This document shows, piece by piece, positions 1-27,904 of a stretch of 27,904 nucleotides of DNA. The notes under the pieces were generated by a model. It made no database searches and had not been told where the DNA came from. It was given only the letters and a program-made list of their open reading frames with translations. The translations under genes and the position numbers were made by a program. The stretch's first letter is position 1, and the number at the start of each line of letters is the position of its first letter. Source of the stretch: a virus; IMG/VR virus record IMGVR_UViG_3300037502_000514, positions 1-27,904 of that record. One strand, 5' to 3'.

Positions 1-3
1 AAC

Positions 4-33
4 TTGCTTGTTTAAAATATAGTCTTATATTTG
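4..33 (+). promoter_or_regulatory. Bacteroidetes-type promoter upstream of the sigma-like gene
   Basis: A TTG at 4-6 is followed by a 19-nt spacer and TATATTTG at 26-33. This fits the Bacteroidetes consensus of TTTG or TTG, about 19-21 nt, then TAnnTTTG. The start codon of the sigma-like gene lies 17 nt further on, so the leader would be very short. It is the only good plus-strand match I saw before position 21,000, so it may start the long late transcript. Confidence 0.6.
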
Positions 34-50
34 TTTAGAATTTAATCAAA

Positions 51-578
51 ATGGATGCACTAAAAGTATTAGCAGACCATCACAAAGAATGGGTAAAGAT
101 TGTCCGTTCATTTGGAGAGCAAGACCTTGCAGAGGATGTTGTGCAGGATGTTTACCTGAGAATTGTCAAGTACAACTACGAGGAGAAGATACTCAAAGAC
201 GGAAAACCAAACATCGCTTTAATGTGGATGATGCTGAGAAATAGAGCATTTGAAATAAACAAAACGGGTAGTGTGCAGTTTTTATCTTTAGATGAAGTAA
301 GAGGAGTAGCAGACGAAGAATCCGAATTAGATAAACACGAAGCCTTAGAGCGATTACACCAAAGAATAAACGAGGAGATGGAGAACTGGCATTGGTACGA
401 TTCAATGTTATTTAAAGTCTATAAGGAGGGAAACGCATCTATGAGAGACATAGCTAAAGATTCAGGCATCAGCTTAACCTCGATATTTAACACGCTAAAG
501 AACTGCAAGGAAAGATTAAAAGAAGAAGTCGGAGAAGACTACCAAGATTACATAAACACGGATTACGATTTAATATAA
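51..578 (+). CDS. Sigma-70/ECF-like RNA polymerase sigma factor
   Basis: The 175-residue product looks like a small sigma factor. Residues 1-75 resemble region 2, with an acidic GEQDLAEDVVQDVYLRI helix and an aromatic/basic MWMMLRNRAFE helix. A charged linker at about 80-105 follows, then a region 4-like helix-turn-helix at about 128-155 containing MRDIAKDSGISLTSIFNTLK. It is shorter than housekeeping sigma factors and close in size to ECF types. It heads the packaging operon directly behind a host-type promoter, so one plausible role is redirecting host polymerase to late genes. Such phage proteins could alternatively act as a DNA-binding packaging factor next to terminase. The fold is fairly clear; the target promoters are unknown. 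Confidence 0.72.
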   Translation: MDALKVLADHHKEWVKIVRSFGEQDLAEDVVQDVYLRIVKYNYEEKILKDGKPNIALMWMMLRNRAFEINKTGSVQFLSLDEVRGVADEESELDKHEALERLHQRINEEMENWHWYDSMLFKVYKEGNASMRDIAKDSGISLTSIFNTLKNCKERLKEEVGEDYQDYINTDYDLI

Positions 579-583
579 TTAAT

Positions 584-964
584 ATGGCAAAGAGAAAAGC
601 AAAAGGACTCGGAGATACTATCGAGCAAATAACCGAAGCAACAGGAATCAAGAAATTAGTAAAGTTTGTAGCAGGAGAAGACTGCGGATGCGATGAGCGT
701 AAGAAGAAGCTCAACGAGTGGTTTCCTTATCGTCAACCTGAGTGTTTAACTGAGGAGGAATACAACTGGCTTACGGAAACACGAATCCTCGAAAAGGACA
801 CATTCAAACCAACTGAAGTAACAAGAGTAAGAGAAATCTATTCAAGAGTAATGAAAGTACGTTTAGAGCCATCATCTTGCGCTTCTTGCTTTAGAGAAAT
901 AGTATTTAACTTAAGAAAAGTATACGATGCCTATACCGAAACCGCAACCTCAGGAGAGCAATAA
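584..964 (+). CDS. Conserved phage protein, Cys-rich, unknown function
   Basis: The product has 126 residues with a basic N-terminus (MAKRKAKG), then GDTIEQITEATGIKKLV and a CGC pair (C34, C36) followed by DERKKKLNEWFPY. A second Cys pair, C99 and C102, sits in SSCASCF, so a zinc-binding fold is possible. The arrangement of a GIKKLV helix, a CGC motif and LNxxFPY recurs in small proteins near terminase in Bacteroidetes and other environmental phages, as I recall, but I know of no assigned function. It starts 5 nt after the sigma-like gene, and its 3' end overlaps the next small gene by 38 nt in another frame. Confidence 0.7.
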   Translation: MAKRKAKGLGDTIEQITEATGIKKLVKFVAGEDCGCDERKKKLNEWFPYRQPECLTEEEYNWLTETRILEKDTFKPTEVTRVREIYSRVMKVRLEPSSCASCFREIVFNLRKVYDAYTETATSGEQ

Positions 965-1106
965 AGAGTTCATCCAACGATGTATGATGAATGACGTAAT
1001 GGTCAGAGAGTATGACCAAGACCAACGATACGCAATCTGCAGAGAACAACTACAAAAACACGAAATAGAAAATGGCAAAAGTAGGAAGACCAAGAAAGAT
1101 AGATAG
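927..1106 (+). CDS. Small phage protein with FIxRCM...QRYAIC motif
   Basis: This 59-residue ORF overlaps the gene before it by 38 nt and the terminase small subunit by 35 nt. It fills what would otherwise be a 107-nt gap. It reads MPIPKPQPQESNKEF, then IQRCMMNDVMVREY, then DQDQRYAICREQ. The pattern of a Pro-rich start, EF-I-x-R-C-M, acidic residues, then QR-x-A-x-C-x-x-Q recurs in phage head-region and protease-associated proteins, either alone or as a terminal segment, which is the main reason to call it real. The spaced Cys residues could bind metal. Function is unknown. Confidence 0.7.
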   Translation: MPIPKPQPQESNKEFIQRCMMNDVMVREYDQDQRYAICREQLQKHEIENGKSRKTKKDR

Positions 1107-1530
1107 CCCTGATACCCTCCTCAAACTATTCAGACAATACAAGACTTGGGTAAAAGACAATCCACGATACAAGTACACACTAAACCAAAGAAGCGGAGAG
1201 ATGGTTGCAGAACCGCTTGAAGTTCCCTTGTCAATGGAGGGGTTTGAGGTGTGGGCATTCGAGAAACACGACCTTTGGATTGAGCATTATATTAAGAATA
1301 CTAATGAAGCCTACGAAGAATTTTGCTCCGTCTCTACATATATAAAGCGAGAAATACGCTCAGACCAAATCAACGGAGGCTTAGTAGGTCAGTACAATGC
1401 GAACTTAACCGCACGTTTAAATGGACTAACTGAGAAGACTGAGACTACAGTAACGATGGAGATGCCGTTGTTTCCTGAAGAACCAAAAGCAATAGACGCA
1501 GATGTTCAAACGAACTACCTCGATAAATAA
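1072..1530 (+). CDS. terS: Terminase small subunit (DNA-packaging protein)
   Basis: The 152-residue protein begins MAKVGRPRKIDSPDTLLKLFRQYK, with a basic DNA-binding start and a helix typical of small terminase/gp3-type packaging proteins. The centre (about 52-75) contains VPLSMEGFEVWAFEK, and a long helix with VSTYIKREIRSDQINGG follows. The NLTARLNGLTEKTE segment near residue 110 is a common C-terminal feature of TerS proteins. It lies immediately upstream of the large subunit and overlaps it by 29 nt, as expected for the pair. TerS would recognise the packaging site and load the large subunit. The call rests on these motifs and on position. Confidence 0.82.
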   Translation: MAKVGRPRKIDSPDTLLKLFRQYKTWVKDNPRYKYTLNQRSGEMVAEPLEVPLSMEGFEVWAFEKHDLWIEHYIKNTNEAYEEFCSVSTYIKREIRSDQINGGLVGQYNANLTARLNGLTEKTETTVTMEMPLFPEEPKAIDADVQTNYLDK

Positions 1531-2662
1531 AATCCTCTCTCTAAAAAGACGGATTAAAATCATTCAAGGCGGAACCTCGGCTGGAAAGACTTTTGGAATC
1601 CTTCCGATACTTATAGACAAATGCACTAAAGAAAAGGGCTTAGAAGTCTCCGTAGTAGCTGAGACGATACCTCACTTGCGTAGAGGTGCGCTTAAAGACT
1701 TCCTGAAGATAATGCGATGGACTAATCGTTACTTTGACGATAGGTTCAATAAGACCTTGCTCAGATACGACTTCGCTAATGGCTCATCAATAGAGTTTTT
1801 CTCAGCAGACGATGCCAGTAAGCTACGAGGTGCGAGACGTGACATCTTATACATCAACGAGTGCAACAACGTAACATTCGAGGCATACAACGAATTAGCT
1901 ATCCGTACCAAACGTGAGGTCTACTTAGACTTCAATCCTGCGAATGAGTTTTGGGTACACAAGGAACTAAAAGACGAACCCGACACGGACTTCATCATCT
2001 TAACCTACAAAGACAACGAAGCATTAGACGAATCAATCGTAAGTCAGATAGAAAAGAACCGTGACAAAGCAGCTACGAGTTCTTACTGGGCAAATTGGTG
2101 GAGAGTCTACGGACTTGGAGAGGTAGGTAGTCTTGAAGGAGTAGTGTTCAACAATTGGAAGGAGATAGACACGATACCTGATGAGGCTAAGTTGGTAGGC
2201 ATCGGACTTGACTTCGGTTACACGAATGACCCTACTGCTGCGATAGGAATCTACAATTGGAATGGAAAGCGAATAGTAAACGAAATTGTTTACCGAACTG
2301 GTATGGTCAACTCAGACATCGCTAAGATACTTCCGTTAGGTGTGATTATTTACGCTGATAGTTCTGAGCCTAAATCAATCGAGGAGATAAGACGCTACGG
2401 AAAGACGATAAAAGGAGTGACTAAGGGTAACGACTCTATCAACTACGGTATTGACGTAATGCAAAGGCAGGAATATTTAGTAACCAAATCAAGTACAAAC
2501 CTAATCAAAGAGCTGAGGAGTTATTGTTGGGATACTGACAAGCAAGGAGTCAGGATGAACAAACCGATAGACCACTTCAATCACGCTATTGACGCACTAC
2601 GTTATCACGAGATGGAAGCACTCGGACTAAAATCAAACTATGGACAATACAACATCCGATGA
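1502..2662 (+). CDS. terL: Terminase large subunit
   Basis: The 386-residue packaging motor contains both enzymatic halves. The ATPase half has Walker A GGTSAGKT (residues 23-30), Walker B DILYINE with the catalytic Glu at 120, and a coupling motif LDFNPAN at about 152-158. The RNase H-fold nuclease half has the acidic residues D237 (GLDFGYTNDP), D286 (YADSSEP) and D364 (HAIDALRY). The layout resembles PBSX-type large terminases. The protein would pump DNA into proheads through the portal and cut the concatemer. It overlaps terS upstream and the following small gene by 23 nt. Confidence 0.96.
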   Translation: MFKRTTSINKILSLKRRIKIIQGGTSAGKTFGILPILIDKCTKEKGLEVSVVAETIPHLRRGALKDFLKIMRWTNRYFDDRFNKTLLRYDFANGSSIEFFSADDASKLRGARRDILYINECNNVTFEAYNELAIRTKREVYLDFNPANEFWVHKELKDEPDTDFIILTYKDNEALDESIVSQIEKNRDKAATSSYWANWWRVYGLGEVGSLEGVVFNNWKEIDTIPDEAKLVGIGLDFGYTNDPTAAIGIYNWNGKRIVNEIVYRTGMVNSDIAKILPLGVIIYADSSEPKSIEEIRRYGKTIKGVTKGNDSINYGIDVMQRQEYLVTKSSTNLIKELRSYCWDTDKQGVRMNKPIDHFNHAIDALRYHEMEALGLKSNYGQYNIR

Positions 2663-2825
2663 ACTACCGAAAATGATACGGGTAGTCGAGCAGTATATCA
2701 AAGACAAGACTGGTAAAAGAGTGCAGATTGTGTTCAATGATATATTCAATGTGAGAAGACATACTCAGATGTTGGCGCAGGCATATGCCTATGTGTTACA
2801 AAAAGACGAATCACAAGTTAAATGA
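2640..2825 (+). CDS. Small protein of unknown function downstream of terL
   Basis: The 61-residue product (MDNTTSDELPKMIRVVEQYIKDKT..., then FNDIFNVRRHTQMLAQAYAYVLQ) looks like a compact helical protein. It overlaps terL by 23 nt and the following tail gene by 4 nt (ATGA), and codon use resembles that of the neighbours, so translation is probably real. I see no recognisable motif or membrane segment. It may belong to packaging or tail assembly by position only. Confidence 0.6.
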   Translation: MDNTTSDELPKMIRVVEQYIKDKTGKRVQIVFNDIFNVRRHTQMLAQAYAYVLQKDESQVK

Positions 2826-3583
2826 TTATGGAAGTACAAATAAAAGTTCCTACTGACCTAAACGAAATACCACTAAAGCACTATCAGGACTTTTTGAAAG
2901 TGCAGCAGAACTCTACTGACGAGGAGTTCATAGCTCAAAAGATGGTGGAGATTTTCTGCGGTATTCGATTAACTGAGGTGGCTAAGATAAAACTAAAGTC
3001 GCTCAACGAATTGATAGCACACTTCACTCAGCTATTTAGTCAAGTGCCTACATTCAGTCCTACATTCAAGATTAAGGATATGGAGTTCGGCTTTATTCCT
3101 GAGCTTGAGGAGATAACTTTCGGTGAGTATGTCGATTTGGATAATCACCTGCAGAGTTGGGATAACTTCCACAAGGCGATGGCGGTGTTGTATCGACCTA
3201 TCAAAACACGAAACAAAGAAAAGTACGACATTCACGACTACGACCCAAACATCGGAGCGCAAGACCTAATGAAGTACGCTCCATTAGACGTTTGCATAGC
3301 AGCATCGCTTTTTTTTTACAATTTAGAAAACGACTTACTGCAAGCTACCCTGAACTTTTTGGAGAGGGAGATGAAGAAGGAGAAGACCATATCGCAGACT
3401 TTAGCGAAACAACTCAATTTAGCAAACGATGGGGATGGTATCAGTCACTATATGCACTTGCTAAAGGAGACGTCACAAAATTTGATGACATTGCCAAATC
3501 GAGACTTACTAAATGTCTCACCTATCTCACATTCGAGAAGCAAAAAAACGAAATTGAAAGAAGACAACTTGAAAGACAACTAA
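2822..3583 (+). CDS. Tail assembly chaperone, zero frame (gpG-like)
   Basis: The 253-residue ORF opens with MIMEVQIKVPTDLNEIPL; the second Met at 2828 is an alternative start. Residues 10-125 form a domain with LKHYQDFLKV, FCGIRLTEV and an FGEYVDLDNHL stretch, in the style of phage tail assembly chaperones that act on the tape measure protein. At residues 163-166 the codons CTT TTT TTT TAC read through a run of nine T. From there the −1 frame is also open to 3591 and encodes a second conserved-looking chaperone domain. The zero-frame tail (ENDLLQATLNFLERE..., GDGISHYMHLLKETSQN) also looks like a real amphipathic protein. Two products of about 253 and 256 residues are therefore possible. Confidence 0.75.
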   Translation: MIMEVQIKVPTDLNEIPLKHYQDFLKVQQNSTDEEFIAQKMVEIFCGIRLTEVAKIKLKSLNELIAHFTQLFSQVPTFSPTFKIKDMEFGFIPELEEITFGEYVDLDNHLQSWDNFHKAMAVLYRPIKTRNKEKYDIHDYDPNIGAQDLMKYAPLDVCIAASLFFYNLENDLLQATLNFLEREMKKEKTISQTLAKQLNLANDGDGISHYMHLLKETSQNLMTLPNRDLLNVSPISHSRSKKTKLKEDNLKDN

Positions 3584-3591
3584 GACGATGA
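3292..3591 (+). CDS. Tail assembly chaperone, −1 frame extension (gpT-like)
   Basis: This open frame lies inside the preceding gene, −1 relative to it. It encodes an acidic GEGDEEGEDHIADF linker and then FSKRWGWYQSLYALAKGDV, TKFDDIAK and CLTYLTFEKQKNEIE. The WGWYxxxYxLAxGDxxxFDxxxxLxxxxxLTxLxxEK pattern is a familiar phage tail chaperone signature, so this frame is almost certainly translated. It has an ATG at 3292, but entry by −1 slippage on the T run (new frame starting with TTA at 3316) is more likely and would add 91 residues to the first 165 of the upstream gene. The ORF ends with TGA at 3589-3591, overlapping the ATG of the next gene. Independent initiation cannot be excluded. Confidence 0.78.
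   Translation: MHSSIAFFLQFRKRLTASYPELFGEGDEEGEDHIADFSETTQFSKRWGWYQSLYALAKGDVTKFDDIAKSRLTKCLTYLTFEKQKNEIERRQLERQLRR
3309..3317 (+). other. Nine-T slippery run for −1 ribosomal frameshifting
   Basis: Nine consecutive T residues follow C3308. Read in the zero frame as CTT TTT TTT TAC they contain the heptamer T TTT TTT, where both tRNAs can re-pair after slipping back one base. The slip moves translation from the 2822 frame to the frame with the WGWY chaperone signature. No obvious stimulatory pseudoknot was worked out. Slippage by polymerase during transcription or sequencing is another way such a run can vary. Confidence 0.65.
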
Positions 3592-4043
3592 AAGGATTTT
3601 ACGACATAACAACCAAACTCAAAGACCACTTTATTGCTGACCCTATTGTTAACACGGTAACGGAGGGAGATATCTTCGAGGTGGACTTAAACAAGCAGAC
3701 TATATTTCCGCTTGTGCATATGATTGTCAACAACGCATCGTTTGAAACTAATGTAGTGCGTTTTAACATCTCATTGTTAGCAATGGACATCGTTGATATC
3801 AGCAAGAAAGCAACGACTGACGTGTTTCGAGGCAACTCAAATGAGCAAGATGTGCTGAACACTCAATTAGAGGTCTTAAATCGAGCGTATGCGCTAATGC
3901 TACACGGTAACTTGTGGGATGATAAGTACGTTGTTGACGGCAATCCATTGTGTGAGCCGTTTACTGAGCGTTTCGAGAACTACTTAGCTGGTTGGACTAT
4001 GACTTTTGATGTGCTAATCCCTAACGATGTTACAATCTGCTAA
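3588..4043 (+). CDS. Putative tail completion/terminator protein
   Basis: The 151-residue product starts MKGFYDITTKLKDHFIADP and has a beta-rich core with VDLNKQTIFPLVHMIV, FNISLLAMDIVD and a C-terminal WTMTFDVLIPND. NEQDVLNTQLEVLNRAYALM is a helix in the middle. This pattern is very common in structural clusters of Bacteroidetes phages, as I recall, and size and position resemble tail terminator or head-tail joining proteins. The specific role is inferred from position between the tail chaperone and an HK97 gp10-like gene, to which it is joined by a one-base stop/start overlap (TAATG). Confidence 0.6.
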   Translation: MKGFYDITTKLKDHFIADPIVNTVTEGDIFEVDLNKQTIFPLVHMIVNNASFETNVVRFNISLLAMDIVDISKKATTDVFRGNSNEQDVLNTQLEVLNRAYALMLHGNLWDDKYVVDGNPLCEPFTERFENYLAGWTMTFDVLIPNDVTIC

Positions 4044-4558
4044 TGGATACAACTGAGCTTCAGAAAGTATTAGACCGCTTTAGAGACGCAGTAATTAGCC
4101 AATCTAAGCGAAACCTAACGAGACTGCAAAAGAACTCGTCTAAGAAGCTATATAACTCCATCAAGGGAAAAGTAAAAGCCTACCCGAACTCTTTTCATAT
4201 GGAGTTCACGATGGAAGATTACGGACTCTATCAAGACAAGGGTGTTAGCGGTATCAAAAAGAAGTACAATACTCCTTACTCCTATAAATCAAAGATGCCT
4301 CCAACTAAGGCTTTCGATAAGTGGATTGTTCGCAAAGGAATTGCACCTCGTGATGCGAGTGGTAAGTTTTCAAAACGCAAGAGTTTATCTTTCTTGATTG
4401 CGCGAAGCATATATAGAAACGGAATCAAACCAACAATGTTTTTCACTAAGCCTTTTGAGGCTGCTTACAAAAATCTTCCTGATGATATGGTTGAGAGATT
4501 TGGCTTAGAGGTAGAACAATTATTTAATCAAATGGTAATCACAAATAAAAATGGCTAA
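4043..4558 (+). CDS. HK97 gp10-like tail/head-tail protein
   Basis: The 171-residue basic protein (MDTTELQKVLDRFRDAVIS...) carries LYNSIKGKVKAYPNSFHMEF, EDYGLYQDKGVSG and SIYRNGIKPTMFFTKPFE. The order of a short N-terminal helix, an 'S-I-x-G-x-V' strand, a Y-x-x-x-x-D-x-G loop and a terminal G-x-x-P-x-x-F-F helix is what HK97 gp10/minor tail proteins show. Such proteins help close the head-tail junction. It overlaps the next ORF by 8 nt. Assignment is by motif pattern, not alignment. Confidence 0.62.
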   Translation: MDTTELQKVLDRFRDAVISQSKRNLTRLQKNSSKKLYNSIKGKVKAYPNSFHMEFTMEDYGLYQDKGVSGIKKKYNTPYSYKSKMPPTKAFDKWIVRKGIAPRDASGKFSKRKSLSFLIARSIYRNGIKPTMFFTKPFEAAYKNLPDDMVERFGLEVEQLFNQMVITNKNG

Positions 4559-5600
4559 TATAAACGCACGGAGTCCGTACATCGTAACGATAAACGAAAC
4601 AGGGCAAATAGAAACGAAATTAGAAATCTATCTTTGGAATGGTACTGGCTCAATGCCTGCCTCGCCTCAATACACGCTTTCTAAACTCATACCTGCTTCA
4701 AATAATCCTGCAACTTACTACGATGTGTCTCCGTACATTAGAGAGTACATATCGCACGCAGCTTTGCAGACGATTACTACATCAATAACCGCTACTCCTA
4801 CTGCTCAATGGTGCAACGTAGGATTAAAGTTATTCAAGAAAGTTACTACGTCTTTTGTTCAAGTAGGTTCAACGCAAACGCATTTTGGCTTAGACGGCTA
4901 CGGATATTATTTGGATGGCTCGAATCCTGCTTTGGGTAACTACTTGCTCAGTTCATCAACATACACTTACAACTACGATTTATCAGGAGAATACGGGTGG
5001 CTGACTCTTTATACTGGTAGCGGCAACTCAGTCAAATATACGAACCTATCAACGGGAGCAACTACGACTACTGCTCTAACTAACAATGTTTGGAGAGACG
5101 TGCCAAGAGTTAACTCAAGTTACGCTGCGGTAGGAAACAAATTAGAAATCATTACAGGTGCAGGAGCAGTTTTATTTACGGCTACTTTTGTACCGCAAGA
5201 GGAGTGCAAGTATACTCCAATTCAAATTGACTTTGTAAACAAGTTTGGTGCGTGGCAACGTGAGTGGTTTTTCAAGGCAAGCTACAACGGATTGAGCGTT
5301 GAAAACACGGAGTATAATTTAATGCCTAAAACCTATCCTGCATACGACACTAAAGAAGGTCAAAGAAAAGTATTTAACGCTAACGGAAAGGAAACAATCC
5401 GAGTGAACACCGATTGGGTGTCTGAGAGCTTCAATGAGGTCATTAAACAAATGATGCTAAGTGAGCGCATCTTGATTGATGAGAAAGCTGCCAAGCTAAA
5501 CACGAAATCTATCGACTTAAAGAAATCTATCAACACGAGCCTAATCAGCTACGAGATGGAATTTGAATACGCATTTGATACAATTAACTCAGTATCGTAA
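4551..5600 (+). CDS. Tail structural protein, unknown class
   Basis: The 349-residue protein is rich in Ser, Thr, Tyr and Asn with few charged residues in its first 230 positions, typical of an all-beta virion surface or baseplate protein. Recognisable stretches are TYYDVSPYIREYISHAAL (about 56-75), an aromatic GYGYYLDG loop, and a more charged C-terminal domain (GAWQREWFFKASYN, then WVSESFNEVIKQMMLSERI). The C-terminal pattern recurs in tail proteins of Bacteroidetes phages, as I recall. It is followed, with one base of overlap, by the 784-residue tail protein, so the two are probably partners in the distal tail. The exact role is not known. Confidence 0.6.
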   Translation: MANINARSPYIVTINETGQIETKLEIYLWNGTGSMPASPQYTLSKLIPASNNPATYYDVSPYIREYISHAALQTITTSITATPTAQWCNVGLKLFKKVTTSFVQVGSTQTHFGLDGYGYYLDGSNPALGNYLLSSSTYTYNYDLSGEYGWLTLYTGSGNSVKYTNLSTGATTTTALTNNVWRDVPRVNSSYAAVGNKLEIITGAGAVLFTATFVPQEECKYTPIQIDFVNKFGAWQREWFFKASYNGLSVENTEYNLMPKTYPAYDTKEGQRKVFNANGKETIRVNTDWVSESFNEVIKQMMLSERILIDEKAAKLNTKSIDLKKSINTSLISYEMEFEYAFDTINSVS

Positions 5601-7954
5601 TGAATAGAACCGTACAACTATATATCGAGGGTCAGCGCATTGAACTCTTCAACGATGAGACTATAAACGTAACATCGTCAATTCAAAACGTACAAGACCT
5701 ATCTAAAACATATACGGACTTTTCGCAGGGATTTACCGTTCCTGCCAGTTCGCACAATAACGCAATCTTTGAACATTGGTATCAATCAGATGTCAACGCT
5801 ACGACTGACCCGAACTTACGCAAAGACGGATTCATTGAGATAGACCTAACTACCTTTAGAAAAGGAAAGGTTCAATTAGACGGAGCAACACTTACAAACG
5901 GAAAGCCGTCAGCTTATAAGTTAACTTTCTATGGAGAGGGCGTAACACTAAAGGATTTATTCGGAGAGGATTTATTATCTGATTTGGACTTTACGGCACT
6001 ATCTCACAATTTTACATCTGACCAAGTTGCAACTCGCATACAAGATAGTACCAATTTATATGACGTAAAATATCCGCTAATTACATCGAATCGTATTTGG
6101 GAATATCAAAGTACGCCTGTTGACGTGCCTCTCCCAAATTGGTTAACGGCTACTTTAACTAATAACGATATTCATACAACTTCAGGAGCGATAGATAAAG
6201 ACGAATTATTCCCTGCCGTCCGTGTTACTAAAATAATAGAAGCTATTGAAACTAAATACGGAATCAATTTTAATGGAGCGTTTTTAGGAGATGAACGCTT
6301 TACTAAATTGTTTTTATGGTTTAAGAACAAGGAGCGTTTTATTGCTTTGTCTGATTCAGCAGATGTAGATTTCACTACTGTAACTCCAACGTTTACAACA
6401 TACGATTTAACATCTACGGTAAACACAACTGACAATTCGATCCACGTTGAATACATCGCAGGGGTTATTTTGCATAGAATAGAAATAAACGTTACTTCAG
6501 TTTCTTCTGCATCTGATTATTATATTGACGTTTACCAAAACGGAAACTTATTTAACTCAATTCAAGGTTCTTCAGTTAATTCTTATGAGCTTGATTTCAT
6601 TTCTAATGTTTCAGGATTAGATTCAACATATACTTTCAAGGTAAGGACTGAGGGTGCTAACAACATTGCCTTATCAACTGAATACAGGGTTTATTATTTT
6701 TCAGGTCTTTCATTCTTGCAGGATTATGTTACTATAGCTTGTAATAACGTAAATACATCGGCAAACATTAATCTATCGGCTAACGCTCCGCAAATGAAAG
6801 TGGCGGACTTTATCAAGGGAATAATGCTACAGTTCAATATGACTATTTACTCAATTAATGAGAATGAGTATTGGATTGAACCGTTGGACGATTGGTATGC
6901 AAAAGGCGCAGTTGTGGACATTACACAATACACCGATGTTGATAGTATCGAACTTCAAAGAATGCCTCTTTACAAAAAGATATCATTCAATTTTCAAGAT
7001 TCAGAATGCTTCCTAAACAAGTATTTTAGCCAAACTTTCAATCGTAACTACGGAGATACATCTTATCAATACAATTACGATGGCGGTGAATTTACAATCG
7101 AAGTTCCTTTTGAAAATTTACTTCAAACCAAATTCAATGGAACGCAAGAGATTCAATTAGGTTACTCTTTAAACTCAGAGTTTGCTCCGTATATTCCTAA
7201 GCCAGTACTTCTCTATCAATACACGAATCAAGCAACTGACTTTAAATTTCACGATGATGGAGGCGGGCATACAACAATTACTAACTACACTCCATTTGGT
7301 CAAGACTTAGAATTTAACCTATACGATATTACGCTAAACTTCGCTCCTGAGACCTCAACGATGTTGGAGATTCCGATTCAAGAAACGAGCTTTAGTCAAT
7401 ACTACTTCAGTTACCTCTACAATCTTTACAACTTAAAGCAACGTTTAGTCAACGTAAAGACGAACCTACCTACAAGTCTTCTTACTGAGCTTCAGTTAAA
7501 CGATAGGCTAATCATAAGAGATAAGCGTTACATCATTAACGAGATGCAGTCTAATCTTACTACAGGAGATGTAAACTTTCAGTTGCTACTTGACTTCAGA
7601 CCCGTTAAGAATTTAACCTTTAAACCGCCAAAAGTAAGTCCGTTAGGAGGTAATGTTTCAGTTCCTGTTTTGAAACCTTACAAATCAGTACAAATAAATT
7701 TATCAAGCACTCAAACTGATGTTAAGTTTAGTGAATCTCGAGTATTTGAAGAAAAAATGGTTGAAGTAGAAATAGGAGCGCAACAAGTGCAAGTTCCTAT
7801 AACTACTGAGGACGGTAAAATTCTCGCAACTGAGAGCAGGGATGAATTGTCTACTGAAGCTGCAGTTGAAAACAGGGTGATTGATGTGACGTTTACTACT
7901 ATATATGAGAACGGCGAACAAGCAGAGGATACAATTTATATAATACAAGGGTAA
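5600..7954 (+). CDS. Large tail/baseplate protein
   Basis: At 784 residues this is the longest product in the window. The N-terminus has VQLYIEGQRIELFNDETI, then SKTYTDFSQGFTVPAS and LRKDGFIEIDLTTFRKGK, a pattern shared by Bacteroidetes phage baseplate-type proteins. A Ser/Thr/Tyr-rich beta region fills about 250-400. Next come MKVADFIKGIMLQFNMTIYSI and NEYWIEPLDDWY, reminiscent of hub/late-control proteins that read out a metric ring, and finally a beta C-terminus. I infer a role at the tail tip, possibly hub or receptor-binding platform. It contains one of only four GATC sites in the window (6439-6442). It ends in TAATG, overlapping the next small ORF. Confidence 0.6.
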   Translation: MNRTVQLYIEGQRIELFNDETINVTSSIQNVQDLSKTYTDFSQGFTVPASSHNNAIFEHWYQSDVNATTDPNLRKDGFIEIDLTTFRKGKVQLDGATLTNGKPSAYKLTFYGEGVTLKDLFGEDLLSDLDFTALSHNFTSDQVATRIQDSTNLYDVKYPLITSNRIWEYQSTPVDVPLPNWLTATLTNNDIHTTSGAIDKDELFPAVRVTKIIEAIETKYGINFNGAFLGDERFTKLFLWFKNKERFIALSDSADVDFTTVTPTFTTYDLTSTVNTTDNSIHVEYIAGVILHRIEINVTSVSSASDYYIDVYQNGNLFNSIQGSSVNSYELDFISNVSGLDSTYTFKVRTEGANNIALSTEYRVYYFSGLSFLQDYVTIACNNVNTSANINLSANAPQMKVADFIKGIMLQFNMTIYSINENEYWIEPLDDWYAKGAVVDITQYTDVDSIELQRMPLYKKISFNFQDSECFLNKYFSQTFNRNYGDTSYQYNYDGGEFTIEVPFENLLQTKFNGTQEIQLGYSLNSEFAPYIPKPVLLYQYTNQATDFKFHDDGGGHTTITNYTPFGQDLEFNLYDITLNFAPETSTMLEIPIQETSFSQYYFSYLYNLYNLKQRLVNVKTNLPTSLLTELQLNDRLIIRDKRYIINEMQSNLTTGDVNFQLLLDFRPVKNLTFKPPKVSPLGGNVSVPVLKPYKSVQINLSSTQTDVKFSESRVFEEKMVEVEIGAQQVQVPITTEDGKILATESRDELSTEAAVENRVIDVTFTTIYENGEQAEDTIYIIQG

Positions 7955-8118
7955 TGAAGATACAACAAATAATAGCAATGCTTCAGCTTGACAATCACTA
8001 TGGGATTAGTGAGTCAGTTGACATAGCCAAAGGAAAATACAAGCTACACACGTCTTTGAAGAAGGCAATTAAACAAGGTAAACGAGAACTTATAAACAAA
8101 CGAAATGGCGGAAACTAA
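7954..8118 (+). CDS. Small basic protein before the tape measure gene
   Basis: The 54-residue ORF starts on the last A of the preceding stop codon (TAATG) and ends 14 nt inside the tape measure gene. It reads MKIQQIIAMLQLDNHYG, ISESVDIAKGKYKLHTS, LKKAIKQGKRELINK. It is the only open frame that fills this 150-nt gap. The coupled start and compact charged sequence favour a real gene, with unknown function. Confidence 0.5.
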   Translation: MKIQQIIAMLQLDNHYGISESVDIAKGKYKLHTSLKKAIKQGKRELINKRNGGN

Positions 8119-9994
8119 AACAATAAATCTTGATATACAAAGCAACTTAGGTTCTCTAAGGAGTCAATTAAGACAAGCACAAGCGGAAGTAGCTGCGTTA
8201 TCCGATAAGTTTGGTGCTACATCGCGTGAGGCTGCTGAGGCTGCTAAAAGAGCTGCTGAATTAAAAGATAGAATAGAGGATGCAAAAAACCTAACGGATG
8301 CGTTTAATCCTGATGCTAAGTTCAACGCTTTAAGCCGTTCAATTGGAGGTGCATTAGATGGATTTCAAGCATTTGAGGGTGCGATTGGATTAGTTGGTGT
8401 AGAAAGTGAAGCACTACAAAAAACACTACTGAAAGTGCAATCTGCAATGGCTTTATCGCAAGGCGTGCAGGGTGTAATGGAGGCTAAAGATAGCTTTATT
8501 CAGTTAGGAGCGGTTGTTAAAAACGCTTTTGCAGGTATGACTACCGCATCAAAGGTGTTCTTAGCTTCAGGTATTGGTTTAGTTGTTGCTGCATTAGGCT
8601 TACTTATTGCTAAATGGGATGATGTTAAAGCAGCTTTAACACCTGCAACCGCACAGGCTCAAAGATTTGCTACATCTACTGCTGAAAGTGCAGAGGCTGC
8701 TCGTTCTGCCTTAGCCAACTTTGATGAGTACGAAAAGACTTTAAAACGCTTGGGATATACTGAAGAGGATATTGCAGAAAAACGGAAGAAAAGATTTAAA
8801 GAAGCTATTGATAAAAGTAAGCAGGAATTACAAGCAGCAGAAAAGTTATACAAAAGCCAAAAAAGAGATTTAGAATCCGTAAAAATATTCGATAAATTAG
8901 GTCTAAATGCTACTGGACGCTTATTTTATGGCGATGAGGAAACTGCAAAAGGACAAAGAAAGCACGTTGCTGAGTTAAGAAAGCAACTTGAGAAGCTAAA
9001 AAATGACGAATACGCAATGCGTCAGCAGGCTAAAGAAGCAAGAAAACAAGAACAAGAAGATAATAAAGCTGAATTAGAACAAAGAAGGAAAGAAGCTGAG
9101 GATAGAGCAAAGGATGCATCACAAAAACGAAAAGACGAACTTGCACTAATCGCTCAGTATAACCGTGAGGCAACCGACTTATTTAAATCTGAATACGAAA
9201 AACAAGTCAGAGATATTAATGAAAAGTATGCGGCTCAAATTGCATTAGCAAAAAAGTACAATAAAGATATTAAAGATTTAGAGGCGGCACAAGCTAAAGA
9301 ACTTGAAGATGCTTTAGATAAATCAATGAAGCCTATTGAGACTTTATCTTTACAAAAATTCCAAGTTCAACAAAGAGATTTAGGAAATTTAAGAGGCTCC
9401 ATAAACACGGAGCTACAAGCAAAGCAAGAGGCTGCAGATTTAGAAATTGACATCCTACAATCAAAAGCAGACAGAGCAAGAAGAATAGAAGAGCAATCAC
9501 AATCGTTTAAAGTAAAGGCAACTCTTGACGGATTGGCTGCAGTAGCTTCAATCGCTGAGTTATTCGGTAAAAAATCAGAGGCTGCTGCCAAACGTGCGTT
9601 TCAAGTACAAAAAGCGGCTAACATTGCAAGTGCTTTAATTACTACTTATCAAAACGCTACAAGTGCTTACGCTTCGCAGTTTACACCTATCCCAACTCCT
9701 GACTCCCCAATTCGTGGTGGTATCGCAGCAGGTATTGCAGTAGCTTCAGGCTTGGCTAACGTAGCTAAAATATCTCAACAAAAGTTTGAGGGCGGTGGTT
9801 CTACAGGTGGCGGGGGCGGCACAGGTGGTGGTTCTATTCCGTCAGTATCGCCATCGTTTAACGTAGTCGGCAATTCAGGTATGAATCAGCTTGCACAAAT
9901 TCAGCAAACGCCAGTACAAGCATTCGTAGTATCAGGAGAGGTAACATCTGCTCAGGCACTTGACCGCAACCGAATCAAAAACGCAACATTGTAA
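8105..9994 (+). CDS. Tail tape measure protein
   Basis: The 629-residue protein has the usual tape measure layout. The N-terminal coiled coil (about 1-65) is rich in Ala, Arg, Glu and Gln, with LGSLRSQLRQAQAEVAAL. An Ala-rich central part follows, then a hydrophobic membrane-inserting segment, KVFLASGIGLVVAALGLLIAKW, at about 148-169. A long charged coiled coil extends over roughly 200-440. The C-terminus is Ala-rich with ASIAELFGKKSEAAAKRAF, then a PDSPIRGGIAAGIAVASGLANV segment, and ends with a Gly-rich stretch (GGGSTGGGGGTGGG) and a beta tail. It would set tail length and pass into the host membrane during DNA ejection. At 629 residues it implies a fairly short tail. It sits downstream of its chaperones, but several tail genes separate them, which is unusual. 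Confidence 0.88.
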   Translation: MAETKTINLDIQSNLGSLRSQLRQAQAEVAALSDKFGATSREAAEAAKRAAELKDRIEDAKNLTDAFNPDAKFNALSRSIGGALDGFQAFEGAIGLVGVESEALQKTLLKVQSAMALSQGVQGVMEAKDSFIQLGAVVKNAFAGMTTASKVFLASGIGLVVAALGLLIAKWDDVKAALTPATAQAQRFATSTAESAEAARSALANFDEYEKTLKRLGYTEEDIAEKRKKRFKEAIDKSKQELQAAEKLYKSQKRDLESVKIFDKLGLNATGRLFYGDEETAKGQRKHVAELRKQLEKLKNDEYAMRQQAKEARKQEQEDNKAELEQRRKEAEDRAKDASQKRKDELALIAQYNREATDLFKSEYEKQVRDINEKYAAQIALAKKYNKDIKDLEAAQAKELEDALDKSMKPIETLSLQKFQVQQRDLGNLRGSINTELQAKQEAADLEIDILQSKADRARRIEEQSQSFKVKATLDGLAAVASIAELFGKKSEAAAKRAFQVQKAANIASALITTYQNATSAYASQFTPIPTPDSPIRGGIAAGIAVASGLANVAKISQQKFEGGGSTGGGGGTGGGSIPSVSPSFNVVGNSGMNQLAQIQQTPVQAFVVSGEVTSAQALDRNRIKNATL

Positions 9995-10014
9995 CAATTA
10001 AAAGTTGAATAGAT

Positions 10015-10590
10015 ATGAACGTAATTGAATTAATCATTGACGAAAAAGATTTTCAAAGCGGTATCAATGCCGTTTCCGTAGTAGAATCACCTGCCATAGA
10101 GGAAAACTTTGTAGCCTTAGCAAAACACGAAGTAGAACTCAAAGAGGTTGACAAAGAGAAACGCATCCTAATGGGAGCTGCTTTGATACCTAATAAAAAA
10201 ATCTATCGTGTAAACGCAAAGAAAGAGGAATACTACATCTACTTTTCGGAGGACACGGTGCGTCAAGCAATGGAGTTGTTCTTTAAAAACGGAAACCAAT
10301 CTAACGCAACCTACGAACACAAGGATGCAGTCAAAGGAATGACCGTAGTAGAGTCTTGGTTGATTGAAGATGAGGTACACGACAAATCTAAAAAGTACGG
10401 CTTCAGCTTACCAAAAGGAACTTGGATGATTTCCATGAAGGTAGACAACGATGAGGTATGGACTGACGTGAAAGCTGGCAAGGTTAAAGGCTTTTCAATT
10501 GAGGGTTATTTTGCTGATAAGTTAGAAATGTCTTTAGAGCAACAAAAGAAAAATGAAATTATTAATCAACTTAAAGAATTACTTAAATAA
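10015..10590 (+). CDS. Prohead protease, XkdF-like (peptidase S78-type)
   Basis: The 191-residue protein shows the XkdF/S78_2 protease pattern. VVESPAIEENFVAL is at about 22-35, ILMGAALIPNKKIYR at 51-65, an EEYYIYFSEDTV strand at 71-82, YEHKD with catalytic His102, VVESWLIED with Glu114, and GKVKGFSIEGYF with nucleophile Ser161. A helical C-terminus (LEQQKKNEIINQLKELLK) could bind scaffold. It would process the scaffold and capsid N-termini during maturation. The gene begins the head block, 20 nt after the tape measure gene. Residues 35-42 (LAKHEVEL) are closely matched in a protein encoded nearby. Confidence 0.85.
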   Translation: MNVIELIIDEKDFQSGINAVSVVESPAIEENFVALAKHEVELKEVDKEKRILMGAALIPNKKIYRVNAKKEEYYIYFSEDTVRQAMELFFKNGNQSNATYEHKDAVKGMTVVESWLIEDEVHDKSKKYGFSLPKGTWMISMKVDNDEVWTDVKAGKVKGFSIEGYFADKLEMSLEQQKKNEIINQLKELLK

Positions 10591-10591
10591 G

Positions 10592-10798
10592 ATGAGCAAA
10601 TTCAAAACACCAAGTAAAGCAAGTCCAAGAGCAGGTAGCAAAAGAGGCTGCCTATGTGAAGACGGAACATACTCAACTAAATGTTGTGATGGCAGTTTAC
10701 AAGCTCAAGGCATCGGTAAAACTGCTGAGGTAAACGAACCTGCTCCTACTCAAACTGAGAACAACGGAGTAAGGACTATTGTTCGTCAAAACGGATAG
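10592..10798 (+). CDS. Small Cys-rich phage protein (RGCLC...CCDGSL motif)
   Basis: I place the start at the ATG at 10592, one base after the protease stop, giving 68 residues; an earlier in-frame ATG at 10553 would lie inside the protease gene. The core is KRGCLCEDGTYSTKCCDGSL followed by QAQGIG, with C20, C22, C31 and C32. This 'GCLCxDGTYSxxCCDGSxxAQGIG' signature turns up in small genes of many Bacteroidetes phages, as I recall, and is well preserved here. The Cys cluster suggests metal binding or disulphides. Function is unknown; position suggests a virion or assembly role. Its stop codon abuts the stop codon of a convergent gene. Confidence 0.75.
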   Translation: MSKFKTPSKASPRAGSKRGCLCEDGTYSTKCCDGSLQAQGIGKTAEVNEPAPTQTENNGVRTIVRQNG

Positions 10799-11020
10799 TT
10801 ATAGTTTTTCTATTTCTTCTTTGACTTCTTCAATAAATAAGAACTTGTCAAATGCTTCTGATAAATCTCCTGTGATAAATTCTTTAGAAAATTCAACTGC
10901 AATTAATGCACTTCGTTTTGCACTTTCCAATGACATATGAAAATAATAGCATTTTTTTTCTTCACAATGTTCAACTTGCATATTAGTAATTAATTCTTTT
11001 GCCTTTTCTTTAGGTGTCAT
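10799..11020 (-). CDS. Small MTPKEKAKEL-type phage protein on the opposite strand
   Basis: The 73-residue protein starts MTPKEKAKELITNMQ and contains SAKRSALIAVEFSKE, ending EEVKEEIEKL. The frame 'MTPKEKAKEL...K.(A/S)A.IAVDEI...EVK.EIEKL' is a small phage-encoded family I recall from flavobacterial phages. This one has an extra HCEEKKCYYFH insertion before the SAK helix. It is the only convincing minus-strand gene in the window and lies between two head genes. Its own consensus promoter stands just upstream (11036-11067). It ends base-to-base against the stop codon of the plus-strand gene at 10798. It may be a moron-type gene expressed apart from the late operon. Function is unknown. Confidence 0.75.
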   Translation of the reverse strand: MTPKEKAKELITNMQVEHCEEKKCYYFHMSLESAKRSALIAVEFSKEFITGDLSEAFDKFLFIEEVKEEIEKL

Positions 11021-11035
11021 AGGATAATTTTAAAG

Positions 11036-11067
11036 CAAACATAAATATAAAAAATACAACAAGCAAA
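11036..11067 (-). promoter_or_regulatory. Bacteroidetes-type promoter for the minus-strand gene
   Basis: On the minus strand, TTTG (complement of 11064-11067) is followed by a 20-nt spacer and TATGTTTG (complement of 11036-11043). This is an exact fit to TTTG-N19-21-TAnnTTTG. Transcription would begin roughly 10 nt before the gene's start codon at 11020. The match supports independent transcription of the small antisense-oriented gene. Confidence 0.65.
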
Positions 11068-11087
11068 ATTTAAATAGTTATATACAT

Positions 11088-11438
11088 ATGAACACTACAA
11101 AATCAGTTTACAACAAGTTATTTAAAGAAGAGGCTACTGAGCTTGCTTCTCACGAAATTGAATTAGGTCTTATTGATGAAATATCTAAGGAATTAGACGC
11201 TGCTTACAAACAACAAGATGTTGAAAGTGAGTTAATATCAATTATGTCTAAAATGGACAAGGCTATTGGTATGTGCAATATAGTTATTCAAAAGGGTGAA
11301 AAAACACTTGCTCAAATTAAAGAATTAGGCATTGGTGGTGGATTCGATAAAAAAGTTGCTGACCAAATTAAAGAAGCTGAACAACTTAAAAAATCAGTAG
11401 ATTTTAGAGTTTCATCAATTAACAAAGTAAGAAAATAA
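11088..11438 (+). CDS. Head-region protein of unknown function
   Basis: The 116-residue, mostly helical protein starts MNTTKSVYNKLFKEE and continues ATELASHEIELGLIDEISKEL. A long coiled-coil-like segment follows to the end. It lies between the prohead protease and the scaffold-like gene, so a part in prohead assembly is likely. The LASHEIEL segment at 19-26 matches LAKHEVEL at 35-42 of the protease in 6 of 8 residues, which could be a shared interaction or cleavage site. The 67-nt gap before it contains the minus-strand promoter and no clear plus-strand one. Confidence 0.65.
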   Translation: MNTTKSVYNKLFKEEATELASHEIELGLIDEISKELDAAYKQQDVESELISIMSKMDKAIGMCNIVIQKGEKTLAQIKELGIGGGFDKKVADQIKEAEQLKKSVDFRVSSINKVRK

Positions 11439-11444
11439 AAACAA

Positions 11445-12053
11445 ATGAACGAAAAATCAATCTTAAACAAAGTCCGCACACTTTTAGGTTTAGAAGTAAA
11501 GTTGGAAACTATGCTCCTTTCAGACGGAGTATCTATGCTTGAAGCAGATGCTTTTGAAGCAGGTCAACCTGTATTTATCCTAACTGAAGACGAACAACGC
11601 ATCCCACTTCCTGTTGGAGAGTATGAGTTAGAAGATATGCGTGTTTTGGTAGTTATCGAAGAAGGCGTTATCGCTGATGTTCGTGAAGCTGCTGAACCTG
11701 AAGTTGAAGTAGAAGTTGAAGCACCTGAATCTGAAGCTCCTGCAGTAGAAGAAGAAGTTGCTGCATCTAATGAAGCTCCACAAGCTAAAAAAATCATTGA
11801 GTCTATTGTTAAAGAATCTTTCTTCAGCGAAATGGAAGCACTTAAAAAAGAGAACGAAGAATTGAAAGCGAAACTTTCAGCACAAACTACTGAAGTTGCA
11901 GAAGAAGTTGCGCCAGTTGAATTGAGCGAGGAACCTAAGCCTATTTCTTTCAATCCTGAAAACACACAAGCTACTGACGTATTCAAGTTTGCTGCTAAAA
12001 GAAACGCAACAACTATGGATACTGTATTAAATCGAATTGCAAACATTAAATAA
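11445..12053 (+). CDS. Scaffold-like head assembly protein
   Basis: The 202-residue acidic protein has three parts. The N-terminal beta domain (1-75) contains LLSDGVSMLEADAFEAGQPV and EDEQRIPLPVGEYELEDM. A Glu/Val/Pro/Ala-rich low-complexity linker spans 80-115. A coiled coil at about 117-148 (SFFSEMEALKKENEELKAKL) is followed by FKFAAKRNATTMDTVLNRI at the C-terminus. An acidic, helical protein directly upstream of the capsid gene and downstream of the protease is typical of a scaffold. The N-terminal domain, by contrast, is also seen in capsid-decoration-like proteins. It ends 8 nt before the capsid start. Confidence 0.68.
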   Translation: MNEKSILNKVRTLLGLEVKLETMLLSDGVSMLEADAFEAGQPVFILTEDEQRIPLPVGEYELEDMRVLVVIEEGVIADVREAAEPEVEVEVEAPESEAPAVEEEVAASNEAPQAKKIIESIVKESFFSEMEALKKENEELKAKLSAQTTEVAEEVAPVELSEEPKPISFNPENTQATDVFKFAAKRNATTMDTVLNRIANIK

Positions 12054-12061
12054 ATAAAAAA

Positions 12062-13012
12062 ATGGCTACAACCACATCAATTACTACTACTTACGCAGGC
12101 GAGTTCGCAGGTAAGTACATCGCTGCAGCTTTATTGTCTGCACCAACTCTTGACAAAGGAGGCATCACAATTATGCCTAATGTTAAGTACAAGCAAGTTA
12201 TCAAACGTGTTGCTACTGACGGTATCATCAAAAACGCTACTTGTGACTTTGACCCTACGTCAACTATCACTTTGACTGAGAAAATTCTTCAACCTGAGTC
12301 TTTCCAAGTTAACTTACAACTTTGTAAAACTGACTTCCGTTCAGATTGGGATGCTATCCAAATGGGTTACTCTGCATTTGACGTTCTTCCTAAATCTTTC
12401 GCTGACTTCCTTATCGCACACGCTGCTGAGAAAGTTGCTGCAGGTATGGAAACTTCAATTTGGCAAGGTGTTAACGCTACTGCAGGTGAGTTCGCAGGTA
12501 TTATGACTCAGTTGACTACTGATGCTTCTTTGCCTGCTGCACAAGAAGTTGCTGGTACTACTGTAACTGCTGCTAACGTTGTTACTGAGCTTGGTAAAAT
12601 CGTTGACGCTTGCCCTGCTGCTCTTTACGGAAAAGAAGATTTGACTCTTTACGTTTCTTCTAACATCTATCGTGCTTACGTTCGTGCGTTGGGTGGCTTC
12701 GCTGCTTCAGGTGTAGGTGCTAACGGTTACGATAACAAAGGTACAAACCAAGTTCTTGGTGACCTTTACTTTGATGGTGTTCGTGTATTTATGGCTAACG
12801 GTCTTGCTGCTAACACAGCTTTATTGAGCCAAAAATCTAATCTTTACTTTGCTACAGGTCTTCTTTCTGACTTGAACGAAGTTAAAGTATTGGATATGGG
12901 TGACATCGATGGTTCACAAAACGTACGCGTAGTTATGCGATTTACTGCAGACGCTAAATACGGTTTTGCTTCTGACGTTGTTACTTACGGAATCACAAAC
13001 TCTGCTAACTAA
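12062..13012 (+). CDS. Major capsid protein
   Basis: The 316-residue product begins MATTTSITTTYAGEFAGKYI and matches the style of Bacteroidetes phage capsid proteins: KGGITIMPNVKYKQVIKRV, PESFQVNLQLCKTDFRSDWDA, FADFLIAHAAEKVAAGMETSIW, LTLYVSSNIYRAYVRAL and YGFASDVVTYGI at the end. The long Ala/Glu spine-like helix near 120-140 and the terminal strands fit an HK97 fold, which I infer rather than prove. Codon use is more uniform than in the neighbours (GCT, AAC, TTC, CTT favoured), as expected for the most abundant virion protein. An A-rich leader precedes the ATG. A strong intrinsic terminator follows within 60 nt. Confidence 0.9.
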   Translation: MATTTSITTTYAGEFAGKYIAAALLSAPTLDKGGITIMPNVKYKQVIKRVATDGIIKNATCDFDPTSTITLTEKILQPESFQVNLQLCKTDFRSDWDAIQMGYSAFDVLPKSFADFLIAHAAEKVAAGMETSIWQGVNATAGEFAGIMTQLTTDASLPAAQEVAGTTVTAANVVTELGKIVDACPAALYGKEDLTLYVSSNIYRAYVRALGGFAASGVGANGYDNKGTNQVLGDLYFDGVRVFMANGLAANTALLSQKSNLYFATGLLSDLNEVKVLDMGDIDGSQNVRVVMRFTADAKYGFASDVVTYGITNSAN

Positions 13013-13035
13013 TCTTAGCTAAACTCAAATAATCG

Positions 13036-13068
13036 GGGAGGGCGGTAAAAAACTTCCCTCCCTTTTTT
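13036..13068 (+). terminator. Intrinsic terminator after the capsid gene
   Basis: GGGAGGG (13036-13042) can pair with CCCTCCC (13056-13062) around a 13-nt loop, followed at once by six T. It lies 24 nt after the capsid stop and before the tail-tube-like gene, in the same orientation, so it is likely a partial terminator tuning downstream expression. Confidence 0.8.
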
Positions 13069-13090
13069 ATAACATTTAAAACTTAAAAAT

Positions 13091-13633
13091 ATGTCTTGTG
13101 ATTTAGCAAATGGACGCTTGGAAGTATGTAAAGACGCAGTCGGTGGTATCGATGCGGTATACTTCGTTAACTACAATGACTACACTTCTATCACTTACGA
13201 TGGTGTTAATACTGACGTTATCGATTCAGTAGCTGGTGTAGCTTCTCTCTACAAATACGAACTCAAAGGAACTAACTCTTTTGAGCAAGTCGTAAACTCT
13301 TCTCGTGAAAACGGAACTACATTCGTTGAGCAAACTTTGACAATGACTTTAAAGAAGCAAGATGCTACTACACACAAGTCAGTTAAATTGTTAGCTTACG
13401 GACGTCCTCACGTTATCATCCGTAACCGCAACAATCAATTCTTCTTTGCAGGTCTTGAGCACGGAATGGAATTGACTACTGCTAACGTATCTAACGGAAC
13501 TGCAATGGGTGACCTTAACGGCTACACTTTGACTTTCGTAGGTCAAGAGCAATTACTTGCAAACCTTATCGATGTATCTACTGAAACTGCTTTAGCAACT
13601 GCTTTCGGTTCCGCTACTATCGTAACTGCTTAA
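13091..13633 (+). CDS. Putative major tail tube protein
   Basis: The 180-residue beta-rich protein starts MSCDLANGRLEVCKDAVGG and continues IDAVYFVNYNDYTSITYDG. Residues 75-95 read SRENGTTFVEQTLTMTLKK and 115-125 AYGRPHVIIRNRN, then FFAGLEHGMELTT and LNGYTLTFVGQEQLL. The alternating strands, the central EQTLTMTLKKQD and the final G-x-x-LTFxGQE hairpin resemble tail tube proteins, which stack as hexameric rings. Codon use is as biased as in the capsid gene, consistent with a high-copy structural protein. It is bracketed by intrinsic terminators at 13036 and 13659, which sets it off as its own expression step. The tube role is inferred, not certain. Confidence 0.65.
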   Translation: MSCDLANGRLEVCKDAVGGIDAVYFVNYNDYTSITYDGVNTDVIDSVAGVASLYKYELKGTNSFEQVVNSSRENGTTFVEQTLTMTLKKQDATTHKSVKLLAYGRPHVIIRNRNNQFFFAGLEHGMELTTANVSNGTAMGDLNGYTLTFVGQEQLLANLIDVSTETALATAFGSATIVTA

Positions 13634-13658
13634 TCGTTTTCTTCATAGCGTGGAAAGA

Positions 13659-13681
13659 GGGTGGCTTTGGCTGCCCTTTTT
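13659..13681 (+). terminator. Intrinsic terminator after the tail-tube-like gene
   Basis: GGGTGGC (13659-13665) pairs with GCTGCCC (13670-13676), with two G-U pairs and a TTTG loop, followed by five T. It lies 25 nt past the stop codon. The sequence CATAGCGT just before it (13645-13652) recurs before the terminator at 21111. Confidence 0.75.
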
Positions 13682-13720
13682 GCATTTAAAACAAATCGGT
13701 ATCATCTTAGTTACTTTAGT

Positions 13721-14050
13721 ATGATTGTACTAACTACATCTACATCAGCTCAGACTTTCTCGTTTATTCCGAGAGATACACCTACTTCAATGGTGCTGAC
13801 TGACGACCAAACGAACACACCAGTAACGGTAGCTATCACATCGCAAACAAACGGCGACTATGTGAAAACAATTACGGCTACTTTCGCTTTAAAAGAAGGA
13901 CATTTTTACGATTTGGTACTTTACAAAAACACGGACATCGTTTACAAGGATAGAATCTTTTGTACTGACCAAAACATCGTAACATTCTCAGTAAACAACG
14001 GAGAATACACATCTAATACTACATCAAATACGTTCATAGTTTATGAGTAA
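13721..14050 (+). CDS. Small virion-associated protein, unknown
   Basis: I start this at the ATG at 13721, giving 109 residues. A longer reading from GTG at 13661 would begin inside the terminator hairpin. The protein begins MIVLTTSTSAQTFSFIPR and contains TNTPVTVAITSQTNGDYV, FALKEGHFYDLVLYKN and IVYKDRIFCT. It is an all-beta pattern with immunoglobulin-like strand spacing. It overlaps the portal gene by 8 nt. Similar short proteins accompany head-tail genes in Bacteroidetes phages, as I recall. A structural or tail-appendage role is likely but not defined. Confidence 0.65.
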   Translation: MIVLTTSTSAQTFSFIPRDTPTSMVLTDDQTNTPVTVAITSQTNGDYVKTITATFALKEGHFYDLVLYKNTDIVYKDRIFCTDQNIVTFSVNNGEYTSNTTSNTFIVYE

Positions 14051-15815
14051 CAACGTACACGTCTTAAACCTATCTGCATACACTACTCCCGTCATTCAGG
14101 AGAGTAAGCGTGATGCGTGGGTTGACTTTGGAGAAGACAATAACTACTACTCTTTCCTCTTGGATAGATACACGAACTCCACTACAAACAACGCAATCAT
14201 TAATAACATCTCACGTCTTGTCTATGGTCGTGGCTTATCAGCAGTCGATGCTTCTCGTAAGCCTAACGAATATGCTCAGGCAATGGCTTTATTCAATAAG
14301 GAGTGTTTACGTAAAATTGCTCTTGACCGCAAAATGCTTGGTCAGTTCGCTATCCAAGTACACTACAACGACAAACACGATAGAATCCTAAAGGCTTACC
14401 ACATTCCTGTAAATCTTTTGCGTGCTGAGAAGTGCAATAAAGACGGAGAAATCGAAGCTTACTACTATTCTGACGATTGGACTGACGTAAAGAAATACGT
14501 ACCTAAGAGAATCCCTGCTTACGGATATTCTAAAGAAAAGATTGAGATACTATTCTCAAAGCCTTACGCAGTAGGAATGAAATACTACGCTTATCCTGAC
14601 TATCAAGGTGCAGTTCCTTACACACTTTTGGAGGAAGAGATAGCTGATTATTTAATCAACGAGGTTCAGAACGGCTTTTCAGGAACTAAGGTGGTCAACT
14701 TCAACAACGGAGTACCAACTGAGGAGCAACAATCAATCATCACAAACAAAGTTTTAAGTAAGTTGACTGGTAGCAAAGGTCAGAAAGTTATCGTAGCGTT
14801 TAACGACAATATGGACACTAAAACTACGGTAGACGATTTACCTTTAAACGATGCTCCTGAACACTACACTTACTTATCTGAGGAGTGTATGCGTAAGATA
14901 ATGCTCGGACACAACGTAACATCTCCGCTTCTTTTTGGGATTGCAGGTGCTAACGGCTTCTCGTCTAACGCTGATGAGTTACAAAATTCGTTTATCCTAT
15001 TTAACAATATGGTGATTAAGCCACTTCAAGACGAAATACTTGAAGCCTTAGACACTATCTTAGCATTTAACGGAATAACACTCAACTTATTCTTTAAGAC
15101 GCTTAAACCGCTTGAATTTACCGATTTGGAGAACGCTCAAAACCAAGAGCAAGTAGCTGAGGAAACTGGAACGGAACTAAGCAAGCACAATCATTTAAGC
15201 GAAGAGGTAGCAGATGCCTTGATTGAGTTAGGTGAAGAACCTGCTGAGAATTGGCTTCTAATAGACGAATTCCCTGTTGACTATGATAATGACGATGCAG
15301 AGAATGAACTACTCTCTAAAGAGCCTAAAAAGAGCTTATTTAGCAAATTAGTTGAGCTTGTAAGTACAGGTGATGCACGTCCAAACATTACAAGTAAGCA
15401 AGATAAGGTTATTGACGGAATCAAGTTTGTAACTCGTTACGAATATGCAGGAAAGACAAACGATAAATCTCGTGGATTCTGCCAAGCTATGATGAAAGCT
15501 AAAAAGGTTTATCGTAAGGAAGACATCTTAAAAATGAGCAATCAGCCAGTTAATGCAGGATGGGGTCCTAATGGAGCATCTACTTACAACATTTGGTTGT
15601 ACAAAGGTGGAGGTAACTGTCATCATATGTGGTTCAAAAAGGTTTATGCTCAGTTTGAGGGTAAGGCTTTAGACATTCCTAATGCAAAACAAATCGCATC
15701 TCGCAAAGCAGAGAAATACGGGTATGTAATCAAGAATGAATCTTTGGTTGCACAACGTCCTGTTGATATGCCTTACAACGGCTTTTTACCAACTAATCCA
15801 ATATACGGCAAATAA
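14043..15815 (+). CDS. Portal protein with extra C-terminal domain
   Basis: The 590-residue protein has a portal body over about 1-430. Recognisable parts are YTNSTTNNAIINNISRLVYGRGL (25-47), LDRKMLGQFAIQVHY (98-112), an alpha/beta core, and the channel-helix region YLSEECMRKIMLGHNVTSPLLFGI (about 278-301) with FSSNADELQNSFILFNNMVIKPL. The C-terminal part (about 455-590) is a separate domain: GIKFVTRYEYAGKTN, SRGFCQAMMKAKKVYRKEDI, NAGWGPNGASTYNIWLYKGG, GNCHHMWF and PYNGFLPTNP. This extra domain is shared by Bacteroidetes phage portal or head proteins, as I recall; the Cys/His residues could bind metal. The portal forms the 12-subunit ring through which DNA passes. It lies after the capsid gene rather than next to terminase. 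Confidence 0.88.
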   Translation: MSNNVHVLNLSAYTTPVIQESKRDAWVDFGEDNNYYSFLLDRYTNSTTNNAIINNISRLVYGRGLSAVDASRKPNEYAQAMALFNKECLRKIALDRKMLGQFAIQVHYNDKHDRILKAYHIPVNLLRAEKCNKDGEIEAYYYSDDWTDVKKYVPKRIPAYGYSKEKIEILFSKPYAVGMKYYAYPDYQGAVPYTLLEEEIADYLINEVQNGFSGTKVVNFNNGVPTEEQQSIITNKVLSKLTGSKGQKVIVAFNDNMDTKTTVDDLPLNDAPEHYTYLSEECMRKIMLGHNVTSPLLFGIAGANGFSSNADELQNSFILFNNMVIKPLQDEILEALDTILAFNGITLNLFFKTLKPLEFTDLENAQNQEQVAEETGTELSKHNHLSEEVADALIELGEEPAENWLLIDEFPVDYDNDDAENELLSKEPKKSLFSKLVELVSTGDARPNITSKQDKVIDGIKFVTRYEYAGKTNDKSRGFCQAMMKAKKVYRKEDILKMSNQPVNAGWGPNGASTYNIWLYKGGGNCHHMWFKKVYAQFEGKALDIPNAKQIASRKAEKYGYVIKNESLVAQRPVDMPYNGFLPTNPIYGK

Positions 15816-16315
15816 TGGCAACTGCACTACTCATAACACGAGACGATTTGGTTCGATTTACTGCGGTAAATGGGAACGTAGATACTGACAAGTTTATTCA
15901 GTTTATCAAAATCGCTCAGGACATACATATTCAAAACTACTTAGGCACGAAGTTGCTTCAGAAGATACAAGCTGACATTACTGCAGGAACATTAAGCGGC
16001 AATTATCAGTCACTTGTAAATACTTACGTTAAGCCGATGCTCATCCATTGGGCGATGGTAGAATATTTACCTTTCGCTGCTTATACAATCGCAAACAAAG
16101 GTGTTTACAAGCACTCATCTGAGAACGCTGAGAACGTAGAAAAAAACGAAGTAGACTTCTTAATCGAGAAAGAACGTCAGATTGCTCAGCATTATACTGA
16201 GAGGTTCATTGACTACATCTGCTTCAACAATGACTTATTCCCTGAGTACACTACAAATAGCAACGGGGATATGTATCCTGATACGCAAAATAATTACACA
16301 GGTTGGTTCATTTAG
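15815..16315 (+). CDS. Head-tail connector/adaptor (DUF6712-like)
   Basis: The 166-residue helical protein starts MATALLITRDDLVRFTAVNGN and contains KFIQFIKIAQDIHIQNYLGTKL, VNTYVKPMLIHWAMVEYLPFAAY and IEKERQIAQHYTERFIDYI. The N-terminal two-helix unit with 'I..AQ..(D/H)IQ..LG..LL..I' is the pattern of head completion/connector proteins that dock under the portal, and it matches the DUF6712 type found in Bacteroidetes phages. Its ATG overlaps the last base of the portal stop codon, fitting a portal partner. Confidence 0.75.
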   Translation: MATALLITRDDLVRFTAVNGNVDTDKFIQFIKIAQDIHIQNYLGTKLLQKIQADITAGTLSGNYQSLVNTYVKPMLIHWAMVEYLPFAAYTIANKGVYKHSSENAENVEKNEVDFLIEKERQIAQHYTERFIDYICFNNDLFPEYTTNSNGDMYPDTQNNYTGWFI

Positions 16316-16318
16316 ACT

Positions 16319-16417
16319 ATGAGAACACGAACAAAAGTAGGAACATATAAACCAAAAGAAGAGAACATCGAGAAGCTCCGTGTTTTTCTAACTAAACTAA
16401 ACAAAGATGGCAAATAG
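16319..16417 (+). CDS. Tiny basic ORF between connector and fibre-like genes
   Basis: A 32-residue ORF (MRTRTKVGTYKPKEENIEK, LRVFLTKLNKDGK) starts 3 nt after the connector stop and overlaps the next gene by 11 nt. It fills the only gap here, and its codons and charge pattern look like protein. Such very short genes are easily missed or false, so confidence is modest. No function can be inferred. Confidence 0.45.
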   Translation: MRTRTKVGTYKPKEENIEKLRVFLTKLNKDGK

Positions 16418-16631
16418 CATAGATTGGGGCGAAGGAGTTTTAAACGTAATTAGTTGGGGTGCTGACGGTCAAATTGGAGGACTTGAGGTAACCAACTTAC
16501 TTGCTGAGAATGGAGCGTTTTTGTTTACTGAGAGCGATGATATTTTAGTAACTGAAACTACATTCAATGCAGGCGGCTTTGGTTCGGCTTACGACTTTTC
16601 GTGGGCAGGCGAAACATTATTAGAAAGATAA
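16407..16631 (+). CDS. Small Trp/Gly-rich protein, possible fibre component
   Basis: The 74-residue protein begins MANSIDWGEGVLNVISWGADG and ends GSAYDFSWAGETLLER. The repeated WG-x-G/WGAD elements and Gly/Ser/Phe-rich C-terminus resemble short beta-repeat proteins beside tail fibre genes in Bacteroidetes phages. It is followed 16 nt later by a fibre-like gene. The role is inferred from composition and position only. Confidence 0.6.
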   Translation: MANSIDWGEGVLNVISWGADGQIGGLEVTNLLAENGAFLFTESDDILVTETTFNAGGFGSAYDFSWAGETLLER

Positions 16632-16647
16632 TTTAAAAAATAAAAAT

Positions 16648-17226
16648 ATGGCAGAAGTAAAAATATCAGCACTAACATCGGCAACGACTCCGCTTGCTGG
16701 TACGGAGGTAGTTCCGATTGTGCAGGGAGGAGTAACAAAAAAAGTAGCAGTTTCTAATTTTGGAGGTGCTGCAGTAAATCCAACGTCTACTTATATTCCT
16801 TATAATAATTCGGGAACATTTGCAGACTCGGGATTAAATTATAGTTCCAATGTAGTTAAAACTATTTTTGACGGTTTAACTTCAATTAATAAACAAGGAG
16901 GAATCAGAATAACAGGTAATTCAGGCACACCGAATAATAATTTTACAACTGAAATAGGCGATTATTTAGGCACTACGGGACAAACTGTTTTTACTGTTTA
17001 TAGTAACGGAAATATTACAGGATCTACAGGAAATGGTGCTATTCAATTTAATGCAAATGGAGGTGTAACATTACAAGATGTTACGCTCACCAACAGAGTA
17101 GTTTTAGGAGGTTCTGAGTTACAATGGAATGGTTCTTTCGGAGGAGCAAAAGGAGGAAGTGCTTTTTCAATTCCTATTTATTTATCAGGATTGGGAATGA
17201 CAGTTCACATTCCTTTGTATATGTAA
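16648..17226 (+). CDS. Tail fibre-like protein
   Basis: The 192-residue protein opens with MAEVKISALTSATTPLAGTE, then VVPIVQGGVTKKVAVSNF, a frequent N-terminal attachment module of phage tail fibres and structural appendages. The rest is Gly/Asn/Thr-rich and beta-repeat-like (TYIPYNNSGTFADSGLNY, GNGAIQFNANGGVTLQDV), typical of trimeric fibres. It is short for a full host-binding fibre, so it could be an adaptor or a short fibre. An A-rich leader precedes the ATG. It holds one of the four GATC sites (17021-17024), fitting the rapid exchange usual for fibre genes. Confidence 0.72.
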   Translation: MAEVKISALTSATTPLAGTEVVPIVQGGVTKKVAVSNFGGAAVNPTSTYIPYNNSGTFADSGLNYSSNVVKTIFDGLTSINKQGGIRITGNSGTPNNNFTTEIGDYLGTTGQTVFTVYSNGNITGSTGNGAIQFNANGGVTLQDVTLTNRVVLGGSELQWNGSFGGAKGGSAFSIPIYLSGLGMTVHIPLYM

Positions 17227-17250
17227 TTAATAATTTTATAAATAAAAAAA

Positions 17251-17547
17251 ATGGCACTAATAGTAAATAACGCAAAATTTAAAAATTCCGACGTTGAGGT
17301 TCAAACATATACTCGATTAGAATTTAACTCAAGAAAAAACGGAAAAGAAATGTTGATTGTTCTTTTTAGTTATGCTTCAAAAGATGCTTTTGTAAATAAT
17401 AATGAGAATGAAATCGAAGTGAACTTGAAAAAAATAATTAATGCTTCACTTGCAGAGAATGAAACACAAAGTTTAGAAATTGCGCACAATTACGCAAAAG
17501 CAGAACTTGAGGCATTAGGTTTTGAAGTAACTATTGACCTTGCGTAA
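17251..17547 (+). CDS. Hypothetical protein downstream of the fibre gene
   Basis: The 98-residue protein (MALIVNNAKFKNSDVEVQ..., TYTRLEFNSRKNGKEMLIVLF, LGFEVTIDLA) looks like a small alpha/beta fold. It has an A-rich leader and ends in TAATG, coupling it to the next small ORF. Genes of this size and place are usual after fibre genes in flavobacterial phages. A fibre chaperone is one possibility, without direct evidence. Confidence 0.6.
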   Translation: MALIVNNAKFKNSDVEVQTYTRLEFNSRKNGKEMLIVLFSYASKDAFVNNNENEIEVNLKKIINASLAENETQSLEIAHNYAKAELEALGFEVTIDLA

Positions 17548-17675
17548 TGACTCAAGAACAAGCAATTCAGATTCTTGAACAAGCATTAAATGTAGCAACT
17601 CAAAAAGGTGTTTATAACCTCAATGATGTTGCACACATATTAACTGCTTTAAATGCCTTGAAAGATGAAGCATAA
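17547..17675 (+). CDS. Small helical protein (MTQEQAIQILEQA...)
   Basis: The 42-residue ORF starts on the last A of the previous stop codon. It reads MTQEQAIQILEQALNVA, TQKGVYNLNDVAHILTAL, NALKDEA. The pattern of an N-terminal QAIQIL-x-QA helix, G-x-(Y/F)-xL and a final helix is common in very short proteins placed before lysis genes in Bacteroidetes phages, as I recall. It overlaps the next ORF by 11 nt. Confidence 0.6.
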   Translation: MTQEQAIQILEQALNVATQKGVYNLNDVAHILTALNALKDEA

Positions 17676-17823
17676 AGACGCAATCGGTTCAATGTATTTT
17701 ATAACGGGCTATGCTGCGTGTATAGCCCTTATGTTTGAGGGAGAACACTTGTATCAAAAGTTCTTAGCTTGTGCTTATGGCTTTTATCTAACGTGGCACA
17801 TCGTAAATCAGTATGAAAACTAA
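17665..17823 (+). CDS. Small membrane protein next to the holin
   Basis: The 52-residue ORF (MKHKDAIGSMYFITGYAACIA, LMFEGEHLYQ, KFLACAYGFYLTWHIV) has two hydrophobic stretches, at about 9-23 and 32-47, separated by a short polar loop. It overlaps the previous ORF by 11 nt and the holin by 11 nt. Size, two membrane segments and position suggest a holin accessory or antiholin, but this is inference. GC-richer codons begin to appear just after it. Confidence 0.55.
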   Translation: MKHKDAIGSMYFITGYAACIALMFEGEHLYQKFLACAYGFYLTWHIVNQYEN

Positions 17824-18235
17824 ATCTCTCTTTTTGGTTTCTTTTTTATCCGTGTTAGCTCCCGTCAAGCCGATGGTGCTGATGGCTATTGCTACTATCA
17901 TACTCGATATGTGTTTTGGTATTTGGCGAAGCGTAAAGAAAAACGGCTGGGCTTCTATTCGTTCGCGTCGTTTGTCGCATACCATTTCTAAAAGCTTGCT
18001 TTATTCGGGTGCAATTACGTTTATTTTCTTACTTGAAACGTATGTAGTTGCGGACATTCTAGGCCACTTTATAGCTATTGACCTAGTATTAACTAAAGCC
18101 TTTACATTCTTTTGCGTTGTAACCGAAGTAAAAAGCATTAACGAAAGTTACCATAGCGTGACGGGTGTCAATGTTTGGGATCGTTTTATAAAGTTCGTAA
18201 AGCGAAGCAAAGAACAACTAGAAGAATTAAAATAA
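17813..18235 (+). CDS. Holin (phage_holin_4-like)
   Basis: The 140-residue membrane protein has hydrophobic segments at about 5-32 (LVSFLSVLAPVKPMVLMAIA, then TIILDMCFGIW), 59-80 (LLYSGAITFIFLLETYVV) and 82-105. The loop after the first segment carries RSVKKNGWASIRSRRLSHTI, the basic 'SxxxRxxxxK' region of the holin_4/toxin-secretion family. A charged C-terminus (DRFIKFVKRSKEQLEEL) faces the cytosol. It would form holes at lysis and release the endolysin encoded next. It contains three of the six CTAG sites, one of four GATC and one of three GGCC in the whole window, so it looks foreign to the rest of the genome. Confidence 0.78.
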   Translation: MKTKSLFLVSFLSVLAPVKPMVLMAIATIILDMCFGIWRSVKKNGWASIRSRRLSHTISKSLLYSGAITFIFLLETYVVADILGHFIAIDLVLTKAFTFFCVVTEVKSINESYHSVTGVNVWDRFIKFVKRSKEQLEELK

Positions 18236-18327
18236 TGTCAAGTTTATTGCGCAAAAAACTGGACATTTCTACGTTAAAAACAAGCTATGAAACTAGACAT
18301 TTCCAAAATCAAACAAGTAAGGCTTAA
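18235..18327 (+). CDS. Possible 30-residue ORF bridging holin and endolysin
   Basis: A short frame starting on the final A of the holin stop codon (TAATG) reads MSSLLRKKLDISTLKTSY and ends inside the amidase gene in another frame. It has no recognisable motif. The coupled start is suggestive, but it may simply carry ribosomes into the endolysin start at 18287. Low confidence that the peptide matters. Confidence 0.25.
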   Translation: MSSLLRKKLDISTLKTSYETRHFQNQTSKA

Positions 18328-18934
18328 GGAAACGCAATATTTTTCAGAAGAGGCTACCAAAACACAAATCTATTTACACCATACGGCGGGTAGCGGTAAC
18401 GCCGAAGCGGTTAGTAGGTACTGGAACGGGACAAGCGAACGCATTGCAACGGCTTTTGTTGTCGGACAAGACGGCTTAATTGTTCAATGCTTTTCGTCTA
18501 GACATTGGGCGTGGCATTTGGGTATTGATCAAAAGGAATTTAGGGGACAAGGCGCACCCTACACCAACTTAAATAAAACGTCGGTCGGTATCGAGGTTTG
18601 TAACTGGGGCTATCTTAAAGAAAAAGGCGGTAATTTTTACAATTACGTAGGCTCAAAAGTTCCCGCGTCTATGGTTACAACTTTAGAGCAACCTTACAAG
18701 GGTTACAAACATTGGTATAAATATACGGATGCACAAATTGAAAGCACCCGACAATTACTTGTTTACCTTTGCGAAACTTACAACATCCCGAAAACATACC
18801 GCCCCGAAATATTCGGTTTAGACATCGAGGCTTTCAAAAACACGAAAGGAATCTATACCCACAATTCGGTTCGTAAAGACAAGTCGGATATTTACCCTTG
18901 TCCAAGAATGATTGAAATGTTAAAGAACTTATGA
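18287..18934 (+). CDS. N-acetylmuramoyl-L-alanine amidase endolysin (Amidase_2)
   Basis: The 215-residue enzyme has the Amidase_2/PGRP layout. IYLHHTAG gives the first zinc ligand (His31 or His32), TAFVVGQDGLIVQ is the second strand, HWAWHLG lies at 73-79, TSVGIEVCN holds the catalytic Glu103, and GIYTHNSV gives His192. The third ligand is Cys205 (IYPCP) or Asp201. No separate cell-wall-binding domain and no signal peptide are seen, so it depends on the holin to reach the wall, where it cuts the bond between muramic acid and the stem peptide. Its codons (GCC, GCG, CCC, GGG) are richer in GC than those of the neighbours. It carries the GATC at 18527 and CTAGs at 18293 and 18498. Confidence 0.92.
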   Translation: MKLDISKIKQVRLKETQYFSEEATKTQIYLHHTAGSGNAEAVSRYWNGTSERIATAFVVGQDGLIVQCFSSRHWAWHLGIDQKEFRGQGAPYTNLNKTSVGIEVCNWGYLKEKGGNFYNYVGSKVPASMVTTLEQPYKGYKHWYKYTDAQIESTRQLLVYLCETYNIPKTYRPEIFGLDIEAFKNTKGIYTHNSVRKDKSDIYPCPRMIEMLKNL

Positions 18935-19344
18935 GAGCGTTAATTTTACTTTTGGTTCTTAGTTCGTGTTCGGCTAATTACCACCTACGAAAAGCAATGA
19001 AAAAAGGTTACCGCTGCGAAGAGGTTGCGGATACAATTACAATAAATTCTATTGACTCAATTCCGTACGTTTTAAGGGACTCTATTATGTGGGAAAGGGT
19101 ATTAGTCCAAAAAGATACAATCGTTCGTTACAAGCGTTCTTTTGTGCCAAAAACAAGGTATCAAACAAAGATTGAGTATAAATTGAAAAGAGATACTTTG
19201 AGAATGATTGAAAAAGTAGAGGTAGTTAAGTGGAAAACGGAGAAACAAAAAAACAAAAAACCTAACATTTGGTTATTTATTATAGGATTTGGTTTGGGAT
19301 TTGTCACCAAGTTCCTTCTCAGGTTCTCTAAAACACCACTATGA
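18931..19344 (+). CDS. Unimolecular spanin-like lipoprotein
   Basis: The 137-residue protein starts MRALILLLVLSSCSAN, a short lipoprotein signal with lipobox LSSC (Cys13). A polar, charged periplasmic region rich in alternating basic and acidic residues follows. A single transmembrane segment at 113-130 (IWLFIIGFGLGFVTKFLL) ends in a basic tail. An outer-membrane lipid anchor at one end and an inner-membrane helix at the other is the design of a u-spanin, which fuses the two membranes in the last step of lysis of a Gram-negative host. It follows the endolysin with a 4-nt ATGA overlap, completing a holin-endolysin-spanin cassette. Confidence 0.8.
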   Translation: MRALILLLVLSSCSANYHLRKAMKKGYRCEEVADTITINSIDSIPYVLRDSIMWERVLVQKDTIVRYKRSFVPKTRYQTKIEYKLKRDTLRMIEKVEVVKWKTEKQKNKKPNIWLFIIGFGLGFVTKFLLRFSKTPL

Positions 19345-20408
19345 GGAAACAAAATCGCTATCGCCTTAAGCACGATGAGATTGAAATCATCGAACAATAT
19401 AGAGCGATAAAAGAGGAGTCCAATTCAATGGGCTTGAACGATGCTGACGTTAAACACGGATGGCTAAAATCTAATAAGGCTTCGCTTTTCTTTAAGAATC
19501 CGAACTACAAACCTGAGGAGGAGCAGAATTACGAGCAGATTCGTGCCAGTATCTTAGATGAGATTCGTGAACACGCTCCGAAATATCCTATAATAACACG
19601 GAATCCATCAACTGACGGACACTTATTAGTCATAGACCCTGCCGACATCCACATAGGTAAGCTCTGCGACGCTTTCGAGGTAGGAGAAGTATATAACAAC
19701 CAAATTGCAGTACAACGTGTCTTAGAAGGCGTTCAAGGCATTTTAGACAAAGCAAGCGGATTTAATATCGACAAAATACTGTTTATAGGCGGAAACGACA
19801 TCTTACACATTGATACTCCAAGACGGACTACTACCTCAGGAACTCCTCAGGACACGGACGGAATGTGGTACACTAATTTTCTAATAGCTAAAAAACTATA
19901 TGTCGAAATTCTTGAAAAACTCATTGGGGTTGCTGATGTTCATTTTACTTTCAATCCCTCAAATCACGATTATACTCACGGCTTCTTTCTTGCTGACGTT
20001 ATTCAAACTTGGTTTAAAGACGCTAAGAACATTACTTTTGACTGCTCTATTGCACATCGAAAAGGCTACCAATACGGAAAGAACCTTATCGGAACGACTC
20101 ACGGAGATGGAGCGAAACATCAAGACCTACCTCTATTGATGGCTACGGAGTTTCCTGTTGAGTGGTCTCAAACTAAGCACCGATACGTTTACACGCATCA
20201 CGTTCACCATAAAACTTCTAAAGATTACATCGGTGTTACTGTAGAGTCGTTAAGAAGTCCATCAGGAACTGATAGCTGGCATCATCGAAACGGCTATGCT
20301 CACGTTCCTAAAGCAGTAGAAGGCTTCATTCATCACAAAGAATTTGGTCAAGTCGCACGTTTGACCCATATATTTAGTGCATTATTTTTTGTATCTTTAT
20401 TGATGTGA
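19341..20408 (+). CDS. Calcineurin-like metallophosphoesterase, 3' end altered by insertion
   Basis: The 355-residue protein has the full metal-binding set: D102-x-H104 (DPADIHIG), GGND (150-153), NPSNHD (205-210), H254 (GTTHGDG) and the H-x-H cluster YTHHVHH (284-290). Phage members are often labelled as DNA polymerase II small subunit-like phosphoesterases; their substrate is unknown. The N-terminal 90 residues are helical and charged. The family usually ends near GQVARLTHIF (here residues 336-345), as I recall. The extra ten residues SALFFVSLLM seem to come from an inserted homing endonuclease segment directly after. It is coupled to the spanin by ATGA. Confidence 0.85.
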   Translation: MRKQNRYRLKHDEIEIIEQYRAIKEESNSMGLNDADVKHGWLKSNKASLFFKNPNYKPEEEQNYEQIRASILDEIREHAPKYPIITRNPSTDGHLLVIDPADIHIGKLCDAFEVGEVYNNQIAVQRVLEGVQGILDKASGFNIDKILFIGGNDILHIDTPRRTTTSGTPQDTDGMWYTNFLIAKKLYVEILEKLIGVADVHFTFNPSNHDYTHGFFLADVIQTWFKDAKNITFDCSIAHRKGYQYGKNLIGTTHGDGAKHQDLPLLMATEFPVEWSQTKHRYVYTHHVHHKTSKDYIGVTVESLRSPSGTDSWHHRNGYAHVPKAVEGFIHHKEFGQVARLTHIFSALFFVSLLM

Positions 20409-21072
20409 TAGGCATATATAAAATAACAAACCCAAATGGAAAAATATATATTGGTCAAAGTATCAATATAGAAAAGAGATTTTATAGATATTCTATAATA
20501 TCAACAAACGTAAATAAGCAAACTAAACTATATCGAAGTTTCTTAAAGTACGGAGTTGATAATCATAAATTTGAGATTATAGAACAATGCGGATGTCACG
20601 AATTAAATCAAAAAGAAAGACATTATCAAGAATTTTATAATTGCGTAAATGATGGCTTAAATTGCTATTATACTTCTACAAATGACAAAACTGGTAGTCC
20701 ATCATTAGAGACATTAAAACGAATGTCTGAATCTCAGAAAGGAAATCAAAATTGGCTTGGTAAAAAACATACTGATGAGGCAAAAGACAAAATATCAAAG
20801 TCTAATACAGGAAGAAGATATAGTGATATTGTCAATTTGTCAAAAGGAAGAAAAGGCCGTATTTCAAATAGAAAAGGGATATTTAGCGAAAATCATCCCA
20901 ATAGTAAAAAAGTATTTCAATGTGATTTAAATGGCAACGTTATAAAAGTTTGGCCTTGTATAATGGATATTGTAAGAGAATTAAATTATTCAGCAGGAAA
21001 TATATCGTCAGTTTGTAACGGAAGATTAAAAACATATAAAAAATCAATTTGGAGATTTTAACTCACATTTTT
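20376..21072 (+). mobile_element. Inserted homing endonuclease segment
   Basis: Removing this approximate 697-bp stretch would join ATA TTT (20370-20375) to TAG (21073-21075). The phosphoesterase would then end in THIF-stop, exactly where its family is expected to end. The segment is markedly AT-rich and holds both GGCC sites found outside the lysis genes. It encodes one protein, a GIY-YIG endonuclease. The ends are inferred from this reconstruction; a few bases of ambiguity remain because both flanks carry T-rich, TTTAGT-like sequence. Confidence 0.6.
20405..21061 (+). CDS. GIY-YIG homing endonuclease with NUMOD motifs
   Basis: The 218-residue protein begins (GTG start) with MIGIYKITNPNGKIYIGQS, containing both GIY (3-5) and YIG (15-17) elements and a downstream KRFYRY region. 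NUMOD3-type DNA-contact motifs follow (QKGNQNWLGKKHTDEA, then a KGRKGRISNRKG region). The C-terminus has a NUMOD1-type helix-turn-helix (VFQCDLNGNVIKVW, YSAGNISSVCNGRLKTY, KSIWRF). Such free-standing enzymes cut an uninterrupted site in a related genome and copy themselves in by repair. The GTG overlaps the phosphoesterase stop by 4 nt, so it may be translated by coupling. The low GC and the two GGCC sites set it apart from the backbone. Confidence 0.93.
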   Translation: MIGIYKITNPNGKIYIGQSINIEKRFYRYSIISTNVNKQTKLYRSFLKYGVDNHKFEIIEQCGCHELNQKERHYQEFYNCVNDGLNCYYTSTNDKTGSPSLETLKRMSESQKGNQNWLGKKHTDEAKDKISKSNTGRRYSDIVNLSKGRKGRISNRKGIFSENHPNSKKVFQCDLNGNVIKVWPCIMDIVRELNYSAGNISSVCNGRLKTYKKSIWRF

Positions 21073-21075
21073 TAG

Positions 21076-21083
21076 TATATTTG
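21076..21083 (+). promoter_or_regulatory. TATATTTG −7 box after the phosphoesterase
   Basis: TATATTTG fits the −7 consensus. The nearest TTTG upstream (21048-21051) leaves a 24-nt spacer, which is long, and it lies in the inserted segment. Any transcript would meet the terminator at 21111 after about 25-50 nt, so this may be weak, regulatory or a chance match. Confidence 0.3.
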
Positions 21084-21110
21084 CTGACCTAACCACTACT
21101 CCATAGCGTA

Positions 21111-21138
21111 AAGAGCCTCCTTAATCGGGGGCTTTTTT
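21111..21138 (+). terminator. Intrinsic terminator at the end of the late unit
   Basis: The stem runs from AAGAGCCTCC (21111-21120) to GGGGGCTTTT (21127-21136), with two G-U pairs and a TTAATC loop, and leads into six T (21133-21138). It lies about 50 nt after the last late gene and before the early promoter at 21224. Confidence 0.8.
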
Positions 21139-21223
21139 ATTTAATGTGAAAAAAATTTTACGTCTGAAACCCTTGTAAAATCAAGGAATTGAAAAAAACT
21201 TTAAAAAAAATGTAACTTTTTTG

Positions 21224-21253
21224 TTGATAATTACGAAAGAGTATCTATATTTG
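21224..21253 (+). promoter_or_regulatory. Promoter of the early/replication region
   Basis: TTG (21224-21226), a 19-nt spacer and TATATTTG (21246-21253) match the Bacteroidetes consensus. A second TTTG overlaps it three bases upstream. The first early gene starts 22 nt downstream of the box. The leader ends in ACGCTATG, as does that of the ERF gene at 25458. The 140 nt between here and the terminator are AT-rich with poly-A and poly-T tracts and no gene. Confidence 0.72.
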
Positions 21254-21275
21254 CATATAACTAATTCAAAACGCT

Positions 21276-21452
21276 ATGACAAAAGAAGAAATTTTAGAAC
21301 TACTCAGAAGCCAACAGGCGGAGAGTTACAAAAACCTGCGAGAGTGCGAAGAGATATACGGCTCTGATAACAAACACACTCGTTACGCTGCAGGTGCGTG
21401 GGGTGCTATTTTTGAACTATTACAAACAATCGAAGAAAATGAAAACAATTAA
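21276..21452 (+). CDS. Small early protein, unknown
   Basis: The 58-residue ORF (MTKEEILELLRSQQAESYKN, LRECEEIYGSDNKHTRYAAG, AWGAIFELLQTIEE) is the first gene behind the early promoter. It is helical, with no Cys pair or membrane segment. It overlaps the next gene by 14 nt. The position, well-formed start context and codon use support it. Early phage genes of this size often act on host proteins, but nothing here identifies a target. Confidence 0.65.
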   Translation: MTKEEILELLRSQQAESYKNLRECEEIYGSDNKHTRYAAGAWGAIFELLQTIEENENN

Positions 21453-21669
21453 TTACTACAAATCGCTTAATGCTGATGAAAAGGATTTACTTCACGGCTT
21501 ACTTGGTGCAATTCCCTTAATGTTCGTCTTTTTATGGTTCGTGTCTACTGCAAATCCACGAGGAGAGAAACCTGCTGAGGTACAAAAACACGAAGTAAAA
21601 TCCTACGAGTTACGACCTTCTTATACTAAATATGCTCAACACGTTTACAATGACAAATACGGAAAATAG
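21439..21669 (+). CDS. Small early membrane protein
   Basis: I choose the ATG at 21439, giving 76 residues; the longer frame from 21394 would overlap the preceding gene by 59 nt. The sequence MKTINYYKSLNADEKDLLHG leads into one transmembrane segment (LLGAIPLMFVFLWFVS, about 21-36) and a polar tail ending KYAQHVYNDKYGK. A single-pass inner-membrane protein is expected. It overlaps the next gene by 20 nt. Function is unknown. Confidence 0.6.
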   Translation: MKTINYYKSLNADEKDLLHGLLGAIPLMFVFLWFVSTANPRGEKPAEVQKHEVKSYELRPSYTKYAQHVYNDKYGK

Positions 21670-21961
21670 ATATTGGTTTGCTGATGTTTCACAAAGCGTA
21701 TCGCAGAGATTAATTGAGGTAGAGTGCTACACCTTACAAGACGATGAAAAAGTAGCTACAATCGAACTAAAATACAATTACAATGAAGACGATGAAGAAT
21801 GGCAAGTGGAGTCAACTCAATTCCATACCAACCCAACTATCAAAGAAATCGGAGAACTTATCGAAGAACTACTCAGACGAGCTACCGACTTGTTTCACGA
21901 GTTCTGCCACGAGTGCTACATCTATGACGGATGGGACGATGAGATTAATTGGTTCGTATAA
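21650..21961 (+). CDS. Acidic early protein, unknown
   Basis: Taking ATG 21650 as start gives 103 residues, MTNTENRYWFADVSQSVSQR and onward; an ATG six codons earlier is possible. The protein is strongly acidic (YNYNEDDEEWQVE, IKEIGELIEELL) with an HEFCHECYIYDGWDDEINWF end. It contains a CHEC pair that could bind metal. A small acidic early protein is compatible with a host-takeover or DNA-mimic role, but that is speculation. Confidence 0.6.
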   Translation: MTNTENRYWFADVSQSVSQRLIEVECYTLQDDEKVATIELKYNYNEDDEEWQVESTQFHTNPTIKEIGELIEELLRRATDLFHEFCHECYIYDGWDDEINWFV

Positions 21962-22052
21962 CCGTCAACGAATGGAGAGATATTGGACGAACTTTAACTA
22001 TGATTTATATAACCGAATTTGCGAAATAAAATATAATAGCTATGAGATTTAA
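21939..22052 (+). CDS. Possible small ORF in the early cluster
   Basis: A 37-residue frame (MRLIGSYNRQRMERYW, TNFNYDLYNRICEIKYNS) overlaps the gene before by 23 nt and the next by 11 nt, bridging an 80-nt gap. An internal ATG at 21972 would give 26 residues. The same frame is open further upstream under the preceding gene, which I take as a shadow. Evidence is limited to fit and overlap. Confidence 0.35.
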   Translation: MRLIGSYNRQRMERYWTNFNYDLYNRICEIKYNSYEI

Positions 22053-22188
22053 ACTAACATACCAAGTCGGACTCGCAGTAGTCCAAGAGTGGATATTCAC
22101 TTCAAAGAGTCTATGTTATTGGAAAAAGATGGACTTAATAGAAACAGGAAGATTTAATGACGGAAAATTTATTGTAACACCGCTATGA
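22042..22188 (+). CDS. Small early ORF before the DnaA-like gene
   Basis: The 48-residue ORF (MRFKLTYQVGLAVVQEWIFT, SKSLCYWKKMDLIETG, RFNDGKFIVTPL) has a beta-rich pattern. It ends with a 4-nt ATGA overlap onto the DnaA-like gene, supporting translational coupling. No motif recognised. Confidence 0.5.
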   Translation: MRFKLTYQVGLAVVQEWIFTSKSLCYWKKMDLIETGRFNDGKFIVTPL

Positions 22189-22595
22189 ACTTAGAACAAG
22201 TAAAAGAATACATCCAAGCTGAGGAGCTTAACGGAAAGAGCAGAGAGCAGTTCTACGTCTTTAGAAGACATTATCTATGTTGGGCATTGTATCGCTCTCA
22301 GGAGTTAACTTTAACTGAAATAGGAAGAATGTTTAATAGAGACCACTCAACTGTGTTGCATTGCATACGAAAACACGAAGAGTTGAAGAACGACAAATTG
22401 TATCAAAAGATGACTGAAACTTGTCAAGAGCTGATGGCAGAGCCTATAACCTTTACTAAACAAAGACGGAATATCTTTGATGACATCGCAAAGGCTACTA
22501 ACTTAGAAAAGCTACGACGAATCAGACGTTGGTTAAACGAAGGAAGATACGACCACCAAAATACTTTTCAACAAGTGAAACAAAACGTCAGTTAG
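22185..22595 (+). CDS. DnaA domain IV-like DNA-binding protein
   Basis: The 136-residue protein carries the DnaA signature in residues 41-62, LTLTEIGRMFNRDHSTVLHC followed by IR, preceded by the helix FYVFRRHYLCWALYRSQE. In DnaA this helix-turn-helix contacts the 9-mer boxes of the origin. There is no AAA+ ATPase domain or N-terminal helicase-loading domain, so it is a stand-alone DNA-binding module. The C-terminal half (IFDDIAKATNLEKLRRIRRW) is a separate helical region. It sits directly upstream of the replication protein and helicase genes and may direct replication or compete for host DnaA sites. Confidence 0.82.
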   Translation: MNLEQVKEYIQAEELNGKSREQFYVFRRHYLCWALYRSQELTLTEIGRMFNRDHSTVLHCIRKHEELKNDKLYQKMTETCQELMAEPITFTKQRRNIFDDIAKATNLEKLRRIRRWLNEGRYDHQNTFQQVKQNVS

Positions 22596-22600
22596 TTAGT

Positions 22601-22608
22601 TATATTTG
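22601..22608 (+). promoter_or_regulatory. TATATTTG −7 box upstream of the replication gene
   Basis: An exact TAnnTTTG match lies 5 nt after the DnaA-like stop codon. I see no TTTG or TTG at the expected distance upstream (around 22577-22583), so the promoter may need an activator, perhaps the DnaA-like protein. The following 97-nt leader carries a terminator-like hairpin. Confidence 0.45.
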
Positions 22609-22643
22609 TAGACGAGGTGTGCAGACCTTAAGTAAAACATTCG

Positions 22644-22693
22644 AGCCACATTGGGGAGTAGTGCTGCACCACGAAACCCGACGTGGCTTTTTT
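22644..22693 (+). terminator. Attenuator-like hairpins in the replication gene leader
   Basis: CCACG (22669-22673) pairs with CGTGG (22682-22686), followed closely by six T (22688-22693), forming an intrinsic terminator 12 nt before the next start codon. AGCCAC (22644-22649) can instead pair with GTGGCT (22683-22688), with GGG/CCC pairing inside, so two mutually exclusive stems compete for the same 3' strand. This is the arrangement of an attenuator, or of the 3' end of a small RNA started at 22601. Confidence 0.6.
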
Positions 22694-22705
22694 AGTGCAG
22701 TAAAA

Positions 22706-23326
22706 ATGGCAAAAGACAAAAATTCATTTCTGCTTTATTGTGACATTATTCACACGGTAGAAAAACTTGACGATGTTCAAGCAGGTAAATTATTTAAGCA
22801 CTTGCTTAAGTATGTAAATGACCAAGACCCAACTCCTGAAAATCCTTTAGTTGAGATTGCATTTGAGCCAATCAAACAAAGTTTAAAGCGAGACTTAATC
22901 AAGTACGAAGGGATACGAGAGCGTAATAGAGAAAACGCAAACAAGCGATGGAATGCGACCGCATCCGACCGCATACCAAAAGTACCAAACGATACCAAAA
23001 ATGCCGATAGTGATAGTGTAAGTGATAGTGTTATATCTAAAGATATATATACTAAACAAAAGTTTAGCTTTTTGTCTTCTTTGATTGAAGGTGGTTTTGA
23101 TGAAAAGTTATCTCGTGAATGGATGCAAGTTCGTAAGCAAAAGAAAGCCGTTAACACTGAGACTGCTTTTAAAAAGTTTATAACTCAAGTAGAATTACAC
23201 GGAGGAGATAAAAACTATATCTTGAGAAATTGCGTTGAGCGCTCTTGGGCAGGATTTGAAGCATCTTGGTTGGTTAATCCTGTGATAAATGCTTCTTATG
23301 GTTTAACTAATGAATGGGACGGATAA
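22706..23326 (+). CDS. Replication protein with DUF6291-like N-terminus
   Basis: The start is placed at ATG 22706 (206 residues); the frame is open upstream but those codons lie in the attenuator region. Residues 1-80 (SFLLYCDIIHTVEKLDDVQAG, LFKHLLKYVND, REREN-like ENANKRWN) match the DUF6291 type of phage replication protein. A Ser/Asp/Val linker (DSDSVSDSVISKDIY, about 100-115) encoded by repeats follows. The C-terminus (about 120-206) has EWMQVRKQKKAVNTETAFKK, FITQVELHGGD and NCVERSWAGFEASWL, a pattern seen in initiator/helicase-loader C-termini. It precedes the helicase-like gene with a TAATG overlap, as initiator-helicase pairs often do. Confidence 0.75.
   Translation: MAKDKNSFLLYCDIIHTVEKLDDVQAGKLFKHLLKYVNDQDPTPENPLVEIAFEPIKQSLKRDLIKYEGIRERNRENANKRWNATASDRIPKVPNDTKNADSDSVSDSVISKDIYTKQKFSFLSSLIEGGFDEKLSREWMQVRKQKKAVNTETAFKKFITQVELHGGDKNYILRNCVERSWAGFEASWLVNPVINASYGLTNEWDG
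23006..23047 (+). repeat. Direct repeats plus AT-rich palindrome, candidate origin
   Basis: Three GATAGTG copies (23006-23012, 23012-23018, 23024-23030), two of them within exact GTGATAGTG units spaced 12 nt apart, are followed by a 16-nt palindrome with stem TATATCT/AGATATA (23032-23047) and further AT-rich sequence. They lie in the middle of the replication protein gene and encode its low-complexity linker. Iterons beside an AT-rich stretch inside an initiator gene is the arrangement of the lambda origin. Confidence 0.45.
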
Positions 23327-24351
23327 TGTACAAGAGATTAACTGATTTAAATGCTGAGATGTTTAGCATTAGACACGAGAAAGACGTAAAAGGCAAGTCC
23401 ATTGGTTGGGATTGGGATATGCTTCCACTTACAATCAAGGAAGGAACTACAACGTACATAGGCGCAGCTCCTGCATCAGGTAAAACGGAACTATGGTTTG
23501 AGATACTTATAAACCTTTCGTGTTTGCACGGTTGGAATCACGTTATATTTTCTCCTGAAACAGGAAACTCAGCAGAGATATTTTCTGAGTTATGTTACAA
23601 GTACATCGGTAAGCCTTATGTGCAAGGACAAAACTCAATGACTAACGGAGAGCAGGTAAGCGCAGAGATGTTCGTTAACCAACATTTTATAGTGATTGAC
23701 CCGATTGATGAGGATTTAACTATCACGAAGTTTTACGATTTAGTAGACGAGATTGAGCGCAAAGAGCAAATCACTATTCATACTACTACAATTGACCCGT
23801 GGAATGAACTTACTGAGGAGTACATACATAGCGACTTAGGACGTGAAGACAAATATCTTAGTAGAATACTTGGGATAGTTCGTAAAAACGCACGAAAGAC
23901 CAATAGACACAATTGCATTATAAATCACGTCAGAGACCAACCAATGATAATAGGCAAATCAATAGCAGGAACTGAGCTTAGATACTTTCCGATACCTACT
24001 GCACGAGATTTTGCAGGTGGTCAAGTATGGTTCAGGAAAGGTCTTAGTGTTTTAATTCCGTGGAGACCGCCTTACGGATTGGCGAATGAAGATGGCAGCG
24101 GAGTAGAAAAAAACGAAGTGCATCTAAAAGTTGCTAAGAGTAAGCCAAAGGGAGTATCAAAAAACGGAATATACAAAATGTTCTTGGACGTAGACCGCTA
24201 CCAGTACTATATGCTTGACATCAAAGGTAACCGTGTTTATGCAAATAGAGGCACAACCTACAAAAAAGAGAATCAGGTAAAAATACCACAAGACGGAATA
24301 ATGTCAACATCTGAGAAACTTCGTAACTTAGCTAATCAAACACCTTTCTAA
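23326..24351 (+). CDS. DnaB/RecA-fold replicative helicase-like ATPase
   Basis: I start this at ATG 23326, which overlaps the preceding stop (TAATG), giving 341 residues; an ATG four codons earlier is possible. Walker A is GAAPASGKT (46-54). A NHVIFSPETGNSAEIF strand-helix and a Walker B-like HTTTIDPWNEL follow. Then come RKNARKTNRHNCIINHVRDQP and a LKVAKSKPKGVSKNG segment like the 'K-x-R-x-G' motif of DnaB C-terminal domains. The DnaB N-terminal domain is missing, as in several phage helicases. It would unwind the fork or assist recombination, and the upstream replication protein may load it. Confidence 0.82.
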   Translation: MYKRLTDLNAEMFSIRHEKDVKGKSIGWDWDMLPLTIKEGTTTYIGAAPASGKTELWFEILINLSCLHGWNHVIFSPETGNSAEIFSELCYKYIGKPYVQGQNSMTNGEQVSAEMFVNQHFIVIDPIDEDLTITKFYDLVDEIERKEQITIHTTTIDPWNELTEEYIHSDLGREDKYLSRILGIVRKNARKTNRHNCIINHVRDQPMIIGKSIAGTELRYFPIPTARDFAGGQVWFRKGLSVLIPWRPPYGLANEDGSGVEKNEVHLKVAKSKPKGVSKNGIYKMFLDVDRYQYYMLDIKGNRVYANRGTTYKKENQVKIPQDGIMSTSEKLRNLANQTPF

Positions 24352-24653
24352 TGGACATCGGATTACAAAAAATCAAAACAAGTGCTAACCTTTGGACTAT
24401 AAAAAAACGAATCCAAAACGCACGAGAGAACATCTTAAAAACAAGACCTGATGCAGTTGACTACATCAAAGGCGCAGAGCAAAGCGAGGAGGAGTTATTA
24501 GAGGCTATCTCGTTTCTGACAAACCTATACGAACACGCAGTAGCGATAAGTAGAGAAAATACAATTCTCGCTAATCGAAACATAGAGCAAACACGAATAA
24601 TACACGAATTAGAAAACCAAATCAAGTACAATAAAATAGAAAACGAGTTATGA
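24351..24653 (+). CDS. Coiled-coil protein of unknown function
   Basis: The 100-residue charged protein (MDIGLQKIKTSANLWTIKKR...) has SEEELLEAISFLTNLYEHAV in the middle and an IHELENQIKYNKIENEL heptad-like end. It starts on the last base of the helicase stop and overlaps the next gene by 4 nt (ATGA). No enzymatic motif is seen. Position suggests a helicase or recombination accessory. Confidence 0.6.
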   Translation: MDIGLQKIKTSANLWTIKKRIQNARENILKTRPDAVDYIKGAEQSEEELLEAISFLTNLYEHAVAISRENTILANRNIEQTRIIHELENQIKYNKIENEL

Positions 24654-24907
24654 CAAAGACAAAAAAACTAGTAGCATTGACTGCTTTCCTTCCTGTGTTG
24701 GCAGATTTCATTGAAGATTTAAACGACCAATACGTTTTCAAACGTTCACTTAAGCGCAAGGCAAATATCCTCGCTGAGGAAATCCAACGAGTAGACCGGG
24801 AAATCCTACGAATAGACGGAGAGAACGCAGGTAAAATATTTGATGAGCAGATTCAGTTGCAGATTTTGTTTCGCCAATGGATTGAGGAAGTAATTGAACT
24901 TGACTGA
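24650..24907 (+). CDS. Hypothetical protein in the replication cluster
   Basis: The 85-residue protein has a basic start (MTKTKKLVALTAFLPVLADF), then FIEDLNDQYVFKRSLKRKAN and a helix to WIEEVIELD. It resembles the short helical proteins found beside NinG-type genes in Bacteroidetes phages. It holds the only CTAG site outside the lysis genes (24668-24671). It is joined to the NinG gene by a one-base overlap. Confidence 0.6.
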   Translation: MTKTKKLVALTAFLPVLADFIEDLNDQYVFKRSLKRKANILAEEIQRVDREILRIDGENAGKIFDEQIQLQILFRQWIEEVIELD

Positions 24908-25422
24908 TGCGCTGTAAGAACTGCAAGGATAAGTTCGAGCCTATCCGCTTCAATCATAAATACTGTTTGAAAGACGAATGTGTCCGTGCTTTTGTAGCCG
25001 AAGCTAAAGAGAAGCAATGGAAGCAGACCAAAACACGAATGAAAGCCGACCTCAAGACAACATCAGATTGGTTAAAAGAAGCACAGGTAGTCTTCAACAA
25101 GTACATAAGAGAACGAGATAAAGGATTGAACTGCATAAGCTGCGAAAAACCACCGCTCAAAAAAAACTGCGGACACTACTACTCTCAAGGAGGTCACTCA
25201 AATGTCAGGTTTGATGAGGACAACTGCCACTTACAATGCGAGCATTGCAACACTTATTTAAGCGGAAACCTACTGAACTATCAAATAGGTATTGAAAAAC
25301 GGATAGGAGCAGAAAGATTGATTGAATTACAAGGTAGAGCGCATTTAGAAAAGCGATGGTCAGTAGATGAACTGAAAGAACTGATAAAAAAATATAAAGA
25401 AAAGTACAACCAATTAAAATAA
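24907..25422 (+). CDS. ninG: NinG/Rap-like recombination protein
   Basis: The 171-residue protein has an N-terminal zinc-ribbon-like set, C3-x2-C6 and C20-x4-C25 (MRCKNCKDKFEPIRFNHKYC). A basic helical spacer with QTKTRMKADLKTTSDWLKEA follows, then the NinG core: FNKYIRERDKG, C76-x2-C79, NCGHYYSQGGHSNVRFDE (C88, H90) and CHLQCEHCNTYLSGN (C107, H108, C111, C114). NinG (lambda Rap) is a Holliday-junction endonuclease with an HNH-like core. It acts with the annealase and exonuclease encoded next, and its placement in a recombination cluster agrees. Confidence 0.9.
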   Translation: MRCKNCKDKFEPIRFNHKYCLKDECVRAFVAEAKEKQWKQTKTRMKADLKTTSDWLKEAQVVFNKYIRERDKGLNCISCEKPPLKKNCGHYYSQGGHSNVRFDEDNCHLQCEHCNTYLSGNLLNYQIGIEKRIGAERLIELQGRAHLEKRWSVDELKELIKKYKEKYNQLK

Positions 25423-25426
25423 TCTA

Positions 25427-25434
25427 TATATTTG
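25427..25434 (+). promoter_or_regulatory. TATATTTG −7 box before the ERF gene
   Basis: An exact TAnnTTTG box lies 23 nt before the ERF start. No good −33 element was seen. The leader ends ACGCTATG like that of the first early gene, where a full promoter is present, so this may be an activated or weaker early promoter. Confidence 0.5.
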
Positions 25435-25457
25435 TATAAACAATTAATTTTTACGCT

Positions 25458-25985
25458 ATGAAGAATTTATTTAAATCGTTGGCATCGTTCCAACAAGAAG
25501 TGCCTGTCATTCACAAGGCAACACAAGGTTACGGATACTCTTACGCAGACCTGCCGAAAATCTTTGAGGTAATCAATCCGTTGCTAAAAAAACACGGACT
25601 TGGCTTCACTCAAACCCTACACACCAAAGACGATGTTAATTACATTGCTACGATGGTGTTCCACGTTGAATCAGGAGAGAATTTAGAAAGTCTTGTTGCT
25701 ATTCCTTACGTTCAGCTTAAGGGTATGAATGACTTTCAGTCGTTTGGTTCAGGTGTAACGTATTACCGCAGATATGCACTCAGCTCTGCACTTGGTTTAG
25801 TAACTGACAAAGACACGGACGCATCAGGTGAGCAAGTTAAAACTGAGAAGAAACTACCTGCCATTGACCAAAAGCGTTTCAGCGCAGCAGTACAAGCTAT
25901 TGCAAAAGGTGAGTATACTCGTGAAAAGCTCGAAGCATCGTTTGCTTTAACTGAAGGTCAAATTGATATGCTCAACGCACTATGA
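25458..25985 (+). CDS. erf: ERF-family single-strand annealing protein
   Basis: The 175-residue protein has the ERF core in order: LASFQQEVPVIHKATQGYGY, SYADLPKIFEVINPLLKKHG, LGFTQTL, YIATMVFHVESGE and QSFGSGVTYYRRYALSSALG followed by DKDTDA. The 'GS..TYxRRYALxxALGLxxxxDxDA' motif (about 96-122) is diagnostic. ERF rings anneal complementary single strands during phage recombination and replication-linked repair. The C-terminus (AIAKGEYTREKLEASFALTE) is a small helical domain. It overlaps the exonuclease gene by 4 nt, forming an annealase-exonuclease pair. Confidence 0.93.
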   Translation: MKNLFKSLASFQQEVPVIHKATQGYGYSYADLPKIFEVINPLLKKHGLGFTQTLHTKDDVNYIATMVFHVESGENLESLVAIPYVQLKGMNDFQSFGSGVTYYRRYALSSALGLVTDKDTDASGEQVKTEKKLPAIDQKRFSAAVQAIAKGEYTREKLEASFALTEGQIDMLNAL

Positions 25986-26662
25986 AAGCTCTCAAAATTC
26001 GATGTTCTGCCATTGGTAAAATAATGGCAACACCTCGCTCTAAAAGCGAACTACTAAGCCAAACTGCCAAAACTTACATCCACGAACTTGTTTTAGAGGA
26101 GAAATACGGCATCAGAAAGGAGTTTTCAAGCCGTTACACGGACAAAGGAAACGCAGTTGAGGATTTATCTATCTCACTTGTAAACGATGTCTTAGACGTT
26201 AAATTTATCTACAAGAATGAGGAGTACTTTGAGAACGATTATATCAAGGGTACACCCGACGTAAACACGGAGGATATATTGCTTGACGTAAAAAGCTCAT
26301 GGGATGCTACTACCTTTCCGTTTTTTGATACCGAAATTCCTAATAAGGACTATTTTTACCAACTTCAGGGATATATGTGGTTGACCGGGAAACAACAATC
26401 AATGCTTTGCTACTGCCTTGTTGACACACCTATCGAAATGGTAGAGGACGAAATCAGACGTGCGCATTGGAAACTGCATAAAATTGACGAGGATTTAGAA
26501 TTGCGTGAGGAGGTTGAGAGTAAGCATCAGTTTTCACACATACCAAAAAACCGCAGAGTTAAAGTTTTCTATGTACAAAAAGACGAACAAGTAATTGAGC
26601 AGATAAAAGCTCGCATAGAAGACTGCCGATTGTATTACAATGCCTTAATCGAAATGCTATGA
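25982..26662 (+). CDS. YqaJ-like (PD-(D/E)xK) exonuclease
   Basis: The 226-residue nuclease has the lambda exonuclease-like active-site order: SAIGKIMATPRSK at the start, E60 in DKGNAVEDLS, D93 in KGTPDVN, then LLDVKSSW with D102 and K104, and YFYQLQGYMWLTG at about 124-136. These are the PD-(D/E)xK catalytic elements. With the ERF annealase just upstream it makes a two-component recombinase like Exo-Beta or YqaJ-RecT: it degrades one strand of DNA ends so the annealase can bind the other. The ERF gene's stop overlaps its start (ATGA). Confidence 0.88.
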   Translation: MKALKIRCSAIGKIMATPRSKSELLSQTAKTYIHELVLEEKYGIRKEFSSRYTDKGNAVEDLSISLVNDVLDVKFIYKNEEYFENDYIKGTPDVNTEDILLDVKSSWDATTFPFFDTEIPNKDYFYQLQGYMWLTGKQQSMLCYCLVDTPIEMVEDEIRRAHWKLHKIDEDLELREEVESKHQFSHIPKNRRVKVFYVQKDEQVIEQIKARIEDCRLYYNALIEML

Positions 26663-26850
26663 AAAAAAACATAATGATAGAAATTCTTGATAGATATGAG
26701 AAATCTATTAATGAACTATCATATTACAAAAGAAGAGTAGAAAATCACGAACAACAACTGAGAGTTGCTAACCGAGAAAACCAACAACTCAAAGTGAATG
26801 TTCATTTGCTTGAAGCAAAGATTGATGAACTTAAAAACACGGAACAATGA
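26659..26850 (+). CDS. Small coiled-coil protein
   Basis: The 63-residue protein (MKKNIMIEILDRYEKSINEL, SYYKRRVENHEQQLRVANRE, NQQLKVNVHLLEAKIDELK) has continuous heptad-like spacing and so is a likely coiled coil. It overlaps the exonuclease and the next gene by 4 nt each. Function unknown; it may pair with a recombination protein. Confidence 0.6.
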   Translation: MKKNIMIEILDRYEKSINELSYYKRRVENHEQQLRVANRENQQLKVNVHLLEAKIDELKNTEQ

Positions 26851-27146
26851 ACCAAGAAGTAAAAGACCAAGTAGTTTTATCCGTAATGGCGAAGTACGCT
26901 GAACGCTCTGCAACAGGCATACGAAAATACGGAGTAACATTAGACCGAGAAGACCTAACTATCTTTGATTGGATAAACCACGCTCAGGAAGAAGCTATGG
27001 ACTTCACGTTGTATTTAGAGCGCATCCGTAAAGAGATAAGCCTTGAAAAAGTTAAGAGCTTCAGCGAAGGATACCGGGAAGCAATGAAGCAAAACCAAAA
27101 GGCAGCTTTAATTGAGTTGAGCAACATGGACAAGTATAAGGGGTAA
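26847..27146 (+). CDS. MazG-like/small all-alpha NTP pyrophosphohydrolase-like protein
   Basis: The 99-residue helical protein contains ERSATGIRKYGVTLDREDLT followed by IFDWINHAQEEAMDFTLYLE. The sequence 'R...G..KYG.T..R.DL...DW...A.EE.MD...YL' is that of small phage proteins related to MazG/dATP-dGTP pyrophosphohydrolases. The EE-x-x-D helix could supply metal ligands. Only part of the usual catalytic set can be seen, so activity is uncertain. It would fit control of nucleotide pools in the replication cluster. Confidence 0.55.
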   Translation: MNQEVKDQVVLSVMAKYAERSATGIRKYGVTLDREDLTIFDWINHAQEEAMDFTLYLERIRKEISLEKVKSFSEGYREAMKQNQKAALIELSNMDKYKG

Positions 27147-27198
27147 AAATTGCCACATATCTAAACACGAAATGTAAAACCTTTAAACAACAAGAACA

Positions 27199-27357
27199 AT
27201 GAAAATAGAAATCACGCACTACGGACACAAAGCAAGCTATGAGTTCGACCACGAGGATGTGGAGCTTGAAGATTTGGTTTATCACCTTGAAAGGCTGATA
27301 AGACTAACGGGATACCATTTTGACGGAACATTAGAAATTGTAAACGAGGAGCAATGA
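27199..27357 (+). CDS. Small acidic protein, unknown
   Basis: The 52-residue ORF (MKIEITHYGHKASYEFDHED, VELEDLVYHLERLIRLTG, YHFDGTLEIVNEEQ) has a beta-alpha-beta pattern. A 52-nt gap without a clear promoter precedes it. It ends with a 4-nt ATGA overlap onto the next tiny gene. Sequence regularity and coupling support it. Confidence 0.6.
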   Translation: MKIEITHYGHKASYEFDHEDVELEDLVYHLERLIRLTGYHFDGTLEIVNEEQ

Positions 27358-27452
27358 AACCTAAACACGAATATATGGCAGCAATCGGCACAATGATACT
27401 TATTGGCACGATAGCAATAATCTTAGTAATCAATTTAATCTATAACATATAA
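27354..27452 (+). CDS. Tiny single-pass membrane protein
   Basis: The 32-residue ORF (MKPKHEYMAAIGTMILIG, TIAIILVINLIYNI) is a short polar N-terminus followed by one transmembrane helix of about 20 residues. It is coupled to both neighbours (ATGA upstream, TAATG downstream). A genuine small membrane protein is likely; its role is unknown. Confidence 0.5.
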   Translation: MKPKHEYMAAIGTMILIGTIAIILVINLIYNI

Positions 27453-27904
27453 TGGAAAACAAAACAAACACTGGAGCATTAACTTGTAATAAAAAGAAAT
27501 CTTGCGGATGTTTGACACCTACAAAATCAGCTGAAAATTCTATAAAATCAAGGTATAAGATTGTAAAAGAAGATGCGGGATATAGAAGTGTTTATGTTAG
27601 GTATAAACAAAATGCAAGAGCTCGAAAATTAAATTTTAATGTTGACTTTGATTATGCAGTAAATCTAATGAAATCAAAATGTAATTATTGTGGTATAGAG
27701 CCATCAAATTTGTTTTGGAAATCTTATTACAATGTTTATTACAATGGAATTGACAGAGTTGATAACTCAAAAGGATATGAAAATGACAATGTTGTATCTT
27801 GTTGCAAAATGTGTAACATAGCTAAAAACAACAATTCAGAAGAAGATTTCTTGAAATGGATTAAAAGACTAAGTGAATACCAACTACTAAAAGACGAAGT
27901 AAAA
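27452..27904 (+). CDS. HNH endonuclease, 3' end cut by the window
   Basis: The frame is open for 151 codons to the last base, so the stop lies beyond the window. Residues 12-20 (CNKKKSCGC) look like the second half of a zinc finger often found before such HNH domains. Residues 45-65 (RSVYVRYKQNARARKLNF) are the usual linker. The HNH part follows: C77-x2-C80 (CNYCG), NGIDRVDNSKGY (98-109) and NVVSCCKMCNIAKNN (113-127), then DFLKWIKRL. This is the phage homing-type HNH family. The first ten residues, MENKTNTGAL, instead resemble the start of a small DUF736-like phage protein, suggesting insertion into that gene. Confidence 0.87.
   Translation, partial: MENKTNTGALTCNKKKSCGCLTPTKSAENSIKSRYKIVKEDAGYRSVYVRYKQNARARKLNFNVDFDYAVNLMKSKCNYCGIEPSNLFWKSYYNVYYNGIDRVDNSKGYENDNVVSCCKMCNIAKNNNSEEDFLKWIKRLSEYQLLKDEVK

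What the first reader, a model, noticed from the sequence alone, without database searches (positions are those of the whole stretch)
1..27904. Near-absence of GATC, GGCC and CTAG across the window
Reading the whole plus strand by eye (all three words are palindromic), I found 4 GATC (6439, 17021, 18179, 18527), 3 GGCC (18062, 20855, 20952) and 6 CTAG (18059, 18083, 18218, 18293, 18498, 24668). With roughly 37% GC, base composition alone would predict about 80-90 each for GATC and CTAG and about 25 for GGCC (rough estimates). GATN words other than GATC are very common, so this is not a lack of GAT. Strong avoidance of several 4-bp palindromes is a known mark of long exposure to restriction-modification systems (MboI-like GATC, HaeIII-like GGCC); CTAG is rare in many bacterial genomes for other reasons.
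Basis: partly seen in the sequence, partly recalled or inferred. Interest (0 to 1): 0.75.

Follow-up and report, generated by a model that had tools for sequence, protein, structure and literature searches.

The report
Phage genome purged of restriction sites
This fragment of an uncultured bacterial virus holds almost no copies of at least six short DNA words that bacterial DNA-cutting enzymes recognise; its close relatives lack different sets, so missing words may tell which defences a virus has met.

Summary
In detail: GATC 4, GGCC 3 and CTAG 6, at exactly the places given. It is also incomplete. CATG (3), CCGG (3), CGCG (5) and CASTG (2) are equally scarce; all seven are at 0.05-0.18 of a codon-preserving null and below each of 500 draws. 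The window is a whole 27.9-kb IMG/VR fragment of a tailed phage, probably of Bacteroidota. In 31 related contigs the missing set changes between kin: GATC 19 v 0 at 92% identity, one contig without CTNAG (0 of 75 expected), one without the asymmetric word CCAG (0 of 134). Most of the sites lost between kin differ by synonymous changes. Half of the window's 24 leftover sites of the six tetramers lie in a lysis cassette (10) and a homing-endonuclease gene (2); the endolysin's nearest homologue sits in a distant virus that does not avoid them. Best explanation: host Type II restriction acting on a probably virulent phage, with hosts or enzymes changing over short evolutionary times. That mechanism is known (Rusinov 2018). 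The switching, the asymmetric-word elimination and the import of sites by gene transfer add to it. The host and its enzymes were not identified.

The parts
1..27904 (.). Whole virus record (IMG/VR, linear fragment), near-empty of GATC, CATG, CTAG, CCGG, CGCG, GGCC and CASTG
1502..2662 (+). terminase large subunit; no site of the six tetramers between 1 and 4400
   Evidence: phrog_2, 4.8e-37
12062..13012 (+). putative major capsid protein, by position and by its match to a Nonlabens phage P12024L protein (annotated there as hypothetical); used to find relatives
   Evidence: the name is an inference
17813..18235 (+). holin-like gene of the lysis cassette; holds CGCG 17964, CTAG 18059, GGCC 18062, CTAG 18083, GATC 18179, CTAG 18218; nearest fetched DNA 72-79% identical
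   Evidence: phrog_199, 4.9e-4, weak
18287..18934 (+). endolysin (Amidase_2), probably recently acquired; holds CTAG 18293, CTAG 18498, GATC 18527, CGCG 18664, all four at the same places in L271 (94.9% identical), a distant virus that does not avoid these words
   Evidence: PF01510, 1.8e-21
20405..21061 (+). GIY-YIG/NUMOD homing endonuclease; holds two of the window's three GGCC (20855, 20952); no DNA match in the clade loci searched
24650..27146 (+). stretch with six leftover sites (CTAG 24668, CCGG 24796, CATG 26298, CCGG 26385, CCGG 27074, CATG 27125); parts are 92.5-98% like L031, L062 and L027, loci that avoid CATG less (ratios 0.3-0.6), but only some of the sites are shared with any locus
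6439..6442 (.). isolated GATC site in a gene of the tail region
17021..17024 (.). isolated GATC site in a gene (16648-17226) that clusters with none of the 31 relatives' ORFs

Best explanation
The fragment belongs to a probably virulent tailed phage of Bacteroidota that has been selected, through many single-base and mostly synonymous changes, to lose the recognition sites of several Type II restriction enzymes met in its hosts (specificities like MboI GATC, NlaIII CATG, BfaI/MaeI CTAG, HpaII CCGG, FnuDII CGCG, HaeIII GGCC, TspRI CASTG; several enzyme names recalled). With few sites left, entering DNA escapes cutting without any protective gene. Different lineages have met different sets of enzymes, so the missing words change between close relatives. 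Genes freshly taken from viruses without this history, such as the endolysin, bring sites back. Shown here: the depletion, its independence from codon usage, its switching between kin, the mainly synonymous differences at lost sites, and the leftover sites in an endolysin gene shared with a distant non-avoiding virus. Inferred: that restriction is the selecting agent, that hosts or enzymes changed, the virulent lifestyle, and the direction of gene transfer.
For: Depletion against Markov and codon-preserving nulls, in each codon phase where more than five sites were expected. The six tetramers under 0.2 of expectation in the window are all palindromes; nine of 16 palindromic tetramers are eliminated in none of 31 contigs. 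Switching: 18 distinct eliminated-tetramer profiles in 31 contigs, the empty one included; at least 5 changes on the tree for CATG, 7 for CCGG, 3 for GATC. Kin pairs: GATC 19 v 0 at 92.0% identity, 10 of 10 aligned sites lost (9 synonymous) while other palindromes were 73% kept; window against G005, CATG 1 of 34 kept and CCGG 2 of 21 against a 44% background. CTNAG 0/75 in one contig, over 0.6 of expectation in the other 30. Lysis cassette at ordinary density; endolysin shared with non-avoiding L271, whose one matched structural-region protein is only 29% identical to the window's. Type II endonuclease families occur among 335 genomes of the class of a Flavobacterium MAG: HpaII 17, DpnII 9, HaeIII 3, ICEA (NlaIII-like, recalled) 5. 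F. psychrophilum CSF259-93 carries predicted CCGG, CCNGG and CGCG systems and a GATC methylase (PMC11837570, passages).
Against: No host was identified and no restriction enzyme was matched to this phage. The four endonuclease families are rare in the sampled class (1-5% of genomes). Phage-borne methyltransferases show no association with tolerated words (32 one-sided rank tests, lowest p 0.054), although specificities were unknown and numbers small. Milder lows in TCGA (under 0.5 in 14 of 31 contigs), CGNCG, ACNGT, TATA, TTAA and ACAG/CCAG words show biases not tied here to a known system. GCGC, where neither partner avoids it, was kept less often than the other palindromes in every one of the seven such pairs, down to 1 of 13 against a 29% background, so part of the low conservation of GC-rich words is not due to avoidance. 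Loss in one kin and regain in the other cannot be told apart by pairwise counts. The F. psychrophilum phage FpV9 is rich in CCGG (139/74) although a strain of that species has a CCGG system.
Confidence: 0.87

Rival explanations
1. The words are rare because of mutation or codon bias shared with the host, not because of restriction.
For: CTAG is rare in many bacteria (recalled). Several words, such as ACAG/CCAG, CGNCG and TCGA, are lowered in most of the clade.
Against: Shuffles that keep codon use still miss by 7.7-10.1 standard deviations for GATC, CATG and CTAG. Words switch between kin of similar base composition. A putative host-associated chromosome is not short of CATG, CTAG or CTNAG.
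Confidence: 0.05
2. The phages themselves carry site-specific endonucleases that destroy host DNA, and lack the sites as self-protection.
For: The window holds GIY-YIG and NinG-like endonuclease genes and a partial ORF with HNH-like cysteines (my reading); several relatives hold DNA methyltransferases.
Against: Seven words are missing at once and the set changes between kin. The GIY-YIG gene itself carries two of the three GGCC and clusters with an ORF of one of 31 relatives only (G010). The phage ORFs were not searched for restriction endonuclease families.
Confidence: 0.04
3. Defences other than orthodox Type II restriction (Type III, Type IIG, BREX or methylation-dependent nucleases) select against some of the words, chiefly the asymmetric ones.
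For: Asymmetric CCAG is absent from G005 (0/134) and nearly so from G010 (4/111); the window lacks CCAGA (0/27) and nearly lacks ACAGA (3/58) and ACAGC (2/35), on both strands.
Against: [quoted passage not shown] It is not needed for the palindromes.
Confidence: 0.15

Closest known systems
[quoted passage not shown] 2018, PMC6286503; parts 1-4 of 5 read)
   Same: Near-complete loss of 4-bp palindromic Type II sites in a dsDNA phage. That paper calls observed/expected under 0.1 eliminated and finds complete or almost complete elimination in about one-tenth of viral genomes.
   Different: Up to five palindromic tetramers eliminated in one contig (codon null), different sets in close relatives, a wholly absent asymmetric tetramer in one relative, and leftover sites in a probably acquired gene. 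The paper matched phages to host enzymes; this could not be done here.
S. thermophilus phages (PMC12322248; passages seen)
   Same: GATC, CCGG and GGCC commonly under-represented, other sites excluded in some genera only; 20% of the phages carry DNA methyltransferases.
   Different: Another host phylum. There GCTGG (the complement of CCAGC) showed no reduction, whereas in most contigs of this clade CCAG words are lowered.
T7-like, N4-like and T5-like coliphages of BASEL (PMC8594841; passages seen)
   Same: Resistance to EcoRI/EcoRV put down to near-absence of sites; sister genera of T5-like phages differ widely in EcoRV site number.
   Different: Few specificities, but measured by plating; here only sequence.
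Nonlabens phage P12024L (Inhavirus, JQ823123)
   Same: 32% identity over the capsid-like protein; terminase, portal, ERF, YqaJ and sigma-70-region genes annotated.
   Different: Does not avoid CATG 55/63, CTAG 149/97 or GATC 80/94; does avoid GGCC 0/20 and CCGG 2/20.

Membership tests
Phage restriction-site avoidance (Rusinov criteria) | observed/expected under 0.8 with over 15 expected; under 0.1 = eliminated | tested here: met
   GATC 0.05, CATG 0.06, CASTG 0.06 eliminated; CTAG 0.11, CCGG 0.15, GGCC 0.17, CGCG 0.18 under-represented by the codon null. Our nulls differ from the paper's CB statistic.
[quoted passage not shown]
   CCGG, CGCG and GATC appear in the R-M table of PMC11837570; RE_HaeIII, DpnII and RE_HpaII exist as Pfam families; the enzymes for CATG, CTAG and CASTG are recalled only.
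Phage restriction-site avoidance (Rusinov criteria) | host species encodes the cognate endonuclease | not testable with these tools
   Host unknown. In the class of a Flavobacterium MAG: HpaII 17, DpnII 9, HaeIII 3 and ICEA 5 of 335 sampled genomes.
Phage restriction-site avoidance (Rusinov criteria) | stronger in non-temperate phages | tested here: inconclusive
   No integrase or repressor among the 20 window proteins scanned with PHROGs or the 7 with Pfam; not every ORF was scanned and the record is a fragment.
Phage restriction-site avoidance (Rusinov criteria) | not matched by equal rarity in the host chromosome | tested here: inconclusive
   So for CATG, CTAG and CTNAG in 260 kb of genome G321, a binning partner of a related phage contig, not a proven host; its GATC is 0.46 and its GCGC 0.11.
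Phage protected by its own DNA methyltransferase | methyltransferase gene present and cognate word tolerated | tested here: not met
   No PF00145, PF01555 or PF02086 match in the window, which is a fragment; among 31 contigs (window included, G029 dropped) carriers of the first two do not tolerate any of eight words significantly more.

The most novel reading that the evidence does not exclude
The missing-word profile of each phage in this common clade is a readable record of the restriction enzymes its recent hosts carried, rewritten within about 8% nucleotide divergence. It reveals unknown enzymes, among them one with the asymmetric four-base specificity CCAG (strong enough to remove all of 134 expected sites) and further ones for ACAGA/CCAGA and ACAGC.
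Probability: 0.35. Interest if true: 0.72.

Novelty: new member of a known kind. Interest (0 to 1): 0.5.

Why it matters
Site avoidance by phages is known. Here hundreds of fragments of one clade offer a natural experiment: the same genes with different words removed. It would allow the pace and order of site loss and regain to be measured, the restriction arsenal of uncultured hosts to be guessed from virus sequence alone, and recent gene imports to be spotted by the sites they carry. The absent asymmetric word CCAG names a concrete enzyme specificity to look for.

Tried and rejected
Phage methyltransferases as the cause of tolerated words: tested for three groups (C5, short C5-like, N6/N4) and their union on eight words, 32 one-sided rank tests, none below p 0.05. 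The lists of carriers were typed, without G029.

Recombination with CATG- or CCGG-tolerant relatives as the source of the six leftover sites at 24650-27146: only partly borne out. CCGG 27074 is shared with L027, CATG 26298 with L030, CCGG 26385 with L036, L044 and L053, CTAG 24668 with four loci at 69-70% identity; CCGG 24796 and CATG 27125 are shared with none of the 20 and 2 aligned loci.

The endolysin as a marker of non-avoiding viruses in general: not so. Of 80 endolysin loci, 27 avoid the six words (pooled ratio under 0.35), 21 do not (over 0.7) and 32 lie between; the two nearest to the window's gene (L271, L272) are non-avoiders, the third (L273, the G005 contig) lies between and the fourth (L274) avoids (cut-offs mine). 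L272 and L271 have no CCGG (0 of 15 and 0 of 4 expected).

Host by genome scan: the terminase profile found 3 loci in genome contigs (60%, 56% and 40% identity: Sphingobacterium, a Flavobacterium MAG, a Dehalococcoidales MAG). The capsid-like protein rang in 14 of 395 genomes of the Flavobacterium MAG's class, one at 70% (G321) and the others at 30% or less; in the family of G321 it rang in 2 of 64, G321 itself and G402 at 25%. The host therefore stays open.

A special role for the 34-bp match to Erwinia phages at 21109-21142: it reads as a G+C hairpin followed by T's, one record (KhF2) calls it 'terminator', and Rfam gave nothing.

Paper searches on avoidance in uncultivated or metagenomic viruses and on kin and lost sites listed no title that describes this clade; for most of these only listings were seen, so it is no proof of absence.
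Full report
WHAT WAS CHECKED. The window is a whole IMG/VR virus record of 27,904 bases, classed as linear, so often a fragment. A second-order Markov expectation gives 95.5 GATC, 77.6 CTAG and 18.4 GGCC. A stricter null deals the window's own synonymous codons out anew, keeping every protein and the codon counts (95% of the window lies in the ORFs used). In 500 such draws the lowest count was 55 GATC, 37 CTAG and 9 GGCC, against 4, 6 and 3 observed.

CATG (3 against 53), CCGG (3 against 20), CGCG (5 against 28) and CASTG (2 against 34) are as scarce and also below the lowest draw, while GCGC and TGCA lie within the draws. GTAC, TCGA, TATA, TTAA, CGNCG and ACNGT are below the lowest draw too, at ratios of 0.26-0.85. 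So the null does not capture every bias, and in the window I interpret only ratios under 0.2. The depletion holds in each codon phase where more than five sites were expected; in phases with fewer expected it is not always seen (CCGG 2 against 2.0, CGCG 3 against 4.4).

WHAT THE VIRUS IS. It carries small and large terminase, tape measure, holin-like, Amidase_2 endolysin, ERF, NinG-like and exonuclease genes. The terminase is 54% identical to that of Flavobacterium psychrophilum phages, and a capsid-like protein is 32% identical to one in Nonlabens phage P12024L. Pooled over the loci of both scans and the window (some contigs appear twice), the six words are at 0.13-0.22 of Markov expectation, but each locus differs.

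SWITCHING BETWEEN KIN. I read 31 of the related contigs whole (over 23 kb, chosen for length). By the codon null, with G029 dropped because its core equals G008, seven tetramers are eliminated (under 0.1, 15 or more expected) in at least one contig, window included: CATG in 19 of 31, CTAG 17 of 31, GATC 14 of 31, CGCG 10 of 24, GGCC 9 of 14, CCGG 6 of 18, GCGC 2 of 28 (the second number being the contigs with enough expected). The other nine palindromic tetramers are eliminated in none. There are 18 distinct profiles, the empty one of four contigs included; by this strict cut the window itself has two, CATG and GATC. On a tree of ten proteins (short search) the fewest changes are 5 for CATG, 7 for CCGG, 2 for CGCG, 2 for CTAG, 3 for GATC, 4 for GGCC and 5 for GCGC (contigs with middling ratios or under 8 expected left out).

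Aligned codon by codon, close kin show what differs. G026 and G006 are 92.0% identical over 15,936 bases; of 10 GATC in G006 none is in G026, 9 of the differences being synonymous, while 73% of other palindromes are kept. Between G005 and the window (81.8%) 1 of 34 CATG and 2 of 21 CCGG are kept against a 44% background; the tolerated GCGC is kept at 39%. G020 shares none of the window's 83 CTNAG sites (background for this far pair 29%; but there the tolerated GCGC is also kept in only 1 of 13). G020 as a whole has 0 CTNAG of 75 expected, and the word is over 0.6 of expectation in the other 30 contigs. Pairwise counts cannot tell loss in one from regain in the other.

ASYMMETRIC WORDS. CCAG/CTGG is absent from G005 (0 against 134) and nearly absent from G010 (4 against 111); of the other 30 contigs 26 have it at 0.14-0.51 of expectation and four at 0.67-0.97. 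None of the window's 23 aligned sites is in G005 (19 differences synonymous), whereas 310 of 484 control words are kept. Of 117 loci of 6 kb or more, L035 (0/36), L003 (1/30), L009 (1/28) and L012 (1/21) are also near empty, besides loci of the G005 and G010 contigs. In the window CCAGA is 0/27, ACAGA 3/58 and ACAGC 2/35, and both strands are low, so it is not an effect on messages alone. I recall no orthodox Type II enzyme with the site CCAG; one paper search for it gave one listing, in which the word occurs once (that passage was not seen).

LEFTOVER SITES MARK AN IMPORTED GENE. Of the 24 leftover sites of the six tetramers, 10 lie in the 1,122-base lysis cassette, where the codon null expects 11.5, and two more in the GIY-YIG gene. 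The remaining 26.1 kb holds 12, against 233 expected. The endolysin is 94.9% identical over 646 bases to L271, a 5.8-kb fragment, the match beginning one base before the start codon, and all four endolysin sites lie at the same places there. L271 does not avoid the words apart from CCGG, of which it has none of 4 expected (CTAG 26/15, CGCG 16/18, GATC 6/6, GGCC 9/11, CATG 12/16); L272, second nearest, is alike. The window proteins of the structural region (10015, 14043, 15815) that find a match in these two are only 19-29% identical, against 94-99% for the endolysin. The clade members found over the cassette are 66-83% identical in DNA. The simplest reading is a recent import from a virus without this history; direction is inferred. 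Among all 80 endolysin loci both avoiding (27) and non-avoiding (21) viruses occur, with 32 between.

HOST. No host was found. One genome of the Flavobacterium MAG's class, G321, includes a 13.4-kb phage contig with a capsid-like protein that is 70% identical over 139 residues, up to the contig's end. That contig has CATG 0/32, CTAG 0/24, GATC 1/23 and CTNAG 0/27, while 260 kb of the same genome has ratios of 0.84, 0.76, 0.46 and 0.82. If the binning is right, the avoidance belongs to the phage. The genome's own low word is GCGC (0.11). Endonuclease families occur in 335 genomes of that class: HpaII 17, DpnII 9, HaeIII 3 (2 over the cut-off), ICEA 5 (2 over). F. psychrophilum CSF259-93 encodes 12 R-M systems, among them ones predicted for CCGG, CCNGG and CGCG and a GATC methylase without endonuclease (PMC11837570, passages). 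Against a simple match, phage FpV9 of that species has CCGG 139 against 74 expected, though it lacks CGCG (0/32).

PROTECTIVE GENES. No C5, N6/N4 or D12 methyltransferase match is in the window. In the 31 relatives, 11 records carry a C5-type match (in five of them a protein of 220-229 aa that matches the first quarter to third of the family) and 8 an N6/N4 match. Carriers do not tolerate any of eight words significantly more than others do.

VERDICT. The mechanism, avoidance of Type II sites by a phage, is known (PMC6286503). What this case adds is the clade-wide switching, the missing asymmetric word, and an endolysin that probably brought sites back.

Noticed in passing
window 21109-21142: 34 bases identical to a stretch of Erwinia phages and, over 31 bases, to a feature named 'terminator' in phage KhF2: an intrinsic-terminator-like hairpin after the GIY-YIG gene.
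   Followed up: yes
window 22185-22595: Protein with a DnaA C-terminal helix-turn-helix domain (PF08299, 1.3e-11) beside replication-like genes.
   Followed up: no
relatives G001, G003, G004, G006, G019: A 220-229 aa C5-methyltransferase-like protein that matches only the first quarter to third of PF00145; it may be a minimal or altered methyltransferase.
   Followed up: partly
relatives G006, G008, G023-G025, G028, G029, G031 (cluster 41): Proteins sharing an N-terminal part that looks ParB-like (my reading) joined to different ends; in some a methylase part follows, in others (G025, G028, G031) it does not: module swapping.
   Followed up: no
lysis enzymes of the clade: Amidase_2 type in 5 contigs (G000, G002, G005, G019, G030) and a GH108 type in 10 others (G004, G007, G009-G016), with no contig holding both: unrelated lysis enzymes replace one another.
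   Followed up: partly
L233 (Flavobacterium phage FpV9): Lacks AGSCT (0/26), CGCG (0/32) and nearly CATG (1/66) but is rich in CCGG (139/74): another strong profile, in an isolate.
   Followed up: no
window 27452-27904: Partial ORF at the fragment end with HNH-like cysteines (my reading; no Pfam match), 75% identical in DNA over 406 bases to L003.
   Followed up: no

Follow-up and report, generated by a model that had tools for sequence, protein, structure and literature searches.

The window (the whole stretch of viral DNA that was analysed, 27,904 nucleotides of IMG/VR record IMGVR_UViG_3300037502_000514) contains, after the gene for the terminase large subunit (1502..2662, + strand), an open reading frame at 2822-3583 whose translation gives a protein of 253 amino acids ending at the stop 3581-3583. 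This frame runs through nine consecutive T's at 3309-3317, the sole T9 in the whole window, with the heptamer T_TTT_TTT at 3310-3316 in the zero-frame phase. Translation shifted at this run to the -1 frame gives a product of 256 amino acids with its stop at 3589-3591, and both products have the first 165 residues in common, in agreement with the two products of 253 and about 256 residues sharing 165 that a preliminary description of this DNA had proposed. The gene therefore consists of the shared N-domain (2822..3316, +), which matched PHROG 32199 (unknown function) in 62/62 aligned family members, and two overlapping ends: a zero-frame C-terminal tail of 88 codons plus a conserved stop (3317..3583, +), and a -1 frame C-domain of 91 codons with a WGWY motif (3316..3591, +), seen in protein alignments and helical in its structural model (pLDDT 79). 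The third frame stops two codons past the T run.

The next gene (3588..4043, +; PHROG 30964, unknown function) starts at an ATG at 3588 that overlaps the -1 stop (ATGA), and the zero-frame stop lies four bases before this ATG. This neighbour is conserved in 232 loci, and the order terminase - slippage gene - orf3588 - orf4043 is broadly kept among relatives. The neighbour is 453 nt long in the window versus 648 nt in several close relatives (L013, L022, L037 and L076), where the additional sequence corresponds to an extra C-terminal domain of ~65 residues. The tail length tape measure protein (8105..9994, +) is encoded four genes downstream of the slippage gene in the same direction. It opens a virion region (8105-15815) with an unusual order, namely tape measure, protease (Peptidase_S78_2), a weakly SU10-like capsid protein and portal. 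Further on, an ORF with a GTG start similar to GIY-YIG/NUMOD homing endonucleases (20405-21061) is found directly after an exonuclease-like gene (19341-20408).

Relatives were collected by scanning IMG/VR with the -1 domain, which gave at least 583 confirmed relatives (80 were kept), by a second IMG/VR scan with the distant isolate P12024L as query (80 more) and by a third scan with only the N-domain, hence blind to the slip site (another 80). The pooled set used for the counts of the T run comprised 244 loci, 195 of them distinct at the site. In the species genome collection the N-domain profile detected four loci, all in metagenome-assembled genomes (MAGs), and the -1 domain had no relatives there. 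One relative (L246) is in a MAG labelled Epsilonproteobacteria that is probably mis-binned, since the other genome matches are Winogradskyella and Bacteroidetes. The source phage is probably a Bacteroidota (flavobacterial-type) tailed phage. Among the matches listed the only isolates with the gene were the Nonlabens phages P12024L and P12024S, and further tblastn searches of isolate phages recovered these two again and no other isolate. Among the papers searched, none was found to deal with this family.

The T run and possible ways into the -1 frame

The preliminary description proposed the T9 at 3309-3317 as a slip site, and T9 or T10 was found in all the 244 loci (T9 in 232/244, T10 in 12/244, eight or fewer in none). 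The N-domain-led scan, which could not be biased by the run, gave the same result in 81/81 readable loci. Two run lengths and three codon phases combine into six arrangements among the 244 loci; where the start of the run is shifted within the codon, other T's restore the count to at least nine. Since the length is kept although the codon phase moves, transcriptional slippage is mildly favoured over slippage of the ribosome. Nine A's or T's, when transcribed, yield messages with extra bases (PMC5009743), and in many bacteria selection against slippage-prone runs is apparent at nine A/T (PMC1088944). A conserved A/T run of at least nine, as expected of a gene with transcriptional slippage, is present here across the whole set. 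Similarly, in Thermus dnaX, Shigella spa13 and IS elements nine A or T lead to two products (PMC1088944, PMC5009743); these are not phage tail genes, and slippage was measured in them while for the gene in the window both the slippage and the ratio of its products are inferred from sequence. A shortage of A9/T9 elsewhere in these phages was considered as additional support for polymerase slippage and dropped, as the run-length spectrum in 1.24 Mb had no clear drop at nine.

The same two products could be made if the ribosome slipped by -1 on U_UUU_UUU, the mechanism of P2 and lambda, without any participation of the RNA polymerase, and we regard this as a strong contender that falls somewhat short of an even chance. 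The heptamer is in the correct zero-frame phase, and those phage tail chaperones that have been tested rely on ribosomal slippage (PMC5009743, PMC3711429). However, seven T's suffice for the ribosome, and yet fewer than nine were found in none of the 244 loci, the spare T's changing their codon position from one arrangement to another. The P2-like phages, which share with this gene a T-rich slip site and, on the present reading, a -1 shift and a location in a tail gene (E/E+E' in P2), manage with T6G, T7G or T7C (PMC3931495), against T9-T10 in the family of the window. Furthermore, no downstream stimulatory RNA structure was found. Slippage of the RNA polymerase would thus be somewhat the likelier cause, only slightly ahead because amino-acid constraint near the run could explain part of its conservation.

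A third way to produce the -1 domain would be its own start codon or reinitiation, with no slippage at all. P12024L and P12024S do annotate a gene from an ATG that overlaps the zero-frame stop, but the -1 domain in the window is devoid of any methionine, and conservation of the FFLxFR block sets in at the T run, before the start annotated in P12024, making this origin very improbable.

Homopolymers are also error-prone, and the preliminary description had pointed out that a run varying in length among clones would betray a sequencing error. If the T run simply drifted, by sequencing error or by phase variation through replication slippage, only one of the frames would be real. A length that alters the relation of the two frames was seen in 1/244 loci, L019, where T10 fuses them in frame (478-1239), the sole relative of this kind and either a natural variant or an assembly error. 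Every other locus, across many independent assemblies, preserves the -1 relation and both frames are constrained, and we reject this explanation as extremely improbable.

Constraint on the two overlapping frames

The openness of the zero frame was evaluated against a null model in which the -1 protein was fixed and synonymous codons were drawn from the phage's own or the local codon usage. For the window alone 5.2 zero-frame stops were expected and none was seen (P(none) = 3e-4). The 70 distinct overlaps of its clade gave ~5 expected stops per sequence and 0 before the conserved end (P ~4e-4 each), with a distance of exactly 8 nt from the zero-frame stop to the -1 stop. In the 686 codons where a synonymous choice could form a zero-frame stop, ~427 stops were expected and 1 was observed; the last block of this count extended beyond the zero-frame stop, up to where the -1 frame ends, and we infer that the single case is the second of tandem stops in L064. 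At the conserved end the codon choice flips, and the stop-making CTA, TTA or ATA is used in 56/56 sequences with a synonymous option. For 30 representatives sharing less than 62% identity, the observed openness had a combined P of ~1e-29, a value that assumes independent lineages and serves only as a guide.

Early closure of the zero frame in homologues had been named as an outcome that would contradict dual coding; instead the same end was reached in 78/78 readable close relatives with T9. Over the 244 loci the zero frame stays open for 56-273 nt from the start of the run (median 188). The distant families mostly close it 60-115 nt before the -1 stop, still open for longer than chance, and therefore the description of two frames that stop within 8 nt of each other applies to the clade of the window and is special to it. 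In the P12024 group the zero frame already ends 55-85 nt past the T run, indicating that the long zero-frame tail is not essential in all relatives.

The check on synonymous sites past the T run that had been recommended gave a concordant picture. Third-position diversity, taken at codons whose amino acid never changes, fell from 0.41/0.55 (2-fold/4-fold) in N-domain codons to 0.10/0.04 in overlap codons 3-46, and was 0.41/0.58 in the gene that follows. Hence the first ~45 overlapped codons have 4-15 times less synonymous diversity than the flanking coding DNA. Codons 46-66 gave 0.34/0.26 and codons 66-92 gave 0.21/0.34, both based on few codons. First-position diversity in overlap codons 3-46 was not lowered. 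The suppressed position is thus the one that is silent for the -1 protein but always coding for the zero-frame product, a pattern more in keeping with dual coding than with a signal at the RNA level. RNA structure was also discarded as the source of the synonymous constraint, since the consensus fold had only -2.5 kcal/mol and almost no covariation; the folds of single sequences were no better than those of shuffled ones and a search of Rfam gave no match. Zero-frame residue likeness was above the null (z ~17) and so was that of the unused third frame (z ~14), and in a position-specific residue test the silent share of first-position changes was not raised, so that these tests did not separate selection on zero-frame residues from a general conservation of codons. 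What is observed directly here, besides the sequence and its conservation, is the avoidance of stops and the synonymous constraint, that is, a second frame open beyond chance together with reduced synonymous variation, as would be expected of an overprinted pair. The proposed constraint on both readings of a long overlap was supported at this level.

In the last third of the zero-frame tail the residues vary while stops are avoided, so that mainly openness is kept there. The openness of the zero frame might then serve solely to bring unshifted ribosomes to the next gene without premature release, with a functionless peptide as by-product. The zero-frame stop fixed four bases before the next ATG in the clade of the window, its choice by synonymous codons and the variable but stop-free last third would all agree with this. 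On the other hand, most distant families end the zero frame well before the -1 stop and yet keep it open beyond chance, and the synonymous constraint is strongest in the first 45 codons, far from the junction. We consider it unlikely that coupling is the whole explanation. As an addition to a selected zero-frame tail, translational coupling is probably what the extension to the start of the next gene provides in the clade of the window, because this last part keeps its openness while its residues vary.

Comparison with tail assembly chaperones

The gene resembles lambda gpG/gpGT and HK97 gp13/gp14 in having one start, two proteins (here predicted) with a common N-terminal part and a C-domain in the -1 frame, and in preceding the tape measure gene within the virion block. 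As the preliminary description stated for lambda, in these systems the zero frame stops soon after the slip (15-16 nt past the motif in lambda and HK97, 18 nt in P2), whereas the gene in the window has 88 more zero-frame codons and its whole family stays open far beyond the slip site. The slip motif is GGGAAAG or GGGAAAA in lambda and HK97 versus T9 here. In lambda, P2 and HK97 the gene is directly before the tape measure gene; here it follows the terminase, four genes before the tape measure gene, and does not lie between the genes of the tube and tape measure proteins.

No match in sequence or fold to lambda gpG/gpGT or HK97 gp13/gp14 was obtained, no Pfam family was matched above the cut-off, and profile searches gave no link to any named chaperone family. 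The AlphaFold2 model of the zero-frame product (mean pLDDT 77) has a long helix (155-186) that spans the slip site, two more helices up to residue 221 and a disordered end. Neither this model nor that of the -1 domain resembled a solved structure in PDB sequence and fold searches. A library of viral folds returned related uncharacterised phage proteins and one weak match to a named chaperone (E 0.48). Flavobacterium phage 6H, a fold neighbour in this library (E 1.1e-4), was set aside, as the corresponding position has just a T6 run and a -1 domain is not clearly present. PHROG 166, "tail protein", was weakly matched by 9/62 family members. The WGWYxxxYALAxGD stretch that had been taken as a chaperone signature is indeed conserved in the family, as is the -1 domain (FFLxFR...WGWYQS) starting at the T run, but the stretch is not a catalogued signature: the domain has no Pfam match above the cut-off and its PHROG is of unknown function. 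The slip site and the -1 domain are conserved in the 244 loci, and a putative programmed frameshift with two overlapping C-termini would suit the proposed tail assembly chaperone, while a homology or fold match to one is missing. By analogy the gene is most likely a tail assembly chaperone, and membership of the G/GT family is not claimed because no profile or structure match was found.

Altogether, we think it probable that this is a two-product overprinted slippage gene working like lambda G/GT, with its zero-frame tail kept by selection. Most messages would be read in the zero frame, giving the 253-residue protein, and at the T9 a fraction would enter the -1 frame and give the 256-residue protein, which shares the N-domain but ends in another C-domain, also helical. 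The zero-frame product would continue past the slip with a tail overprinted on the -1 domain and held open by selection. In the clade of the window this tail appears to have been stretched to just before the next ATG, so that ribosomes in either frame would finish there. In such a chaperone pair the zero-frame form, with its helical tail, would be abundant and the -1 form, which carries the WGWY domain, scarcer, the N-domain possibly acting on the tape measure protein and the -1 domain recruiting the tube protein. More tentatively, the family may represent widespread Bacteroidota phage tail chaperones based on RNA polymerase slippage at an obligatory T9-T10 in place of ribosomal frameshifting, with both C-termini functional and cooperating in tail assembly, a reading that covers dual coding of up to ~90 codons and two proteins of nearly equal length.

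The arrangement is a new architecture for a phage frameshift gene, in that the unshifted frame does not end at the slip. Slip-made tail chaperones span the tailed phages, and in the three checked (lambda, P2 and HK97) the unshifted frame ends at once. A frame kept open for up to ~90 codons provides a clear example from nature of long overprinting, which can be tested on hundreds of sequences. The strict T9-T10 also makes it testable whether the ratio of the proteins in phages is set by slippage of the RNA polymerase or of the ribosome. Annotation is affected as well, because in both isolates with the gene it is entered as a pair of hypothetical proteins with no relation to each other (gp40/gp41 in P12024L and gp38/gp39 in P12024S).

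The gene of P12024L and P12024S is homologous to that of the window (~25% identity); its T9 has the phase seen in the window, and the -1 domain is shared. It differs in that the zero frame closes 27 codons past the run and the next gene does not abut. In P12024L (L082:4525-4530) the zero-frame stop overlaps an ATG of the -1 frame (TAATG), which is the annotated start of gp41, and reinitiation at this point could add a short -1 protein.
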